Source: Pseudomonadota bacterium (GTDB lineage Bacteria; Pseudomonadota; Gammaproteobacteria; Steroidobacterales; Steroidobacteraceae). Taken from it: a DNA stretch of 64,000 nt. Below the pieces are notes generated by a model. The model was not told where the DNA came from, did no database searches, and saw only the letters and a list, made by a program, of their open reading frames with translations. Each line of letters starts with the position of its first letter. Position 1 is the first letter of the stretch. The translations under genes and the position numbers were made by a program. The stretch covers positions 3,345-67,344 of the forward strand of contig JAKBCE010000022.1 in NCBI GenBank assembly GCA_021808195.1. The letters run 5' to 3'. This document shows, in pieces, positions 1 through 64,000 of this stretch.

Positions 1-226
1 AGCGCGCGCACCGTCCGGCGGGATTGAGAAAGCGGACCTCGTCGGTCGCGTAGTCGCACGATCCGACGCGCGCCGCGGCGAGCGCCGACTGCAGTAGATC
101 TGCGCGAACGAGTGAGAGCACATCGGCGACCGAGCCCCGCAGCTTGGCGCCGACATCGACGATGCCCTCCGGCGTGAGCACGCCGCACGAGCGACGCTGC
201 GCGACCTGGAAATTAACAAGCCTCAC
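1..226 (-). CDS. Fumarylacetoacetate hydrolase family protein, N-terminal part (runs off the window)
   Basis: The minus strand reads VRLVNFQVAQRRSCGVLTPE and continues GIVDVGAKLR, the usual opening of FAH-family hydrolases and isomerases (HpaG-like or acylpyruvase-like). About 75 residues are present before the window edge; the catalytic metal site would lie outside. The start is a GTG at 226-224 that overlaps the TGA of the upstream dapA-like gene (GTGA), so the two are probably translationally coupled. In homoprotocatechuate pathways an FAH-fold decarboxylase/isomerase (HpaG) acts after the HpaE and HpaF-type enzymes found just upstream, so that role is plausible. With only the N-terminus visible, the exact substrate cannot be decided. 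Confidence 0.6.
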   Translation of the reverse strand, partial: MRLVNFQVAQRRSCGVLTPEGIVDVGAKLRGSVADVLSLVRADLLQSALAAARVGSCDYATDEVRFLNPAGRCAR

Positions 227-1152
227 GCTGCGCGCCCATCGATGAGACCCGCGCGCTGCAGCACCTCATCGAGACGCCTCTCGAGCTCCGCCGTTGCCGG
301 CACCATCGGCAGCCGGTGCTCGTTGGCCGAGAGAATGCCGAGGCGGCGCATCATATATTTCATCGGAATGGGATTAGTATCAAAAAAGACCGCTTTGTTG
401 ATCTCGAACAGTCTCTGGTGCAATGCTTGCGCCCCCGCGAGATCCCCACGCCAGAGCGCTTCGCACAGGTCCGATAGAATCCGCGGCTGCAGATTACCGA
501 CGGCATTCATCAGGCCACAGGCTCCAACGGCCATCATCGGGAAGCTCAGCTCCTCCAGACCCACGAAGACCTTGAACTCCGGGCCGAGCGCGGCTTGACA
601 TTCCGATACAAGAGCGAGGTCATTCACAGCATGCTTCATGCCGATGAAAGACGCGGATTGGGCGCGCAGCTCCATCAGCGTCTCTAGGGTCACGCCGACA
701 GCGGTTCGGCCTGGAATGTGATAGACCATCCAAGGCAGACCCGTTAGGGATGCAATCTCTAGGTAATACGCGATCAGGCCGCGTTGCGGCGGCCGGATAT
801 AGTAAGGCGTCACGATGAGCAACGCATCGGCGCCCGACTTGGCGGCATGCTCCGTGAGTTCTCGTGTCTCCCGTAACGACTGCGATCCGGTGGCCGCGAC
901 GACCGGCACACGACCGCCGGCAACCCCGACCGCGATATCAACTAACTGGTTGCGCTCGGCCACAGAGAGCGTGGAGGGCTCGGCTGTCGTCCCGTTCACC
1001 AGCACGCCATGCGAGCCATTCTCAATTTGGAACGCGACCAGCCGCGCATATGCCTCGTAATCGACGTCATCGCGGCGAAATGGAGTAACTAAGGGGGGAA
1101 TCGAGCCTTTGAGTCTGTCGAGCCGGCCGTTCACGCTGGAGTCTCCTGGCAT
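223..1152 (-). CDS. DapA-family lyase/aldolase (dihydrodipicolinate synthase superfamily)
   Basis: A 309-residue TIM-barrel class I aldolase. The family hallmarks are visible: GTTAE at about 54-58, the catalytic tyrosine in VYHIPGRT (Y144) and the Schiff-base lysine in IGMKHAVND (K173). It sits between an hpaE-like dehydrogenase and an FAH-family gene, and is therefore more likely to act on an aromatic ring-cleavage product (a pyruvate-forming aldolase or hydratase) than in lysine synthesis. DapA-like genes are known in some 4-hydroxyphenylacetate clusters. It lies 9 bp after hpaE and overlaps the next gene by GTGA, so it belongs to one operon. Family assignment is firm; substrate is inferred from context. 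Confidence 0.82.
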   Translation of the reverse strand: MPGDSSVNGRLDRLKGSIPPLVTPFRRDDVDYEAYARLVAFQIENGSHGVLVNGTTAEPSTLSVAERNQLVDIAVGVAGGRVPVVAATGSQSLRETRELTEHAAKSGADALLIVTPYYIRPPQRGLIAYYLEIASLTGLPWMVYHIPGRTAVGVTLETLMELRAQSASFIGMKHAVNDLALVSECQAALGPEFKVFVGLEELSFPMMAVGACGLMNAVGNLQPRILSDLCEALWRGDLAGAQALHQRLFEINKAVFFDTNPIPMKYMMRRLGILSANEHRLPMVPATAELERRLDEVLQRAGLIDGRAA

Positions 1153-1161
1153 GGCGACGCC

Positions 1162-2679
1162 TCACGCGCCGAGGCTGGGCACGCGATGGGTGCCGAAAGC
1201 GAGGCAGATGTTCTTAGTTTCCATATAAAACTCAAAGCTGTGATCACCACCGTCACGACCGATACCGCTCGCCTTCATACCGCCGAACGGTGTCGGCAGG
1301 TGTCGGTTGTTCTCGGAGTTCACCCAGACCATACCAGCATCGACACCGTGAGCCATCCGCAGCGCGCGGCCGGTATCGGCAGTCCAGACATAAGCGGCTA
1401 GACCGTATGGAGTGTCATTCGCTATGCGCAACGCCTCAACTTCGTCGTCGAAAGGGATCGCCGTCAGCACCGGCCCGAAGATCTCTTCGCGCGCCACGCG
1501 CATGCGATTGCTCGCCCCGACAAACAGAGTCGGCTGGACGTACAATCCGGGCGCGAGCGAATCGACGCGCGCGCCTCCCACACGAGTGCGCGCCCCGTCT
1601 TCGCGAGCGATGCTGAAGTAGCTCAATACCTTTTCGAGGTGTCGGGGGTGGATGAGCGGCCCGACCTCCGTAACGGGATCGAGTGGATGTCCGACCTTCA
1701 GGCGTGCCACCCTCTCGGCGACACGCTCGACGAATCGGTCGTAGATGGGACGCTGCACCAGCAGCCGGCTCGAGGAGGTGCACCGCTCGCCATTCAGGCT
1801 GTAGATCATCAACACCACAGCGTCGAGCGCACGCTCAAGATCGGCATCCTCAAACACGATGACCGGATTCTTGCCGCCGAGTTCCAGATGCACACGTTTC
1901 AAGGTCGGTGCACCCTGACTCATGATTAGGCTGCCTGTCTTCGACTCCCCCACGAACGCCGTCGCGCGGATGGCGCCATGTTCGGTGAGGAGTCTGCCGG
2001 CCTGTTCGCCGGTTCCGTTGACCACGTTGATGACGCCCGGGGGAATACCAGCCTCTGTCATGATCTCGGCGAGTCGCATCGCGGTCAGAGGGCTCCACTC
2101 CGCCGGCTTGTGCACGATGGTGCAACCAGCGGCCAGTGCGGGCGCGATCTTCCAGGTCGAGAGCATGAACGGCGTGTTCCATGGCGTGATCACCGCCACC
2201 GGTCCTATGGGCTGACGCACGGTATAATTGATATGTTCGGCAGCCGGCAGTGCCAATCCATCGGCTGCGGCAGGCGCCCGATCCGCGAAGAAGCGGAAGT
2301 TCTCCGCACCACGTAGTGCCGCGACACTCATGAATCGCAGCGCTTGGCCCGTGTCCATGCACTCGATGAGCGCGATCTCCTCGCGGTGCGCCTCGATCGC
2401 GTTCGCTATGTTGTGCAGCAGTTCCCGCCGCGCGTGTGGGTGCATGGCGCGCCAAGCCGGGAAAGCCGCTTCGGCGGCAGATGCGGCGGCATGCACGTCC
2501 CGCTCATCGCCCGCCACGATCCGACCCATCACACGGCCGTCCACAGGCGAGAGGTTCTCAAGCAAATTCAAACTCGACCCACGTTCATGGCGACCGGAGA
2601 TGAAATGGCCTAGCGGCTCTGCGCGAAAGCGCGCCAGGAAACCCTCAGCCTTTGCCAGGTTCGCTTGGAGCGCGTTCAT
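1162..2679 (-). CDS. hpaE: 5-carboxymethyl-2-hydroxymuconate semialdehyde dehydrogenase-like aldehyde dehydrogenase
   Basis: A 505-residue NAD(P)-dependent aldehyde dehydrogenase. The catalytic glutamate lies in HLELGGKNP and the catalytic cysteine in NGERCTSSSR, a context typical of HpaE, which oxidises the semialdehyde made by homoprotocatechuate ring cleavage. The cofactor-binding segment PWNTPFML is also present. Its ATG overlaps the TGA of the upstream isomerase gene (ATGA at 2676-2679), and the dapA-like gene follows after 9 bp. Pairing with an HpaF-type isomerase supports the HpaE call. A general muconic semialdehyde dehydrogenase remains possible because the extradiol dioxygenase gene is not in the window. 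Confidence 0.78.
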   Translation of the reverse strand: MNALQANLAKAEGFLARFRAEPLGHFISGRHERGSSLNLLENLSPVDGRVMGRIVAGDERDVHAAASAAEAAFPAWRAMHPHARRELLHNIANAIEAHREEIALIECMDTGQALRFMSVAALRGAENFRFFADRAPAAADGLALPAAEHINYTVRQPIGPVAVITPWNTPFMLSTWKIAPALAAGCTIVHKPAEWSPLTAMRLAEIMTEAGIPPGVINVVNGTGEQAGRLLTEHGAIRATAFVGESKTGSLIMSQGAPTLKRVHLELGGKNPVIVFEDADLERALDAVVLMIYSLNGERCTSSSRLLVQRPIYDRFVERVAERVARLKVGHPLDPVTEVGPLIHPRHLEKVLSYFSIAREDGARTRVGGARVDSLAPGLYVQPTLFVGASNRMRVAREEIFGPVLTAIPFDDEVEALRIANDTPYGLAAYVWTADTGRALRMAHGVDAGMVWVNSENNRHLPTPFGGMKASGIGRDGGDHSFEFYMETKNICLAFGTHRVPSLGA

Positions 2680-3086
2680 TGACGCACCGAACTGGCACCC
2701 TGTCGGCGCCTAACGTGATCGTGCAAATTGTTTTTCTTGAAGGTGAGAACCGGATCGATCTCCTGCATCTCGAGCGAGATCGCGAGTGGCCCGCTGTCGA
2801 ACACCGGAGCGAGGTGCCGGCATGCCACCTCGAATATGGCCTGGCAAGCGCGTCGACGGGTGTCGAGATCGCGCCCGTGCCCCACTTTGAGGTTCAAATG
2901 CACGAATGCGTTGTCAGGGTGTCCATCGGCGATGAGGTAATTCTCCGCCTCGTACGCACGGGTGCGAATGCCTCCGACCGGAAACACGCCCGTATCGAGC
3001 GCTGCTCGATGAATCTGCGCAAGAAATTCGCTCACATCGAGCCGGTAGCGAAGTCCGGCGGAATACTCGATCACGATATGCGCCAC
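2676..3086 (-). CDS. hpaF: 5-carboxymethyl-2-hydroxymuconate delta-isomerase
   Basis: About 136 residues, matching the length of the CHMI tautomerase family. Conserved blocks are VAHIVIEYSAGL at the start, FPVGGIRTRAY, IADGHPDNAFVHLNLKVG and EIDPVLTFKKNNLHDH. I place the start at the GTG at 3086-3084, because the homology begins there and GGGAGG lies 6 bases upstream; the longer reading from 3119 has no family similarity. The enzyme isomerises the carboxymethyl-hydroxymuconate produced by HpaE. It is the first gene of a minus-strand operon hpaF-hpaE-dapA-like-FAH. Upstream is a perfect inverted repeat (3144-3163), a likely operator. Confidence 0.8.
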   Translation of the reverse strand: MAHIVIEYSAGLRYRLDVSEFLAQIHRAALDTGVFPVGGIRTRAYEAENYLIADGHPDNAFVHLNLKVGHGRDLDTRRRACQAIFEVACRHLAPVFDSGPLAISLEMQEIDPVLTFKKNNLHDHVRRRQGASSVRQ

Positions 3087-3143
3087 GAGGACCCTCCCAC
3101 ATCCAAGGCGAATGCGCACCAGAGCGAATCATGGTCGCGCGAT

Positions 3144-3163
3144 ATAGTTAACATCATAACTAT
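3144..3163. promoter_or_regulatory. Perfect inverted repeat, candidate MarR-type operator
   Basis: ATAGTTA-ACATCA-TAACTAT is a 7-bp perfect inverted repeat with a 6-bp spacer. It lies in the 173-bp divergent region between hpaF (minus) and the carboxymuconolactone decarboxylase-family gene (plus). Its central 12-mer TTAACATCATAA (3149-3160) recurs exactly upstream of the Rieske oxygenase at 8529-8540. Two MarR-family genes in the window are candidate binders. Confidence 0.5.
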
Positions 3164-3259
3164 CTACTGGCACAATGCAAGCTCCGTGACCGGCGCCGGC
3201 AATCCGGATCCGCGCCGCGACGCCAGATCACGCTACCACTCAAGTGAGGCCGTGCCCCG

Positions 3260-3820
3260 ATGTCATGCTCTGTGCCACGAATAGAATTCGCCGACTTCCC
3301 CCCTACGCTCGCCGCCAGCCTGGCGCCACGGGTGAAGCGACTGGGTTATCTCGGTGAGTTCTTCAAGTGCTGCGCGCACCAACCGCGCGCGCTCGGCGCC
3401 TTCATCGAATTCACGGAAGCCGCCCAGGATGGCCTCCCGCAACCGCTAGCTGAGCTGATCGCGCTCACCTGCACGACCTGGATGGGTAACGATTACGAGC
3501 GCAACCAGCACGAGCGCCTGTGTATACGGCTTGGTCTCGCGCGCGAGTGGATCGCCGCGGTGTGCGCCCTGCGGCCGACTGCCGATTGCTCGCTGACCGT
3601 CGAGGAGAGGAACATTCAGCGCCTGACGCTTGCGATTCTGGAAAAGAACGGCACGGGCACCGGCGGGCTGTTCGAGGAGACCGTCGAACGCCTCGGTGCA
3701 CGCGCGGCGATTGCCATTCTCATGAATATCGGCCGATGCGTGACTCACGGTCTCATCGTCAATACCCTCGCTCTTGCGCCACCATTTCCCTCCATCTTTG
3801 CGGAGGAATTCACCGGCTGA
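3260..3820 (+). CDS. Carboxymuconolactone decarboxylase (AhpD-like) family protein
   Basis: A 186-residue all-helical protein of the CMD/AhpD superfamily: FKCCAHQPRALGAFIEF, LPQPLAELIALTCTTWMGNDYERNQHE and the following glycine-rich turn match the core repeat. The redox CXXC of AhpD is not present (CTTW instead), while the glutamate and histidine of the ERNQHE segment are kept. A lyase or decarboxylase-like role is therefore more likely than peroxidase activity. It is transcribed divergently from hpaF across a shared operator and ends 4 bp before the convergent ligW-like gene. It probably acts on an intermediate of the local aromatic pathway; the substrate is unknown. Confidence 0.65.
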   Translation: MSCSVPRIEFADFPPTLAASLAPRVKRLGYLGEFFKCCAHQPRALGAFIEFTEAAQDGLPQPLAELIALTCTTWMGNDYERNQHERLCIRLGLAREWIAAVCALRPTADCSLTVEERNIQRLTLAILEKNGTGTGGLFEETVERLGARAAIAILMNIGRCVTHGLIVNTLALAPPFPSIFAEEFTG

Positions 3821-3824
3821 GCGG

Positions 3825-4877
3825 TCAGAGCCTGAAGAGCCGCTCGGCGTTGACCTGGAAGAAGAGCTTCTTGTGCTCTAGTGACATCTTCATGTCATCG
3901 AGCACCGCCACCTCCTCGGCTGGGCATTGGTACGGATAGTCCATCGCGTACAGAACCCGGTCGACGCCAATCACATCCTGCGTGAATCGGATGGCCGGCT
4001 CCCATGCGACCCCGGAATTGGTGATGTGGAAATTCTCCCGCAGATAGGTCGATGGCCTGCCTCGCTTGAGTGGCTTCATCTGCTCGTACCGTCCCGAGCG
4101 CACCGTCGCCTGGTGCATGTAATCGAGGCGATACAGCCAGAACGGCAGCGCCTCCCCCATATGACCGATGATCACCTGCAACCGCGGGAAGCGATCTAGC
4201 GTACCGCTCGTGATCAGGCGCAACGCATGCAAGCCGGTTTCTACCCCGAAACCGAAAATCGCCCCGTCGAGCCCCGCCTCAAGCATCGGACCAATCATGC
4301 CTGGCGGCGGCGTATTCGGATGCAGGTAGATCGGCACCTGCAGCGCCTCGGCTGCCTCCAGCAGCGGGGAGAACTTCGGATGGTCGAGGTACTCGCCATG
4401 CGTATGGGAGTTAATGATCACCGCCCGCATGCCCAGCCGGGTGACCGCGCGCTCGATCTCTCGGGCCGCAGCTTCCGGGTCCTGCGGAGCGCACGCCGCC
4501 ATTCCTGTGAAGCGCCCCGGGTGCTTGCGGCAGGCTTCCGCGAGCTGTTCGTTGGCGAGCACCGCCATGGCGACTGCCTCGTCCCGCGGCAGGATCTGGG
4601 TGCCGGGCGAGGTCAGTGCGATGATCTGCCGGTCGATGCCGCGGGCGTCCATGTCCGCGAGCCGCAGCGCATCGAGATCCTGTAGCCGCTCGAACACGAA
4701 GCGCGGCCGCTCCGCGGCGCTCGTCATGTAGAAACCCATCAGGCTGTGGAACCCCGGATCTATTCCCGGCTCAGTCAGCAGCTCACGATATCGCCTCACC
4801 AACTCCGGAGGAGCGAACGCCTCCTCGGTGGCGATGCGCAGGTACCCTCGTCCGCCGCCCGTTGCGAGTATCGTCAT
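3825..4877 (-). CDS. ligW: LigW-like 5-carboxyvanillate decarboxylase (amidohydrolase 2 family)
   Basis: A 350-residue decarboxylase of the ACMSD/gamma-resorcylate decarboxylase group. It opens with GYLRIATEEAF, where the metal-binding glutamate (E18) replaces the HxH of ordinary amidohydrolases. Other ligands and active-site residues by family alignment are H186 (IYLHPNTPP), H239 (IIGHMGEALPFWLYRLDYMHQ) and D313 (YAMDYPYQ). The segments DGAIFGFGVETG and ITNSGVAWEPAIRF closely resemble LigW of Sphingobium/Novosphingobium, which removes the 5-carboxyl of 5-carboxyvanillate to give vanillate. GAGGAGG precedes the ATG. It follows the aldehyde dehydrogenase by 10 bp as the third gene of the lignostilbene operon, which fits that role well. 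Confidence 0.8.
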   Translation of the reverse strand: MTILATGGGRGYLRIATEEAFAPPELVRRYRELLTEPGIDPGFHSLMGFYMTSAAERPRFVFERLQDLDALRLADMDARGIDRQIIALTSPGTQILPRDEAVAMAVLANEQLAEACRKHPGRFTGMAACAPQDPEAAAREIERAVTRLGMRAVIINSHTHGEYLDHPKFSPLLEAAEALQVPIYLHPNTPPPGMIGPMLEAGLDGAIFGFGVETGLHALRLITSGTLDRFPRLQVIIGHMGEALPFWLYRLDYMHQATVRSGRYEQMKPLKRGRPSTYLRENFHITNSGVAWEPAIRFTQDVIGVDRVLYAMDYPYQCPAEEVAVLDDMKMSLEHKKLFFQVNAERLFRL

Positions 4878-4887
4878 GTGAACCTCC

Positions 4888-6339
4888 TCAGGCTTGGTGA
4901 ATAGTCTTCGTCACAAGGCACGCATGCACGCCTTCCGGCCCATCCTCCGATCCGTGGCCGCTCTCCTTGACCCCCTGGAACGGGGCATCCGCCGCAGCGA
5001 TGAGCGTGGAATTGATCGCCACCATCCCGGACTCGATGACATCGCCAATGAGATTGGCGCGGCGTACGTCGCGCGTGAAGGCATATGCCGCGAGCCCGTA
5101 AGGCAGGCGATTCACCTGCTCTATGACTTCATCGAAGGATCCGAAGCGCGCCGTGACCGCCACGGGACCAAACGGCTCCTCGTTCATGATGCGAGCCATG
5201 CTCGGCACATCGACGAGCAACGTCGGCTGAAAGAAGAAGCCATGCTTTCCCTGGCGCTCTCCGCCAACGCGCAACCGCGCGCCCTGCGCCACCGCATCCG
5301 CCACTAGTGCGGCCACAGCATCCGGCCGGCGGGGATTTGCCATCGGACCCATCTGCGTGTCGTGCGACAGCCCATCGCCCACCCGGATCTCGCGCAGGCG
5401 CCGCGCGAAAGCCTCTACGAACCGATCGTGGATGGCCTCCTGCAAATAGAATCGAGTCGGAGAGACGCACACCTGACCGGCGTTGCGGACCTTGGCTGAC
5501 ACCAGCGCCTCGACCGCTTGGTCTATGTCTGCGTCCTCGAAGATCACCACCGGCGCATGGCCACCGAGCTCCAGCGTGGTTCGCTTCAGAGTCTGCGCTG
5601 CGAGCTGCATCAGGTGCTTGCCGACCGGCACCGAGCCAGTGAAGCTCAGCTTGCGAATGACGGGACTGGCGAGCAACTGCCGCGAGACCTCATCCGGAAC
5701 GCCATATACGAGCTGCGCCACGCCGGGGGGCAGTCCCGCGTCGAGCAGCGCCTGAAGCACCGCCATAGCCGAGGCGGGCGCCTCCTCGGCTGGTTTGAGG
5801 ATTACCGTGCAACCGGCCGCGATCGGCGCACCCAACTTCCGCCCCGGATTGCCGACCGGAAAATTCCACGGTGCAAAGGCTGCCACCGGTCCGACCGGTT
5901 CCTGCACTACCATCGAGCGCGCACCTGCGGGACGGACAAGAACACGACCGTATAGCCTCGTCGTTTCACCCGCGTAGAAATCGAACAACTTCGCCGTGAC
6001 GAGGGTCTCCATCCTTGATTCCGAAACGGTCTTTCCCTCCTCCAGCGTGGCATTGCGCGCGATCGAATCGACGCGTTCGCGCAACAGTACGGCGGCGCGT
6101 GCGAGAATGGCCCCGCGTTCCGCCGCCGCGGTGCGGCGCCACGTGCGCCACGCTTGATCGGTGGCGTGCAGCGCACGCTGCAGATCCGACTCATCCGCTA
6201 GTGGCAGTTCACCGAGCAGCTCGCCGTTTGCGGGATTGATGACCTCCCGGGTACGGCGTTTCTCCCTGCCGACCCATTCACCGTCGATGTACATCATCAA
6301 CGCCGGATAGCCCGGATCCGCCGCAGCATCCGTCTTCAT
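4888..6339 (-). CDS. Aldehyde dehydrogenase of the lignostilbene operon
   Basis: A 483-residue NAD(P)-dependent aldehyde dehydrogenase. Visible motifs are the cofactor-binding segment FAPWNFPVGNPGRK, the catalytic glutamate in LELGGHAP and the catalytic cysteine in NAGQVCVSPTR. Overall it resembles succinate semialdehyde/vanillin-type dehydrogenases. The start is ATG 6339, preceded by GAGAGG at 6-base spacing; the longer reading begins with a TTG. It lies between the lignostilbene dioxygenase (33 bp upstream) and the ligW-like gene (10 bp downstream). The likely substrates are aromatic aldehydes released by stilbene cleavage, such as vanillin or a 5-formyl aromatic. That substrate is inferred from context. 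Confidence 0.75.
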   Translation of the reverse strand: MKTDAAADPGYPALMMYIDGEWVGREKRRTREVINPANGELLGELPLADESDLQRALHATDQAWRTWRRTAAAERGAILARAAVLLRERVDSIARNATLEEGKTVSESRMETLVTAKLFDFYAGETTRLYGRVLVRPAGARSMVVQEPVGPVAAFAPWNFPVGNPGRKLGAPIAAGCTVILKPAEEAPASAMAVLQALLDAGLPPGVAQLVYGVPDEVSRQLLASPVIRKLSFTGSVPVGKHLMQLAAQTLKRTTLELGGHAPVVIFEDADIDQAVEALVSAKVRNAGQVCVSPTRFYLQEAIHDRFVEAFARRLREIRVGDGLSHDTQMGPMANPRRPDAVAALVADAVAQGARLRVGGERQGKHGFFFQPTLLVDVPSMARIMNEEPFGPVAVTARFGSFDEVIEQVNRLPYGLAAYAFTRDVRRANLIGDVIESGMVAINSTLIAAADAPFQGVKESGHGSEDGPEGVHACLVTKTIHQA

Positions 6340-6372
6340 GCCGAACCTCTCTTCACTCAATAACGATAAGGC

Positions 6373-7830
6373 CTACTTCGCAAGCCGATCATGCGAGACC
6401 CAGTTTCCGTGCAACCCCGGACGCAAGCGGAAAGGCAGGCCCACCGCGGCAACAGGACCGTCGGCCACGTGCTGCGCTCGAAAGAGAAGCAATCGCGAGC
6501 CATGCTCCGCCAACCGGTTCTCTATGAGTACCAGGTACCCATCTGCCTCTGCGGTAGACCCCGGCCGCGGGATGAAAGCCGGTTCCTGGAGCGAGGAACC
6601 GGGTCCGATCCAGTGACTATCGATGGGACCACCCGCCAGATCCAGATGCACCAAGGTGTTCATCATCATGCCCGTGGCGCCACGCCCCTCGGGCAGATCG
6701 ATGGGCTTCGCAAGATCCTGGGAGAGCAGGAACCCGTGCGAGTATGGCTTGCCGGTGAAGCGCTCATCGATGCGTGGAAATTCACCGACGACCTCGCTCA
6801 GGCGCCGCATGTCGATCGTCTCGTCGTCACCTTCCATATCAACGCTCCAGCGGGTCAAGCGTGACTGCGCGGCCTGCGGATCGAAAGGCGCTCCCTGGAC
6901 ATCGGGAAAGAATGGGAACATGTTGCCGGCAGCTGTCGGCGCATCAAAGAAGATCCGACCGTTGTCACTGAACGCGTTCATCACGTGGCTCGCAAAGAGA
7001 TTCGGCGCCTTGAACCAGCGCAGATCTCGCGCCGTTCCGTTGCGCGGCAACACCCCGAGGTAAACGGGCAGACTGCGATCGAATCCGAAATGCGGCTTAC
7101 CTGCTCTCAGTCGTTCCCAGTCCCCAACGATTGGCACTACGTGAAAGAGCGCATAGTCAGCGGTGACGCCGAAGTCATGCATCATGCAGTAATAGGGCAG
7201 CTCGAACCACACCTCGCGCTTAATGCGTCCTTGAGCATCGATCACGTAGAAGGCAACGTCGCGCGTGAAAAGTCCCTTGGCGGCATAGCCAAAGGCCAGC
7301 ATCTCGCCGCTCACTGGATCGATTTTCGGATGTGCCGTAAAGGTTTCACTCCCAAGGCCGCCGTTGAAGTTCCATTCCCCGAGCGTTGCGAGCGTCACCG
7401 GATCCATGGCGACCGGCCGGCTATCTTCCTTTAGGGCGAGGAGCTTGCCGGCATGAAAGACCACGTTGGTATTGGCCGTACCGCGCACCTTGCCGCGCAC
7501 GCAGGACAGATCGGTCAGCGGATTGCGATATGCCCCGAATAGTGCGCGACCGGCCGCCCGCTCAAGGACGAACTTCTCCGTGCGAACCCAGCGCTGCAGC
7601 AAGCTGACTTCGCCTTTGTGGAAGCGGAAGGCCGTGACCATGCCATCACCGTTGAACCAGATGTCGTCCTCGGCGAGCGGCGGCATCTGCGGATCAGGAG
7701 CGACACGATAGAAAACTCCGTCGAGTTCCTCCGGAATCGCGCCCGCCTCCACCCACAGGTGACGGACCTCCGCCTCCACTCCGGAGGGCGAGAAGAATCC
7801 AGTGAAATTGCGAGTGCGGGGAAAATTCAT
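6373..7830 (-). CDS. lsd: Lignostilbene-alpha,beta-dioxygenase (carotenoid cleavage oxygenase family)
   Basis: A 485-residue seven-bladed propeller oxygenase that cleaves the central double bond of 4-hydroxystilbenes to two aldehydes. The four iron-binding histidines are visible: H167 (TFTAHPKID), H218 (CMMHDFGVT), H282 (FASHVMNAF) and H474 (PGLHGNWV). F59, Y101 and K134 occur at the positions reported to contact the substrate phenol in LsdA. This makes lignostilbene a far better guess than a carotenoid. Length matches LsdA. A strong AGGAGGG precedes the ATG. It is the first gene of an operon with an aldehyde dehydrogenase and a LigW-like decarboxylase. A perfect inverted repeat (7847-7864) just upstream separates it from a divergent MarR gene. 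Confidence 0.88.
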   Translation of the reverse strand: MNFPRTRNFTGFFSPSGVEAEVRHLWVEAGAIPEELDGVFYRVAPDPQMPPLAEDDIWFNGDGMVTAFRFHKGEVSLLQRWVRTEKFVLERAAGRALFGAYRNPLTDLSCVRGKVRGTANTNVVFHAGKLLALKEDSRPVAMDPVTLATLGEWNFNGGLGSETFTAHPKIDPVSGEMLAFGYAAKGLFTRDVAFYVIDAQGRIKREVWFELPYYCMMHDFGVTADYALFHVVPIVGDWERLRAGKPHFGFDRSLPVYLGVLPRNGTARDLRWFKAPNLFASHVMNAFSDNGRIFFDAPTAAGNMFPFFPDVQGAPFDPQAAQSRLTRWSVDMEGDDETIDMRRLSEVVGEFPRIDERFTGKPYSHGFLLSQDLAKPIDLPEGRGATGMMMNTLVHLDLAGGPIDSHWIGPGSSLQEPAFIPRPGSTAEADGYLVLIENRLAEHGSRLLLFRAQHVADGPVAAVGLPFRLRPGLHGNWVSHDRLAK

Positions 7831-7846
7831 AGTGGCAGCCCTCCTG

Positions 7847-7864
7847 TCATTGATAACTCAATGA
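7847..7864. promoter_or_regulatory. Perfect inverted repeat, candidate operator for lsd/marR
   Basis: TCATTGA-TAAC-TCAATGA is a 7-bp perfect inverted repeat with a 4-bp spacer, 17 bp upstream of the lsd start and 60 bp upstream of the divergent MarR gene. Position and symmetry suit autorepression by the adjacent MarR protein. It differs from the TTAACATCATAA motif found elsewhere. Confidence 0.5.
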
Positions 7865-7923
7865 TCTCACAGCTGTCAAGGACCGCTATAATCGACAACG
7901 GGCCCAGTACTGACGGAACGAGC

Positions 7924-8496
7924 ATGAGCAAACTCAAGAAGACGCCACCTGCCGCAACGAAACGGCGGCAAAGAAAATCCATCTCCCGTACCGCTCTTAG
8001 TTACGAGGAGGACGTCAGTCGTATCGATGGCTTCGAGCATTGGAAGCTGCCGAATCTCGACTTTCCCTCGTTTCGCCTCGGTCTGGTCGCCAAGATCATG
8101 GACCGGCTCTCGTTCCGTCAGCTCGCCGGCATCGGCAACCTGTCGTTCGCGGAATGGCGAGTGCTCAGCCGCCTCGCGGTCGCTGAAGACGGTCTCACCG
8201 TCCGACAGATTGCCGAGTTTGCCTGGGTCGACCGAGCGGAAGTGAGCCGAGCCGCGGCGGCGCTCGAGGCCCGCGGCCTCACCGCACGGCGGGACAATCC
8301 GCGCGATCGCCGCACACCGATTCTATTTGCCACGCCTTCCGGCCTCGCTCTACACGATCCGGTCATGCGTGCACGCCGGCGCTTTCATGCCGCGGTCACC
8401 GCCGATCTGGATGATTCCGAACGCCGGCAGCTCGATGCGCTGCTGGTCAAGCTCGCGCGACGCCTGCTGCGGATGTCGGCTGCTCGCTCACTCTGA
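7924..8496 (+). CDS. MarR-family transcriptional regulator
   Basis: A 190-residue protein with a winged-helix MarR fold: LSFAEWRVLSRLAVAEDGLTVRQIAEF, then VDRAEVSRAAAALEARGL (recognition helix) and NPRDRRTPILFATPSG (wing). About 35 basic N-terminal residues precede the domain, more than usual. I chose ATG 7924 because upstream codons in this frame overlap the lsd gene and operator. It is divergent from the lignostilbene operon and 75 bp ahead of the Rieske oxygenase, so it probably represses one or both in response to an aromatic ligand. The ligand cannot be read from sequence. Confidence 0.82.
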   Translation: MSKLKKTPPAATKRRQRKSISRTALSYEEDVSRIDGFEHWKLPNLDFPSFRLGLVAKIMDRLSFRQLAGIGNLSFAEWRVLSRLAVAEDGLTVRQIAEFAWVDRAEVSRAAAALEARGLTARRDNPRDRRTPILFATPSGLALHDPVMRARRRFHAAVTADLDDSERRQLDALLVKLARRLLRMSAARSL

Positions 8497-8528
8497 GCGA
8501 TGCGAGACGGCTTGAGACCAGCAGGTGT

Positions 8529-8540
8529 TTAACATCATAA
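8529..8540. promoter_or_regulatory. TTAACATCATAA motif upstream of the Rieske oxygenase
   Basis: The 12-mer is identical to the centre of the inverted repeat at 3149-3160. Here the arms are imperfect (TTTA and TAAT around ACATCA). It lies 31 bp upstream of the Rieske start. A shared MarR-type regulator for both sites is the simplest reading. Confidence 0.4.
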
Positions 8541-8571
8541 TCATCTCCATCCTTCGCTTCAGGAATCGCCC

Positions 8572-9660
8572 ATGACCATGCCGTCGTCCGCCCTGATCCG
8601 CGCGACCGCCGCCGCCGGCGCGCACATGGCCGACCGCCATACCCCTCTCATTCTCAACGAATGGTATGTCGCCGCATTCGCCTCCGAGCTCGGCCACCAT
8701 CTCATCAGGCGCAAGCTCCTCGGACGCAACGTCGTGCTCTATCGCACGCGGGACGGCAAGCCAGTTGCGCTCGATGATCGATGCGCGCATCGATCCTTTC
8801 CACTGTCTTCGGGCAAGCTCGAAGGCGACACGCTCGTGTGCGGCTATCACGGGTTTCGCTACGACGCGGCGGGTGACTGCATAGAGATTCCATCACAACC
8901 AAAGTGCCCCCGAGGTATCGGTGTACGTAGCTACCCGCTCATCGAGCGCGGTTCCCTGCTGTGGATCTGGATGGGCGATGCTTCACTTGCAGACGAAGCC
9001 CGCATCCCGTCCCTGCCTTGGCTGTCCTCGACCGCTTGGGCGTGTTCGCAAGGCTATTTCGCGCTGCCAGCCAGCTACGTCAGCCTGCACGAGAACCTTA
9101 TGGATCTGACGCATTTGAGCTTTCTGCACGCGAACTCCTTTGGCACGAGAGATTACGCCCTCGCACCTTATGAGACGACGCTCGAAGAGGGGCACTTCAC
9201 TCTCCTGCGCAGTGTAGTGCCGACGCGCCTGCCACCGGTCTGGGCCGAACCCACCGGGATTCTTGGCGACACCGCCGCCCGCATCGCCCGATCCGAGTTC
9301 CTCTCACCTGGTTTGCACGTGGTGACTGTCGACTTTTTCGACTCAGCGCTGCCGCCGGCGGCACGCAGGAACTTTCAGATCCGCACGGCGCACATCCCGA
9401 CCCCCGAGACGCAGAATTCCACCCACTACTTCATCGTGCATGGCCGTGACTTCGCGCTTGAACGCCCTCAGGTCACGCAATTCATGCATGAGCAGCTCTT
9501 CAGAGCCTTTCAGGAAGACGTGAACGGCTTGGCGGCGATCGAGCGCACGCTCGCGGATGCCGGCGAGGAGATTTTCGAGATCTCCGTGGCAAGCGATGCT
9601 GCCGCCGTCGCGATGCGCAAGTACCTCAAGCAGCGCGCGAACGAGGAGCAAATGCGCTGA
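8572..9660 (+). CDS. Rieske non-heme iron oxygenase, vanillate O-demethylase (VanA)-like
   Basis: A 362-residue oxygenase alpha subunit. The Rieske cluster ligands are C71-x-H73 (CAHRSFPL) and C90-x2-H93 (CGYHGFRYD). The mononuclear iron site lies in ENLMDLTHLSFLH. The N-terminal NEWYVAAFASEL and overall length are typical of VanA and related aryl-ether demethylases. The reaction would be oxidative O-demethylation of a methoxylated aromatic acid such as vanillate, the product expected from the LigW-like step. No reductase partner (VanB) is in the window, so electrons must come from elsewhere. It follows the MarR gene with a TTAACATCATAA element between them. Confidence 0.78.
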   Translation: MTMPSSALIRATAAAGAHMADRHTPLILNEWYVAAFASELGHHLIRRKLLGRNVVLYRTRDGKPVALDDRCAHRSFPLSSGKLEGDTLVCGYHGFRYDAAGDCIEIPSQPKCPRGIGVRSYPLIERGSLLWIWMGDASLADEARIPSLPWLSSTAWACSQGYFALPASYVSLHENLMDLTHLSFLHANSFGTRDYALAPYETTLEEGHFTLLRSVVPTRLPPVWAEPTGILGDTAARIARSEFLSPGLHVVTVDFFDSALPPAARRNFQIRTAHIPTPETQNSTHYFIVHGRDFALERPQVTQFMHEQLFRAFQEDVNGLAAIERTLADAGEEIFEISVASDAAAVAMRKYLKQRANEEQMR

Positions 9661-9825
9661 GGAGACACACGAACCAGCGCCCGCTCTGTGACTTAACCGC
9701 CGCCGCCGTATCATCCCCGAGCGCAGAGCACGGGTGGCGACACATCGCCGATCGCAGCTGCACGGCGCCGGAGTCTGTAGAATCCCCGTCAACCCAATCC
9801 GCAGGTCCATATCTCCCAATTGAGC

Positions 9826-11817
9826 ATGCAGCCTGATCAGCCCCCCCCCTTCCCAAACGACTGCCGGCTGCAACGACTGAATTCACGCCTCGCACGCCTT
9901 GAGGCTGCAGCCGCCGTGAAACGCCTGCAGCGGGCCTTCGGCTATTACCTCGACCAGGGCTTATGGGACGAGGTAGCCGATCTATTCACCGCGGACGCCT
10001 CGCTTGAAGTAGCGCTGGATGGAGTATTCACAGGCCGCGATCGGATTCGACGCTTCTTTTACGAATTGGGCCAAGGCCGCCGGGGACTCTCCTACGGCGA
10101 GCTACATGAGTGCCTGCAAGTACAGCCGGTCGTGCACATCACTGCTGATGGGGCGTGCGCCAAGGGACGATGGCGCGCTCTGATCCTCTGCGGTCGTCAG
10201 GGCGAACGCGCCTCCTGGGCGGAAGGCCCTTACGAAAATGAGTACCGGTGCGACCAGGGCATCTGGAAAATCAGCCGTCTGCACTGGTATCAGACCTTCC
10301 AAGTGCCGTACGAAGGTGGCTGGGCGGGCAACATCGATGCCACCGGCGGAACGCGGGTGTCAGGCACTCTACGGCCCGATGCCGAGCCGACTGAGCGCTA
10401 CGATGTATGGCCGGGAGTCTATACACCGGCCTTCCATTACACTTCCGCAGGCGCGTGGGGCAACGATGAAATCGATCCTGCCGCGGATGAGCCCGCGCTC
10501 GCTGCATTGGAGCGAAGGACCCTCCGACTCGAGGACGCAGCTGCGATCGAGAACCTGATCGGTGCCTACGGCTACTTCCTTGACAAGCAGCAATGGGATC
10601 GCTTGGTGGAGCTGTTCGCCGCGGACGGCAGCATGGAAGTGTCCCTGCGCGGCGTCTATGTCGGCAGACGAAGCATCCGGCGTGCACTTGAACTGTTCGG
10701 ACCCCAGGGCATCCAACCGGGCTACCTACACAATCATCTGCAACTTCAGCCGGTCATCCACATTGCCGCGGACGGCAGGCGCGCCTGGGCGCGCAGCCGC
10801 GCCCTCAGCCAGCTGGGCACCTATCAGGGTACGGCACTTTGGCACGGCGGCATTTACGAATGCGAGTTCGTGAAGGTCGCGGGCGTGTGGAAGTACAAGC
10901 ACGACCACATCTACACGACGTACTTTGCCGACTACGAGCGCGGCTGGGCGCACGGGGCCCGAGCGGCGCCGAAGCCGAGTGACGCGATTCCACCCGACCT
11001 GCCCCCAACCGAGCAGTACGACGTATTTCCGGGCCGTTACGTGCCCCCATTTCACTATCCGCATCCGGTCACCGGCATGCGCATCTCTGCGGTGACCGGC
11101 CATGCACCGGCGCAAGAGACGGCATTGGCGGCGCTCGGAACCCACTCACCCGCTGCGACGATCCGCACGACTACCAAGCAGACGGTGCACGCCGTCGCTG
11201 CACTCCAGCGCCTGGAGGACGTGCACTCGATCGAGATCCTACAAAGAACTTACGGCTATCTCATCGACAAGGGGCTGTGCGCGGAGGCGACCGAGCTCTT
11301 CAGCGCGAACGGCACAATCGAGATTGCCGGTCTGGGCAGATTCGTAGGCCGAGAACGCATTCTCGAGTACCTGACCGGACATTGCTCCCAAGGGGGCGCT
11401 CCGGGCGGTCTTTTCGAATTCATGCAGCTCCAGTCCATCATCACGGTGGCCGATGACGGCAGTACGGCCTCGGGCCGATGGCGTTGGTTCTTGCAATCGG
11501 CTCGATACGGCGAAAAGGCAAGTTGGGGCTTGGGAATCCTCGAGAACGAATACGTGAAGGCAGATGGCGTGTGGCGGATCTGGCGCATCGAGGCGCATCC
11601 ACGTCTGTCGGCTTCCTATGCCGGCGGCTGGCTGCAACCGGCAATCGATGATCCTGCGACGCCGACGGCGCCCGCGCCTGATCTGACGCCTGCCCATCCC
11701 GCCAGCCCATACCCGCAACCGTTCAGCCCGCCGTGCCGCTTCGTCCATCCGGTAACTGGCCAGCTCCCGGCAGGATCGACATCAGCTTCCAATCAGCCGC
11801 GAACACCCCGGTCATAG
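9826..11817 (+). CDS. Three tandem SnoaL/NTF2-like domains in one protein
   Basis: A 663-residue protein built from three homologous domains at roughly residues 15-190, 225-390 and 460-620. Each opens with a tyrosine-rich helix (FGYYLDQGLWDEVADLF; YGYFLDKQQWDRLVELF; YGYLIDKGLCAEATELF) and continues with E-V-GVFxGRxxIRRF-type and LQPVxHIxADG strands. This is the SnoaL-like NTF2 fold. No signal peptide is seen. NTF2-fold lyases (LdpA and related gamma-formaldehyde lyases) turn lignin dimers into lignostilbenes, so proximity to lsd suggests such a role. ATG 9826 is chosen; a C9 run at 9841-9849 just after the start encodes PPP. A triple fusion is unusual. Enzymatic function is inference. Confidence 0.7.
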   Translation: MQPDQPPPFPNDCRLQRLNSRLARLEAAAAVKRLQRAFGYYLDQGLWDEVADLFTADASLEVALDGVFTGRDRIRRFFYELGQGRRGLSYGELHECLQVQPVVHITADGACAKGRWRALILCGRQGERASWAEGPYENEYRCDQGIWKISRLHWYQTFQVPYEGGWAGNIDATGGTRVSGTLRPDAEPTERYDVWPGVYTPAFHYTSAGAWGNDEIDPAADEPALAALERRTLRLEDAAAIENLIGAYGYFLDKQQWDRLVELFAADGSMEVSLRGVYVGRRSIRRALELFGPQGIQPGYLHNHLQLQPVIHIAADGRRAWARSRALSQLGTYQGTALWHGGIYECEFVKVAGVWKYKHDHIYTTYFADYERGWAHGARAAPKPSDAIPPDLPPTEQYDVFPGRYVPPFHYPHPVTGMRISAVTGHAPAQETALAALGTHSPAATIRTTTKQTVHAVAALQRLEDVHSIEILQRTYGYLIDKGLCAEATELFSANGTIEIAGLGRFVGRERILEYLTGHCSQGGAPGGLFEFMQLQSIITVADDGSTASGRWRWFLQSARYGEKASWGLGILENEYVKADGVWRIWRIEAHPRLSASYAGGWLQPAIDDPATPTAPAPDLTPAHPASPYPQPFSPPCRFVHPVTGQLPAGSTSASNQPRTPRS

Positions 11818-13176
11818 AGCTGGCGAAATGGCCTGCCTGCTCACGCGCACGCCCAACCAAAGAACCGCCGCCGATGCGCACACTGCCGGAATCATCGCCC
11901 ACAGGAACGTCGCCTGAGCCGACCAACCGAGGGCAATGATCCAACCCGCGGCAAGCGGTCCCACGATCGAGGCGACGCGACCGGCACCGAGGGCCCACGC
12001 GAGGGCCGTCGAGCGAATATAGGCCGGATGGCGATAGGCGATGAGAGCATTGGCGCCAGTCTGGCCGCCGACGATACAAAATCCCGCGGCCGCGGCGCAG
12101 AGTCCCATCAGCCAACGATCGCCAGAGACCAGTGCCAACGCGGCGATGAACACTGCTGCGGCACCATAGTTGACCGCCATCATGCGCTCGATGGAAAACC
12201 GCTCGAGGAGCCACCCCATGGCGAGCGTACCGCCGAGCCCGCCCAGATTCAGGGCAACGCCGGTGAGCACGCTTGCCTCCTCAGATAGCCCACTGGCGCG
12301 CGCGATGCTGGGCAACCAGCTCACGAAAACATAGATCTCGAAATTGTTCATGAAGACGATGACCCACAGTAGGATCGTCGCCGCGGCCCGGCCATGACTG
12401 AACAAGTGCTTGACCGTAAAACCGGTGCCCTGCTCCTCGTGCAGAACGAAATGCGCTTCGGGTCCAAAGGTCGGAGCAGAGCCGATGCGAGCAAAAAATG
12501 CACGAATTTGCGCGTCACGGCCACCGGCAATAGCCAACAGATAGGGAGACTCGGTCAGGCCCCAAGCGAGCAGCGGCGCCAGCGCGAGCGGGGCGAGCCC
12601 TCCCACCCAGAACACGCTCGTCCAACCGTAGTGTGGCAGGAGACGGGCAACCACAACTCCAGAGGCCGCCGCCCCGAGCGTAATGCCGCAAAACACGATC
12701 ACCAGTAACATCGATCGACGCGCGAGCGGACTGACTTCCGTGGTGAGCGCGACCGCATTTGGCAGTGCGGCTCCGAGCCCGAAACCGGTGATTAGGCGGA
12801 TGAAGAATAGAAATTCCAGCGAATGCGCCTGTGTCGTGATGAGCGCGCCGATGCCGAATTCAACCAGCCCAACGACGAGCACGGGTTTGCGCCCGACCCT
12901 ATCCGCGAGCGGACCGGCGATGAGCGCCCCGAAGAGCTGTCCCAGAAAGGCGCTGGCGAACACCGGCCCAAGCACTCCGGGGGACAAGTGCCAGATTCGG
13001 GAAAGACTTGGCGCAACGAATCCGAGGGAAATGGAATCGAACGAATCGAGAAAGAGAACGACGGCACAAAGAATTGCCACCCGAATCTGTAACGCACCAA
13101 GCGGCAGCTCGTTGATGGCCGCCGCGAGATCGACGTCCTTCCTCCCGCCCTGCGTCTCGCCTCGCACCACGCTCAT
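11812..13176 (-). CDS. MFS transporter, aromatic acid:H+ symporter (AAHS)-like
   Basis: A 454-residue major-facilitator protein with 12 hydrophobic segments. The first helix carries DSFDSISLGFVAPSL, matching the charged helix-1 motif of PcaK/BenK-type AAHS carriers. The loop between helices 2 and 3 has the GPLADRVGRKPVL signature, and RLITGFGLGAALPNA follows. It would import an aromatic acid across the inner membrane with protons. The ATG overlaps the stop of the upstream MarR gene (ATGA at 13173-13176), so it is cotranscribed with MarR and the TonB receptor. Its 3' end overlaps the convergent SnoaL gene by 6 bp. Substrate is probably a lignin-derived aromatic acid. Confidence 0.8.
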   Translation of the reverse strand: MSVVRGETQGGRKDVDLAAAINELPLGALQIRVAILCAVVLFLDSFDSISLGFVAPSLSRIWHLSPGVLGPVFASAFLGQLFGALIAGPLADRVGRKPVLVVGLVEFGIGALITTQAHSLEFLFFIRLITGFGLGAALPNAVALTTEVSPLARRSMLLVIVFCGITLGAAASGVVVARLLPHYGWTSVFWVGGLAPLALAPLLAWGLTESPYLLAIAGGRDAQIRAFFARIGSAPTFGPEAHFVLHEEQGTGFTVKHLFSHGRAAATILLWVIVFMNNFEIYVFVSWLPSIARASGLSEEASVLTGVALNLGGLGGTLAMGWLLERFSIERMMAVNYGAAAVFIAALALVSGDRWLMGLCAAAAGFCIVGGQTGANALIAYRHPAYIRSTALAWALGAGRVASIVGPLAAGWIIALGWSAQATFLWAMIPAVCASAAVLWLGVRVSRQAISPAL

Positions 13177-13724
13177 CTGGATTCCGAACGATGATTGCCA
13201 AGCCTACGGAGCGTCTTGATGAGCCGCGCCATCTCACTCCTGCCCAGAATCCCCTCAAGGAACTGCAGGTGCTCCCTATGCAACCTGCGGGCACTCTTGA
13301 GCAATTCCTCACCCTCAGGTGTCAGACAAAGCGAGTGCACCCGACCGGACTCCTCACCGTCTGCCCGCTTCAACAGTCCACGCCGCTTCAGGCGTGCGAG
13401 CAGCACACTCAGATTGGAGCGCTTCATGGGAAGCGACTCCGCGATCCGCGTCGCGTTGATGCCTGGATTCGCTTGCAGGACTGACATGACGGTGAATTCC
13501 GGCGGCCCCAGCCCCAACGGCCGCATCCGCCGCCCGACGTCCTCGAGGACCATCGTCTGCGCCCGCCGCAGGTGATAGCCGACGGCGCCCTCCACTACGT
13601 TCAAATCAACCTCCCATTGCCCATCGGTTTCTCCTGGCTGGTCCGACGGCGGCCGGGCCCCTGCCCGGCGCGCCCCCTGCTCAGACCCCCGCTGCCGTCT
13701 CGATCTCATTGGCAGACGCCTCAC
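13173..13724 (-). CDS. MarR-family transcriptional regulator of the uptake operon
   Basis: A 183-residue winged-helix protein. After a basic, proline-rich N-terminal extension of about 35 residues come LGLGPPEFTVMSVLQANPGINATRIAESL, the recognition helix KRSNLSVLLARLKRRGLL and the wing EESGRVHSLCLTPEG. It is the middle gene of a tightly overlapping operon: its start overlaps the TonB receptor stop (ATGA) and its stop overlaps the transporter start. It probably senses the imported aromatic and acts on the half-sites at 16654-16674 upstream of the receptor. Whether the true start is 13724 or a downstream ATG (13709) is uncertain. Confidence 0.82.
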   Translation of the reverse strand: MRRLPMRSRRQRGSEQGARRAGARPPSDQPGETDGQWEVDLNVVEGAVGYHLRRAQTMVLEDVGRRMRPLGLGPPEFTVMSVLQANPGINATRIAESLPMKRSNLSVLLARLKRRGLLKRADGEESGRVHSLCLTPEGEELLKSARRLHREHLQFLEGILGRSEMARLIKTLRRLGNHRSESR

Positions 13725-16606
13725 ATCCGCAGCCTGAGTCCGACCGTGAAGGCCCGGCCGATCGCATCGAAGAGGATGCTGTTCGTCGACGAAGCGGCAC
13801 CTGGATCGACTGGCGGATTGACGTTGAACAGATTGTTAATCACCCCGTAGACCTCAAGCTGTTGTCCACCGGACAAGGACAGTTCATGCGAAATTGAGAG
13901 ATTCGTATAAAAGCGTCCAGGGACCCAATTGTTGTTAATACTGTTTGACAAATAGGGACTGTACCCCGGTTGGCCCGGACCGATGTACAAGGGACTGAAC
14001 TTGCCCCCGCCGACGTATCGGTTCTGCATCGTGACTGACCACGGTCGGTAATGCCATGTCAACCAGCTGGAGGCCTGAACGTGCGGCACGCCACCGACGC
14101 CATCGACACCGGCCTCGTTGACCACCGTCTTGCCACCGTTTGACGTCGTCGACAGCTCATCAGCGTAGGTCGCGAGCGCGCGGAAGTCCACGGCGCCCAG
14201 TCCACGCGGCAACTCATGAGTATAATCCGCCTCGAAATCCACACCACGCGCACGCATCACGTTGAGATTCTGATACGTATCGGTGATGGAGGCGACTCTG
14301 CCGGCCGAATCGCGGGTAATGAAGGCACAATCGGCCGCATCTCCCGCCTCACAGTTATTGAGAATGGTCTGGGCTCCCTGCTGCGATATGACGTTCCTCA
14401 CGGTGATGTCGTAGAAGTCCGCCGTCAGGCTCAACCCCTGGAGAGGACCGCCGGGAACGAAGACCACTCCCGCCGTATCGGTCACTCCCACCTCCGGGAC
14501 CAGATTGGGATTGCCACCACTGTAGTAATGGGGCAGTGTCTCAACTCCGGTCTTCTGATCGATGACGGAGGTAAACCCGGCATTAACCGGGGAGAACAGC
14601 TCGAAGGTGTTCGGCGCTCGAATATCCCGCGATCGAGTTGCGCGGAAGCGGAACATCGAGTCGGGTTCGTAGACCAGCCCCACCTTCCAGGTGGTTACCG
14701 CGCCACTCAGCGAGTAATGGGTCTCCCGAGCTGCCCCGTTGAGCGTAAGGGATTTCACCAACGGCACATTCTTAAGCAGCGGCACCATGGTCTCCACATA
14801 GCCCTCGGCGACACGAACCTCACCGCTGATGTTCTGGCCATTGAATACGTAAAAGCCGTTTTGGGCGGAGATCGGATCAGTGGTGCCGTCGAGACGATCA
14901 ATGCGGTAGACCACGCCGGCGGCGAACGGCACTGGCCCGGCCCAGAGATTGAGCGGATTTCCCTGCACGTCCGCCGCAAGAACATGCTCCACATTAGTAT
15001 TGAGCTGCTCGGACGTACCGGTCACGTACTGCTTGGCAGCTTGGGTGAAGTTATTCTCGCCTATGAGGTCGAGAGGCTGACAGCCATTTCCAGGATTCGT
15101 CAACGTCGAAGCACAGACAATCTGGCCATTCGGTCCCGTGACGGCGTCGACCGCCAGCGCGAGGCGGGAGGGGATGATGTCATTGTACTGGTACTGGTTG
15201 TACTGATTATGCCCATACTGGTAATAGGCGTCCCAGGTCCAGGTTCCCCGGAGCGCTCCCTTTGCGCCGACGACCAATCGCGCCGTCGAAGTATCCGATT
15301 CGCCGATGGCATTGCCGAGATCATTACCGGCTCGGCCGAGGGTGATCGAGCTTACTCCGGCGGCGTTCATCCGCGAAACGATCGAGGCAGGTAGGTACGG
15401 GTTGCTCACCGACAGCGAGATCATGCCCGGGAAGGCCCGCAACTGAGCTCCAAGATCGTGCCCGCGATCAGATCCGTAGGAAAACTCTATGAACGGATGA
15501 ATGCTGGTCCCCGTCTTGAAATCGGAGCGGACATAGAAATCATAGCGCCGGTAGCCAGGCACAATCTGAGGCCCGAGAAAGAATGCGTTCTGGCCAGTAC
15601 CATCGCCGCCAGACATGAAGAAGAACCCGGGCAGCGTGCCGTAATGGAACGGCTCTGGCGTGCCGTTCGCGGAGAACTGGGTACCGTTCAGCGGACCGCC
15701 GTCGATCAGTCCGCCCGGCGTCATGGTGGCGGTATGACAATGTGGCAGGATGTTGTTCGCCGGCAGGCCGTTTACTCCCGGGGTCGCGTTGCTCACGTCG
15801 CACCACTCATTCCGGCTCCAGCTGCGGGAGTAATAGTCCCCCATGCCGCTGTTGTGCTCATACTCGAATGCGGCCTCCAGGTGAGCTCGCCCGCCTAGAT
15901 AATCCGTGCCACCTGCAACGGCGACATCGACATCCTGATTGTCTCCCTCTTGGGACATTCCATACTGGACCTGGCTGCGAATCCCCTCGAGATGCTTGTC
16001 GAGGATAATATTCACCACGCCGGCAACGGCATCCGATCCGTACGCAGCCGATGCGCCACCGGTGACGATTTCGGTCCGCTTGATGAGAATGCTGGGTATA
16101 AGGTTCAGATCGACAGTACCGGACGCCGTGCTCGGAACGAAGCGACGTCCGTTGACGAGCACGAGTGTTCGATCCGGGCCGAGCCCGCGCAGATTCACGA
16201 TCTGCGCACCAATGTTCGCCGGGCTCAACGCCTCGGTCTGGGTCGGAGCACCGTCATTGAGAAACGCCGGAAGCTGGCTGAGCGCTTGACCGACGTTCGG
16301 AATGCCCATCTCATGCATCGTCGTCGCACTCAGGACCGTGGTCGGTGTGGGCGACGTCGTTCCAGGCGGCAGCTCGAGATGGCTACCGGTCACGACAATT
16401 TCGGCAAGTTGGGGTGCCTCCGCTCCGGCTGGCGCGGGCGGTCCGCTCCGGCCGCTATTCTTGGCATCAGAATGCCCGCCCGCCAATGCCGGTGCGGAGT
16501 ACGCCACGGGACAGTTCGCACCCGTCAGCAGCAGCCCAGATGCACCCATCGCGAGCCAAACGGCCCGCCCCACCTTCGATGTTCTCCCGATATCCATCTT
16601 CGTCAC
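13721..16606 (-). CDS. TonB-dependent outer-membrane receptor
   Basis: A 961-residue receptor. It has an N-terminal export signal (AVWLAMGASGLLLTGANC), then a plug domain with EIVVTGSHL, VNLRGLGPDRTLVLVNGRR and GGASAAYGSDAVAGVVNII, and a long 22-strand barrel ending in aromatic-alternating strands (AFTVGLRLRM). The plug sequence is of the VNGRR/GSDAVAGVVN type common in large proteobacterial families for plant-derived molecules rather than siderophores. Lignin dimers are too large or hydrophobic for general porins, and TonB receptors import them in Sphingobium, so that role is plausible here. It is the first gene of the receptor-MarR-AAHS operon. The start could be GTG 16606 or ATG 16597. Confidence 0.85.
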   Translation of the reverse strand: MTKMDIGRTSKVGRAVWLAMGASGLLLTGANCPVAYSAPALAGGHSDAKNSGRSGPPAPAGAEAPQLAEIVVTGSHLELPPGTTSPTPTTVLSATTMHEMGIPNVGQALSQLPAFLNDGAPTQTEALSPANIGAQIVNLRGLGPDRTLVLVNGRRFVPSTASGTVDLNLIPSILIKRTEIVTGGASAAYGSDAVAGVVNIILDKHLEGIRSQVQYGMSQEGDNQDVDVAVAGGTDYLGGRAHLEAAFEYEHNSGMGDYYSRSWSRNEWCDVSNATPGVNGLPANNILPHCHTATMTPGGLIDGGPLNGTQFSANGTPEPFHYGTLPGFFFMSGGDGTGQNAFFLGPQIVPGYRRYDFYVRSDFKTGTSIHPFIEFSYGSDRGHDLGAQLRAFPGMISLSVSNPYLPASIVSRMNAAGVSSITLGRAGNDLGNAIGESDTSTARLVVGAKGALRGTWTWDAYYQYGHNQYNQYQYNDIIPSRLALAVDAVTGPNGQIVCASTLTNPGNGCQPLDLIGENNFTQAAKQYVTGTSEQLNTNVEHVLAADVQGNPLNLWAGPVPFAAGVVYRIDRLDGTTDPISAQNGFYVFNGQNISGEVRVAEGYVETMVPLLKNVPLVKSLTLNGAARETHYSLSGAVTTWKVGLVYEPDSMFRFRATRSRDIRAPNTFELFSPVNAGFTSVIDQKTGVETLPHYYSGGNPNLVPEVGVTDTAGVVFVPGGPLQGLSLTADFYDITVRNVISQQGAQTILNNCEAGDAADCAFITRDSAGRVASITDTYQNLNVMRARGVDFEADYTHELPRGLGAVDFRALATYADELSTTSNGGKTVVNEAGVDGVGGVPHVQASSWLTWHYRPWSVTMQNRYVGGGKFSPLYIGPGQPGYSPYLSNSINNNWVPGRFYTNLSISHELSLSGGQQLEVYGVINNLFNVNPPVDPGAASSTNSILFDAIGRAFTVGLRLRM

Positions 16607-16653
16607 AACGCCCCCTCGTATTGCGAACTACAGACGGCTTCAATTTATCTTGC

Positions 16654-16674
16654 ATAACTGTTATTGTCCATAAC
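16654..16674. promoter_or_regulatory. Three ATAAC half-sites between the TonB receptor and feruloyl esterase
   Basis: ATAAC-T-GTTAT-TGTCC-ATAAC gives two overlapping perfect inverted repeats (11 bp and 15 bp) in the 99-bp divergent region between the receptor and the esterase. The GTTA/TAAC half-site also occurs in the 3144-3163 operator. It is a candidate MarR operator able to regulate both directions. Confidence 0.45.
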
Positions 16675-16705
16675 AACTTGCAGCGACGGTGTAGAGGGGT
16701 ACCGC

Positions 16706-18442
16706 ATGGATATCGAAAACGAGCAGGCGCAGGGGTCAGATTCGCTTACGAAGATGGGGATCGAGGCACGAGCGGGGGCACGCAGCGGGTCGTCGCAATG
16801 GCGGCGAACTCTGGCTGCAGCAATGGTCGCAATCGGCCTGCTGTTCGCTTGCCTGCCTGCGCTCGCGAGCGGTCGAATCGGCGAGGTTCAGCTCATCCCT
16901 TTGCCGCAGCGTCCGGTCGAGCGCCCGGTGATGGCCTGCAGTGCATTGCTCGCACACTCGTTTCCACAGAAGCATCGCGTGACCGTGCGGCTGATTTCAG
17001 CCTCGGTACGCACGAAGGCCCCGGGGGGCAGGCAATTCTGCGTGGTCAAGGGGTACGTCGCCCCACAGGTTCAGTTCGTGCTTTATCTGCCGACCCGGAC
17101 GTATGCCGGCCGCTACCTGCAGGGCGGGTGCGGCGGGATGTGCGGCGTGATTCAGCCAACGATTGTGCCTTCGTGCGAAGACCCGGAGGCGTTCGGGGGT
17201 ACCTTCGCGGTGAGCTTCAACGATTCTGGGCACGTGGGTGCCGCCATCAGTGACGGCGATTGGGCACTCGGCGCGCCGGAGTTGCGCAAGGACTACGCGT
17301 ATCGCGCCGACCACGTGACCCGGATCGCCACGCGCGAGATCCTCACGGTGTACTACGGTCGTCCACCGCGCTGGTCTTATTTTCAAGGCTGTTCTGACGG
17401 GGGGCGCGAGGCATTAATGGAGGCGCTGAAGTATCCAGCCGACTTCAACGGCATCATCGTCGGCTCCGCGTTCTCGATGCCCGCGGTGATGGAGCAGTTT
17501 CTCTGGGACGCTCATGTCGGGCTGACCGCGGACGGCAAGGAAATCCTCACTCCACAGGCAACCACGCTGCTGCACCATGCGGTGATTCAGGCGTGCGATG
17601 CCCTAGATGGCACCCGCGATGGGCAGATCGACGATCCGCGCCTCTGTCACTACGATCCGGCCCGCCTGCTTTGCCGCGGCGGACGCAAACCACCGCTTTG
17701 CCTTACCCAGGCGCAAGTAACGGCAGCCCGACTTTTGTACCAGGGGCCAGTTGATGCGCATGGCCAGCATCTGTTTCCCGGTGGACAGCCCTACGGTTCA
17801 GAACTCACCTGGAGTCAGCCGGGCGGCCTCAATGTCATGGGACTGGCAGCCGGCGGCTTCCTCAAATACCTCGCGTTCCCTGGCCGGCTGCCAGCGAACT
17901 TCACGTGGCGCAACTGGAAGTTCAATCGAGCGAGCTACGAGCGTCTCGCTGCGGGCTCCACCCTTTACGACGCTCGCAGCGCGGACCTGCGCCCATTCCG
18001 CGCAGCCGGCGGCAAGATGATCCTCTGGCAGGGCACGGCCGATCAGGCATCCGGCATCTACGGAATGCCGGAGTACTACCAAGCGGTCCGAGATATCGTG
18101 GGCGGCCTAGCGCCCGCACGCCGCTTCGCCCGATTCTTCCTCGTACCCGGCGTCTATCACTGCGGCGGCGGTTACATCCCCTATAAGGAGGATTTCCTCG
18201 GGGCAATGGTGAACTGGGTCGAGCGCGGACGGGCACCCACGCGCATCCTCGCAGTCGCCAAACTGGCGAACGGAGCGATCCGGCGTCGACCGCTCTTCGC
18301 GTATCCGGAGCGCACACACTACATTGGCGGCAACGTGAATGCCGCGAAGAGCTTCGTCGGTGTGATGCCGGCAAAGGCGCCGGATGACCACTACGATTGG
18401 GTCGGGGCCTACGGGCCCAAGGGCCAGAGTCCGCGTCCTTGA
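16706..18442 (+). CDS. Feruloyl esterase/tannase family hydrolase
   Basis: A 578-residue secreted esterase of the tannase family. The nucleophile lies in FQGCSDGGREALMEA, the acid in WQGTADQASG and the histidine in GVYHCGGG. Each catalytic Ser and His is flanked by Cys, the CS-D-HC arrangement specific to this family. A hydrophobic export segment (TLAAAMVAIGLLFACLPALASG) precedes the domain. I set the start at ATG 16706, preceded by AGAGGGG. It would release hydroxycinnamic or gallic acids from plant esters in the periplasm. It heads a plus-strand group of hydrolases, divergent from the TonB receptor operon. Confidence 0.82.
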   Translation: MDIENEQAQGSDSLTKMGIEARAGARSGSSQWRRTLAAAMVAIGLLFACLPALASGRIGEVQLIPLPQRPVERPVMACSALLAHSFPQKHRVTVRLISASVRTKAPGGRQFCVVKGYVAPQVQFVLYLPTRTYAGRYLQGGCGGMCGVIQPTIVPSCEDPEAFGGTFAVSFNDSGHVGAAISDGDWALGAPELRKDYAYRADHVTRIATREILTVYYGRPPRWSYFQGCSDGGREALMEALKYPADFNGIIVGSAFSMPAVMEQFLWDAHVGLTADGKEILTPQATTLLHHAVIQACDALDGTRDGQIDDPRLCHYDPARLLCRGGRKPPLCLTQAQVTAARLLYQGPVDAHGQHLFPGGQPYGSELTWSQPGGLNVMGLAAGGFLKYLAFPGRLPANFTWRNWKFNRASYERLAAGSTLYDARSADLRPFRAAGGKMILWQGTADQASGIYGMPEYYQAVRDIVGGLAPARRFARFFLVPGVYHCGGGYIPYKEDFLGAMVNWVERGRAPTRILAVAKLANGAIRRRPLFAYPERTHYIGGNVNAAKSFVGVMPAKAPDDHYDWVGAYGPKGQSPRP

Positions 18443-18453
18443 GGGAGGTACCC

Positions 18454-20148
18454 ATGGCAACAGACTCTCCCATCCTATCGTCCGAAATGATCTACCGCGC
18501 CGGCGTGCCTCCCGAACGCGTCGTCGGCAAGAAGGTGCCGCCGCCGCCGGACTACTCGGAGCATCACGAAAACGGTCTTCGAATAGAGCGAAATCTGGTC
18601 GTAACGCTGCGCGACGGAGTGCGCGTCTTCGTCGATGTATACCGCCCCGATGGCGCAGCGAGCGAGCGTGATCTACCGGTGTTGCTCGGCTGGAGCCCGT
18701 ACGGCAAACACAATACTGCCGATCGGCTGCCTTGGCCCGAAGCGGATGTGCGTTCTGGTTGGATTTCGCACTACACGGCTTTCGAGGCACCCGACCCGGC
18801 GTATTGGTGTGCCCGAGGATACGCGGTCGCCTATCCGGACCCACGTGGGAGTTGGTACTCTGAAGGCAACTTGCGCCACGGCGGCACGGGCGAAGCCCAA
18901 GATTGCTACGACCTTATCGAGTGGCTGGGCACTCGGCCCTGGTCGAACGGCAAGGTCGGTATGACTGGAGTGTCCTATCTCACGGCCATCCAGTGGCAAG
19001 TAGCGCCCCTGCAGCCACCCCATCTCGCAGCCATCAACCCCTGGGAAGGGTTCAGCGACTGGTATCGGGAGTTCGCCTACCACGGAGGGATACCGGAAAC
19101 CTCTTTTCTGCCCCGTGGGTGCGCAAACCTCCATTATTCGCTACACCGCGTGGAGGACACGGCTGCGAACGCTCGTGCCCATCCACTCCAGGACAGCTAC
19201 TGGCAGAGCAAGGAATCTGCGCTGGAATCGATCACGGTCCCGGCATTCATTGTGGCGAGTTGGTCAGATCATGGACTGCACACCCGAGGCACCCTGGAAG
19301 CCTACAAACGCATCGCCTCGCCACAGAAATGGCTCGAGGTGCATGGGCGCAAGAAGTGGCACTACTACTATCGCCCGCAGAGCGTGGAGCGGCAGCGGCA
19401 GTTCTTCGACCATTTCCTAAAGGTCCCTGCGACCATCGTGCCTGCATGGCCCAAAGTGCTCATCGAGATACGCGAACGCGTCAATGTGGGCGAATTTCGT
19501 CCGGAAGCGCAGTGGCCGATCGAGCGAACGCAGATGCGCAAGTTTCACCTGGACGCTGGCCGCGCAATGCTTCTCGACGCACCGCCGCGAACCTCGACAC
19601 GGGCCGTCTATGATCCGCTTAGACAAGACGGTCGGGCCGTCTTCGCCTACCGCTTCAGCGAATCCACGGAGCTCACCGGTCACATGAAGCTGAAATTGTG
19701 GGTCGAGGCGATCGACGCAGATGACATGGACATTTTTGTGGCAGTGCAGAAGCTCGACCGGGAAGGCCGGATCGTACCGTTCGTGTTCTACGCCATGAAC
19801 GAGAATGGACCGCTCGCCCTCGGCTGGCTTCGCGCCAGTCACCGCGAGCTCGATGCAGGACGATCCCGGCCGGAGCAACCCTGGCATGCGCATCGGCGCG
19901 AGGAACGCCTCGGCGCGGGCGAGATCGTGCCGGTCGAAATCGAAATCTGGCCCTCCGCCACTCGATTCGACGCCGGCGAGGGACTGCAACTGATCGTACA
20001 GGGAAGCGATATCGTGACTGAAGCGGTACCAAATGCTCCGTTCGCCCGACATGAAGACACTCGTAATCGAGGCACGCACGTGATCCACACGGGCGGTGAA
20101 TTTGACTCACATTTGCTCGCGCCATGGATCCCTCAAACGACTCGCTGA
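18454..20148 (+). CDS. CocE/NonD-family (S15-like) hydrolase
   Basis: A 564-residue alpha/beta hydrolase with a C-terminal jelly-roll, as in cocaine esterase. RNLVVTLRDGVRVFVDVYRP is the family opening. The nucleophile serine lies in GMTGVSYLTAIQWQ, and the C-terminal domain (TELTGHMKLKLWVEA) is intact. GGGAGG precedes the ATG at 18454, which lies 12 bp after the feruloyl esterase stop. No signal peptide is seen, so it is probably cytoplasmic. It likely hydrolyses an ester or amide of an aromatic compound taken up by the neighbouring receptor and transporter. Substrate unknown. Confidence 0.78.
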   Translation: MATDSPILSSEMIYRAGVPPERVVGKKVPPPPDYSEHHENGLRIERNLVVTLRDGVRVFVDVYRPDGAASERDLPVLLGWSPYGKHNTADRLPWPEADVRSGWISHYTAFEAPDPAYWCARGYAVAYPDPRGSWYSEGNLRHGGTGEAQDCYDLIEWLGTRPWSNGKVGMTGVSYLTAIQWQVAPLQPPHLAAINPWEGFSDWYREFAYHGGIPETSFLPRGCANLHYSLHRVEDTAANARAHPLQDSYWQSKESALESITVPAFIVASWSDHGLHTRGTLEAYKRIASPQKWLEVHGRKKWHYYYRPQSVERQRQFFDHFLKVPATIVPAWPKVLIEIRERVNVGEFRPEAQWPIERTQMRKFHLDAGRAMLLDAPPRTSTRAVYDPLRQDGRAVFAYRFSESTELTGHMKLKLWVEAIDADDMDIFVAVQKLDREGRIVPFVFYAMNENGPLALGWLRASHRELDAGRSRPEQPWHAHRREERLGAGEIVPVEIEIWPSATRFDAGEGLQLIVQGSDIVTEAVPNAPFARHEDTRNRGTHVIHTGGEFDSHLLAPWIPQTTR

Positions 20149-21014
20149 GCGACGGCGTGCACGCCGCGAGGGATGGCACCGCGACCTCCAATGCCACGGA
20201 GACGTTCACCGCGGCAGACTATCGCGATTACATCGCGGCATTCAACCGCGGTGACTTCGCCAAGTTCAGTCGCTACTATACGTCGGATGTCGAATTCCAT
20301 GGCCGCAATGGACTATTGCGCGGACCAGAGGCGATCACGGATTTCTACCGGCAGGTTCGCGCGCGGCTGCGGGAGCGGATAGAGATCCGTCAACTCGTGG
20401 TCGGAAGGGGCGAACTGCTCGCTGACCTCGTAACGCATCTGGAAGCGTTCGAGGATTGGCCCGAGCTCCCGAGCGGGCCGATTGCGAAGGGCGAGACCCG
20501 CCGTTCGGAGAACTTCATCTGGTACGAGCTGCGCGATCGGCAATTCTGGCGCGTGCGATCCGCGCACTTCCGCCGTGGTCCGCAAACAGATACCCCACCT
20601 CTGCCAGCCTCGGGCGGCACTCGTCTCTCAACCGAGCAGTTCGCCCACTACATCGATGCCTTCAATCGCGACGACTATGCAGAGTTCGCGAATTACTACG
20701 CGCCCGATGTTACATTGGTGATCGCGGGAAAACACACGCTGAACGGCCGCCAGGCAATCCTGGACTTCTACAAGACGGTCAAGGCCCAGACACGACGGAC
20801 CATCGAGGTAAAGCGTGTCATCAGCGCGCCGCACACTCTCGCAGCTGAGCTGCAGTCGGAATTCATAGCGTTGCAGGACTTGCCGCATTTCACGGCCGGT
20901 CCCATGCGAAAGGGCGATCGGACCTTCATCAACACGTTCGTGCTGTACGATCTGGCCGACGGGCGTTTCGTGCGCATTCGTTCGGCGGAATTGCGCAAGC
21001 TTCATCGCCCTTGA
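20124..21014 (+). CDS. Two tandem SnoaL/NTF2-like domains
   Basis: A 296-residue protein with two copies of an NTF2-fold unit. Repeat 1 (about 27-150) has YRDYIAAFNRGDFAKFSRYY then GPEAITDFYRQVRARL; repeat 2 (about 170-290) has FAHYIDAFNRDDYAEFANYY then GRQAILDFYKTVKAQT. The two end alike in FIWYELRDRQFWRVRSAHFRR and FVLYDLADGRFVRIRSAELRK. It overlaps the CocE-like gene by 25 bp, so it is in the same operon. The repeats differ in sequence type from those of the three-domain protein at 9.8-11.8 kb. A lyase or isomerase role on lignin-derived intermediates is a reasonable guess, not shown. Confidence 0.65.
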   Translation: MDPSNDSLSDGVHAARDGTATSNATETFTAADYRDYIAAFNRGDFAKFSRYYTSDVEFHGRNGLLRGPEAITDFYRQVRARLRERIEIRQLVVGRGELLADLVTHLEAFEDWPELPSGPIAKGETRRSENFIWYELRDRQFWRVRSAHFRRGPQTDTPPLPASGGTRLSTEQFAHYIDAFNRDDYAEFANYYAPDVTLVIAGKHTLNGRQAILDFYKTVKAQTRRTIEVKRVISAPHTLAAELQSEFIALQDLPHFTAGPMRKGDRTFINTFVLYDLADGRFVRIRSAELRKLHRP

Positions 21015-21039
21015 GGCGACTCACCCACGGGGGAATACG

Positions 21040-22638
21040 ATGCGAATCACAATGATATTGGCGGCGGCGCTTGTCGTGGGATCCGTGCGTCTCGCAGCGG
21101 CGGCGGCGCCAGCGCCGCCGCCGATACACATACAGAGCGGCTGGGTACAAGGTACGTCGGCGAATGGGCTGACAGTCTACCGGGGCATTCCTTTCGCGGC
21201 TCCGCCGATCGGGTCGCTTCGCTGGCGGGCGCCGCGACCGCCAGCGAACTGGTCCGGCATCCTGCGCGCGGATCACTTCGGTCCATCCTGCATGCAGCCC
21301 AGGCACCAGCCCGGGATGCCACCACTACGGGTGAGTGAGAACTGCCTATATCTGAACGTTTGGACACCTGCGCGTTCGGCTCACGCTGAGCTGCCGGTGA
21401 TGGTCTGGATTTACGGTGGTGCGTATATCGCCGGCTCCACTGCGTTGCCACTGTACAGCGGCGGGAATCTCGCCCGACACGGTGTCGTCGTCGTTAGCAT
21501 CGCGTATCGAGTCGGGCCGATGGGGTTTCTCGCGTTGCCGGCCCTGAGCGCCCAATCAGCGCATCACGTCTCCGGCAATTACGGCCTGCTCGATCAGATC
21601 GCTGCCTTGCGCTGGGTGAAGCGCAACATCGCTGCATTCGGCGGTGATCCGGGGCGGGTGACGATCTTCGGTGAGTCCGCTGGCGGAATTTCTGTGAGCA
21701 TTCTGGCGGCGTCGCCGCTCGCCCACGGACTGTTCCAGGGCGCGATCTCCGAAAGTGGCGGATCGTTCGGTCCCACCCGAACGCCGCCGGCACCGGGGGA
21801 GAATATCCAGACACTTGCCAATGCCGAGCGTGCGGGCACCGCCTTCGAGAAGCGGCTCGGTGTACACACCCTAGCGCAACTCCGACGGCTTCCTGCGACC
21901 GTCATCCAGCACGCCGCCACACGACCCGGTCAGTTCTGGCCAGTGCTTGACGGCTGGGTGATTCGGGGCGACTCATATACGCTCTATCGTGAGGGTCGCT
22001 ACAACGATACACCGATCCTGGTTGGCACCAACTCGGACGAGGGCGCGCTCTTCGGCACACCGCCCACCCGGCAAGAATACGTTCGCGGGGTACAGGAGCG
22101 ATTCGGTCCGTTCGCACGCAGCATTCTCACCCGTTACCCCGCCACTGCGTCCGAGTGGCGCCAATCCAGCATGAATCTCATGCGTGATGCCGCATTTGCC
22201 TGGCATACATGGACCTGGGCGCGCCTGCAGGCGCGCAGTGGGAAATCGCCCGTGTACCTCTATTACTTCAATCACATCCCGCCCCGCCCCCTCGACTCGC
22301 CGTGGAAGGGCGCGATTGGCGCGGTGCATTCCGAGGAGATCGTATATGTGTTCCAGCACTTGGATCAGACACCCTCTCTGCACTGGCGCAAGGTGGACCG
22401 GACCCTCTCGAGGGACATGGCCGCCTACTGGACGAACTTCGCCAAGCGAGGCGATCCCAATGGCCCTGGACTGCCTCATTGGCCAGCCTTCACTCACTCG
22501 AAGCCCCTTGTGATGCATTTTACGGACGCTCCGCACATCGGCCGTGTCGCCAACCTACGAGACCTGAAGACTCTGGACGCCTACTTCGCCTGGCGGCGAA
22601 CCCCGCAGGGCGTTGCGTGGGCGAGAACGCACCCATAG
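21040..22638 (+). CDS. Type B carboxylesterase (para-nitrobenzyl esterase family), secreted
   Basis: A 532-residue esterase with a signal peptide (MRITMILAAALVVGSVRLAAAAA). Family features are TVYRGIPFAAPPIGSLRWRAP, ENCLYLNVWTP, the oxyanion segment VWIYGGAYIAG and the nucleophile serine in FGESAGG. The DEGALFG acid region and the HSEEIVYVF histidine follow. GGGGG precedes the ATG. It is the last gene of the plus-strand esterase/SnoaL operon (25 bp gap). It is the third ester hydrolase in a row, implying that the cluster handles heavily esterified plant phenolics. Confidence 0.83.
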   Translation: MRITMILAAALVVGSVRLAAAAAPAPPPIHIQSGWVQGTSANGLTVYRGIPFAAPPIGSLRWRAPRPPANWSGILRADHFGPSCMQPRHQPGMPPLRVSENCLYLNVWTPARSAHAELPVMVWIYGGAYIAGSTALPLYSGGNLARHGVVVVSIAYRVGPMGFLALPALSAQSAHHVSGNYGLLDQIAALRWVKRNIAAFGGDPGRVTIFGESAGGISVSILAASPLAHGLFQGAISESGGSFGPTRTPPAPGENIQTLANAERAGTAFEKRLGVHTLAQLRRLPATVIQHAATRPGQFWPVLDGWVIRGDSYTLYREGRYNDTPILVGTNSDEGALFGTPPTRQEYVRGVQERFGPFARSILTRYPATASEWRQSSMNLMRDAAFAWHTWTWARLQARSGKSPVYLYYFNHIPPRPLDSPWKGAIGAVHSEEIVYVFQHLDQTPSLHWRKVDRTLSRDMAAYWTNFAKRGDPNGPGLPHWPAFTHSKPLVMHFTDAPHIGRVANLRDLKTLDAYFAWRRTPQGVAWARTHP

Positions 22639-22671
22639 CCGCTGGGTGCACTCGCGCCACGCACGCACGCG

Positions 22672-23223
22672 CTAACGCACCACGTAATAGCGAAAGAGGG
22701 AGTGGTCCGGGTCGTCCTCCGGCGTCTGCTTTGGCCTCCTCTGCCCGACACCGACGATGACCGTTCGATTCAACCAATCGTGCGGTCCTCGCGGTGCCCG
22801 AAAATATGGCGTGCAGCGAAAGTATCCCGGAATGACGGGTGGCTCGCCAGACGCCTGCTCGGCCGCGCGCAAGGGCCCGTGCACGTAGCCGAGATTGCGA
22901 ATGTAGATCCGCGTTCCATCGTCCGCCTCGATCATGTAGTGGGCGTTCAGTTCTACAACACCGTCACCGCGAACCACCGCCCAGTCCGCGCCACTGAAAT
23001 CCACCACGCGCCCTGTCAGGAGCGGCCCCCGTACGGTGCTGCCGGCACCGACCGAGGTGTAGCCCTGCTTAACATCTCCCGAGATCGGCCCAAAGACCCA
23101 TCGCTTGTCGAAATTGATCCGGACGTCGAACGCATGCTCGGTGTGCAGCGCCAGTGCGGGCTCATCAATCGCCGCCAACCCCCTCTGGCCGTGCACCCCA
23201 TCGGATATCGCCTCTCGTGTCAT
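22672..23223 (-). CDS. DUF3237 family protein
   Basis: A 183-residue protein. EHAFDVRINFDKRWVFGPISGDVKQGYTSV with the glycine-rich turn GSTVRGPLLTGRVVDFSGADW, GVVELNAHYMIEADDGTRIYIRN and VPGYFRCTPYF-like IPGYFRCTPYF are family features. I set the start at ATG 23223, where AGGAGG stands 7 bases upstream; the open frame to 23334 shows no similarity. DUF3237 proteins form a lipocalin-like barrel and often sit in aromatic or terpenoid degradation clusters, with no settled function. It is convergent with the carboxylesterase gene. The upstream AT-rich stretch (23250-23275) contains TTAGCATGATAA, which resembles the TTAACATCATAA elements. Confidence 0.72.
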   Translation of the reverse strand: MTREAISDGVHGQRGLAAIDEPALALHTEHAFDVRINFDKRWVFGPISGDVKQGYTSVGAGSTVRGPLLTGRVVDFSGADWAVVRGDGVVELNAHYMIEADDGTRIYIRNLGYVHGPLRAAEQASGEPPVIPGYFRCTPYFRAPRGPHDWLNRTVIVGVGQRRPKQTPEDDPDHSLFRYYVVR

Positions 23224-23327
23224 TTTCGCGTCCTCCTGCTCGCCGCGGTACTTAGCATGATAATAAATTGTTTGTACATTGCGGGTCCAGAGCGATGTTT
23301 TGTTCTGCACCGGTCCTCCCACAAAGC

Positions 23328-23573
23328 ATGACATTCAACGACGCTCTCGAGCACAGCTTTCACGACGCGGAGTCAGCTCGGAGTGGGGAACTGAGGCTCG
23401 CCGACCAGTCACTGCAACGCGAGTTCGACGAGCGACCCGATGAGGTCCAGTGCGCCTCAATGTTGCTCGGTCGCGCGGCCCGCGAACTGGACGAACAGCA
23501 CACCGAGCTCGACCAGTGCAACGTCACGCACATCTGCTACCTCAAGCCGAGAACCGCGGAGGAGCAGGCGTGA
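23328..23573 (+). CDS. Possible small protein, unrecognised
   Basis: An 81-codon frame starting MTFNDALEHSFHDAESARSG and ending YLKPRTAEEQA, rich in Glu, Asp and Leu and predicted mostly helical. A GTG-led frame follows immediately, and a strong rho-independent terminator lies 150 bp downstream on the same strand, suggesting that something is transcribed here. There is no clear Shine-Dalgarno or known family. The rest of 23224-23805 shows no other gene. Confidence 0.25.
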   Translation: MTFNDALEHSFHDAESARSGELRLADQSLQREFDERPDEVQCASMLLGRAARELDEQHTELDQCNVTHICYLKPRTAEEQA

Positions 23574-23720
23574 GCGTCGCGGCAAAGACCGGCGCCCGAA
23601 CGCCGACCCGCGCGTCATGCGGGCCGAGCAAGCTCGGCTCCGGCGGGAACTCGCGCGGCGCCTGCCAACGGCCGCGGAAGACGCGCAACCGCATTGAGGA
23701 TAAATTGATTGGTGCTCACG

Positions 23721-23746
23721 AAACCCCGGCCACGCGCCGGGGTTTT
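23721..23746 (+). terminator. Rho-independent terminator
   Basis: AAACCCCGGC-CACGC-GCCGGGGTTT forms a 10-bp perfect stem with a 5-nt loop, followed by T and CG. It ends plus-strand transcription before hicB. The form is typical of phage or prophage gene ends. Confidence 0.75.
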
Positions 23747-23805
23747 CGTCTCCATGACCGAGCTCTTACTGCAGCGATTACGGTTTAGGTTGCAGGAGGT
23801 CCTCT

Positions 23806-24138
23806 ATGCTACAGTCAGTGCCTATGGCCACGGTAAACGTCACTCTTCGACTCGAGGCTCTCTTCAGCAAAGAGGATGGCTGGCATGTGGCGTCATTTCC
23901 CGCCTTGGACGTCAGCAGCCAGGGGCGCACGAAAGACGAGGCCGAGCGCAATCTCATCGAGGCCACGCAGTTGTTCCTCGAGTCATGCTTCGAGCGCGGC
24001 ACCTTGGACGAGGTACTGAAGGGATGCGGGTTCACCCCCCTCCGTGAAGGTGGTCATCAGAATGAGCGCGGCGAGCACCTAACCGTGCCGTTTGAACTCG
24101 TCTCCTCGCGCAATGGTTCCCCGGCTCACGCCGGTTGA
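23806..24138 (+). CDS. hicB: HicB-family antitoxin
   Basis: A 110-residue protein with the HicB fold: VNVTLRLEALFSKEDGWHVASFPALDVSSQGRTKDEAERNLIEATQLFLE is the partially degraded RNase H-like domain that neutralises HicA. GCAGGAGG lies 6 bases before ATG 23806; an internal ATG at 23824 is a weaker choice. It overlaps hicA by 26 bp. Here the antitoxin precedes the toxin, the reverse of the commoner hicA-hicB order. A separate DNA-binding domain is not evident in the C-terminal tail. Confidence 0.82.
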   Translation: MLQSVPMATVNVTLRLEALFSKEDGWHVASFPALDVSSQGRTKDEAERNLIEATQLFLESCFERGTLDEVLKGCGFTPLREGGHQNERGEHLTVPFELVSSRNGSPAHAG

Positions 24139-24346
24139 CTGCCGCAAGCTCGTCCGCTTCTTCGAGGCGCACGGCTTCGTCGCAGATCGCCAGAAGGGTT
24201 CCCACGTCTCATTGATCCGCCCGGGGATTGCGCGCCCTGTCGTAATCCCGATACACAGCGAAGTCGCGGTCAGCGTGGTCATGAACAACCTGCGTACCGC
24301 TGGCCTTACTCGCGACCAGTTGCTCGACTGGCTTGCAGAGAACTAG
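24113..24346 (+). CDS. hicA: HicA-family mRNA interferase toxin
   Basis: A 77-residue dsRBD-like toxin: PVDCRKLVRFFEAHGFVADRQKGSHVSLIRPG contains the catalytic histidine in KGSH, and IPIHSEVAVSVVMNNLRTAGLTRDQL completes the fold. It cleaves mRNA during translation when free of HicB. The start is taken as ATG 24113 inside the hicB end; a TTG at 24092 is possible. All key residues are present, so the toxin appears functional. The pair lies at the edge of a phage-like remnant next to a tRNA gene. Confidence 0.82.
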   Translation: MVPRLTPVDCRKLVRFFEAHGFVADRQKGSHVSLIRPGIARPVVIPIHSEVAVSVVMNNLRTAGLTRDQLLDWLAEN

Positions 24347-24430
24347 GGTCCCCCGATCGGTATTCCGATATCGCCTGCGCGCGCTCGAGGGTGCCGATCG
24401 CTCGGCTGCGATTTGGGCGCAGTAGAGCGC

Positions 24431-24571
24431 TCAGCGCCGCCCGAGCAGCAGTCCGGCGAGCCATCCGCCGATCGCGCGCCCCGCAAGCACGCCGACGCGC
24501 CGGCCGGACGGTCGACCGTAGGCGAGCCACGAGAAGCCGAGCGCCCGCGCCAGGTAGCGCAGCGGATTCAC
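24431..24571 (-). CDS. 46-residue basic glycine-rich protein, phage-like
   Basis: VNPLRYLARALGFSWLAYGR then VLAGRAIGGWLAGLLLGRR: a small, arginine-rich protein with a hydrophobic glycine-zipper C-terminus. The GTG start (24571-24569) overlaps the TGA of the upstream membrane-protein gene (GTGA), as in lysis or small-gene cassettes of phages. Function unknown; a membrane-associated lysis accessory is one possibility. Confidence 0.45.
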   Translation of the reverse strand: MNPLRYLARALGFSWLAYGRPSGRRVGVLAGRAIGGWLAGLLLGRR

Positions 24572-24945
24572 GGCAGCCGCCCCTGCTCGAGCAGCGCCAC
24601 CGCGACCAGCCCGAGCACCAGCGCGCCCCAGGTGAGCCACACCGCGGCGACCTTCCACCGCCAGCCGAGTCGATCGAGCATCAGGCAGATCCCGACAGCG
24701 ACACCGACGAGCACGGCGCACCCGGCGGCTGCCGCCAATGTCGTCGGCGAGAGCGAGCGCCATGCGAGCAGCACCACGGCAGCAACCGCGATGCCGAGGA
24801 ACATCCAGAAGCGTCGGGCGCGTCCAGGGACGGCACCGAGCCACTGCCCGAAGCTCAGCCAGAGCGCGCCGAGCGCTGCCAGAACGGCGACCACAGCGGC
24901 CGCCACGATACAGAACGCCACGATATCGACCGCGAGCTCTACCAT
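24568..24945 (-). CDS. Small four-helix membrane protein, holin-like
   Basis: A 125-residue protein with four strongly hydrophobic segments (about 5-30, 45-65, 70-90 and 98-118) and short charged loops. I set the start at ATG 24945, because AAGGAG stands 7 bases before it, whereas the ATG at 24951 is too close. It lies between two small phage-like genes with overlapping ends. The size and topology would suit a holin or a small inner-membrane protein of a mobile element. No family was recognised. Confidence 0.45.
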   Translation of the reverse strand: MVELAVDIVAFCIVAAAVVAVLAALGALWLSFGQWLGAVPGRARRFWMFLGIAVAAVVLLAWRSLSPTTLAAAAGCAVLVGVAVGICLMLDRLGWRWKVAAVWLTWGALVLGLVAVALLEQGRLP

Positions 24946-24947
24946 GG

Positions 24948-25366
24948 TCATGCTCCTTGGGCCTTGAAGGCGCTCCAGGCGTCGGCCGGCCGAGCCGAGT
25001 GTGCAGCGTCGAGCCATTTGCTCCGGCGCGTCGGTGTGAGGGAATTCCACCAGGCAATGCCAGCGCCGGCGTCAGCCGTCTCCCATCCAAGGGAATCGAG
25101 GCACGCCCCCGGACAATGCGGCCGACCGCACATGCAGCGCGAAAGTCCAGCGTCAATCCCGAGCTGGGGGCGCCCCCGCTGCTTAGCACCTCGAGCGCCT
25201 GGGCGAGCTGGCGCCGGGCGAGATTGACGGCAACCGGCCAGTGCAGCGGCCCAGCGTCAACCGAGCCGTTACCGCGCCAGTCGGCGGAAGCGCGCGAAAA
25301 TATCTCCAATGCACGCCGGATCGCCTGCGCAGGGGGCAGCGGCAGCCCGTCGCGAACATCAGCCAC
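24948..25366 (-). CDS. Phage-like hypothetical protein, probably frameshifted
   Basis: A GTG at 25366 is preceded by a strong AGGAGG at good spacing and begins MADVRDGLPLPPAQAIRRAL then EIFSRASADWRGNG, a credible protein start. In that frame the sequence becomes meaningless after about residue 70. In another frame it continues as GRPQLGIDAGLSRCMCGRPH and ends WWNSLTPTRRSKWLDAAHSA-RPADAWSAFKAQGA at 24948, in the style of small phage proteins. A one-base indel near the G5/C5 run at about 25170-25185 would join both parts into one protein of about 139 residues. Alternatively there are two genes, the second starting at ATG 25133 without a ribosome site. The 335 bp upstream (25367-25701) show no convincing gene. 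Confidence 0.4.
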
Positions 25367-25701
25367 GGGTCACCTCCTCGGGCGCGCCAGAAGTGCGACA
25401 CCGGCGGTTGCGTGAGCATGTTCCAGCCAGTTCGGCGAACGAGGGCCGCACGGCGCGGCGAGTCAGTTGCCTGACGCCAATGAAAATCAGGCAGTTGAGC
25501 GCAAATTGCCGAGACCGTGACGTGGCCGGCTGTGAGCCCAGGCGTGATGCGGGATGGGGCGAGAGCGCGAGTTGTGCGACGCGGATACGCGCACGCGCGT
25601 GCGAGGGAAGGCCCGCGCACGTCGAATCGCTCAGAAAGGCGCTACTGGTACCCCGGCTGGAATCTGCCAGAAGGTTGCTAGACGCAAGTCTTTGATTTAA
25701 A

Positions 25702-25777
<76 letters not shown>

Positions 25778-25820
25778 ACGGAGTGGGCCGCGAAGATACG
25801 GAAGGGAAGCCACGCTGTCA

Positions 25821-26005
25821 ATCAGAGTCCCGCCCTGACCGCTCATCGGGCTGTTGCTGACAGCCCTTGAGCGCTCTTGGCCTTGACGGGCCGTGGGGCG
25901 AGTTCACGGTTCTGCGTGGGGCGCCGCTGAGCGCACTCGGCGGTCACCCGCCGTGTGCGCTCAGCGGCGCAGGCCACTGCCCGTGCGTCACTTCCCGGCC
26001 CCTGG
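25821..26005 (-). repeat. 185-bp right-end repeat, candidate omega-RNA scaffold (copy 1)
   Basis: It is 96% identical to 59534-59718. It contains a strong double hairpin: outer arms TGAGCGCAC and GTGCGCTCA around inner arms GGCGG and CCGCC (about 25927-25962). In TnpB systems the reRNA/omega-RNA overlaps the 3' end of tnpB and runs to the right end, which is this position and strand. The segment is better conserved between copies than the nuclease gene. Confidence 0.55.
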
Positions 26006-26832
26006 CCGGTAGGAGCCGAGCAGCTCGCGGCGAGCTGCCGCAACCCCAGCCGCACGCCCTTCGGACAGGGTGTATTCGGATCAAGGCCCTGGGCGCGCAT
26101 CTGCGCGGCCACTTGGCGGCTCTGGCGCCGCGGGTAGCAGCGCAACCGGGTGAGTTTCAGCTGCAGGGCCTTCGGCGTGTGCAGCGTGTGCAGCGTGTGG
26201 ACGTGTGCTCCATCGCTCACCACCGCCAGATCCCGCAGTCCGAGGCCGATCCCGATCACCTCGGTGTGAGGCTCTGGCCATACGGCTTCAGACACCTGGT
26301 CGGCACCGAGCGAGGCGAAGTACCGCCCGCCCCCATCCCGGGCCAGCGTCACCGAGCGCAATCGGCCCTATAAGCCCTCGCTGCAGCGCAGCTTGACCGG
26401 TCCCAAGCCCGGCAGGTCGACAAAAGCCCACCGGGGAGTCGCCTCGCGCTCGACCTGCACCCGGCACTGATCGAGCGTGAAGCACACGCGCTCTGCTCCG
26501 CCTCGGCGCCGGAAGCGAGGGTGGCGGGCCCGGCGGGCAAAGAAGTTCTGCAACGCCCGCTCCTGGTCACGCAGCACCTGATTGAGCGGCTCTCGAGGCA
26601 GCTCGGCGAGCCAGTGCGTGTCGGGGGTCTGACGTAATGCCGTGAACTCCCGCGACAGCGAGATCCAGTTCAGGCACCTCTGATCGGCTCGATAGGCGCT
26701 CGTGCGCCGTGCCAGTCCCCAGTTCCACACGAAGCGCGAAGCGCCAAACAGTCGGCCCAGCACACGCGGCTGCCGTGCGCTCGGGTAGCAGCGCAGGCGG
26801 TAGGCTCGCTCGCGGGTCGTCGGCTCGGCCAT
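25843..26832 (-). pseudogene. tnpB: Decayed TnpB (OrfB) RNA-guided nuclease
   Basis: From ATG 26832 the protein starts MAEPTTRERAYRLRCYPSAR, with GRLFGASRFVWNWGLARR then LSREFTALRQ, LNQVLRDQERALQNFFARRA and HPRFRRRGG: the canonical TnpB N-terminus. A TAG at 26370-26368 interrupts the frame between VDLPGLGPVKL and ARDGGGRYFASLG. The RuvC-I motif reads IGIGLGLRDLAVVSDG, where the catalytic Asp of GIDLG is Gly. After PKALQLKLTRLRCYP the remaining RuvC motifs and the zinc finger are missing, and only a C-terminal tail (SCSAPTGQGPGSDARAVA) remains. These three defects make it inactive. Confidence 0.85.
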
Positions 26833-26910
26833 GCGCGCATGGACTGCCCTTGAGCGCAAAAAGTCAACGGCCTGGACACAACTTCAAACAGCCGTCGGAC
26901 GCCCTGCTAC

Positions 26911-26952
26911 GCATCCTGACACGTCCTCATCACCGACGTCGTGTCAGGATGC
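26911..26952. repeat. Left-end hairpin of the IS200/IS605-type element (copy 1)
   Basis: GCATCCTGACACG at 26911-26923 pairs exactly with CGTGTCAGGATGC at 26940-26952. The corresponding place in copy 2 (61524-61555) has a different but perfect hairpin (CTGACACGACGT / ACGTCGTGTCAG, 8-nt loop), so the structure is kept while sequence changes. Confidence 0.6.
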
Positions 26953-27021
26953 TGCGCAAATGACCTGAACCGACGGGCTAGCGAGCATCCTTGCTCGCTT
27001 CAAGGCGCCCGGCCTGGGCTA

Positions 27022-28208
27022 GTATCGTGACACGTAAATATCGGAACATGTAAAATGCGCATACCTGAACTGTTCGAGGTGACCAGGTATGCACCAGACC
27101 GAGCTGAGCTTAAGCAGGCAGGACCGTCGTACCGTGGATGAGTTTCGAGCCAAGGGACTGCATCGGGCGCGGGAGTTCAATCGGGCGCACATCTTGGCGG
27201 CGCTCGATCGGAAGATTCCAGAGCCGGTGATCATGCAGGTCTTGAGCGTCGGGCGGACGGCGATCTGGCGGACAAGGGCGGCATATCTTGAGGGCGGATT
27301 GGATTTTGCCCTGCACGATGAGGCGCGCCCTGGGAAGCCTAAGCAGTACGAGGCTGACGCCGAGGCGCAGATCACGGCACTGGCCTGCTCGGGGCCACCC
27401 CCAGGGGCGCAGCGCTGGACGATCGCACTGCTGACTGAGGCGGCACGGCGCCACCCCAAGATGAAGACGATCAGCCGGGAGACGATTCGGCGAGCTCTAA
27501 AAAAAACCTCCTCAAACCCTGGCGGAGGGTGATGTGGTGCATTGGAGAGCTCACCGAAGAGTACCGCCGGCGCATGTACGAGCTGCTCTCGCTCTATGCC
27601 CGGCCGTACGATCCGACCGAGCCGGTGATCTGCATGGACGAGAAGAGCAAGCAATTGCTGCGCGAGACGCGCTGCCCCTTGCCGGGAAAGCCCGGCGTGC
27701 CGTTGCGACAGGACTACGAGTACGAGCGCGCCGGCACCTGCAACATCTTCGTCGCCGTCGAGCCGCGCGGCGGAAAGCGGCATGTGCAGGTGACGGAGCG
27801 GCGCACCAAGGAGGATTTCGTGGGTTTTGTCTGCCGGATGCTGCGCCGCGGATACTCCGAGGTGCGAAAGGTACATCTGGTGCTCGACAACCTCAACACT
27901 CATCTGCGCAGCAGCTTCGTGGAGGTCCTGGGCAAGGAAGCTGCCTCGAGCATCCTGCGCCGGATCCAATTTCACTACACCCCGGTGCACGCCAGTTGGC
28001 TGAACATGGCCGAGATCGAGATCGGCATCCTCGAGCGTCAGTGCCTGGCGCGCTGTACTGCCAATCAAACCACCCTCACTGCCGAAGTGGCGGCGTGGCA
28101 GCGACGACGCAACGCTGCCGAATGCGGCATCGAGTGGACGTTCACGCGCAAAGATGCGGACCGGAAGCTAAATCGACATTATGTTTCGTAATTAACGTGT
28201 CGTCGTAC
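27022..28208 (+). mobile_element. IS630-family insertion sequence, apparently intact
   Basis: 1187 bp flanked by a TA duplication (27020-27021 and 28209-28210), the IS630 target. The terminal repeats are imperfect: GTATCGTGACACGTAAAT on the left against GTACGACGACACGTTAAT on the right (reverse complement). Both transposase frames are complete. The element landed on the gltX stop codon but recreated a TAG. Confidence 0.88.
27089..28191 (+). CDS. IS630 transposase, made by -1 frameshift of two frames
   Basis: Frame A (27089-27532) carries the N-terminal helix-turn-helix (FNRAHILAALDRKIPEPVIMQVL). Frame B (through 28191) carries the DDE domain: D in ICMDEKSKQL, D in VHLVLDNLNTH, E in SWLNMAEIEIG. 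An A8 run (CTAAAAAAAACC at about 27498) is a slippery site. A -1 shift there gives RRALKKNLLKPWRRVMWCIG, which is the expected continuous family sequence. The fusion product would be about 366 residues. Programmed frameshifting is normal for many IS630 elements, so this is probably functional rather than broken. Confidence 0.88.
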
Positions 28209-29608
28209 TAGGCTACGCCTGCCGAGCGCAGCGCCGCATCAATCCGTGCCAGCGTCCGATCCCGTCCCAGCAGGCCGAGCGTGAGGTCGATCGGCGGGGA
28301 GACCGTCCCGCCCGTCACCGCGACACGCAGCGGCTGCGCCACCTTGCCAAGCCCGGATCCGAGTTCGACGGCCAGGGCATTGAGCGCCGCATGCACAGCT
28401 GCCGCACTCCATTCCCCCAGCGCCGCAAGCCGTTGGCGTACCTGCTCGAGGATCTGCCGGCCGCCGCCAGCAAAATGCTTGGCTGCAGCCTTGGGATCGA
28501 TTTCTACGGTCTCGACGAAGAAGAAGCGACTGTTGAGCGCCATCTCCTTCATCGTCTTGGCGCGCTCACGCTGCGCGAGGATGATGCCCTCGAGCTGCAT
28601 CTGATCATCAGCGTCGATCCCGACGCGTCGCAGCTGTGCGCGCAGATGCGGCACCAGAGTTGCCGGTTCGGCACGCATCATGTGCTGCTGATTGAGCCAC
28701 AGCAGTTTCTCGGGATTGAACGCCGAGGCTGCTTTGTTCACATCCCGGATGTCGAATGCGGCGATCATCTCCTCGCGGGTGAAGACTTCCTGATCGCCGT
28801 GCGCCCAGCCGAGGCGCACCAGATAGTTCAGCAGCGCATCGGGCAGGTAACCCTCCTCCTCATACTGCAACACGCTCACCGCGCCGTGCCGCTTGGAGAG
28901 CTTCGCGCCGTCGGGACCGAGAATCATGGGCACGTGCGCATAGGTCGGCGGTGTCGCGCCGAGGGCGAGCAGCATGTTCATCTGCCGTGGTGTGTTGTTC
29001 AGATGGTCATCGCCACGGATCACGTGCGTGACGCCCATATCCATGTCATCGACGACCACGCAGAAGTTGTAGGTCGGCGTGCCATCGGAGCGGGCGATGA
29101 TGAGGTCGTCGAGCTCCGCGTTCTGGAAGGTCACCGTGCCGTGTACCAGGTCCTCGACCACCACCGCTCCGTCGTGCGGGTTGCGGAACCGCACCACCGG
29201 TTCGACCCCCGGGCGTGCAGTGCGTCCGGCGCGGCACGTTCCAGGGTAGCGCGGCTTCTCCTTGCGAGCCATCTGCTCGGCCCGTACCGCCTCAAGTTCC
29301 TCCTTGGTGCAGTAGCAGTGGTAGGCCTGCCCGGCTGCGAGCATCTGCGCGATGACCGCCCGGTAGCGATCGAAGCGCTGCGTCTGATAGTACGGACCCT
29401 CATCCGCGGCGAGCCCGAGCCACGTCATGCCCTCGAGAATCACTCGCACGGCCTCGTCCGTCGAGCGCTCCCGATCGGTATCCTCCACCCGGAGAATGAA
29501 TCTGCCGCCCATCCGGCGTGCGTACAGCCAGCTGAAGAGCGCCGTACGGACCCCGCCGACGTGCAGCATGCCTGTGGGACTGGGCGCGAAACGGGTGACG
29601 ACCGTCAT
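28208..29608 (-). CDS. gltX: Glutamyl-tRNA synthetase
   Basis: A 466-residue class I synthetase that charges tRNA-Glu. The HIGH motif appears in VTRFAPSPTGMLHVGGVRTAL (HVGG) and the KMSKS-like motif as GAKLSKRHGA. The zinc-type segment YHCYCTKEELEAVR and the C-terminal helical domain are complete. I prefer ATG 29608 (MTVVTRFAPSP), which matches the family start; ATG 29623 is 5 codons upstream. The stop codon TAG is shared with the IS630 boundary: T and A come from the target duplication and G from the element. The last residues are not altered compared with the reconstructed empty site. Confidence 0.93.
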   Translation of the reverse strand: MTVVTRFAPSPTGMLHVGGVRTALFSWLYARRMGGRFILRVEDTDRERSTDEAVRVILEGMTWLGLAADEGPYYQTQRFDRYRAVIAQMLAAGQAYHCYCTKEELEAVRAEQMARKEKPRYPGTCRAGRTARPGVEPVVRFRNPHDGAVVVEDLVHGTVTFQNAELDDLIIARSDGTPTYNFCVVVDDMDMGVTHVIRGDDHLNNTPRQMNMLLALGATPPTYAHVPMILGPDGAKLSKRHGAVSVLQYEEEGYLPDALLNYLVRLGWAHGDQEVFTREEMIAAFDIRDVNKAASAFNPEKLLWLNQQHMMRAEPATLVPHLRAQLRRVGIDADDQMQLEGIILAQRERAKTMKEMALNSRFFFVETVEIDPKAAAKHFAGGGRQILEQVRQRLAALGEWSAAAVHAALNALAVELGSGLGKVAQPLRVAVTGGTVSPPIDLTLGLLGRDRTLARIDAALRSAGVA

Positions 29609-29832
29609 GGTGGCAGGAACCATCTCACTGAGGGGGGCGCATCGTACCAAGTGCACCGGCCGCTGGCACCCCGGTTCACACTCCCGCGGCGGCCTCGTGC
29701 GCAGCGCGGACTGCGGCATTCAGCGCGCCGGTGGCGCCGTTTTGCACTCCAATTGAGAACTGCGCAAGGTTCAGCGCCCGTTCAGTCCCACCGATTCAGG
29801 CTGCTCCCTAGGGGAACTCAGCGGAGACATCC

Positions 29833-31119
29833 ATGCGCCTGCGATTATTCGGTCGCCTTCTGCCCGCGCTGATCCTGGCGGCGCTACCGATGGCCGCCTC
29901 GGCAGGACTGTTCATCGGGGTCTCGGTCGGCGTGGCGCCCCCGCCGCTGCCGATTTATGTACAGCCACCCTGCCCGCAGCCCGGCTACATCTGGATCCCC
30001 GGCTACTGGGCGTGGGGCCCGTACGGCTACTACTGGGTACCGGGAACCTGGGCGCTACCGCCACAGGTCGGACTGCTCTGGACACCCGGGTACTGGGGCT
30101 GGGACGGAGCCGACTATCTCTGGCATGCGGGCTACTGGGGGCCGCGCGTAGGTTTCTATGGCGGCATCGACTACGGCTTCGGCTATGGCGGCGACGGGTT
30201 CGACGGGGGCTTCTGGCGCGGCGGAATCTTTTTCTACAACCGCGCCATCATGCATGTCGGACCGGGTTTCGACAGCGATGAGTACTATCGCCGACCACCA
30301 CCGCATCCCGTCTACTGGCGCCACCGCTTCGAGCACGTCAGTTTCAACGGCGGGCCAGACGGCGTGTACGCACGCCCGACCCGCATGGATATGCGGGCAG
30401 CGCGCGAACGGCATTTTGCGCTCACCGCTCAGCAGCGCCAGCACGAATTCATTGCGCGCGGCGATCGGGCGCTGCGAGCCAATTTCAACCACGGCCGCCC
30501 GCCGATCGCCGCCACCCCGCGGCCCAGCCGCTTCCACGGTCCCGACGTTTTTGCGGCCCGCGCAGCCGGCGGGCCTTTCATGCATCGCAGCCCGCTACGC
30601 CGACCGATGGCCATGGATCGGCCCGGTTGGGCCGCGGGCCCGCAACACCCTGCGCAGCGCGCCTGGCAGCGCTACGGGAATGGCCCGGCTCCGAACTTCG
30701 CCGCGCACCCGGGCAGGACTGCCGCCTTTCACGCGGGCAACCGCTTCGCGCCGCATCCGTGGAACAATCCGCGTTACCCACAGCGACAGGCATACCACCC
30801 CGCCCCGCGCTTTGTAGCTCACCCGGCACCGCAGTACGGATACCGCGCAGCACCGCGTGTGCAATACCACCCGGCGCCAAGGTTTCAGGCGCAGCCCGCG
30901 CCCCGGTATGCATACCGACCGGCGCCTCGCTTCCAGCCGAGACCGGCGCCCCAGTACTCGTACCACCCGGCCTACCATCCGGCCCCGCGCTTCCAGCCGC
31001 GCCCGGCACCCCAGTACTCGTACCACCCGGCCTATCATCCCGCATACCGCCCGGCGCCGCGGTTTCAGGCGCACGCGCGGTTTCAGCCGCATCCCGGACC
31101 GCGTCGACCGCCCCGCTAG
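29833..31119 (+). CDS. Secreted YXWXPG/WXXGXW-repeat protein with His/Pro-rich tail
   Basis: A 428-residue exported protein (signal peptide LLPALILAALPMAASA). Residues 45-125 hold tandem repeats of the form GYIWIPGYWAW, YYWVPGTWA, LWTPGYWGW and LWHAGYWGP, as in the PF12779-type repeat family of Gram-negative envelopes. The middle is Gly/Tyr/Phe-rich. The last 130 residues are a low-complexity array of YHPAPRFQ/RPAPQYSYHPAY units (about 30900-31080), with near-exact DNA repeats such as CCCCAGTACTCGTACCACCC at two places. His-rich tails can bind metal. GGAGA precedes the ATG. Biological role unknown. Confidence 0.75.
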   Translation: MRLRLFGRLLPALILAALPMAASAGLFIGVSVGVAPPPLPIYVQPPCPQPGYIWIPGYWAWGPYGYYWVPGTWALPPQVGLLWTPGYWGWDGADYLWHAGYWGPRVGFYGGIDYGFGYGGDGFDGGFWRGGIFFYNRAIMHVGPGFDSDEYYRRPPPHPVYWRHRFEHVSFNGGPDGVYARPTRMDMRAARERHFALTAQQRQHEFIARGDRALRANFNHGRPPIAATPRPSRFHGPDVFAARAAGGPFMHRSPLRRPMAMDRPGWAAGPQHPAQRAWQRYGNGPAPNFAAHPGRTAAFHAGNRFAPHPWNNPRYPQRQAYHPAPRFVAHPAPQYGYRAAPRVQYHPAPRFQAQPAPRYAYRPAPRFQPRPAPQYSYHPAYHPAPRFQPRPAPQYSYHPAYHPAYRPAPRFQAHARFQPHPGPRRPPR

Positions 31120-31146
31120 GGTTACAGACCGGAATGCGCGCGACCA

Positions 31147-31665
31147 TCAGCCGCCCGGCGTTGCGCGCCGGGCGGCACGTCCCACCCGGGCAAATTGAGT
31201 CGCGGCGGCCACGATGAGTCCAAACAGCACCATAGCCAGCAGGTTCTCCACCACCTTCAACGGCTGCAGGGAGGGGTGAAAGGGTGCTGCGGAAAGCGGC
31301 ACAACCACCCCATTCATAACCAAGAAGATCAGCACGCCATAGGCAATGCCCCCCACGATCGCGCGGCGCCGCAGCGCCGCCCAGCGGCTCGCCGCGACCG
31401 CATAGATGCCGGCGATGAGCAGCGACATCGCCCACTGCAGGGCGAGACCGGCAAGCTCGGCGCGCAGCCCGTCGTGAAAGGACGCTGCCCCGAGCAGGCC
31501 GCTGGCAATCGACTCAAGGATCACGCGCGGCGGCAGTGAATTGATCAGACAGGCCGAACCGATGTCGAGCGTGCCGGCAATAAGCCCGCCGCTGAGCACG
31601 GCCGTGAGCAGCGCCGGCAGCCGGCCACCGCTCTCAGCCCTCGAAGATTCCGGTGGATTGGACAT
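31147..31665 (-). CDS. Small integral membrane protein (about four helices)
   Basis: A 172-residue protein with hydrophobic segments at about 15-35, 70-90, 98-118 and 135-158, including LPALLTAVLSGGLIAGTLDIGSA and VVENLLAMVLFGLIVAAATQFA. I start it at ATG 31665 (MSNPPESSRA); the open frame upstream overlaps the divergent ccmI-like gene region and has no similarity. It resembles uncharacterised inner-membrane proteins seen as YagU-like. Its last codons contain a perfect GC-rich hairpin (31150-31176) between convergent genes. Confidence 0.6.
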   Translation of the reverse strand: MSNPPESSRAESGGRLPALLTAVLSGGLIAGTLDIGSACLINSLPPRVILESIASGLLGAASFHDGLRAELAGLALQWAMSLLIAGIYAVAASRWAALRRRAIVGGIAYGVLIFLVMNGVVVPLSAAPFHPSLQPLKVVENLLAMVLFGLIVAAATQFARVGRAARRATPGG

Positions 31666-31795
31666 CGCACCCCCGACACCGGCACGTTGAGTCAGTATCC
31701 GGCACACACGGGGCGTAGGCAATTTCCAGTATGGAGGCGCCGCGGCGGGCTGAGGAAACTCAGCACTCACCGGCCGCCCAGCCCGAGGAGCGCGC

Positions 31796-32818
31796 ATGAC
31801 CCTCTTTGTCCTGCTGACCGTCGCTGTGGCACTCCTCGCCGCGGCGCTCCTCGCGCAGCGCTGGACCCGATCCCGACCGGCGATCGCGCCGGTGATCTGG
31901 ACCGCTCTTGCCTGCACCGGACTGCTGGCGGTCGGTTCGGTGGCGCTCTACGCCGCTCTCAACCGTCACGGCGCGCGTCCCTTACAGGCCCCCCCCGAGG
32001 CCCAGGCGATGGTCGGGCAACTTCAGCGCAAACTCGACGCGCATCCAAACGATCTCGCCGGTTGGCTGATGCTCGGACGCTCCTACCTCGTGCTGCAGAA
32101 ATATCCGCTCGCCGCACGCGCCTACCAACAGGCACTGCACCTGTCCACCGGCAACCCTCTGGCGCTGCTCGGCGAGGCTCAGGCACTGATTCTGAGCGGC
32201 CAGAGCTCATTTGCCGGCCGGGCTGGGGAGTTGATCGAGCAAGCCCTCGCACGCTCACCGCAGGACTCGCAAGCGCTGTTCCTCGGCGCGCTCGTTGCGC
32301 TGCACCGCGGTGAGCTGCATCGGGCCCGAAGCCGCTTCGAGCAGGTGCTGGCCCTGGCGCCGGCACCGAACGTCCAACACATCGCTGAGCATCAGATCGC
32401 TGCCATCGAGCGACAGCTCGCGGCGCGGCGCACACACACGACGCACGGCACCGCCGACGCGAGCAACGGCACCGGCAGTGCGTTGATCCGTGTACGCCTG
32501 CAACTCGCCCCTGAACTGCGCTCACGTGCCTCGAGCAGTGCACCGCTTTACCTCTTCGTGCGCGACCTGGCGCACCCCGGGGCGCCGCTGGCGGTCAAAC
32601 GCTTAAGCAGTCGTTTCCCACAGACCGTGGTGTTACGACCAAGCGACGCCATGGTACCCGGCCACGCATTCACCGCCGGCGAGCGCGTCGAGGTCGTTGC
32701 GCGCATCTCGCCCTCGGGCAACCCGCTGGCCGAGCGCGGCGATCTGTCGGGCGAGACGCGCTATCTCGTCGGACATGAAGGGCTCGCACAGATCCGCATC
32801 GATCAGATCACACCCTGA
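31796..32818 (+). CDS. ccmI: CcmI-like TPR protein of cytochrome c biogenesis
   Basis: A 340-residue protein with two N-terminal membrane helices (3-20 and 33-54), then TPR units: AHPNDLAGWLMLGRSYLVLQKYPLAARAYQQAL, LIEQALARSPQDSQALFLGALVALHRGEL. The C-terminal beta domain (IRVRLQLAPELRSRASSSAP then LYLFVRDLAHPGAPLAVKRL and DAMVPGHAFTAGERVEVVARIS) is typical of CcmI/CycH. CcmI presents apocytochrome c to the heme ligation machinery in the periplasm. This fits the large number of c-type hemes encoded 8-17 kb away. GAGGAG precedes the start. The rest of the ccm operon is not in the window. Confidence 0.75.
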   Translation: MTLFVLLTVAVALLAAALLAQRWTRSRPAIAPVIWTALACTGLLAVGSVALYAALNRHGARPLQAPPEAQAMVGQLQRKLDAHPNDLAGWLMLGRSYLVLQKYPLAARAYQQALHLSTGNPLALLGEAQALILSGQSSFAGRAGELIEQALARSPQDSQALFLGALVALHRGELHRARSRFEQVLALAPAPNVQHIAEHQIAAIERQLAARRTHTTHGTADASNGTGSALIRVRLQLAPELRSRASSSAPLYLFVRDLAHPGAPLAVKRLSSRFPQTVVLRPSDAMVPGHAFTAGERVEVVARISPSGNPLAERGDLSGETRYLVGHEGLAQIRIDQITP

Positions 32819-33258
32819 TCGCTCGAGCGGGCAAGCACCTGCTGTGCGCGCCGCGCAAACGCCTCGAGCACCGCGTTCGCTGAGCCCGCCGCGAGCGATT
32901 CGATTGCCCGCTGCAGCAGCGCGGCGCGCACTTCGAGTTCCACCCCAAGCCCGACACGACAGCCGCGCGCTGCATCAGCCGCAAATGTCCATGCCAGTCT
33001 GAAATGCTTGAACTGCGGATCCTCCGATGTCACCTCGATCGCGAGCGGCCGCTGCAGAATCGCCGTGGTGCGAAACTGCAGGCGCACCGGACCAAAGCCC
33101 ACGGACTGCTCGGCCAGCAACCGCCCCGCCTCGTGCGAGGCGATCCAGGCCGAATGCCAGCCGGGCAGGTAGCGAGGATACTGCTCGATGTCGGCCGCCA
33201 GATCGAACAGCGCCTCGGGGGCGAACGGCAAGCAGCGCTCAGCGTGCTCGCTCAGCAC
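32803..33258 (-). CDS. RatA/COQ10-type START-domain protein
   Basis: A 151-residue protein of the polyketide cyclase/RatA family: FAPEALFDLAADIEQYPRYLPGW, VGFGPVRLQFRTTAIL and HFRLAWTFAADAARGCRVGL fit the START-like cavity. Family members bind ubiquinone intermediates (COQ10) or interact with the ribosome (RatA). The GTG start overlaps the hypF stop by 7 bp, so it is at the end of the hyp operon. A lipid-quinone chaperone would make sense beside a respiratory hydrogenase, but this is inference. Confidence 0.7.
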   Translation of the reverse strand: MLSEHAERCLPFAPEALFDLAADIEQYPRYLPGWHSAWIASHEAGRLLAEQSVGFGPVRLQFRTTAILQRPLAIEVTSEDPQFKHFRLAWTFAADAARGCRVGLGVELEVRAALLQRAIESLAAGSANAVLEAFARRAQQVLARSSDQGVI

Positions 33259-35618
33259 CTGACGGTCTCGGTGCGCGCACTGCCGGCATACTCGATGAGC
33301 TGTCCATAGCTGATGCCCCCGTCATTACACGGCACCTGCTCACCGAGGCAGATGCTAACACCCTCGCGCGCCAACGCGTTCGCGGTCAGTTCAGTCAGCA
33401 AGCGGTTCTGGAACACGCCACCGGTGAGCCCGACCCGGGCAAAGCTGAGCGGGCGCAGTGCTGTTGTGATCGCAACAATGACCTCGGCAAGCCCTGCATG
33501 GAACGCATAGGCGGCCCTGGCAGCTCCCGCCGACGGACTCAACAGCCGCTCGATCAGCGGCTGCCAATCGAAGCGCCAAAGACCCGCATCGTCCTGGTAG
33601 AGATGTACTGCGGCGCCCGGGTGCTCCCCGGGCTCATCCGCACGGACTGCTCGCGCCAGCGCCTCAAGACGCATGGGCGCCTCGCCCTCGTAACTGACCT
33701 GCCGAACATCCAACAACAACGCTGCAGCAGCGTCGAACAACCGGCCCATGGCACTGGTCTGCGGTGAATTCACGCCGGCCTGCCAGGCTCGTCGCACGAG
33801 CGAGTTCGTTGGCTCGCTCGGTGGCGCACGCCCGATCTCCCAGCACACCCCCGCCGCACACCGCCACGGCTCGCGCGCCGCACGCTCCGCGCCCGGCAGC
33901 CGGAAGGGACGCAGACTCGCCACGCGCCGCCACCGTCCCGGGCTGCCCCAGAAGGTCTCGCCTCCCCAGAGCGTGCCATCCTCACCGAATCCGGTGCCGT
34001 CCCACGCAAACACCAGCATCGGTTCATTCGGATCGTGCTCTGCGGCAAGTGCCGAGGCATGCGCGCGATGGTGCGACACGACCGTGACCGGCAGTCCCGA
34101 TCCATACGCCCACGAGCTGCTGGGGTAATCCGGGTGCGCATCGCAGACCACTCCCGCGGCACGCACGTTGTAGAGCCGCTGCAGATCCTCTGCGACCTGG
34201 GCCAGCACCTGCACGCTGCGCGCACTCGAGAGATCCCCGATGTGCGGCGAGACCACCACACGGTCCTCCCAGGCGAGCGCCACGGTGACCTTCTGGTGAG
34301 CGCCGACGGCGAGCATCGGTCGCTCGAACCGCCACGGCGCGCCGAGCTCGAGCGGACCGATTCCCCGACCGATGCGCAACGTGCGCGGCCGGCCGAGCAC
34401 GGTACGCACCACCGGGTCATCGGCGGGTCGGGCAATCGGCCGATCGTGGTGGACGATGGCGTCGGCAAGCGGACCCAGCCGCTCGTTTGCGTCTGCAACC
34501 TCCGTGATGACCGGCTCGCCGCTGATATTTCCCGAGGTGGCCACCAGCGGTCGCCCCATGTCGCCGAGCAGCAGGTGGTGCAGCGGGCTGTACGGCAGCA
34601 ACACACCGACCTCATCGAGACCGGGGGCGATCAGCTGAGAAAGCTGCGCTGTGGTGCGCCGCCGCACCAAGACGATCGGGCGCGAGGCCGCGCGCAGCCA
34701 TTCGCTCTCGAGGGCAGACAGCTCGACATCACGGCGCACCACGGCGAGCCCGTCGGGGCCGCTCTGCGGGTACATCACCGCCAGGGGCTTGCCGGGACGA
34801 TGCTTGCGGAAGCGCAGGCGCGCCACCGCAGCGTCATTGGCAGCGTCGCACAGCAGGTGGTAGCCACCGATACCTTTCACGGCCACCAGCGCCCCAGCCT
34901 GCAACAGTTGCACCGCGCGCTTCAGGGCCGCCTCCCCCGTCATCGCAGGCTGTCCGTCCGGCGCTGCGATCCGGGGCGGTGCGTTCCCGCCGCCAGAGCT
35001 GTGCTCCTGCAGCCACAGCGCAGGACCGCAACGCGGACAAGCCACCGGCTCGGCATGGAATCGCCGGTCAGTCACCTCAGCATATTCCGCAGCGCACTCG
35101 GCACAGAGGACAAACGCTGCCATTGTCGTGTTCGCGCGGTCATAGGGCAGCGTCTCAATGAGCGTATAGCGCGGCCCGCACTGCGTGCAGTTGATGAACG
35201 GGTAGCGATAGCGTCGATCAGTCGGATCGGCCAGCTCGGCCAGGCAGTCCGGACAGGTAAAGGAGTCCGGCGGCACGAACACCCGCGCCGCATCACCGGC
35301 CGTGCTGCCGAGGATCGCGAAGCCGCTGCTTGCGTGCGGCGCAACCGCCTCGCTGGCGAGCAGCTGCGGTCGGGCCAACGGCGGCGCCCGCTCGATCAGC
35401 GCCCGCTCAAACCGCTCGAGCGCTGCCGCGGGGCCGCTGGCGAGGATTTCAACCTCACCGTGCAGATTACGCACCGAGCCCGAAAGATCGAATTCGAGCG
35501 CAAGGCGGTATACGAACGGACGAAACCCCACGCCCTGTACGTGACCGCCGAGGCGCCAGCGCCGCGCCGAGCGCATGGCGCTCGCCTGCTGCCCATCACA
35601 AATCGAGGCGGTGTTCAT
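33252..35618 (-). CDS. hypF: Carbamoyltransferase HypF
   Basis: A 788-residue hydrogenase maturation enzyme that activates carbamoyl phosphate and transfers the carbamoyl group to the HypE C-terminal Cys, the source of the CN ligands. Domains in order: acylphosphatase (GHVQGVGFRPFVYRL), two zinc fingers (CPDCLAEL/CTQCGPRY and CAECAAEY/CPRCGP), YrdC-like (GIGGYHLLCDA, RPIVLVRRR) and Kae1-like (HHRAHASALAAEH; WDGTGFGEDG). Complete length. The start at ATG 35618 overlaps hypB by 23 bp; ATG 35576 is an alternative that lies nearer the acylphosphatase domain. Last hyp gene of the hypCDEXBF operon. Confidence 0.93.
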   Translation of the reverse strand: MNTASICDGQQASAMRSARRWRLGGHVQGVGFRPFVYRLALEFDLSGSVRNLHGEVEILASGPAAALERFERALIERAPPLARPQLLASEAVAPHASSGFAILGSTAGDAARVFVPPDSFTCPDCLAELADPTDRRYRYPFINCTQCGPRYTLIETLPYDRANTTMAAFVLCAECAAEYAEVTDRRFHAEPVACPRCGPALWLQEHSSGGGNAPPRIAAPDGQPAMTGEAALKRAVQLLQAGALVAVKGIGGYHLLCDAANDAAVARLRFRKHRPGKPLAVMYPQSGPDGLAVVRRDVELSALESEWLRAASRPIVLVRRRTTAQLSQLIAPGLDEVGVLLPYSPLHHLLLGDMGRPLVATSGNISGEPVITEVADANERLGPLADAIVHHDRPIARPADDPVVRTVLGRPRTLRIGRGIGPLELGAPWRFERPMLAVGAHQKVTVALAWEDRVVVSPHIGDLSSARSVQVLAQVAEDLQRLYNVRAAGVVCDAHPDYPSSSWAYGSGLPVTVVSHHRAHASALAAEHDPNEPMLVFAWDGTGFGEDGTLWGGETFWGSPGRWRRVASLRPFRLPGAERAAREPWRCAAGVCWEIGRAPPSEPTNSLVRRAWQAGVNSPQTSAMGRLFDAAAALLLDVRQVSYEGEAPMRLEALARAVRADEPGEHPGAAVHLYQDDAGLWRFDWQPLIERLLSPSAGAARAAYAFHAGLAEVIVAITTALRPLSFARVGLTGGVFQNRLLTELTANALAREGVSICLGEQVPCNDGGISYGQLIEYAGSARTETVRC

Positions 35619-36411
35619 GCTCCGCCACCCTCGACTGGGCCGGCCGATGCGCCTGCAGGGTCATCGCGGTTGTCCGATGGGTCGCCAGGGCCGCCTCGAG
35701 CCACACACACCAGGCACGGATACCCTCGCGCGAGCGGCTCGACACGTGCAGCACGGGCGCATCGCTCGCCAGCGCGCGCAGGCTCGCTTGCGCGCGCTGC
35801 GGCTCGAACTCCGGCAACAGCGGCAGCAGATCAGTCTTGGTGATCAGCAGTGCATCGGCGGTGCGGAACAAGACCGGATATTTCTGCGGCTTGTCGTCCC
35901 CTTCCGGCACCGACAACAGCGCCACGTCGAGGTGCTGCCCCAGATCGAAGCTGGCCGGACAGACCAGATTGCCGACATTCTCGATGAACAGCACATCGAG
36001 CCCGGCGAGCGGCAACGCATCGAGCGCGTGATGCACCATGTGGGCATCCAGATGACATGCGCTGCCGGTGGTGATCTGCACCGCCGGCACACCCTTGGCG
36101 CGAATGCGCTGCGCGTCATTCTCGGTGGCAAGATCGCCTTCGATGACCGCAAAGCGCAACTTAGCCCCGAGCGCCTCCACCGTGCGCTCCAGCAACGCGG
36201 TCTTGCCTGCACCGGGTGAGGACATCAGGTTGATGACCAACACGCCGTGCGCATCGAAATGCTCGCGATTGTGTGCCGCCAGGGCATCGTTCTCGGCGAG
36301 CAGATTGCTCATCACCTGCACGGACTCGACGTTTGGTGCGTCGTGGTGATGACCACTGTGCGCCACGGCGCTCAATGGGTCGGTGATCGCACAGCCGCAG
36401 TGCTCACACAT
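35596..36411 (-). CDS. hypB: Hydrogenase nickel incorporation GTPase HypB
   Basis: A 271-residue SIMIBI GTPase that delivers Ni with HypA to the hydrogenase large subunit. It has the N-terminal metal site MCEHCGC, a short histidine stretch (HSGHHHD), the P-loop SSPGAGKTALLE and later IEGDLATENDAQRI, GSACHLDAHMV and ITKTDLLP. The start is ATG 36411, preceded by AGGAG; the upstream open frame belongs to hypX. It overlaps hypX by 8 bp and hypF by 23 bp, consistent with coordinated translation. Confidence 0.94.
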   Translation of the reverse strand: MCEHCGCAITDPLSAVAHSGHHHDAPNVESVQVMSNLLAENDALAAHNREHFDAHGVLVINLMSSPGAGKTALLERTVEALGAKLRFAVIEGDLATENDAQRIRAKGVPAVQITTGSACHLDAHMVHHALDALPLAGLDVLFIENVGNLVCPASFDLGQHLDVALLSVPEGDDKPQKYPVLFRTADALLITKTDLLPLLPEFEPQRAQASLRALASDAPVLHVSSRSREGIRAWCVWLEAALATHRTTAMTLQAHRPAQSRVAEHEHRLDL

Positions 36412-38159
36412 TGGAGATCTCCTGGTGTTGGCCACAGCCATCGGCTGCGCCAGGGTCGCTGCGGCCCTGCGGCACGCGCTGAGAGCGGTGCAGCGCCAGG
36501 TGCAGTGGCGTGCGCGACTTCGGCACGCGGTAGATGAAGTTGTACCGGGCCACGTGATAGCTCGGATCGAAGCCGTAAAAATTGCGGTACATGCGCTCGA
36601 GCTCCTCGCTCCGATACTGCTCGAGCGGCTTGGCGCGCTCATCGGCGGCGCGCCGTTTCTGCTTCGCGGCCAGTCGCGCCGCGTACCGTGGATCGCTGGC
36701 GAGCTCGTGCGCCCAAGCGAGGATCGTCTCGAGCGGCTGTGCTTCCCCGGCGGGCAGCAACCGATCGAGGAGTCCGAGGCGGTGCGCCTCGCGCACCCCC
36801 ATCGGCAATCGCCGCTGCATCAGGCGCGCGGTGCGATCCGCCCCGACACGGCGCGGCAGCAGATACGTCCAGTACTCCGATCCGTAAAGGTTACCCATGT
36901 CCTTGTAATGCGGGTTCAGCACGATGCCGGCCGCCGCCCAGACCTCATCGGCGGCGAGCGCCAGAAACACCCCGCCCGCGCCCGCCCCGCCGCGCAGCGC
37001 AGCGATCACCACCCGATCGGTCGTGGTGAGGATGTCGCGCGTCAGATCGTCCATGGCGTTGATGTTGCGCCAGGACTCCTCGGCCGGACTGTCGGCCGCC
37101 TCGATCATCCCGAGATGGATTCCGTTCGACCAATAGTCGCCCCCCCCCGCCGAGCACCAGCACGCGGGTTGGACGCCTGAGCGCCAGCGCGTACGCCGCC
37201 CGCAGTGCCTCACATTGCGCAGTGCTCATCGCCCCGTTGTAGAACTCGAACTCGAGCAGTCCGACCGGACCGCGCTCGAGGTAGCGGATCGGCTCGTAGC
37301 CACGCGCCCTCGGGACTCGGGCGCACTCCTTCGCAAACACCGTCGCCGCCGGCAACTTCAGCGTCCGTCGGGGTCCGGGCGCATCGAGCGGCTCGGCTCG
37401 CACATGGCCGATCCACACCGCCCCGTCGCGTGTTGCGCGCATGAGCGCTCCGCCGCCGTGCGCAAGCACGCTGCCCGGCGGACCGGAGGGTCCGTCGGCC
37501 GGATGCGCATCGAACAGCCGCACCGGCTGCGCGAACAGAGAATCGAGCACCCCCGGAGCGCCATCGGCGCTGCGAATCTTGCGCAGCACCGTTGCGGTGT
37601 CGTCGTGCTGCCAGTCGATGCACCGATCGACAGGCCGGCACGCCGGCCGCTCTCGGCCACGCACCTGCGGATCGCCCGCACGCACGGCAGAGGGCGTGTA
37701 GTTCGCCGATTCGACGCGGGCGATCGCTCGCAGCACCGCCGCACTCGCCGCATCGGACACCTCGCGCCGGTACAGACTCGACTTCGTCGCCGCGCGCATC
37801 GGGAAGTCCTCGGCGGCCCACACCGCCCCGGCATCCATTTGCGCCTCGGCCTGCACCACGGTAACGCCCCATTCGCGCTCGCCCTCGAGCAGCGCCCAGT
37901 CGAGCGCCGATGGACCGCGATCACCGACGATGCCCGGGTGCACCACCAAAGAGAGATGCCGCTGCCAGATCGCCGCCGGAATGGGCCGCTTCAGAAACGG
38001 CGCGAGCACGACATGCGGATCGAACAAGGCGACCGCCTCGCGCGAGACGGTGTCGTTGATGTCGAGTTCGACCGACACCTCGTGCCCGCACTCGCGCAGA
38101 TCGACGTACAGGCGCTGCGCCAGACTGTTGAAACTATGTGTCAGCAGCAATATACGCAT
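36404..38159 (-). pseudogene. hypX: HypX/HoxX, formyl-THF-dependent CO synthase, interrupted by a one-base frameshift
   Basis: Frame 1 from ATG 38159 (MRILLLTHSFNSLAQRLYVDL; GAGG upstream) is the formyltransferase-like half, including VHPGIVGDRGPSALDWALL. It ends in nonsense after VLVLGGGG. Frame 2 resumes at DYWSNGIHLGMIEAADSPAEE, the enoyl-CoA hydratase-like half, and ends at 36404, overlapping hypB. The break is a run of nine C (37140-37148; G9 on the coding strand). Eight would keep one frame of about 585 residues. HypX makes CO from formyl-THF for the NiFe centre in air. Either the gene is broken or phase-variable, or the tract length is a sequencing error. Both halves look conserved, which favours an error or a very recent change. 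Confidence 0.85.
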
Positions 38160-38166
38160 CGCAGCC

Positions 38167-39210
38167 TCAACAGATCCGCGGCAGTTGCTCACCAGCAAGC
38201 CAATCGACCATGCGCTCACCGCCGAATTCGGTCGTCATCTGCACGAACCGCCGCGAATCCGCCACGACCTCCCCGATGATGGCCGCATCGCGGCCGAGCG
38301 GATGCGCCTGCATGGCCGCGAGCACCGCCGCGGCGGTGCGCGGCGCGACGAATGCAACCAGCTTGCCCTCGTTGGCGACGTAAAGCGGGTCGAGACCGAG
38401 CAGCTCACAGGCTGCGGCCACCGCAGGCTTGACGGCGATCTGCGCCTCGCGGATGTGCATCCCGACACCGGCCTGGACTGCGATCTCATTGAGCGTGGCG
38501 GCCAGCCCGCCTCGAGTCGGATCGCGCATGGCGTGCAGGTCCGCACCACCGACTGCCGTCATCGCGCGCACCAGCTCATGCAGCGGTGCCGAGTCGGAGG
38601 TGATCTGCGCCTCGAACTGCAGATCGTGTCGGCGCGACATGACCGCGATGCCGTGATCGCCGAGCGATCCGGAGAGCAGGATGCGATCACCCGGACTCAC
38701 GCGTTCGACCGAAACCTCGATCCCGGCCGGCACCACACCGATGCCGGTGGTGCAGATGAACACGCCGTCGGCTTTGCCCCGCTCGACGACCTTGGTGTCG
38801 CCGGTCACCACGACGGTGTGGGCAGCGCGGGCGGCATCGCCCATGCTGCGGGCAATGCGTTCGAGATCGGCCAACGGGAAGCCTTCCTCGAGAATGAAAC
38901 TCGCGGACAGATAGCGCGGCTCGGCCCCGGCCATGGCGATGTCGTTGATCGTGCCGTGCACTGCGAGCGAGCCGATGTCCCCGCCTGGAAAGAACAGTGG
39001 GGAGATCACGTACCCGTCGGTGGTCATCACCAGCCGCGCCCCATCGATATCGAGTGCCGCCTGGTCGTTACCGCGCCGCAGCCACGCATTATCGAGGGCG
39101 CGATGAAATACCTGTCCGATCAGCTGCCCCATGGCGCGACCGCCGGCACCGTGCGACAAATCGACACGGCCGTGGTGCAGATCGAGCGGCGGGAACGTAC
39201 GGGGCCTCAT
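38167..39210 (-). CDS. hypE: Hydrogenase maturation protein HypE
   Basis: A 347-residue PurM-like ATPase that dehydrates its C-terminal thiocarboxamide to thiocyanate, supplying CN to the Fe. It ends exactly in PRIC, the reactive C-terminal cysteine. Other motifs are DLSHGAGGRAMGQLI, MTTDGYVISPLFFPGGDIG and HAMRDPTRGGLAATLNE. The start is ATG 39210 (MRPRTFPPLDL), overlapping the hypD stop (ATGA); the longer open frame is hypD shadow. Followed by hypX 7 bp downstream. Confidence 0.94.
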   Translation of the reverse strand: MRPRTFPPLDLHHGRVDLSHGAGGRAMGQLIGQVFHRALDNAWLRRGNDQAALDIDGARLVMTTDGYVISPLFFPGGDIGSLAVHGTINDIAMAGAEPRYLSASFILEEGFPLADLERIARSMGDAARAAHTVVVTGDTKVVERGKADGVFICTTGIGVVPAGIEVSVERVSPGDRILLSGSLGDHGIAVMSRRHDLQFEAQITSDSAPLHELVRAMTAVGGADLHAMRDPTRGGLAATLNEIAVQAGVGMHIREAQIAVKPAVAAACELLGLDPLYVANEGKLVAFVAPRTAAAVLAAMQAHPLGRDAAIIGEVVADSRRFVQMTTEFGGERMVDWLAGEQLPRIC

Positions 39211-40355
39211 GCTGCGCTCTCGCGGATCGGACCGGTGCGAAATCGCTTGTACGTCCAGTACGCCGAGCATGCCCCCTCGGGCGAGACCATGCACGAACCC
39301 ATGGGCGTCTCGGGCGTACATACCGTGCCGAACAGACGGCAATCGAGCGGAGTCTTGACGCCCCGCAGCACCGCCCCGCACTGACAGCCGGGCACATCAC
39401 GCCCAACCACATCACGCAGCGCAAAGCGCCGCTCGGCGTCGAATTCTCCGTAACGCTCCTTCAAACGCAATGCGCTGTAGGGCACCTGGCCAAGCCCGCG
39501 CCACTCGAAGCTCTTGCGCAGCTCGAACACCTCCGCGACGTCGCGCTTCGCCACCTCATTACCCTCCAGACGTACCGCGCGGCCGTACTGGTTTTCGACC
39601 TGGTGGCGCCCCTCGTTGACCTGGCGGACCAGCATCAACACCGCCTGCAGCACGTCGAGCGGCTCGAACCCGGCGATGACGACCGGTTTGGCGAACTCCT
39701 CGGCGAAGAACGCGTACGGCTCGCTGCCGATGACCGTACTCACATGCGCCGGACCGATGAATCCATCGAGCCGCACGCGTCCGAATTCGCGCAGGTCGGG
39801 ACTTTCAAGAATGTTCTGAATCGCCGCGGGCGTGAGCACGTGGTTGCAGAACACGGTGAAATTCTCAAGCCCCATTTGCGCTGCGAGCCGCACGACCCGC
39901 GCAGTCGGCGGGGTCGTCGTTTCGAAGCCGATGGCAAACAACACCACTTGCCGGTGCGGTTCGGCGCGCGCCAGCGCAATGGCATCGAGTGCGGAGTAGA
40001 TCATGCGCACGTCGGCACCTGCGGCCTTGGCGCGCAGCAACGAGATGCCCCGCGAACCCGGCACACGCATCAGATCGCCGTAGGTGCACAAGGTGAGGCC
40101 GGGTCGCTCAGCGAGGCGGATCGCGCTGTCGATGCGCGCCACGGGTAGCACGCACACTGGGCAGCCGGGTCCGTGGATCAGACGCACCGAGGACGGCAGC
40201 AGATCCTCCAGGCCGTAGCGGGAGATCGCGTGTGTGTGTCCGCCGCAGAATTCCATGAACCGATAGGTCGCAGACTGACCTGTCGCCTCCGCACTGATCC
40301 GCGCCGCGAGCCGACGCGCCAGCCCGCCGTCACGATATTCCGTCGCGTGCCTCAT
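39207..40355 (-). CDS. hypD: Hydrogenase maturation protein HypD
   Basis: A 382-residue Fe-S scaffold on which Fe(CN)2CO is assembled with HypC. Conserved cysteines are visible in RFMEFCGGHTHAISRYG, HGPGCPVCVLP and the C-terminal 4Fe-4S region CQCGAVL / DCRLFGTVCTPE / GSCMVSPEGACSAYW. Full length. The ATG overlaps the hypC stop (ATGA at 40352-40355), and its own stop overlaps the hypE start. Confidence 0.95.
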   Translation of the reverse strand: MRHATEYRDGGLARRLAARISAEATGQSATYRFMEFCGGHTHAISRYGLEDLLPSSVRLIHGPGCPVCVLPVARIDSAIRLAERPGLTLCTYGDLMRVPGSRGISLLRAKAAGADVRMIYSALDAIALARAEPHRQVVLFAIGFETTTPPTARVVRLAAQMGLENFTVFCNHVLTPAAIQNILESPDLREFGRVRLDGFIGPAHVSTVIGSEPYAFFAEEFAKPVVIAGFEPLDVLQAVLMLVRQVNEGRHQVENQYGRAVRLEGNEVAKRDVAEVFELRKSFEWRGLGQVPYSALRLKERYGEFDAERRFALRDVVGRDVPGCQCGAVLRGVKTPLDCRLFGTVCTPETPMGSCMVSPEGACSAYWTYKRFRTGPIRESAA

Positions 40356-40621
40356 CGCAGCAGCGCCGGCTCGGCATCAGCGGCGCCGCCGAGGTTCGCG
40401 GCCACCTCGCGTAGCGCCTCGAGCGTACGCGCCGCCTCGCGCTCATCGATCACCGTGAGCGCAAATCCCACATGCGCCAGTACGTAATCGCCGGGCTGCG
40501 CCTGCGGCGTGTAGGCGAGGCTGATCTGTTTGACCACCCCGCCGAAATCGACCCGTGCGGCAGGCAGGAGCGGATCGTGGCTGCAGATCTCGATGATTTT
40601 CCCGGGCACCGCCAGACACAT
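40352..40621 (-). CDS. hypC: Hydrogenase assembly chaperone HypC
   Basis: An 89-residue OB-fold chaperone starting MCLAVPGKIIEI with the essential Cys2; VDFGGVVKQISLAYTPQAQPGDYVLAHVGFAL is standard. It carries the Fe(CN)2CO unit from HypD to the large-subunit precursor. The start is ATG 40621 with GAGG upstream; the longer open frame is noncoding. First gene of the minus-strand hyp operon, with a likely sigma-54 promoter at 40645-40660. Confidence 0.94.
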   Translation of the reverse strand: MCLAVPGKIIEICSHDPLLPAARVDFGGVVKQISLAYTPQAQPGDYVLAHVGFALTVIDEREAARTLEALREVAANLGGAADAEPALLR

Positions 40622-40644
40622 CGCGCGAACCTCATGCAGGGCCG

Positions 40645-40660
40645 AGCAGCTACCGTGCCG
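40645..40660 (-). promoter_or_regulatory. Candidate sigma-54 (-24/-12) promoter for hypCDEXBF
   Basis: The minus strand reads CGGCACGGTAGCTGCT against the consensus TGGCACGNNNNTTGCW, with the invariant GG and GC ten bases apart. It lies 24 bp upstream of hypC, leaving a short leader that contains GAGG. Sigma-54 control is well known for uptake hydrogenase operons. Confidence 0.55.
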
Positions 40661-40755
40661 CAGCGGCGCCGCAACCGGAATACGTAACAGCCAGCCATCG
40701 CTAAGCATTGCTACGTATCGACCGCGGCCGCCGCCTCCGCAATGCTGACCGCTTG

Positions 40756-42420
40756 ATGAGCAGGCAACCTCATTGCGGTTCGCGCTGGCTGACGCTGCTG
40801 GCAGCCCTCGCGTGGTTCGCGGTCGGCGCGTTCGCCTCGGCCTCAGCCGCCGCCGCACCCGCGGGTTCGGGCGCTGGCGCGCCCACCAACGCGCAGTGCC
40901 TGGCCTGTCACGCCACCGGCATGATGGGGGCACCGAAGGTCGACCCGGCGGTACTGGCCCATTCGGTCCACGCCGCGGTCCCGTGCGCGAGCTGCCATGC
41001 CTCGATCCGGCAGATTCCCCATCCGATGCATGTGGCGCCGGTCGCCTGCGCCAGCTGCCATCGGGCGGAGGCCCGCGCGTACGCACTGGGGGCACACGCC
41101 ACCGCCAAGGCACACCGCCTGAGTGGGGTCACTCCGCCCACCTGCTCGACCTGCCACGGCACTCATCAGATCCCTCCCGCTGCGAGCAGCGTCTGGCGAG
41201 GCCGAGTGGTCCGCGCCTGCGCGGGATGTCACCGGCGGGCCTACCGGTCCTACATGAGTACCCCGCACGGGCAGGCGGCCGCCCTCGGCCTGAAGCAGGC
41301 ACCGACCTGCATCAACTGCCACGATCCTCACCGGGCGCTGCCCGCGGCCAATCCCCTCTCGCGGCTCTCAGCGGCGAACCGGCTGGCCACCTGCCGCAGT
41401 TGCCACACGGACGCCAACGCTCGGCTGACCGGCTACGAGCCACATCCCCGGCCGGACGACCCGGCACACTCGCGCCTGATTGCCTACACGCATGATTTCA
41501 TGGTGGTGCTCCTGGCCGGTGTGTTCGGCTTCTTTGGCCTGCACACCCTGCTCTGGCTGCAGCGCGGCCTGGTCGGGCGGCTGCGCGGTGAGCTGCCTCC
41601 ATTGCGACGCTTCACCGGCGCGCACATTCAGCGCTTCACCGTCATCGATCGGCTGACGCACCTGGTGGTGATCCTGAGCTTCATGCTGCTCGCACTCACC
41701 GGTCTGGCACTGATGCACCCGCAAACCGGGTGGGGACGGGCGATCGCCGGCTTTTTTGGCGGCGTCGAGTGCATGCGCGTCATTCATCTGGTGAACGGCG
41801 GCATCACCTTCGGCTACTTCATCTTCCATCTGCTCTACCTGGGCTATCGCGCGCTGATCAAGAAGCAGCGCTTCGCGCTACTGGGCCCTGATTCGCTCGT
41901 GCCCACCTGGCATGACATCCTCGACATCGGGCGAAATTTCCGCTGGTTCCTGTATCTGGGGCCGCAGCCGCGCATGGGCCGCTGGACCTATTGGGAGAAG
42001 TTCGATTACTGGGCGGTGTTCTGGGGCGTCGCAATGATCGGCGCATCGGGCTTGATGCTGGCCGCACCGGTGTTCTTCACGCGCTTCATGCCTGGAATCG
42101 CGCTGAATGTCGCCTTCGTCGTGCATTCCGAGGAGGCGCTGCTCGCCACTGGATTCATCTTCATCTTCCACTTCTTCCACAACCACCTGCGGCCGGAGAA
42201 ATTCCCGATCGACGTGTCGATCCTCACCGGCCGGGTGCCGCTCGAGCGCTTCAAGGAAGAGCGGCCGCTGCAATACGAGGCGTTGGTTCGCGACGGCAAG
42301 CTCGAGCAGGCGATCGTGCCGGCTCCCTCGCGCTTCATGACGACGGTATCGGTGCTGTTCGGTATGGCCGTCGTCATCACCGGCGTGGCGCTGATTGCGC
42401 TCGTGATCTTCGCCGGCTGA
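40756..42420 (+). CDS. Heptaheme cytochrome c fused to a cytochrome b membrane domain (CbcL-like quinone oxidoreductase)
   Basis: A 554-residue protein. After an export/anchor segment (WLTLLAALAWFAVGAFASA) come seven CXXCH motifs (CLACH, CASCH, CASCH, CSTCH, CAGCH, CINCH, CRSCH). A membrane domain of about six helices then starts near FMVVLLAGVFGFFGLHTLLW, with candidate heme b histidines in RLTHLVVI, CMRVIHLVNGG, FHLLYLGY, VHSEEALL and FHFFHNHL. The order and composition resemble CbcL of Geobacter, which passes electrons between menaquinol and periplasmic cytochromes. The start is ATG 40756. It is divergent from hypC and lies beside mtrCAB, so it is the likely inner-membrane link of the conduit. 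Confidence 0.78.
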   Translation: MSRQPHCGSRWLTLLAALAWFAVGAFASASAAAAPAGSGAGAPTNAQCLACHATGMMGAPKVDPAVLAHSVHAAVPCASCHASIRQIPHPMHVAPVACASCHRAEARAYALGAHATAKAHRLSGVTPPTCSTCHGTHQIPPAASSVWRGRVVRACAGCHRRAYRSYMSTPHGQAAALGLKQAPTCINCHDPHRALPAANPLSRLSAANRLATCRSCHTDANARLTGYEPHPRPDDPAHSRLIAYTHDFMVVLLAGVFGFFGLHTLLWLQRGLVGRLRGELPPLRRFTGAHIQRFTVIDRLTHLVVILSFMLLALTGLALMHPQTGWGRAIAGFFGGVECMRVIHLVNGGITFGYFIFHLLYLGYRALIKKQRFALLGPDSLVPTWHDILDIGRNFRWFLYLGPQPRMGRWTYWEKFDYWAVFWGVAMIGASGLMLAAPVFFTRFMPGIALNVAFVVHSEEALLATGFIFIFHFFHNHLRPEKFPIDVSILTGRVPLERFKEERPLQYEALVRDGKLEQAIVPAPSRFMTTVSVLFGMAVVITGVALIALVIFAG

Positions 42421-42488
42421 GTTTCCTGCGCGGCCGAGACGAGCGCCGGGCAGCGGGAGACTCGAGCCGAGCCTCCCGTACCGCAGAG

Positions 42489-42764
42489 TCAACGATTGGC
42501 GACACTCGCCCAGTACGCCGCCACGTCCGCCATTTGCACATCGGTCAGTGTCAGTTTCTTCGGGTGCATGACCTTGCCGGCCACGACCTCATGGATCAAC
42601 GCGTCAATTTGCGCCGGAGTCTTACCCTTCCAGGTCGAAGGATCGTGACACGCGCTGCAGACTTGCTTGACGATTGCCCCGCCTGCGGCGATGTCCGCAG
42701 CGTTTACCGCCGTCGGCGCGAGCGCAGTGACTGCCACCGCCATCATCACGAGATGTCTGTACAT
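42489..42764 (-). CDS. Periplasmic monoheme cytochrome c
   Basis: A 91-residue class I cytochrome with a signal peptide (VMMAVAVTALAPTAVNA) and one CSACH motif. A distal Met is likely in KVMHPKKLTLTDVQMADVAAYW. CAGGAGA precedes the ATG. It is convergent with the CbcL-like gene (68 bp between stops). It could shuttle electrons between the inner-membrane cytochrome and the MtrA-type decaheme protein. Confidence 0.85.
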   Translation of the reverse strand: MYRHLVMMAVAVTALAPTAVNAADIAAGGAIVKQVCSACHDPSTWKGKTPAQIDALIHEVVAGKVMHPKKLTLTDVQMADVAAYWASVANR

Positions 42765-42928
42765 GGTGAGTGTCTCCTGACCAATCCACCCGCTTATCTC
42801 ACTCCCGACAGCGATGCCCGCGAATACGTAATTCTGCCTATTTTTGCGCCAATCTGGACATGCGGTTATATACTGGCCGTGTCATTGATCCCAACGGGTC
42901 CGACACTCGACGCAAGGAGCCGGCGCGC

Positions 42929-43912
42929 ATGGCGACACATCTGCACTCGAGCCCACGTGAACCCACTGTTGCGGCGTTATCCGGCTCTTCGCTGAGCGCA
43001 CGCATGCGACGCTTGCTGCTCGCCACCCGGCCGGCGTTTGCACCCGCTTCCCTCGCGCCGGTGCTTGTCGGCAGCGCTTGGGGCGCACATGTCGCGCATC
43101 ACTTCGACGTGGAAGCGGCCGTACTGGCGCTACTCGCCACGGTGTGCGTGCACTTCGGTGCCAATGTGCTCAATGACGTTGCCGACGACCTGTCGGGGGC
43201 AGACCGCGGCAATGAGGGTCGCATTTTCCCTTACACCGGTGGCTCACGATTCATCCAGAACGGCATATTGACCGCTCGCGAGATGACGGTCTGGGGCGCG
43301 ACACTGCTCGGTATCGCCGCGCTGCTCGGGGCCATGCTGGCCGCCGAGCGCGGCCCAGGGGTGATCGTCCTCGGACTGATCGGCGTGACGCTCGCAGTGG
43401 CATATTCCCTGCCGCGCGCACAACTGGCGGCCCGTGGCCTGGGGGAGTTGGCCATTGCGATCGCCTTTGGGCTGTTGCCCGTGACCGGCGCTGCGTGGCT
43501 GCAGAGCGGACGCATCGATGCCGGCAGCCTGCTGATTTCGGTGCCGATCGGGTTGTGGGTCGCCTCTATCTTGCTGATGAACGAAGTGCCCGACCGGGAG
43601 GCTGACGCCCGGGCCGGCAAGGCGACACTGGTCGTGCGCTGGGGCGTTGCGGCCACCCGCTGGGTGTACCTCGGACTGCAGGTCGGCGCCTCGACAGCGC
43701 TCCTCGCGGCGGCCACACAGCGGCTGCTGCCGCTCTGGACGGCCTTCCTGCCGCTGCTCTTACTGCCGGCGGCTTGGCGCGCCGCACGCGCAATCCGTGA
43801 GCCCGCCGACCGTCTCGCCCTGACTGACTCGATTCAGACTACGCTCGTGCTGCAGATGGCCGGCTCGACGCTTGTGCTCGCGGCGGTGCTGTGGAGCATG
43901 CTGGTGCGCTGA
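42929..43912 (+). CDS. UbiA/MenA-family prenyltransferase
   Basis: A 327-residue polytopic prenyltransferase with about eight membrane helices. The first Asp-rich motif is NVLNDVADDLSGADRGNEGR and the second is NEVPDREADARAGKATL, both essential for prenyl diphosphate and Mg binding. RPAFAPASLAPVLVGSAWG at the start is typical of MenA (DHNA octaprenyltransferase). AAGGAG precedes ATG 42929. It sits between cytochrome genes of the electron-transfer island, so it probably supplies a (demethyl)menaquinone pool for the hydrogenase and CbcL-like protein. The assignment to MenA rather than another UbiA member is likely but not certain. Confidence 0.75.
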   Translation: MATHLHSSPREPTVAALSGSSLSARMRRLLLATRPAFAPASLAPVLVGSAWGAHVAHHFDVEAAVLALLATVCVHFGANVLNDVADDLSGADRGNEGRIFPYTGGSRFIQNGILTAREMTVWGATLLGIAALLGAMLAAERGPGVIVLGLIGVTLAVAYSLPRAQLAARGLGELAIAIAFGLLPVTGAAWLQSGRIDAGSLLISVPIGLWVASILLMNEVPDREADARAGKATLVVRWGVAATRWVYLGLQVGASTALLAAATQRLLPLWTAFLPLLLLPAAWRAARAIREPADRLALTDSIQTTLVLQMAGSTLVLAAVLWSMLVR

Positions 43913-43936
43913 GCTGCCGGCTGCGGTGCCGCAGGG

Positions 43937-46075
43937 TCACAGCCGGTACGCGAACGACACCGCAATACTGTCGACGGTATAGCGATACGGTTGGACACCC
44001 AGTGCCAACAGCGCAGGGATCGTGCCCGGCTCGATGCCCTGCAGAGCCCAGTCGCTCGAACCGAACTGATCGCGCCGATAACGCATGCGCAGCGACAGCG
44101 CGCGCGACCATTGGTAATCCGCATCGAGCTTGACGGTATTGAGCGTGGTGGCATCCTGCGGGAATCCCCCGTAGAGACCCACAACCTGCAGCGACGTATT
44201 GCTGCGTGAGCGCGCATGCAGATAATCTGCCTTCAACTTCCAGCGCGTGCTCAGCGCCCAGCTCGCTCCGGTGTCGGCCGTCCAGAAGTACTCCCCTTCC
44301 CATTCTCGCCAGGCAATGCCGGCCGGACTCGCGAGACCGTTCTGTGTCGCCTCGAGGTGCTCGTAGCTGCCCTCCAGATAGGCGCTCAAGCCCTGGGCCG
44401 CAGTCCAGCTCAGCGTCGAGGAGAGCTCTCGCTGTCGGCCATCCCTCAGCCCAAACTGCGACAGCCGGTAAGCATCGGTAGCTGCCGAACCCTGCAGCGA
44501 CCAGGCGAGGCGCGCGTCAATCGCCCAAGTCGCCCGCACCTGCAGAAACTCGTGGTCGCGCGGGGCATAGTCGTAGGCGAGCAGCAACGGGTTCTCCCCG
44601 AGGGGCAGGGCTGCCGCGTTGAATCGGGAAGCGTCGCGACGGGAGCTGCCACCCTTGACCGTGACATTCCACGCCGCGCGCGGCACGAGGGTGAGTTGTC
44701 CCCATGCCTGCAATTCACTGAGCGAGCTCAATACCTGACCCACACCGTAATGGGTATGGACATAGTATCCACCGGCGCTCACGCGGGCCCAGCGGAACAG
44801 GCGGTAATCGGCGCTGCCGGTGAGCCGAGCCCGATCCTCACCGTAACGGGGCGTCACAGCCGTGCCCCCGGGCAGTGTGTCGGTGACGACGTACGGGATC
44901 GCGAATACCGCCGTGTGATCGTCACGACCATCGTATGTGGCCCGTCCGCGCAGCGCGAGCCGTGCCGCGGGCCTGAGCGCAAGACCCAGCGCATAATGCG
45001 TCAGATCAATATCACCGGGCAGTGAGCCCGGCAGCAGCACCGGGTCGGCCGCGAGCGTACTGCCGGGGATGAACGTGCCCTCCTGGGCGAGGCGCCCGAC
45101 AGAGCCCAGATAGGTGAGCACACCGGACCACAGCGGCACCGTCACCTCACCCGACACCGAGGCCTGTTGCAGATTGTTGTCGGGCGCCCGGGACAACAGC
45201 CCCGAGCTTGAGCCCGGGACCAGCGGCGCGTAAGGATTGGCAAAGAGCAGCCCGTCGAGCCGGTCGTCGAACCAGGAGCCTGAGTACGCAATGCGCATGC
45301 TGGCACCGGCGTCGGACCAGAGCGCACCGGCACGCACGTCGTTGGTGACGTAGTCGAGCGGTTCAGGCAACTGCAGCGCCTCGGTCAGAAAGCTCGCACC
45401 GGTCGCGTCCGTGCCGGTCCGCTCGGCGTGGCTGAATTGCCCGAACAGTGTCCAAACGCGACTCGTGAAGTAACTGCCGCTCAGCGACACCGTACGCCGA
45501 TTCGATTCAATCGGCACCGCCGCAAGGCTCGACTGCAACGCCGTCATGCCGCTCGTCGCGTTGGCCGCGACCCAGGTGCTCGGCAGCACGAGTGCCCCCT
45601 CGGCAGCGCTTCGGTACGGGGTACGCGCATCGTCATATTGCCGGAACGGCTGCCCCTGGTACCGCAGGTGAATTTCGTACCGACCCTCCTGACCTGCCGT
45701 GACCGCAAGGTGTCTCGAGGCGAAGCCGAGATGATCTGCTTCGAAACGAACGTAGGCGCCAGTACTCGTGCGCCAGCGACCCACGAGCGACCCCTGGGCA
45801 TACGTCCCGGTGCGATCGGCGCCGCTGTAGCGGCCGGAGGCGAAGTTGGCGCCGGCGGCGTAAACCGCGCCGACCTCCACTCTCGCCTTGGCACCGGTGT
45901 AAAAGACACACAGTTTGCACTTCCAGGCACTCGTATCCGGCCGCGGCGACTCGGCTCGCGCCATCGACGCCGCGAGCACCGCCGCCACGACCGCCGCGAT
46001 CGCCGCAGAGGCCATTGAGCGAGCGCGGGAGTCTCGGACCCGAATCGCCTGCCGTGCCGTGCGCCGCCGCCTCAT
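43937..46075 (-). CDS. mtrB: MtrB/PioB-family outer-membrane beta-barrel of the electron conduit
   Basis: A 712-residue exported protein. Near the mature N-terminus it has the CXXC (WKCKLCVFYTGAKARVEVG) characteristic of MtrB/PioB. The remainder is a series of alternating strands with large loops, as expected for a 26-28-stranded porin, ending YTVDSIAVSFAYRL. The barrel sheathes the MtrA-type decaheme protein across the outer membrane. It is the last gene of the mtrC-mtrA-mtrB operon, 9 bp after mtrA. Confidence 0.88.
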   Translation of the reverse strand: MRRRRTARQAIRVRDSRARSMASAAIAAVVAAVLAASMARAESPRPDTSAWKCKLCVFYTGAKARVEVGAVYAAGANFASGRYSGADRTGTYAQGSLVGRWRTSTGAYVRFEADHLGFASRHLAVTAGQEGRYEIHLRYQGQPFRQYDDARTPYRSAAEGALVLPSTWVAANATSGMTALQSSLAAVPIESNRRTVSLSGSYFTSRVWTLFGQFSHAERTGTDATGASFLTEALQLPEPLDYVTNDVRAGALWSDAGASMRIAYSGSWFDDRLDGLLFANPYAPLVPGSSSGLLSRAPDNNLQQASVSGEVTVPLWSGVLTYLGSVGRLAQEGTFIPGSTLAADPVLLPGSLPGDIDLTHYALGLALRPAARLALRGRATYDGRDDHTAVFAIPYVVTDTLPGGTAVTPRYGEDRARLTGSADYRLFRWARVSAGGYYVHTHYGVGQVLSSLSELQAWGQLTLVPRAAWNVTVKGGSSRRDASRFNAAALPLGENPLLLAYDYAPRDHEFLQVRATWAIDARLAWSLQGSAATDAYRLSQFGLRDGRQRELSSTLSWTAAQGLSAYLEGSYEHLEATQNGLASPAGIAWREWEGEYFWTADTGASWALSTRWKLKADYLHARSRSNTSLQVVGLYGGFPQDATTLNTVKLDADYQWSRALSLRMRYRRDQFGSSDWALQGIEPGTIPALLALGVQPYRYTVDSIAVSFAYRL

Positions 46076-46084
46076 CGTGCCTCC

Positions 46085-47071
46085 TCAGCGCATCAGCGCT
46101 TGCCCCGACGGACTGTTGGATCCATGGATGCGCGAATGACAGTTCACGCAACCGCCGAGGAGCAGATAAGGATTGGGCATGCCGCCGGGCAGCCCCTGCG
46201 GTCCATAGGGCACCGAGGGATGACCGGCCGCATCGTGGCATTGCTGGCAGAGGATCGTCGGCTGCTCGGTCAGCAGCGCCGCCACGACCGAGCCGTGCGG
46301 CGCATGGCAGTCGAGGCAGTTGTCACTCACCGGCTGATGTTCCCAGAGGAACGGCCCGCGCATGCGCGCATGGCAGCTCGTGCAGGTCTCATTGACCGTT
46401 TCCTTCACGAGCATCGCCGGACCGAGCGAGCCATGCGGGTCATGACAGGACGCGCAACTCATCGTGCCGTCCGGTACCGGGTGATGATAGGGCTTGCGGA
46501 ACTGCGCAACGACTCCCGCATGGCAATTGGCGCACACTGCCGCCTGCGTCGCCGGCGCTCGCACCGGATCGCTCGCGCCGTGCAGATGATGGCAGTCGGC
46601 ACAGCTGACCTGGTTTTGCGCATGAGCGCTGAGCCGCCACACGTGTCCGACGGTGCTGCGATGACAGCTGAGACACATCGCATTCTGGCGCAACACCGGG
46701 GTTGGCGAGCGCGCGCCAAAGACCACGATCCCAGCTGGCTTCATGCCCATGGCCTTGACGTGGGCTCCGCCAGGCCCATGGCAGGCCTCACACTGCAGTC
46801 CGCCATGCCCGAAGGGGCTACGCGGGTTGCCCGGTTGCGCGTGCGGACTGCGAAAGATCGCCGTCACCTTCGCGTCCATGCCGTGGCAGGCCAGACAGGT
46901 ATCGGCACCTTTGGCGCTATAGCCGAGGGCCGTCGGACTGTTGGATGCTGCGGGCGGCAATTGAGCAGGTCCGACCGCCTGCGCAGCGGCGCGCATCGGG
47001 GAAAGGCCGGTCACGCACACGATCGCCAGCACGATCCCGAGCAGCACGCGCCGGGTCCGCAACGTACTCAT
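46085..47071 (-). CDS. mtrA: MtrA/DmsE-family periplasmic decaheme cytochrome c
   Basis: A 328-residue exported cytochrome with exactly ten CXXCH motifs (CLACH, CEACH, CLSCH, CADCH, CANCH, CASCH, CTSCH, CLDCH, CQQCH, CVNCH) in the DmsE/MtrA spacing. The signal segment is VLLGIVLAIVCVTGLSPMRAAAQA. I use ATG 47071; the GTG at 47086 is possible. It forms the heme wire inside the MtrB barrel. It lies 18 bp after mtrC and 9 bp before mtrB. Confidence 0.92.
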   Translation of the reverse strand: MSTLRTRRVLLGIVLAIVCVTGLSPMRAAAQAVGPAQLPPAASNSPTALGYSAKGADTCLACHGMDAKVTAIFRSPHAQPGNPRSPFGHGGLQCEACHGPGGAHVKAMGMKPAGIVVFGARSPTPVLRQNAMCLSCHRSTVGHVWRLSAHAQNQVSCADCHHLHGASDPVRAPATQAAVCANCHAGVVAQFRKPYHHPVPDGTMSCASCHDPHGSLGPAMLVKETVNETCTSCHARMRGPFLWEHQPVSDNCLDCHAPHGSVVAALLTEQPTILCQQCHDAAGHPSVPYGPQGLPGGMPNPYLLLGGCVNCHSRIHGSNSPSGQALMR

Positions 47072-47089
47072 GGGGTACCCGTTCACGGC

Positions 47090-49501
47090 TCAATTCGGGA
47101 AATTCGCGAGGTCGTGCATCGCCTTCACGTCTGCGACCCCGCCAGGGCCATGACACAGCGCACACGTCTCAACGCTAGCGGAAATCAGCGCTCCGGATGC
47201 GGTCTTGGTCGCCGCGAAATTCGCGCCGTTCTGGATCATGTGCTGCTTGGCCGTCGTACTCGTATGACAGCTCGAGCACACCGCGGCATTCGGCGAGATC
47301 ACGACATCGTCGGTGAGCGTCGTGCGGTCGTTTGACACGACCGTGGTGCCCTGCACCTTTGAATCATCCACCGGATAGTACGAATTATTGATGTGACAGG
47401 CATTGCAATCGGCCAGATTGCCCGGATAGGCAACACTGAAGGTCGTCGGCCGCGCGCCGTAGCTGCAAATCGTCAGGCCACTGGGATAGCGCAGCGTACC
47501 GCTCGAGTTGCTCGCCCCAGAGGCATGTATTTCATGAATCAGCACCTTGAAGTCGATCGGTTGCTCGGGATTGGCCCCCGCGCTGCCCAGAGCACTGCAC
47601 AGCCCGGAGGCCGCCACGTGCTGCCCGGCATCGGTCGCATCCGGGTTGTGGCACCCTTCACACAGCTCGACGTTGTCGGTGCGGTTCTGGCCGTGCACCG
47701 TCAGATTGTGGTGGCAGCCGTCGCACTTGGTGATCGAGACAATCGGCGCCGCAGACACCGCTGCCGGATCGGTGATCGCGAACGCAGCGGTGACCCCAGG
47801 GATCCCGAGCTCGACGTTCGAGCTCCCCGTCCCCGACAGATTGGCCAGGTTCACCACCGCCCGGCCCTCGAGCGCCATCTGCCCCGACCCGACCGCCGTA
47901 CTCGGAATCGCGACTGGCGAGGTTGCCGTGTAGGTGCCGTTTCCGTTATCGACGGCACTACTCAGCACATTGATCGACACCGGCTGATTGGGGGTGCCAC
48001 TCGATACAGTCGCGCTGGCGCTGCCGACGTTACTGAAATCGCTCGTCGGCCACGCCATGTCGACGTTGAACGCCGCGCCGCTCTGCTGAAATGGCCCCCC
48101 CGCCGCGAGAATGTTGTACGGGGCATCACCAGCGGTCGGATCGACCACCTCCACAGTGACCGAGGGCTTCTCACCGGGGGCAGTATTGGCGACGCTGAGT
48201 ATCTTGAACGCAAATTTCGCCGCCGCAGCATCGACCGGCAGGGCGTGCGCGGCCGCCACCTGATAGGCGCCATTGGCGAGCGTCGCGGTGGGCCCGTGGC
48301 AGGTCGCGCACTCGGCATCCGTGGCCGGCAGGTTCCCCGGGCCGTGATTCAAGCCGGTTGCGAAATCGACATCGTCGTGACAGGCACCGCAGGTGGCGGC
48401 CGTGATCACCGTCTGGTAGTTGCCGGACTGCGGCGCATTGCTGTCGTTCGGCGTGTGGCAGGTGGCACAGAATCTCGTACCGGATCCGGACACCGCGCTG
48501 GTGTTGTTACTGAGGTCGGTCTGCGGATATACGACAGTGCTGAAATCGCTGATCGCATTCTGGTAACCGAAGATGTAGTAGTGTGTCCCGGAGAGCACAC
48601 TCGGCAGATCGACGCCCATGTGGATCTTGTGGATCATGGTCGAGAAGTCGAGCGTGTTGCCGCTCGAGGGGTCCGTCGAGCTCGGGTTGTGGCAGATCAC
48701 GCAGTACTGCACATTGGTGCGCGCGCCGCCATGGAAGGCGAGCTGCTGATGACAGGCCGTGCATGCGGTATTGTCCACGACGTCGTTGGCGTCGAAGCCC
48801 GTGGTCGCGCCCGTCGCCGGGATGAAGGTGTAGACCGGGCTGTTTGCCGGGGCAAGGCCGCGGATCTCGAGGCCCACCCGGTGCACCAGGGTCGCATCGT
48901 AGGTGACGACCGGGTCGGTCTCGATGTCTTTTTTGAAAGTGTACTGATAGCTGCCGTTGCCGTTGTCGAGAAGCGCACCGGAGCTGCCCGATTCGACGCC
49001 GGCCTGCGGTTCGGGGGTCGTGCCGGTGACCGGATCGCTCGTGGTGCCGCCACCGGCGGCCGGCTGCGCCATGCTGTAGAGGTAGGACTGCCACTGCGCA
49101 CGCAGCAGCGGGGCGGGCGCTGTCAGGCCCGGGTATGCATTGAGCTGCGTACCGGCGGGCACGAGCTTGGCTATCGCAAAACTGACATCGGCGGACGGTA
49201 GACCGGAAAGCGGCACACCGTTCTGGTCAACGAGCGTGAAGTCCACGATCGGCTGGCCCGAGGGAGAGATCGAGGCTTTGGTGATCGTCGCGGTGATGGT
49301 CGTGGCGGTGCTGACATTGAGCGCACTCACCGTGCTGCTTGGACCGGTCGGTCCTGCCGGTCCGCTCGCGCCGGCGGCTCCGGCCGGCCCTTGCGCTCCC
49401 GTGCTGCCGGCGCAGGCGCCGAGTAGCAACGCCGCGAGCAGTAGCGTCAGTCTGCCGAACCACCGGCCTGTCACCGCCGTGACTGCGAGAACCCTGCGCA
49501 T
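47090..49501 (-). CDS. mtrC: OmcA/MtrC-family extracellular decaheme cytochrome c
   Basis: An 803-residue lipoprotein: LLLAALLLGAC is the lipobox, with Cys about residue 30. It is followed by a short collagen-like Gly-X-Y stretch (GAQGPAGAAGASGPAGPTGP). Ten CXXCH motifs are arranged five plus five (CTACH, CVICH, CATCH, CGACH, CATCH; CDGCH, CEGCH, CNACH, CSSCH, CALCH), separated by beta-rich domains (IVDFTLVDQNGVPL; PSVTVEVVDPTAG), exactly the OmcA/MtrC plan. It would sit on the cell surface and exchange electrons with minerals, electrodes or other cells. First gene of the mtrCAB operon. Confidence 0.92.
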   Translation of the reverse strand: MRRVLAVTAVTGRWFGRLTLLLAALLLGACAGSTGAQGPAGAAGASGPAGPTGPSSTVSALNVSTATTITATITKASISPSGQPIVDFTLVDQNGVPLSGLPSADVSFAIAKLVPAGTQLNAYPGLTAPAPLLRAQWQSYLYSMAQPAAGGGTTSDPVTGTTPEPQAGVESGSSGALLDNGNGSYQYTFKKDIETDPVVTYDATLVHRVGLEIRGLAPANSPVYTFIPATGATTGFDANDVVDNTACTACHQQLAFHGGARTNVQYCVICHNPSSTDPSSGNTLDFSTMIHKIHMGVDLPSVLSGTHYYIFGYQNAISDFSTVVYPQTDLSNNTSAVSGSGTRFCATCHTPNDSNAPQSGNYQTVITAATCGACHDDVDFATGLNHGPGNLPATDAECATCHGPTATLANGAYQVAAAHALPVDAAAAKFAFKILSVANTAPGEKPSVTVEVVDPTAGDAPYNILAAGGPFQQSGAAFNVDMAWPTSDFSNVGSASATVSSGTPNQPVSINVLSSAVDNGNGTYTATSPVAIPSTAVGSGQMALEGRAVVNLANLSGTGSSNVELGIPGVTAAFAITDPAAVSAAPIVSITKCDGCHHNLTVHGQNRTDNVELCEGCHNPDATDAGQHVAASGLCSALGSAGANPEQPIDFKVLIHEIHASGASNSSGTLRYPSGLTICSYGARPTTFSVAYPGNLADCNACHINNSYYPVDDSKVQGTTVVSNDRTTLTDDVVISPNAAVCSSCHTSTTAKQHMIQNGANFAATKTASGALISASVETCALCHGPGGVADVKAMHDLANFPN

Positions 49502-49665
49502 GCTCGTCTCCTCGCTCGATGCGGCGCCGCGAGATACTCCGGCGTCTTCCAGACAGCCGCGATGTTAGTCACTCAGTGGGCTCGGGATATGTACGGATAT
49601 TCCGCAGCAACATAGCGCTTGCAGACAGGCATGCTGATGCGACCCGCCAAATGTGGAGTTTTGTC

Positions 49666-50031
49666 ATGACGGATCGCACGCACTGGTGCACCGCGTTGTT
49701 CGCAACCATCGACGCGAAGGACAGCCGAGGATTCATGGCCTATCTGAGCGATGACGCACAGTTTCGCTACGGCAGCGCTCAACCGGTCACCGGCACAGAG
49801 GCAATTCTTGCCGCACTCGATGGTTTTTTTTCGAGTGTAACCGCCTTATCACACCGGGTCAGTGACCTCTGGGAGGTTCCCGGACACCTCATCTGCCGCG
49901 GGGAGGTGCGCTACGAGCGCCCCGACGGGACCATCGTCACGGTGCCGTTCTGCAACGTCTTTACGATGTGCGCTGAGAAAATTGCCCGCTACGAAATCTA
50001 TCTGGATCCGAGTCCGCTGGTGGCGGCGTGA
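49666..50031 (+). CDS. SnoaL/NTF2-like single-domain protein
   Basis: A 121-residue protein: WCTALFATIDAKDSRGFMAYLSDDAQFRYG, GTEAILAALDGFFSS and GHLICRGEVRYERPDGTIVTVPFCNVF match a single NTF2 domain. I start it at ATG 49666, where GGAG is 7 bases upstream. Its 3' end overlaps the convergent hemN-like gene by 71 bp, which is large; one of the two 3' ends may be shorter in reality. It is divergent from mtrC. Function unknown and probably unrelated to electron transfer. A T8 run lies inside the gene. Confidence 0.65.
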   Translation: MTDRTHWCTALFATIDAKDSRGFMAYLSDDAQFRYGSAQPVTGTEAILAALDGFFSSVTALSHRVSDLWEVPGHLICRGEVRYERPDGTIVTVPFCNVFTMCAEKIARYEIYLDPSPLVAA

Positions 50032-51343
50032 CGGATAGCATCGACGGTTGCGAGCGCTCCTCGCGGATGTGCAGCCGCATCGTATCCCGCACCCGATCCA
50101 CCGCGGTGAAGAATTCCGCCATCATCAACATCCAGCAGTACATGCCCCGGTCGGTGAGCCGGATGGCATCCGGATCGTAGCGCAGAGCGCCGATCAGCCC
50201 CATGGCGGCCAATTCAGGCGCCAGGCGCCACCAGAACTGCGCGCCGTATTTCGCCTGGATGTGGGCATACGGCAGAGTGAGGCCAAACAGCCCGACCAGG
50301 AAGTCATAGCGCATGCGCTGGCGAGGGGTGAGAACGTTGCAGCGGGTGATCGCGGGCTTGCCCGCGGCGATAGCCTCGCGATAGTTACGCAGCGAGAACG
50401 ATGTGGCGTAGAGTGCTCCATCGAGGTAACTGAACGCACCGCTGCCGACGCCTACGTAATCGCTCGCCTGGGTGATGTACTCATCAATCGGCCGTGCCAC
50501 ATCCTGCGGCGCGACGCGGGAGAAGCACCATGCCGAGGACGGCTGATACACCGGCCGCATGCCACGCAGAATCTGCTGATAGAACGCATAACGCCGCTCC
50601 ACGCCGGCGCGACCCAGACGCTTGCGGATGTTTCGCTCGGTCGAGGTGAAGCGCATGAGAGGATAGAATGACACCTGCTCGACTCCGAGCAGATGGATGG
50701 TGTCAATGTCACGGCCCACGGACTCCAGAGTCTGAGTCGGGAAATTGAACATCATGTCGACATTCAACGTCGGGAATCGACCGCGCACCGCGGCAAGACG
50801 CTCTGCGGTCTGCGCGGCGCTGCCGTAATGCTGGTAACGGCCCATCTGCCGAAGCAGGTCGTCATCGAAGCTCTGCACACCGACCGACAGGCGGTCGATG
50901 CCGGCGTCGCTCAGCCTCTCGAGCGTCTCAGGGTTGAGATGATTTGGATTGGTCTCGACCGAGACCCAGCGGATCGGCCAGAGCGAGCGGATCAGCTCGA
51001 GGGTCCGCGCGAGCTCCTGCGGCAGCACCGTCGGGGTGCCGCCGCCGATGTACACATCGGTAAACTGATAGCCACGCTCGGCGTACAGTCGAATCTCCCG
51101 GCGCACCGCCTCGAAATAGGCCTGTGCCTTGGGCAGCCGGAACTGGACCCGATGAAACGAGCAGTATGGACAGAGCGATTCACAGAACGGCACGTGCACA
51201 TAGAGCTGGCAGGGTCGCTTCGGCCGCGGCGGCAAGTCGTGAAGATCGGTCGGATCGCAGCGTACCGAGCGCCCGTATTCACGCCGCAACAGCGCCAGCA
51301 GCGGCTTGTCGAAAGCTGGTGCGCTCGAAATCCCCTCAGGCAT
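49961..51343 (-). CDS. HemN/HemW-like radical SAM protein in the hydrogenase operon
   Basis: A 460-residue radical SAM protein. CESLCPYCSF is the CX3CX2C cluster motif; VYIGGGTPTVLP, VSVETNPNHL and LSVGVQSFDDDLLRQMGR match the HemN/HemW group, and a HemN C-terminal region (MRYDFLVGLFGL) is present. The final 25 residues read as low-complexity and may be extra. It overlaps hypA by 8 bp and closes the hydrogenase operon. A role in heme supply for Isp1 and the nearby cytochromes, or in hydrogenase assembly, is possible. I know of no established function for it in this context. Confidence 0.75.
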   Translation of the reverse strand: MPEGISSAPAFDKPLLALLRREYGRSVRCDPTDLHDLPPRPKRPCQLYVHVPFCESLCPYCSFHRVQFRLPKAQAYFEAVRREIRLYAERGYQFTDVYIGGGTPTVLPQELARTLELIRSLWPIRWVSVETNPNHLNPETLERLSDAGIDRLSVGVQSFDDDLLRQMGRYQHYGSAAQTAERLAAVRGRFPTLNVDMMFNFPTQTLESVGRDIDTIHLLGVEQVSFYPLMRFTSTERNIRKRLGRAGVERRYAFYQQILRGMRPVYQPSSAWCFSRVAPQDVARPIDEYITQASDYVGVGSGAFSYLDGALYATSFSLRNYREAIAAGKPAITRCNVLTPRQRMRYDFLVGLFGLTLPYAHIQAKYGAQFWWRLAPELAAMGLIGALRYDPDAIRLTDRGMYCWMLMMAEFFTAVDRVRDTMRLHIREERSQPSMLSVTPPPADSDPDRFRSGQFSQRTS

Positions 51344-51692
51344 CGCTCCGCCTCGTCAGCTCCACCCGTGCGAGCAGCAGTTCCTCCCCACTCAGCACCT
51401 GAACCTGCCAGTGTCCGCAGTGCGCACAGATCAGGCGGTTCGCCGCCGCCTGCGACTGCCCGCCACAACGCTCGCAGCGCACCTGCAGCGGTGCCGGCTC
51501 GAGGATCAGCTTCGAGCCATCGGCGATCGTTCCGGCGCTGGCGAGCGGATAGGCGCTTTTGAGCAACTGCGGCTCCACGCCCGCGAGTGGGCCGATGCGC
51601 ACGGTCACCGCCACCACCCGGTCGGCTGCGGCCGCACGCGCAACCCGCTCCACTTCCCGCATCAAACCCTGACAGATGGCCAGTTCATGCAT
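51336..51692 (-). CDS. hypA: Hydrogenase nickel chaperone HypA
   Basis: A 118-residue protein beginning MHELAICQGLM with the Ni-binding His2. Its zinc site is CERCGG...CAHCGH. TVRIGPLAGVEPQLLKSAYPLA is the conserved core. It delivers Ni to the large subunit with HypB. It lies 30 bp after the large-subunit gene, away from the other hyp genes at 33-40 kb. Confidence 0.93.
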   Translation of the reverse strand: MHELAICQGLMREVERVARAAAADRVVAVTVRIGPLAGVEPQLLKSAYPLASAGTIADGSKLILEPAPLQVRCERCGGQSQAAANRLICAHCGHWQVQVLSGEELLLARVELTRRSDA

Positions 51693-51722
51693 AGTCCGCG
51701 CCCGGTGCGCCGCTGCGGGCGT

Positions 51723-53465
51723 TCACACCACCCGCAACTCGAGCAGCTCCTCGCCCGAGGGGTCACTGAGATGCACCGCGCAGGCAATACACGGATCGAA
51801 GCTGTGAATGGTGCGTAGAATCTCCAGCGGCTGAGTCGGCACCGCCAGCGGTTGTCCCTTGAGCGAGGCCTCGTAGGGGCCTTCCTGACCGAACGGATCG
51901 CGCGGTCCGGCATTCCAGGTGCTGGGCACGACGGCCTGGTAATTGCTGATCTTGCCCTGCTCGATCACCACCCAATGCGCCAGCGCACCCCGCGGCGCCT
52001 CCGTGAAGCCGACCCCCTGGGCGTGTGCGGGCCAGCGCTCCGGCTCCCAGAGGCGCTCGTTGAAGGTCCGCACGTCCCCGGCGCGGATGTTCTTCATCAG
52101 CTCCTCGTACCAGCCCGACATGGCATCGGCAATCAGTTTTGCCTCGAGGGTCCGCGCCGCGGTGCGACCGAGCGTCGAGAACAACGCCTGGATCGGCACA
52201 TTCAGCTGGGCAAGCGCCTTATCGGCAAGTTCGCGCGTCGCTGCGTCACCGCTCGCGTAGAGCATCAGTACCCGCGCCAGAGGACCGACTTCCATCGCAT
52301 GACCGTTCCAGCGTGGTGATTTCAGCCACGAATAGCTCGCGCTCGGATCGACGTGCGCATAGGGCGGCGTCGGGCCCGTGTAGTGCAAATTCGTCTGACC
52401 GTGGTAGGGGTGCAATCCGGAGTCTTTGCCCGTCGTATAGTCGTACCAGGAGTGCGCCACGAACTCCTTGATCTGCGCCGGGGCGTTCAGATCGACCTCA
52501 TGAATGTGGCTCAGATCGCGCCCCAGAATCGCCCCGCGCGGGATCATCATCTGTTTCGGGTCGGGCAGGCCGCGCGCCGGGAAGTCTCCGTAGCACAGGA
52601 AGTTGCCCACGCCCTCGCCGTGACCCGGCGTCAGCCAGTCCTTGTAGAACGAGGCAATGGCGAGCGTATCGGGCAGGTAGACCTGCGCGACGAAGCTCTG
52701 CATCTCGGCGATGATCTGCGCCACCCGCGCAAGGCCGATCGTGTTGACCGCCGTGGTCCCCGTGCCCTCACCCTCGTGCACGCTGATTCCCACCGGGCTG
52801 CCACCGACGACAAAGTTCGGGTGCGGATTCTTGCCGCCGAAGATGGCATGCAGTTCCGCCGCGCGACGCTGCCAGGCGAGCGCCTCGAGGTAGTGCGCAA
52901 CCGCCATCAAGTTCGCCGCCGGCGGCAATTTGTACGCCGGGTGTCCCCAGTACGCATTGGCGAATATGCCCAGCTGGCCCGACTCGACGAGCGTCTTGAC
53001 CCGTTGCTGCACGTCTGCGAAATACCCGGGAGAAGACTTCGGAAAGGTGGAAATCGATTGCGCGAGCGTGGAGGTCTCCTTCGGATCGGCCGACAGCGCC
53101 GAGACGACATCCACCCAGTCGAGTGCGTGCAGATGATAGAAGTGCATGACGTGATCGTGCACAAACTGCGCGCCGATCATCAGATTGCGGATCAGATTTG
53201 CGTTTGGCGGAATCTCGTACTGCAGTGCGTCCTCGACCGCACGCACCGAGGCAATGCCGTGCACCAGCGTGCATACGCCGCAGATGCGCTGGGCAAACGC
53301 CCATGCATCCCGTGGATCACGGTCACGAAGGATGATCTCGACGCCACGAACCATGGTGCCTGAGCTCGTCGCGCTCGTGATGACGTTGCCGTCCATCTGC
53401 GCCTCGATGCGCAGATGTCCCTCGATGCGCGTGATCGGATCGACCACTACCGTTTGCGTGCTCAT
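51723..53465 (-). CDS. hynL: NiFe hydrogenase large subunit (Isp-type, group 1e-like)
   Basis: A 580-residue catalytic subunit. The Ni ligands are in L1 (RICGVCTLVHG) and L2 (FDPCIACAVH). After the L2 histidine, 15 residues (LSDPSGEELLELRVV) form the C-terminal extension removed by the endopeptidase, consistent with an active maturation path. The start is ATG 53465 (MSTQTVVVDPITRIEGHLRIE) after GAGAGG; the longer frame is isp2 shadow. Together with Isp1 and Isp2 between it and the small subunit, this matches the hynS-isp1-isp2-hynL plan of Thiocapsa and Allochromatium. It oxidises H2 (or evolves it) on the outer face of the inner membrane. Confidence 0.94.
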   Translation of the reverse strand: MSTQTVVVDPITRIEGHLRIEAQMDGNVITSATSSGTMVRGVEIILRDRDPRDAWAFAQRICGVCTLVHGIASVRAVEDALQYEIPPNANLIRNLMIGAQFVHDHVMHFYHLHALDWVDVVSALSADPKETSTLAQSISTFPKSSPGYFADVQQRVKTLVESGQLGIFANAYWGHPAYKLPPAANLMAVAHYLEALAWQRRAAELHAIFGGKNPHPNFVVGGSPVGISVHEGEGTGTTAVNTIGLARVAQIIAEMQSFVAQVYLPDTLAIASFYKDWLTPGHGEGVGNFLCYGDFPARGLPDPKQMMIPRGAILGRDLSHIHEVDLNAPAQIKEFVAHSWYDYTTGKDSGLHPYHGQTNLHYTGPTPPYAHVDPSASYSWLKSPRWNGHAMEVGPLARVLMLYASGDAATRELADKALAQLNVPIQALFSTLGRTAARTLEAKLIADAMSGWYEELMKNIRAGDVRTFNERLWEPERWPAHAQGVGFTEAPRGALAHWVVIEQGKISNYQAVVPSTWNAGPRDPFGQEGPYEASLKGQPLAVPTQPLEILRTIHSFDPCIACAVHLSDPSGEELLELRVV

Positions 53466-53476
53466 GAAAGCCTCTC

Positions 53477-54793
53477 TCAGCCGCCCTGCAGGTGCTCGGC
53501 CACGAGCTCGAGCAGGCTGCCCGGCGTCAGTTCCCAATTGAAGCGCTGCTTGCCGTCATCGAACGTGCGGCGGCAGTCCGAGCAACTGGTGAGAAACGTC
53601 TGTGCGCCGGTCTGGTCGATGTCGTGGAACTTCTCCTCCACGACCCGATGCCGCAAGGGCGCGGCGCGTTCGATATCGAACACGCCGCCGCCGCCGCCGC
53701 AGCAGATGTTGTAGCCGATGTGCCGCACGGTCTCGCGCGGCTCGATCCCCATGGCGCGCATCAGTTGGCGCGGCGCGGCGGTGATTCCGCCCTTGCGCAC
53801 CAGCTGACACGGGTCGTGAAATGCGGTTGCACCGACCTGCGCCGGGCGCAGGCGCAGCCGGCCGGCCTCGAGTGCCTCGGCAAGGTACTCGGTGATGTGC
53901 AGCACCTTGAAGGGCAGCGGCTTGCCGATCAGCTCGGCCGCCTCCCAGCGCAATGCCGTATAGGCATGACCGCACTCCGGGACGATCAGCACCTTGGCCT
54001 CGCAGGCCACCGCCTGATCGATCAGCCGACGGCTGATCTCGCGCTGCCAATCGCGACTGCCAGCATAGTAGCCGTAGTTCTCCGCGATCAGCCCGTCGCT
54101 GCGGAACGTGCAGTCGGCCTTCAGATGGGCCATCACGCGCACCAGGGCGGCGACGGCGGCCGGATAATGCTCAATGTCGGTGCGCGGCACGGTGAGCAGG
54201 ATCTGCGCTTTGGGCTTATCGAGCGGGATGTCCACATTGAACTGCCGGCCGATGGCGAGCAGCTTGTCCCGGTACGGCTCCTCCGAGGGCTCCGGCTGAC
54301 CGGTGCGCCGTTGATGCGCCGCCTTTTCGTACAGCTCCTTGGGCGCCAGACCGGCCTCGAACATACCGCGGCGGGCTTGTTCGATGAGCTCGGCAATGTC
54401 GATTCCCATCGGACACATCAGCGAGCAGCGCCCGCAGAGATTGCAGCTGTCGTAGAGCAGGTGCTGCCAGCGCTCGAGTTCCTTCCCGGTGATCTTCGCC
54501 TTCAGGCCAAACCAGCGGAACATCGGCGCGAACGCCGAGGCTTCCCGCTTGAACACCTGCTTGAACGGCTCGACCTTCAGCACCGGGGTGTACTGCGGAT
54601 CTTCCGTAGCGATATAGAAATGGCACGCGTCGGCGCACATGCCGCAGTGAACACACGCCTCCAGGCGCAAAGCGCTCAATGCACCGATTTCCCGCGCGAA
54701 GCCTCGCATCGCACCTGCGACTCGCTCGCGCTCCCCGATGTTCGCCTCCTCCGGCGCGAGACTGGCATGGAATTGAACCGGTGAGGTGTTCAC
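53477..54793 (-). CDS. isp2: Isp2, HdrD-like Fe-S electron-transfer subunit
   Basis: A 438-residue protein with two 4Fe-4S motifs (CVHCGMCADACH and CNLCGRCSLMCP) and two CCG domains (AFHDPCQLVRKGG; YNICCGGGGGV and SCSDCRRTF), as in HdrD/GlpC-type proteins. It links the hydrogenase to Isp1 and the quinone pool on the cytoplasmic side. The start is a GTG overlapping the isp1 stop (GTGA at 54790-54793). It lies 11 bp before the large-subunit start. Confidence 0.9.
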   Translation of the reverse strand: MNTSPVQFHASLAPEEANIGERERVAGAMRGFAREIGALSALRLEACVHCGMCADACHFYIATEDPQYTPVLKVEPFKQVFKREASAFAPMFRWFGLKAKITGKELERWQHLLYDSCNLCGRCSLMCPMGIDIAELIEQARRGMFEAGLAPKELYEKAAHQRRTGQPEPSEEPYRDKLLAIGRQFNVDIPLDKPKAQILLTVPRTDIEHYPAAVAALVRVMAHLKADCTFRSDGLIAENYGYYAGSRDWQREISRRLIDQAVACEAKVLIVPECGHAYTALRWEAAELIGKPLPFKVLHITEYLAEALEAGRLRLRPAQVGATAFHDPCQLVRKGGITAAPRQLMRAMGIEPRETVRHIGYNICCGGGGGVFDIERAAPLRHRVVEEKFHDIDQTGAQTFLTSCSDCRRTFDDGKQRFNWELTPGSLLELVAEHLQGG

Positions 54794-55449
54794 GATGGCG
54801 CCCCCTTTCTGGTCATGACATAGCCATCCACCGCCCGCGTCGGGAAGATGTAGAAGGCGTGCATGAGCTTGCCGAACGGATACCAGATGAGCAGCAGATC
54901 GAAGCTGAGAATGTGCAGACCGAGGATGGTGTGATACGGCGCACCGACGTGCGCGGTCGCCATCAATCCGCTCACCAGCAGCAGGGCCACCACGAACCAG
55001 CTGAAGAAGTCATCAAAATTGGACAGTCGACGCAGCACCGGGTGACCCAAGCGCCGCGCGAGCACCGCGACGAACAGCGTGAGGGTGATGACGGCGAAGA
55101 TCGTCACCACGCTGTTCGGCAGCGCTGGCCAACGCGCACCAATGAAACTGCCAAAGAAGATGATGTGCGGCGCAAACAGCAAAATTACGATGAACAGGCC
55201 GATGTGATAGGAGTACCCGAGCGCCTCGCCGGTCACGGTACGTTTGATGAACTCCGGGTGTGGCCAGGAGCGTGAGCCGGTGCCCTTCAGGCCGGCGAGC
55301 AGCGCCGCCCCGACGCTGCGGCGCGGTTCGCTCAGGATGCGCTTGTGGCGCAGCAGCAGGACATTGACGATCCGCCAGACGATGCCAAGGATGAAGATGA
55401 TGAATGCGGCCTTCAGTGCCGGGCCGCGCGCGAAGTCGACGAGGTCCAT
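54790..55449 (-). CDS. isp1: Isp1, membrane cytochrome b subunit
   Basis: A 219-residue NarI-like diheme cytochrome b with five hydrophobic segments, including AAFIIFILGIVWRIVNVLLL, GYSYHIGLFIVILLFAPHIIFF and FFSWFVVALLLVSGLMATAHVG. Histidines in the membrane segments (YHIGL, APHII, ATAHVG, LGLHIL) are candidates for heme ligands. It exchanges electrons between Isp2/hydrogenase and quinone. It starts 4 bp after the small-subunit stop. Confidence 0.9.
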   Translation of the reverse strand: MDLVDFARGPALKAAFIIFILGIVWRIVNVLLLRHKRILSEPRRSVGAALLAGLKGTGSRSWPHPEFIKRTVTGEALGYSYHIGLFIVILLFAPHIIFFGSFIGARWPALPNSVVTIFAVITLTLFVAVLARRLGHPVLRRLSNFDDFFSWFVVALLLVSGLMATAHVGAPYHTILGLHILSFDLLLIWYPFGKLMHAFYIFPTRAVDGYVMTRKGAPS

Positions 55450-55453
55450 GGGC

Positions 55454-56578
55454 CTACTCCTCGTTGCGGGGTTCGGATTGCTGTGGGGGCTGGCGCTGAT
55501 AGCGCTTGATGCGCTGTCGGGCGAGCATGACGCTGCCGAGACCGATTGCCGCTCCCGCGACTGCCGCGCCGGCTGCGATGTCCCCGGCCTGCGCAGGGCT
55601 CACCTCACCCGCCTTGCCCCAGCGCGGCGAGGGGATGGGACTGTAGAAGCTGCCCCGGTCCCAGAAGTCCGGCTCTGCGCAGCCGAGGCAGGGATGGCCC
55701 GACTGGATCGGGAAGCTCACCGCATTGTTCCATTTGAGCGTGGCGCAGGCATTGTAGGTGGTCGGGCCCTTGCAGCCGAGTTCGTACAGGCACCAGCCGC
55801 TGCGCGCCCCCTCGTCATCGAAGGTCTTGGCGAACTTGCCCTGGTCGTAGAAGGGCCGTCGGTAGCATCGGTCGTGAATGCTGTTGCCGTAAAAGACCGT
55901 GGGGCGCAGATGCGCATCGAGATCGGGCACCCGACCGCTACTGACGTACTGCAGCAGCGTACCGGCGATCACCTCCGGAATCGGCGGACAACCCGACACA
56001 TTGACCACCGGTTTGTCCGGCACCAGCGTCGAGATGGCGCGCGCCCCGGTCGGGTTGGGGTCGGCGAAGGGCAGCCCGCCGAAGGAAGCGCAGGTGCCGA
56101 CACAGACCACGGCTGCGGCACCCTTGGCGCACTCGGTGAGAATGTCGAGCCCCGTACGCCCCGCAGCGCAGTGATACACCCCACCGTCGCCCGTCGGCAC
56201 CGCCCCGTCGACCACCAACAGATACTTACCGTAATGCGAGCGCATCGCCTGCTCGCGCGCCTGCTCCGCCTGTGCACCGGCCGCTGCCATCAGCGTATCG
56301 TCGTAGTCGAGCGAGATCACATTGAAGATCAGATTCTCGATGGTCGGTGCAAATGAACGGGTGAATGACTCGAGGCATCCGGTGCATTCCTGAAACGACA
56401 GGTAGATCACCGAGGGCCGCTGTGCCGAGCGCAATTGCGAGGCCAGCGCACGGGCGGCGAGTGGCGGCAGGGCGAGCAGCGAGGCCATCGCGGTGCAGTA
56501 CTTGAAGAAGCTGCGGCGACTGACGCCATGCCGATCGAGCAGCTCGCCGATGGTGGGTTCCAAATCAGGTCGTCCCAT
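55454..56578 (-). CDS. hynS: NiFe hydrogenase small subunit
   Basis: A 374-residue Fe-S subunit with a Tat signal (HGVSRRSFFKYCTAMASLLALPP). Cluster cysteines are visible in FQECTGCLES, GTCASFGG, SGCPPIPE, the medial-cluster segment HDRCYRRPFYDQGKF, YELGCKGPTTYNACA and GHPCLGCAEPDFWD. A C-terminal helix (AGAAVAGAAIGLGSVMLARQRI) may anchor it in the membrane. The start is ATG 56578; it overlaps the hupH-like gene by 14 bp. Twin-arginine export carries the folded heterodimer out of the cytoplasm. Confidence 0.94.
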   Translation of the reverse strand: MGRPDLEPTIGELLDRHGVSRRSFFKYCTAMASLLALPPLAARALASQLRSAQRPSVIYLSFQECTGCLESFTRSFAPTIENLIFNVISLDYDDTLMAAAGAQAEQAREQAMRSHYGKYLLVVDGAVPTGDGGVYHCAAGRTGLDILTECAKGAAAVVCVGTCASFGGLPFADPNPTGARAISTLVPDKPVVNVSGCPPIPEVIAGTLLQYVSSGRVPDLDAHLRPTVFYGNSIHDRCYRRPFYDQGKFAKTFDDEGARSGWCLYELGCKGPTTYNACATLKWNNAVSFPIQSGHPCLGCAEPDFWDRGSFYSPIPSPRWGKAGEVSPAQAGDIAAGAAVAGAAIGLGSVMLARQRIKRYQRQPPQQSEPRNEE

Positions 56579-57029
56579 GGGTTGTCCCCCCGTGTGCTGC
56601 GCAAAGGGGCGCCAGAACCGCACGCAGCCGCTCTGCGCCCCGAACGAGATCCGCATCGGCGGCAGCGAGCATCTCCGGCACACGCGCCACCTCGATCAGC
56701 GTCACGAGCAGCACGCCGTCCGAATCGCGGTGCTCACTCCACCAAACGCCGGGAATCGATGTCTCGCGGATGTGACTCTCACCGTTGGCCTGGATGCGGA
56801 TATCGACTTCCCCCGCCCCGAGAGTCTCGATAAGGCGCATCCGCTCGGTGGGGCTGAGAGGCAGACTGCGCACGTCGATCGCGCCCGGCTCGCCATGCTG
56901 AACGAGTCGCTCAAGGAGCACGGCGAGTTCGGTGAGAATTGCGGCCATGCCGCCGCCGACCATGCCTTGAGCGTCTAGCACGGAACCGATCGGCTCGACA
57001 CAGACTGGAATGTGCCCCAGGGTACTCAT
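56565..57029 (-). CDS. HupH/HyaF-like hydrogenase expression protein
   Basis: A 154-residue protein. LTELAVLLERLVQHGEPGAIDVRSLPLSPTERMRLIETLGAGEVDI and the following IHIRETSIPGVWWS-like segment (SHIRETSIPGVWWSEHRDSDG) are typical of the HupH/HyaF family, which assists maturation of the small subunit. Start ATG 57029 forms an ATGA overlap with the protease stop. It precedes the small-subunit gene. Confidence 0.82.
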   Translation of the reverse strand: MSTLGHIPVCVEPIGSVLDAQGMVGGGMAAILTELAVLLERLVQHGEPGAIDVRSLPLSPTERMRLIETLGAGEVDIRIQANGESHIRETSIPGVWWSEHRDSDGVLLVTLIEVARVPEMLAAADADLVRGAERLRAVLAPLCAAHGGTTHGTT

Positions 57030-57496
57030 AGCAGCCACCGATCGAGCAACCGCAACGCCTCGCTGGCGGCAACTTCAACGCCTGCTCTGACAGGCGGGGT
57101 GGGCTCGAGCCCCCAGCCGACCTCGGCGGCCTGGATACAGATGAGCGCTCGGCGCACCGGCAATGCATCCTGCAGGCGCGCCATCGCGAGCAGATCATCG
57201 AGGCCCACCTCATGAACTGACCGTCGGCGCGAGCCGTCGGCGAGAAAGTCATCCATCTCTTTGCTCTCGAGGCAGCGGACAGTCCCTGGCTCGGCGCCGA
57301 AATTCGCGGCATCAAACACGATGAGGTTCTCGGCATCCTCCAGATAGGGCAACAGCGTAAAACTGAGCGTTCCGGCATCGATAACACGAATGCCCTCGGC
57401 AGATTTCAGCCGCTGTGTGAGCGCCTGCGCAGCGTGCACGCCGGCACCATCATCTGTCAGGAGTATGTTGCCGATACCCAATACGACCGAGTCCAT
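57026..57496 (-). CDS. hynD: Hydrogenase maturation endopeptidase (HyaD/HupD family)
   Basis: A 156-residue aspartic-type Ni-dependent endopeptidase: VVLGIGNILLTDDGAGVHAAQAL carries the first metal Glu/Asp position, and DAGTLSFTLLPYLEDAENLIVFDAANFG the second Asp region. It removes the C-terminal tail of the large subunit once Ni is inserted. It is the first gene of the operon, which is unusual because the protease commonly follows the structural genes. Start ATG 57496; a GTG 4 codons upstream is possible. Confidence 0.85.
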   Translation of the reverse strand: MDSVVLGIGNILLTDDGAGVHAAQALTQRLKSAEGIRVIDAGTLSFTLLPYLEDAENLIVFDAANFGAEPGTVRCLESKEMDDFLADGSRRRSVHEVGLDDLLAMARLQDALPVRRALICIQAAEVGWGLEPTPPVRAGVEVAASEALRLLDRWLL

Positions 57497-57633
57497 AACC
57501 GTACACACCTCGATCCGTGCCGGCTCACGATGCTGCCACCAGCGTTCGCGCGTTTAACTTCGTAGTTGTACGGACCCTCTGACACACCGCCTGCAGTGCA
57601 GAGATCTCGCTCACCGCCCTTTCCTGATGATTC

Positions 57634-57648
57634 GCAGCTCCGCTGCCA
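57634..57648 (-). promoter_or_regulatory. Possible sigma-54 promoter for the hydrogenase operon
   Basis: The minus strand reads TGGCAGCGGAGCTGC, with GG and GC ten bases apart and the same CTGC -12 form as the hypC candidate. It lies about 140 bp upstream of the protease gene. The match is weaker than at hypC. The 454-bp region 57509-57962 otherwise shows no gene. Confidence 0.3.
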
Positions 57649-57857
57649 ACAGTTGCCGCCGGCACGCAAGTTGCGCCACAGCGCGCCCGCTGCGGATACT
57701 CGGAAGCTCTCCGCCAGAGCGCACTCACAAGCGACTTCGCCCCTCGATGGCGAGACTGGGTCCAGATCGCGTTTGCGCAAAAGCGCGGAGGAACGTATCC
57801 TCTGCCCGCCACTGCGGTGCGTATAACGATGCTTGATGCACCCTGCACTCATCCTCT

Positions 57858-57869
57858 GGGGGGGGGGGG
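57858..57869. repeat. G12 homopolymer upstream of the histidine kinase
   Basis: Twelve G in a row, 94 bp upstream of the kinase start. Such tracts slip easily and could alter promoter spacing; they are also prone to sequencing error. Confidence 0.6.
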
Positions 57870-57962
57870 AAGCGCAGCGCCTCGCGGGGGGTACCGGTCT
57901 CGCCTCGCACCGCGTTGCACTACTCGTCTCAGCCTGGGCCAGTTGGAGGGAGCAGAATCGCC

Positions 57963-59558
57963 ATGCGCTTGACGCCGCCCGAACTCGCACGCAGCGCGCT
58001 CGAAGCGGCCCCCGATGCGATGATTATCATCGACACCGAGGGGACCATCCGTTTCGTCAATCGCCAAGTCTTCGCGCTGTTCGGCTACACACGCGAGGAG
58101 GTCGTCGGGCACCCCATCGAGATGCTCATGCCGGAGCGATTCCGGACACGCCACGTCGCGCATCGCGGCGCGTATCTTGCGCATATGCGGGCACGGCCCA
58201 TGGGCCAGAATCTTGAGCTTTACGGTCTGCGGCGTGACGCCAGTGAGTTTCCGGTCGAAATCAGCCTCAGCCCCGTGGTCGACGAGAATCGCACGCTGGT
58301 CGTTGCGGCGATCCGCGACGTCAGCGACCGTCAGCGCATTCAGCGGGAGTTGATCGCAGCGCGGGCGGTTGCCGAGGAGGCCCGGGAACTGGCCGACTTG
58401 GCGCGCGAGAGCGCCGATCGGGCCAATCAGGGCAAGAGCCGCTTCCTCGCCACGGCGAGTCACGACCTGCGCCAACCGCTGCAGGCGCTGGCGCTGTTGA
58501 ACGGTACGTTGCGACGCACGGTCAGCGATCCGCTGCTTGCCGATGCTCTGGCCCAGCAGGAGCAGGCCATCGGGGCGATGTCCCGGCTGCTCAATGCACT
58601 GCTTGACATCAGCAAGCTCGAATCCGGCGCGATCAAGCCGGAGAGCTTGGACTTTCCGGTGGCCCGCATCTTGGATGAGATGCGCCGCGAGTTCGCGAGT
58701 GTCGCTGCGCGGAACGGGCTCACGCTCGAGGTCGAAACCACGAGCGCCTGCGCCCACAGCGATCCGTCGCTAATCGAGCAAGTGATGCGCAACCTGGTCT
58801 CGAATGCGATCAAGTACACGCGGTCGGGGTCCGTCACGCTGCGCTGCTCAGTGCCAAGTGAGTCGCTCGTGCGCCTGGATATCGCCGACACCGGCATTGG
58901 CATCGCGACCGATCAGCTGCCGCTCATCTATGACGAGTTCTACCAGGTGGGAGTAAGCACAAACACCTCGCGCGACGGCTATGGGCTCGGTCTGTCGATC
59001 GTCAAACGCATCGTGCAACTGCTCGGGGTGAAACTCGAGGTCCGCTCCGAGATCGGCAAGGGCTCGACGTTCTCACTGCTGTTGCCTGCGGCCGAGCTTC
59101 AGGTGAGCCCCACAACCGGCGCTCCCAGCGAGGACCTGACCGGCAACGGGGCGGCAGCGCAGGACCGCGGACGACAGAAAGTGCTTCTGGTGGAGGACGA
59201 TCCGAGCGTCCGCGATGCGACCCGAATGCTGCTGCGCGTCGAGGGCTATGAAGTCATACCCGCCGCCTCGCTCGAAGAGGCACTCGCTGCCGTGCTCGGC
59301 GGCGAGCGTCCCGATTTGCTGATGACCGATTACCACCTGGGTGCGAACCAGACGGGCATTCAGGTCATCACCGCGCTGCGCGCCCAGCTTGGCGCCGCCC
59401 TGAAATCGGTGCTGATCACGGGGGATACCTCGACCGCAGTCCGTGGGCTTGCACCGGATCCTCACCTGCGCGTGCTGAGCAAGCCGATTCGAGCCGAAGC
59501 GTTGCTGAATTTGGTGCGCGAGTTCCTCGCAGCATCAGAGTCCCGCCCTGACCGCTAA
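57963..59558 (+). CDS. PAS hybrid histidine kinase with C-terminal receiver
   Basis: A 531-residue protein. A PAS domain (LEAAPDAMIIIDTEGTIRFVNRQVFALFGY...GHPIEMLMPERFR) at 8-125 is followed by a coiled-coil, then HisKA (FLATASHDLRQPLQALALL, the phospho-His), HATPase (LVSNAIKYTR; DTGIGI; GYGLGLSIV) and a receiver (VLLVEDDPSVRD; LLMTDYHLG; LSKPIR). It has no membrane segments, so sensing is cytoplasmic. It is divergent from the hydrogenase operon, hence a candidate regulator, although no output domain or response regulator gene is adjacent. Its last eight codons (SESRPDR and stop) lie in the mobile-element repeat starting at 59534, so the C-terminus was trimmed or replaced by insertion. Confidence 0.88.
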   Translation: MRLTPPELARSALEAAPDAMIIIDTEGTIRFVNRQVFALFGYTREEVVGHPIEMLMPERFRTRHVAHRGAYLAHMRARPMGQNLELYGLRRDASEFPVEISLSPVVDENRTLVVAAIRDVSDRQRIQRELIAARAVAEEARELADLARESADRANQGKSRFLATASHDLRQPLQALALLNGTLRRTVSDPLLADALAQQEQAIGAMSRLLNALLDISKLESGAIKPESLDFPVARILDEMRREFASVAARNGLTLEVETTSACAHSDPSLIEQVMRNLVSNAIKYTRSGSVTLRCSVPSESLVRLDIADTGIGIATDQLPLIYDEFYQVGVSTNTSRDGYGLGLSIVKRIVQLLGVKLEVRSEIGKGSTFSLLLPAAELQVSPTTGAPSEDLTGNGAAAQDRGRQKVLLVEDDPSVRDATRMLLRVEGYEVIPAASLEEALAAVLGGERPDLLMTDYHLGANQTGIQVITALRAQLGAALKSVLITGDTSTAVRGLAPDPHLRVLSKPIRAEALLNLVREFLAASESRPDR

Positions 59559-59718
59559 TCGCGCTGTTGCTGACAGCCCTCGAGCGCTCTTGGCCCTGAC
59601 GGGCCGTGGGGCGAGTTCACGGTTCTGCGTGGGGCGGCGCTGAGCGCACTCGGCGGTCACCCGCCGTGTGCGCTCAGCCGCGCAGGCCACCGCCCGTGCG
59701 TCACTTCCCGGCCCCTGG
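59534..59718 (-). repeat. 185-bp right-end repeat, candidate omega-RNA scaffold (copy 2)
   Basis: It aligns with 25821-26005 with seven substitutions and no gaps; the paired hairpin arms are kept. It begins inside the kinase coding sequence. 59719-59997 beyond it shows no recognisable gene. Confidence 0.6.
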
Positions 59719-59997
59719 TCGTACATGGACGCCCCCACTTTGCCAAGCGACTGGGTCTTTCCGGCAGACAGGCATAGATTGCACCTGTACATTCGGACTA
59801 CTGCGCGAGCGACGCTCGCTGTCCCTGATGGGTTCTGCTGATTGGCTCCTCTATCGGTAGGACGCACTTTCAGTGCTCCGGCCAGGGCGGGTTTTGCCGA
59901 CCACGGTCTGACCTGCTTCGCCATCACGACTCAGTTCGCTTGAGCAATCGAGGATCTGATACGGCTTATCGGAAAATGTCCTGCGCGCCTGATACCC

Positions 59998-60465
59998 TCA
60001 TGAGCATGATGCGCCCTGGTGCAGGGGCAGGTGATCTGGTCCGTACTGGCGGTCTTTCGCCAGCATCGCCCAGATGATGCGCGCGTTCTTGTACGCTATC
60101 GCTACCGCTGCGATATTCGCGTTGCGCCGCACGAGCAAACCGCCTATCCAGCTGCTTGTGGACACCTTGCGCCGTTGCGCAGCATAAAGCACCGAGCGGG
60201 CCCCATGGATCAGCAAGGTGCGCAGATACGCGTTACCGCGCTTACTGATTCCCAATAACACGCTCTTGCCTCCGCTCGAGTGCTGCCTCGGTACCAGCCC
60301 CAACCATGCTCCCAGCTGCCGGCCGTTGGAGAAGCTCTTCGCATCGCCCACCGTAGCGACCAGCGCGCTGGCGGCAATCGGGCCGATGCCGGGCACATCG
60401 GCCAGTTTTCGGCTCAGCGCATTGTTGCGATGCCAGGCGGTGATTTCGCTCTCCAGTCATGGCGA
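59998..60465 (-). pseudogene. IS110-family transposase, C-terminal remnant
   Basis: The reading frame gives LESEITAWHRNNALSRKLAD then VPGIGPIAASALVATVGDAKSFSNGR, QLGAWLGLVPRQHSSGGKSV and LLGISKRGNAYLRTLLIHGAR: the helix-hairpin-helix and C-terminal Transposase_20 domain of IS110. The N-terminal RuvC-like DEDD domain is missing; the sequence changes abruptly near 60465. About 155 of the usual 320-400 residues remain. Confidence 0.85.
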
Positions 60466-60522
60466 CGCATCGCTTAGAATGCATACATCTGCCCAGCGAC
60501 CGAAAGAGCGAGACTCGAGCAC

Positions 60523-61410
60523 GTGCGACTGCAGTACAGCTTCGTGATCGATGAAAATCCGCGCTTTCTCGCCGAAGCGCGGCTGTTTGTCCGCGCCCTG
60601 CTCGGTGCCGGCGTTGCGCCGGCGGACATTGTGGCGCAGGTGACGGCCCGCTGCGGCGAGCCCGGCCGCGCGCTCGCTGCAAGCTTCGGAGTGCGTGCGC
60701 TGGAGCTACCGCTCGGACCGGACAGCACGTACTGCAACAAAATCAATCAGCTCTTTACGCTCGCGAACGAGGAATTCGACGTTCTGGTGGCCTGCGATAC
60801 GGATCTGGCGATCACCCGGCCGCTCAATTCAGCAGCGAGTCTGCACGCAATCCGCGCCAAGCGGGTCGATCAGCCGAACCCGCCGCTGGCCGTGCTTGAA
60901 TCGGTCCGCGCCTTCCTTCAAGTGCCATCACAGCCCGCGCTGCTGGCCCCGAGCATCGCGGCGCATGAATCAACCTATGCTCTGAACTGCAACGGGGGGC
61001 TCTTGATGATTCCCCGTGCGCTGATGCGACCGCTCGGCGAGCAATGGCTGCGCAATGCCGAGGTGCTGCACGATCATCGGCATCTGCTGCAGCGGTGGGT
61101 CAATCACATCGATCAGGTGAGCTTTGCATTTGCAATGATTCAGCTCGGACTTCCATTTGACGAACTGCCCATCGACTACAATTTTCCGACGACTCTGGCC
61201 AAGCAGATCCCCGTTTCCTGCTACGGCGAGCCGATCGTTCTACATTACCATCGGGCCATCGATCGCCGCGGACGAATCAAGCGTTGCGGCGTTCCGTCCG
61301 TGGATGCGCTGATCAAGCGGGTTAACCGCTCACTCTACCCCCGCCGCTCTCTCTGGGCGCGATTGTTTAGATGGTCCTCTGCCGTCAATACCCCGCAGCG
61401 CAGGCAGTAG
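60523..61410 (+). CDS. Putative glycosyltransferase-like protein inside the mosaic element
   Basis: A 295-residue protein with a GT-A-like layout: LQYSFVIDENPRFLAEARLFVRALLGAG at the start, then VLVACDTDLAI, which has the DxD motif for a metal-nucleotide sugar, and LNCNGGLLMIPRALMRPLGEQW and SFAFAMIQLGLPFDELPIDYNFPT, typical of nucleotide-diphospho-sugar transferases. The GTG start lacks a strong ribosome site. The last codons (PQRRQ and stop) come from the left end of the IS200/IS605-type element, so the C-terminus is probably not native. No sugar-related neighbours are present. Confidence 0.55.
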   Translation: MRLQYSFVIDENPRFLAEARLFVRALLGAGVAPADIVAQVTARCGEPGRALAASFGVRALELPLGPDSTYCNKINQLFTLANEEFDVLVACDTDLAITRPLNSAASLHAIRAKRVDQPNPPLAVLESVRAFLQVPSQPALLAPSIAAHESTYALNCNGGLLMIPRALMRPLGEQWLRNAEVLHDHRHLLQRWVNHIDQVSFAFAMIQLGLPFDELPIDYNFPTTLAKQIPVSCYGEPIVLHYHRAIDRRGRIKRCGVPSVDALIKRVNRSLYPRRSLWARLFRWSSAVNTPQRRQ

Positions 61411-61611
61411 GCTCGCTCGTGGGTCATCGGCTCGGCCATGCGCACATTGATTGCCCGTCAGCGCAAAAGGTGAACGGGGCGTGACACAACTTCAAGCAGC
61501 CGTCGGACGTCCTGATACGCGCTCTGACACGACGTCATTAGCAACGTCGTGTCAGAACGTTATGCAAATGACTTGAACCGACGGGGTCGCGCGCGCCCTT
61601 GCTCGCTTCAA
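61397..61611 (-). repeat. Left end of the IS200/IS605-type element (copy 2) with hairpin
   Basis: It matches 26790-27003 with many differences. It contains the first tnpB codons and a perfect 12-bp hairpin at 61524-61555 (CTGACACGACGT, 8-nt loop). It ends 11 bp before the stop codon of the GGDEF gene. Confidence 0.65.
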
Positions 61612-61622
61612 CGATCCGGTGC

Positions 61623-62539
61623 TCAGATCGGGGATTGCTCGGCTGCGACGACCCGATTGCGGCCGGTCCCCTTGGCCCGATACAGCGCGGCATCGGCATC
61701 CTGGATGAGCAAATCCACAGTGCAGCGCCGATGGTTGGCCGGCCGGCTCGCCACCCCGATGCTGACGGTGAGGTCGCAATCGCCGCAGCGGGAGTTCTGC
61801 ACCTGCATGCGCATGCGTTCTGCAAGAGCCAAAGCGCCTGCACCGTCGGTCGCCGGAAGGATCACCACGAATTCGCCGCCGTACCGGGCGGCGGTGTCCG
61901 ATGCGCGCACCGTGGAGCGAATGACCTTGGCCAGCTGACGCAGGATGTCATCGCCGACCTGATGGCCGAATCGGTCGTTGTATGACTTGAAATGGTCGGC
62001 ATCGATGAGCAGCAGCGAGAGCGATTCGCCTGAGCGATGGCATTGGGCAACGGCCTGGTTCAGCTGTTGGTTGAGTGCAAGGCGGTTGTACAGCCCAGTC
62101 AGAGGATCCGTGATAGCCTGGCTTTGCAGCTGCATGTTCAGTTGCCGCAGCCGAGTCTGGTATTCCTCGAGCTCGTCCTGGTAGGAACGGGCGGCTTCGA
62201 GCGCCTCTTGTAGAGCCCGATGCGTCGAGCGCAACTTCAGCTGCGCGGCCGCCTGGCGAGCGAGCGCCTCCAGCGCGGCGCGTTGACGTGGCTCGAGCCG
62301 CCGCGGCCTGTGATCGAGTACGCATAGCGTGCCGAGCGCATAACCTTCATCCGTGACGAGCGGGGCGCCGGCGTAGAACCGGAACTGCTGTGCGCCGGTA
62401 ACGAGGGGGTTGTCGGCGAAACGGCTGTCGAGCGTTGCGTCCGGCACCTCCAGCACCCGACTCGGCTCGAGAATCGCATGGGCACAGAAGGAGACGTCCC
62501 GCTCGGTCTGATCGAGCTCGATGCCATGGTGCGATTTAA
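61623..62539 (-). pseudogene. GAF-GGDEF protein, 5' part cut off by an insertion sequence
   Basis: The remaining protein starts inside a GAF domain (KSHHGIELDQTERDVSFCAHAI; FYAGAPLVTDEGYALGTLCVLD), passes a coiled-coil and ends with a GGDEF domain (DPLTGLYNRLALNQQL; DADHFKSYNDRFGHQVGDDIL). The active-site motif reads RYGGEFVV: one residue is missing compared with RYGG(D/E)EFVV, so cyclase activity is doubtful. The insertion at 62540-63873 separates it from its N-terminus. Removing the element and one TTAA restores LALKSHHGIE in frame. Confidence 0.82.
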
Positions 62540-63873
62540 CAGGCTGATGAAAAACCCGGTGATCGAGGCGTCTGACTCCCCGTGAACGCACGTCGAGCAA
62601 CTCTTTTGAGTTCGAATTCGTGCGTTCCGGCCTCGCGATCCTTGCCGTGGGAGGCTCTGGTGCCCGTCGGGGTGGACATTTCGATCACCGTGTCGCTCAA
62701 GATGGCATCCGAGCTATGTGAACCCTGGCGCAAGAAGATTGCGCATGCGCACCAGGTTGTAGCCGGTGAAGGTCAGCAGCGTCGCGAACTCGATCTTCCT
62801 GCGACCGCGCACCTTCGGGCGCCTCAAAAGCCCGATGTCCTTCGCCCAGCCGAAGGACTCCTCGATTCGCTTGCGCGCCTTGATGCTCAGGGCGTATCCG
62901 GCATGACGGGTCGTGCGGGCATTGATCGCCGAGCCGCCCCGTCGCTCGATGTTCTGCGCCACATGAGGGGTGACGTTCAGCTCACGGGTTTGCCGGACGA
63001 ACTGGTGCGTGTCGTAACCCTTATCCGCTGCGAGCGTGCACCGCCTTGGGCCGGACAGTTCACCGAGCATGTCGATCGCGGCGCTGCGCTCGGCCGTGCC
63101 ACTCGCCTGCGTCACCTGCGCCGCGACAATCAGGCCATTGCGGTTCTCGCTCACCGCGTGCCCGAGGTAAGCCAGCTTCGAGGGTGTCCCGGCACTCTTC
63201 TTGTACAGCTTGGCCTCAGGGTCGGTTGTGGACGCATGTGTGTCGTTCGTGCGCTGCTCGCCACGAAAATCGCGTGCGTTATTGCGGCCACCGTCTCCAC
63301 CAGTGCCGCCAGAACCGTCCTTGGGACGGAAACTCTTGTGCGACGCCCATGCCGCAATCATCGTACCGTCGACGCTGAAATGCTCATCGCTCAGAAGACC
63401 CGCGATCCGAGCCTGCTCGACAATGGCCTCGAACAGCTCGCGCGCAATGTCCGCCTCGAGCAGCCGATCGCGGTTCTTGCTGAAGGTCGAGTGATCCCAC
63501 ACCGGTTCATCAACCGAGAGCCCGACGAACCATCGGAACAGCAAGTTGTACTCGAGCTGCTCGATCAGCAGCCGCTCGCTGCGAATCGAATAGAGCACCT
63601 GCAGCAGCAGTGCCCGAATCAGCCGCTCCGGCGCAATCGAGGGCCTGCCCGTCTGGGAGTAAAGCTTCTCAAATCGCCTATCCATCTGCGCCAGCGCCTC
63701 TGCGATCATCGCGCGGATCGGCCGCAGCGGATGCTTCGGCGGAACCCGCTCTTCCGGGGAGACGTAGCTGAACATCGCTTCCTGCTTCGAGTCCGCTCCA
63801 CGCATCGGAGAACCTCAATCGTGCGCCAGATAATGCCTAATTTGCCCGAAATTTCGGGTTTTTCAACATCCTG
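62540..63873 (-). mobile_element. IS5/IS1182-like insertion sequence with TTAA target duplication
   Basis: 1334 bp. Terminal repeats CAGGCTGATGAAAAACCCG and (reverse complement of the right end) CAGGATGTTGAAAAACCCG agree at 17 of 19 positions. TTAA flanks both sides (62536-62539 and 63874-63877). It carries one complete transposase gene. Confidence 0.88.
62714..63805 (-). CDS. IS5/IS1182-type DDE transposase
   Basis: A 363-residue transposase. The N-terminal DUF772 domain is FSYVSPEERVPPKHPLRPIR through LFRWFVGLSVDEPVWDHSTFSKNRDRLL. The DDE residues lie in FSVDGTMIAAWASHK (first Asp), AADKGYDTHQFV (second Asp) and RKRIEESFGWAKDIGLLRRPK (Glu). GAGG stands before ATG 63805. Frame and motifs are complete, so the element is probably active. 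Confidence 0.88.
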   Translation of the reverse strand: MRGADSKQEAMFSYVSPEERVPPKHPLRPIRAMIAEALAQMDRRFEKLYSQTGRPSIAPERLIRALLLQVLYSIRSERLLIEQLEYNLLFRWFVGLSVDEPVWDHSTFSKNRDRLLEADIARELFEAIVEQARIAGLLSDEHFSVDGTMIAAWASHKSFRPKDGSGGTGGDGGRNNARDFRGEQRTNDTHASTTDPEAKLYKKSAGTPSKLAYLGHAVSENRNGLIVAAQVTQASGTAERSAAIDMLGELSGPRRCTLAADKGYDTHQFVRQTRELNVTPHVAQNIERRGGSAINARTTRHAGYALSIKARKRIEESFGWAKDIGLLRRPKVRGRRKIEFATLLTFTGYNLVRMRNLLAPGFT

Positions 63874-63877
63874 TTAA

Positions 63878-64000
63878 GAGCCAGGCGCAGGGCGGCGAGA
63901 CAACGTGTGTTGCCGTTGAGGTATCAGACGATGGCCTGTGCCGAGGGGCCAGCGCCGGTGATTCAGGAGCCCGGATGATCTCCCGCAGCACTCCGGTGCG
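63878..64000 (-). other. Sequence upstream of the insertion, former 5' part of the GAF-GGDEF gene
   Basis: In frame with the GAF remnant it reads NTRCLAALRLALKS after excision of the element. A TGA at 63926-63924 lies just upstream in that frame, so the older 5' part also looks degraded or belongs to another gene. Nothing else is recognisable before the window ends. Confidence 0.35.

Follow-up and report, generated by a model that had tools for sequence, protein, structure and literature searches.

The window analysed here, a stretch of 64,000 nucleotides from a gammaproteobacterium of the family Steroidobacteraceae, carries genes for a [NiFe]-hydrogenase next to genes for an MtrCAB conduit, which raises the question of whether the two form one pathway that moves electrons from H2 to the outside of the cell. 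The original prediction placed a complete set of parts for such a chain within 17 kb, and all of the named parts were found at 40,352–57,496 by profile and structure matches and heme motif counts. The island is probably a modular H2-to-outside electron chain.

The hydrogenase is of the Isp type, with the order hynS-isp1-isp2-hynL on the − strand. HynS, the small subunit (55454..56578), matches TIGR00391 with 425.4 bits and carries a Tat-type RRSFFK and the proximal motif ECTGCLES, and the closest solved structure to the large subunit HynL (51723..53465) is 3myr (E 2.5e-273), which we take to be that of Allochromatium vinosum. Isp1 (54790..55449), which had no match in the Pfam scan, is a predicted NarI-like membrane cytochrome of the b type: four histidines (H82, H95, H179 and H197) are invariant in an alignment of 48 homologues, and the top eight fold matches of its predicted model (pLDDT 91.3) are all NarI, and weak (E 0.006–0.02). 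Isp2 (53477..54793) is an HdrD/DsrK-like FeS protein with both FeS and CCG domains (Fer4 domains and PF02754), scoring below the cut-offs of the DsrK, TmcB and HmcF models. Isp-type enzymes presumably correspond to HydDB group 1e and to HynSL/HydSL of Thiocapsa and Allochromatium. The Isp-type loci of Thiorhodococcus and Imhoffiella (L047 and L060) have the same gene order, but the at most 10 kb compared on each side of them contain no match to MtrC, MtrA, MtrB or the CbcL-like protein of the window.

The predicted conduit is encoded on the same strand. MtrC (47090..49501) is a decaheme surface lipoprotein of the OmcA/MtrC family (10 CxxCH; TIGR03507 492.6 bits, cut-off 209.3; lipobox LGAC; best solved match OmcA, 4lmh), MtrA (46085..47071) a periplasmic decaheme cytochrome (10 CxxCH; TIGR03508 279.8 bits, cut-off 192.2), and MtrB (43937..46075) an outer-membrane barrel with an N-terminal CKLC (TIGR03509 301.7 bits, cut-off 240.05; PF11854 345 bits). 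The best solved matches of MtrA and MtrB are 6r2q_A and 6r2q_B, presumably from Shewanella baltica. As in Shewanella, the full mtrCAB is present, with 10 + 10 hemes plus the barrel. In Shewanella, CymA is the electron donor to MtrCAB and the hydrogenases are sited elsewhere, whereas in the window mtrCAB adjoins hydrogenase, CbcL-like, MenA-like and radical-SAM genes. A plasmid origin of MtrC was considered and rejected, with a single distant match (21% identity) among 72,556 plasmid records.

Three further parts had been anticipated and are present. The first (40756..42420, +) is a predicted inner-membrane fusion of seven c-hemes (7 CxxCH; PF14522 and PF14537) followed by a cytochrome b, the latter with weak FdnI-like (formate-dehydrogenase-gamma) matches of 33–36 bits, below cut-offs. 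CbcL of Geobacter sulfurreducens fuses a multiheme c domain with nine c-hemes to a b-type membrane domain; the protein of the window has the same fused architecture, compared by description only, and since it has seven CxxCH (relatives have 7, 9, 11 and more) it is named only ‘CbcL-like’. The second is a monoheme class I c-type cytochrome (42489..42764, −; 1 CxxCH; PF13442 27 bits, at the cut-off), presumed to be a periplasmic carrier and conserved in loci L153, L155, L156 and L163. The third is a MenA-like prenyltransferase of the UbiA family (42929..43912, +; PF01040 110.3 bits), which passes the curated equivalog model TIGR00751 with 122.9 bits against a cut-off of 102.15.

The locus also holds genes absent from the earlier list, namely a HemN-like radical-SAM enzyme of the MenK/MqnK/CgdH2 type (49961..51343, −; PRK08629 444.2 bits, cut-off 355, and motifs), a SnoaL-like protein divergent from mtrC (49666..50031, +, with the start picked by eye in a frame open from 49519; PF12680 50.5 bits), and the hyp and hoxX genes. 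The SnoaL gene lies near mtrC in many of the relatives compared. On the − strand, hypA (51336..51692; PF01155 102.3 bits) overlaps the radical-SAM gene by eight bases, while hupH, for hydrogenase expression (56565..57029; PF04809 98.2 bits), and hupD, for a maturation protease (57026..57496; PF01750 82.6 bits), lie at the other end of the hydrogenase genes. Maturation genes on the same strand stretch the unit leftward to hypF at 33252: hypC (40352..40621; PF01455 86.6 bits), hypD (39207..40355; PF01924 494.1 bits; 88–91% in L154–L156), hypE (38167..39210; PF02769 and PF00586; order conserved in L154–L156), hoxX (36404..38159; formyl-transferase and enoyl-CoA hydratase parts, scanned separately), hypB (35596..36411; PF02492 CobW/HypB/UreG 73.7 bits; homologues likewise positioned in L154, L155 and L156) and hypF (33252..35618; TIGR00143 687 bits, cut-off 466.1). 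HoxX acts in aerobic synthesis of the CO ligand. An additional base in a run of G residues near 37148 breaks its frame in the window; in L154 and L155 the frame is single.

The set is not one operon, because three of the genes inside it lie on the + strand, and its grouping is more than chance, because related genomes preserve the order of the genes. The radical-SAM gene and mtrC are separated in the window by 459 bases, with snoaL on the opposite strand, and the hydrogenase and mtrCAB genes may therefore be on separate transcripts. A promoter scan gave no sigma-70-like sites, and terminators were at chance level. On the divergent flank lies a gene for a PAS hybrid histidine kinase (57915..59558, +; PAS, HisKA, HATPase and receiver domains), which also adjoins locus L153, a locus with a swapped hydrogenase slot (L161) and loci with an empty slot (L200 and L201). 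Aromatic-degradation genes of an aerobic kind also occur within the window.

From these parts we infer the following electron path, direction of flow and quinone. Periplasmic HynSL would split H2, and the electrons would pass through membrane-bound Isp1, of the b type, and Isp2 to the quinone pool. The CbcL-like cytochrome, or in other lineages a tetraheme protein of the NapC/CymA type, would oxidise a low-potential quinol. From it the electrons would reach MtrA, enclosed by the MtrB barrel, perhaps by way of the monoheme cytochrome, and then surface MtrC, whose acceptor outside the cell could be ferric minerals, humics or something else. The MenA-like and MenK-like radical-SAM enzymes probably supply or adjust a naphthoquinone that would otherwise be missing in a bacterium of the ubiquinone type. 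The flow may also run inward, with Fe(II), reduced humics or a partner as the source of electrons for MtrCAB, the CbcL-like protein passing them to quinone, and the hydrogenase acting as a second donor in parallel or as a valve that releases H2; co-location would then reflect shared lithotrophic use. Sister loci (G212, L003, L004 and L056) have, between hynL and mtrC and on the opposite strand, a NapC-family tetraheme gene, typical of outward flow, and this argues against the inward reading, which is unlikely; nothing in the sequence fixes the direction. Consistent with inward flow are the monoheme c gene, as such genes are known next to the conduit in Fe(II) oxidisers, and HoxX, which suggests enzyme assembly in the presence of O2. 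In passages of PMC10734462, MtrC is also described from some mtoAB-bearing Gallionellaceae MAGs and is interpreted in terms of iron oxidation, which likewise fits inward flow.

The family of the nearest relative was surveyed in 200 genomes, mostly fragmentary, of which 35 have MtrC, 44 a HynL-like subunit and 30 both, with an odds ratio of 65 for co-occurrence, an association inflated by kinship. HynL lies 1.2–10.5 kb from MtrC in ten of the 200 (G227, G001, G152, G214 with two loci, G003, G212, G004, G070, G216 and G244), where MtrC on contig 64 of G214 and HynL of G244 are pieces at contig ends. The complete order from the hydrogenase through the hyp genes is conserved in G227 and G001, and G152 keeps HynL, the radical-SAM gene and everything from mtrCAB to hypB. 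G237 has the same parts as G152, seen only to the ends of short contigs with a break inside the radical-SAM gene, across which HynL and MtrC are probably joined. The conserved core of these loci is the radical-SAM enzyme, mtrCAB and the MenA-like enzyme. The expectation that HynSL-Isp would recur within 25 kb of MtrCAB thus holds for several genomes with conserved order; in 20 of the 30 genomes that have both genes, these are on different contigs, which is partly the separation that had been named as telling against a functional link. The 20 include G237, with its probable join, and G108, which has an additional HynL 70 kb away. G038 carries the two on long, separate contigs. Linkage across the class was considered and rejected: among 274 genomes, seven besides G001 have MtrC, with HynL adjoining it in none. 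Four of them have HynL at 69–72% identity, each on another contig; G326 has one at 51%, on the contig of MtrC and 0.57 Mb off; and the other two have none.

The slot itself is subject to exchange and loss. On contig 34 of G214 and in G216, a different hydrogenase, with a HyaC-type cytochrome b, occupies this slot next to a nearly unchanged mtrCAB; the cytochrome b scores 169 bits with TIGR02125 in G214 and is 76% identical in G216. In the MtrA tree, the window, G214b, G216b, G235, G183 and four others form one clade (100/100), and in the HynL tree G214b, G216b and G183 are separate from the Isp type (100/100); the outgroup rows L013, L060, L010 and L063 of these trees retain upstream letters with 1–2 stops. 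The run from hynS to mtrB is co-directional in G214b, with 158 bases between radical-SAM gene and mtrC. In G235 and G183 the mtrCAB core is present but the slot lacks structural genes for a hydrogenase, while hyp genes remain at the locus. The least probable account, that the hydrogenase feeds ubiquinone and O2 while MtrCAB serves organic donors, both gathered in a redox island under the PAS kinase, fits the separate contigs, the empty slots, HoxX and the aerobic aromatic-degradation genes, but is hard to square with the exchange at the slot, the co-directional run and the hyp genes that persist after loss of the structural genes.

The quinone of the proposed chain is a further question. In the tree, the canonical MenA of G212 groups with that of E. 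coli (97/98, long branches), apart from the MenA-like clade of the window. Among relatives of the window with this clade, no match above cut-off was found for MenD (0 of 19 genomes), MenB (0 of 21), MqnC (0 of 19) or MqnA/D (0 of 9). The predicted enzyme is therefore present in a setting where no known menaquinone pathway was found, and a low-potential quinone is unproven. The futalosine route was considered as the source of the MenA substrate and rejected. Matches to the MqnC model reach 178–332 bits in 16 of 61 genomes (cut-off 428.1), 13 of the 16 in frames of at least 800 aa, and we take them to be CofH-like parts of F420 proteins; they include seven of the 19 genomes above (G213, G162, G155, G164, G003, G172 and G075). 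The window-type genomes G227, G001, G152, G237, G235 and G183 have no match to this model, and G214 one of only 38 bits.

The radical-SAM enzyme, whose like is often near the orphan MenA, has three of the five MenK/MqnK class motifs exactly and two with one change (QVSFYPL for QxTxYPL, TSFSLRNY for NxFxxxxY), and the HemW motif was not found in it. Any methyltransferase activity of this branch is putative; in passages of PMC10320005, CgdH2 of C. jejuni, of the same clade, is a heme chaperone that receives heme from ferrochelatase.

Extracellular electron transfer (EET) in the Gram-positive Lactiplantibacillus plantarum is Ndh2-based and lacks MtrCAB. The species resembles the present case in that genes thought to prenylate DHNA are retained with the rest of the pathway missing, and exogenous DHNA is used for EET (passages of PMC10746273). 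The ‘orphan’ MenA of the window perhaps salvages DHNA likewise. As a tentative extension, which we regard as possible and somewhat doubtful, the orphan MenA-like, MenK-like and SnoaL proteins may form a dedicated quinone kit at the MtrCAB loci of this gammaproteobacterial group, making a low-potential (methylated) naphthoquinone, probably from neighbours' DHNA, for extracellular respiration in otherwise ubiquinone-only bacteria. The hydrogenase would then be a replaceable cassette through which H2 feeds a quinone line of its own.

No description of the cluster as a unit was found in the open-access literature (titles, starts of abstracts and passages), a scope outside which most subscription papers lie, nor in the passages available of PMC12175321, PMC10734462, PMC10320005, PMC13386864, PMC13264449 and PMC10746273; those of PMC12175321 report mtrCAB and a hydrogenase in Woeseiaceae and do not mention linkage. 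If the preferred reading is right, the locus defines genetically a path devoted to carrying electrons from H2 to minerals or electrodes in Gammaproteobacteria other than Shewanella, with HynL beside MtrC as a marker for finding it, and it makes testable how bacteria with no detected menaquinone pathway drive low-potential outer-membrane conduits. The group in which the linkage was found consists mostly of uncultured bacteria. If the role of the orphan MenA-like enzyme is to salvage DHNA, their communities would rely for extracellular respiration on quinone precursors that species share.

The association of an Isp-type [NiFe]-hydrogenase with the outer-membrane electron conduit MtrCAB is real, recurrent and modular, and exceeds what the original prediction described. 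All frames of 40,352-57,496 were read and scored against Pfam and NCBIfam models, and every part named by that prediction was present. On the minus strand, hupD, hupH, hynS, isp1, isp2, hynL, hypA and a HemN-like radical-SAM gene follow in that order with intergenic gaps of at most 80 bases; mtrC, mtrA and mtrB, on the same strand, begin 459 bases past the radical-SAM gene and are separated by 18 and 9 bases. A SnoaL-like gene lies on the plus strand between the radical-SAM gene and mtrC, and the plus strand of the island also carries a MenA-like prenyltransferase gene and a CbcL-like cytochrome gene (three protein homologues, at 58-64% identity, are labelled Steroidobacteraceae, which makes a gammaproteobacterium related to that family the likely host). 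A monoheme cytochrome c gene, followed by hypC, hypD, hypE, hoxX, hypB and hypF, is on the minus strand, and a PAS hybrid kinase gene is divergent from hupD. The radical-SAM enzyme, SnoaL, hoxX and the hyp genes are additions to the predicted parts. HynS carries a Tat-type motif together with the widespread proximal motif ECTGC; Isp1 is NarI-like by a predicted model, with a weak match. One extra base in a G run near 37148 breaks the frame of hoxX (36404-38159), which is unbroken, in a single frame, in relatives L154 and L155; the break probably reflects either a misassembly or a recent lesion. Going by the known roles of these families, electrons would pass from H2 through Isp1/Isp2, a low-potential quinone, the CbcL-like (or a CymA-like) cytochrome and MtrA to MtrC and an outside acceptor. 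Of the predicted uses of the island, outward transfer driven by H2 ranks as the most probable, the direction being something that sequence cannot fix.

In 200 genomes of the family of G001, taken from a larger group, MtrC scored above cut-off in 35 and a HynL-like large subunit (E 1e-60) was found in 44; 30 genomes had both, five MtrC only, 14 HynL only and 151 neither, an odds ratio of 65 with kinship ignored. Of the 30 genomes with both, 10 had HynL and an MtrC match at a distance of 1.2-10.5 kb (11 places), and the other 20 had HynL on a different contig (a second HynL of G108 was 70 kb off). A class-wide draw gave MtrC in 8/274 genomes against 35/200 in the family, which is therefore rich in MtrC. 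Among the seven class-wide MtrC genomes besides G001, a close HynL was present in four but sat on a separate contig, the HynL of G326 was a distant one 0.57 Mb from MtrC, and two had no HynL. A HynL genome scan yielded 80 loci, whose flanks were examined up to 10 kb each side, many stopping at contig ends; MtrC was near HynL in four (L001, L003, L004, L056), and L005 held the end of a CbcL-like gene. MtrC was above cut-off in 11 of the 50 source genomes searched (50 of 80) and shared the HynL contig in seven, at about 1-6 kb in G001, G003, G004 and G045, and at about 24-34 kb on the same strand in G040, G048 and G037 (in G037 a piece at a contig end). In the remaining four the matches were on separate contigs; HynL contigs were under 10 kb in G002 and G005 and 53 kb in G050, and both contigs of G038 are long, so that G038 at least is truly unlinked.

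The modularity shows at the slot that the PAS kinase and radical-SAM genes enclose. The slot holds the Isp-type hydrogenase in the window, G227 and G001, and G152 and G237 share this arrangement on the parts seen. In G214 contig 34 and G216 it holds a different hydrogenase (HynL 59%) with a HyaC-type cytochrome b and no match to Isp1/Isp2 in these loci, again followed by hypA, the radical-SAM gene and mtrCAB. The order in G235 and G183 is PAS kinase, radical-SAM, mtrCAB, snoaL, MenA-like, CbcL-like and hypC-hypD, the slot being without structural hydrogenase genes and HynL matching on other contigs. MtrA of the window, G214, G216, G235 and G183 loci forms one clade, and HynL of the swapped loci G214b and G216b and of G183 splits from the Isp type (support 100/100 for each); these topologies agree with hydrogenase exchange at the slot. 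In L161 (G214 contig 34; 5122-9631), DCAGNTES replaces the window's ECTGCLES, and a monoheme c accompanies the HyaC-type cytochrome b; the enzyme is possibly, as a guess, group 1f/1h-like. G214 contig 64 (L199) carries the Isp-type version, from the isp2 end through hynL, hypA, radical-SAM and snoaL to the mtrC start, and G214 thus appears to hold two hydrogenase-MtrCAB units of differing hydrogenase type.

A second architecture has a NapC/NirT-family tetraheme cytochrome between hynL and mtrC on the opposite strand (G212, L003, L004, L056). PF03264 scored 201-209 bits in G212, L004 and L056, the L003 protein is 82% identical to that of G212, and the examined DNA of these four loci had no CbcL-like match. 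L056 also has small tetraheme cytochromes and a UbiA-family gene between hynL and mtrC (PF01040, 89 bits; menA model, 46.9 bits, below cut-off). On G212 contig 51 (L198, L157), which combines Isp hydrogenase, NapC-like cytochrome and mtrCAB, canonical menA, menD and menB precede hynL by 14-21 kb. Large multiheme CbcL-like clusters, with up to 19 CxxCH, occur near mtrC in L168 (3353-10749; G048) and L165 (10388-13907; G040).

The new element is an MtrCAB-linked pair, an orphan MenA-like prenyltransferase and the radical-SAM protein. Ubiquinol is a poor donor to low-potential Mtr hemes, and a naphthoquinone is therefore expected in the chain; where the pH is acidic and Fe(III) is soluble, ubiquinol could be an adequate donor, and the isolate names of some relatives are those of acid-mine sites. 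The MenA-like clade (at least 47% identity) was found in 24 of the 200 genomes. MtrC was above cut-off in 21 of these 24, and in 15 of the 24 the gene lay 3.2-5.3 kb from the MtrC match (a fragment in G074 and G003). Five genomes, G040 (labelled Woeseiaceae), G037, G048, G050 and G345, instead carry a MenA-like gene (45-50% identity) at 0.3-3.5 kb from hynL; the prenyltransferase is thus tied to MtrCAB or to the hydrogenase, depending on the genome. In genomes with the clade, none scored above cut-off for MenD (0/19 tested), MqnC (0/19) or MenB (0/21), and MqnA/D was found in 0/9; the MenA-like protein nonetheless scores as MenA. Weaker MqnC-model matches in seven of the 19 were read as CofH-like and rejected as MqnC. 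Such matches within frames of 800-1300 aa (G162, G213, G155, G164 and others) suggest FbiC-type F420 biosynthesis in the family. MenD was above cut-off in 5/61 genomes (G004, G212, G045, G038, G142) and MenB in 4/33 (the first four), G142 giving a partial MenB match of 323 bits against a cut-off of 342.7. In 14 control genomes MenD and MenB each scored above cut-off in seven, MqnC in two and MqnA/D in four, so the models do detect their targets. Lactiplantibacillus plantarum offers a precedent for an orphan prenylation step that relies on imported DHNA (PMC10746273).

The radical-SAM protein scores as PRK08629 (444 bits). Of the menaquinone-methyltransferase motifs given in PMC10320005, three are exact in it and two have one change each; the HemW motif was absent from the protein. 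Delivery of the island's many hemes is a serious alternative role, because a Campylobacter member of the methyltransferase clade takes heme from ferrochelatase, as PMC10320005 also shows. The radical-SAM gene was found in 22 of the 200 genomes, 21 with MtrC above cut-off, and 14 genomes had it at a distance of 0.4-5.5 kb from MtrC; G003, G004 and G212 gave no match to it. SnoaL homologues were near mtrC in many fetched loci. Elsewhere in the window, 6373-18442 carries genes of aromatic/lignin-type catabolism, with a PcaK-like transporter match below the model cut-off, an RPE65-type dioxygenase, a vanillate-demethylase-like Rieske enzyme and a tannase/feruloyl esterase.
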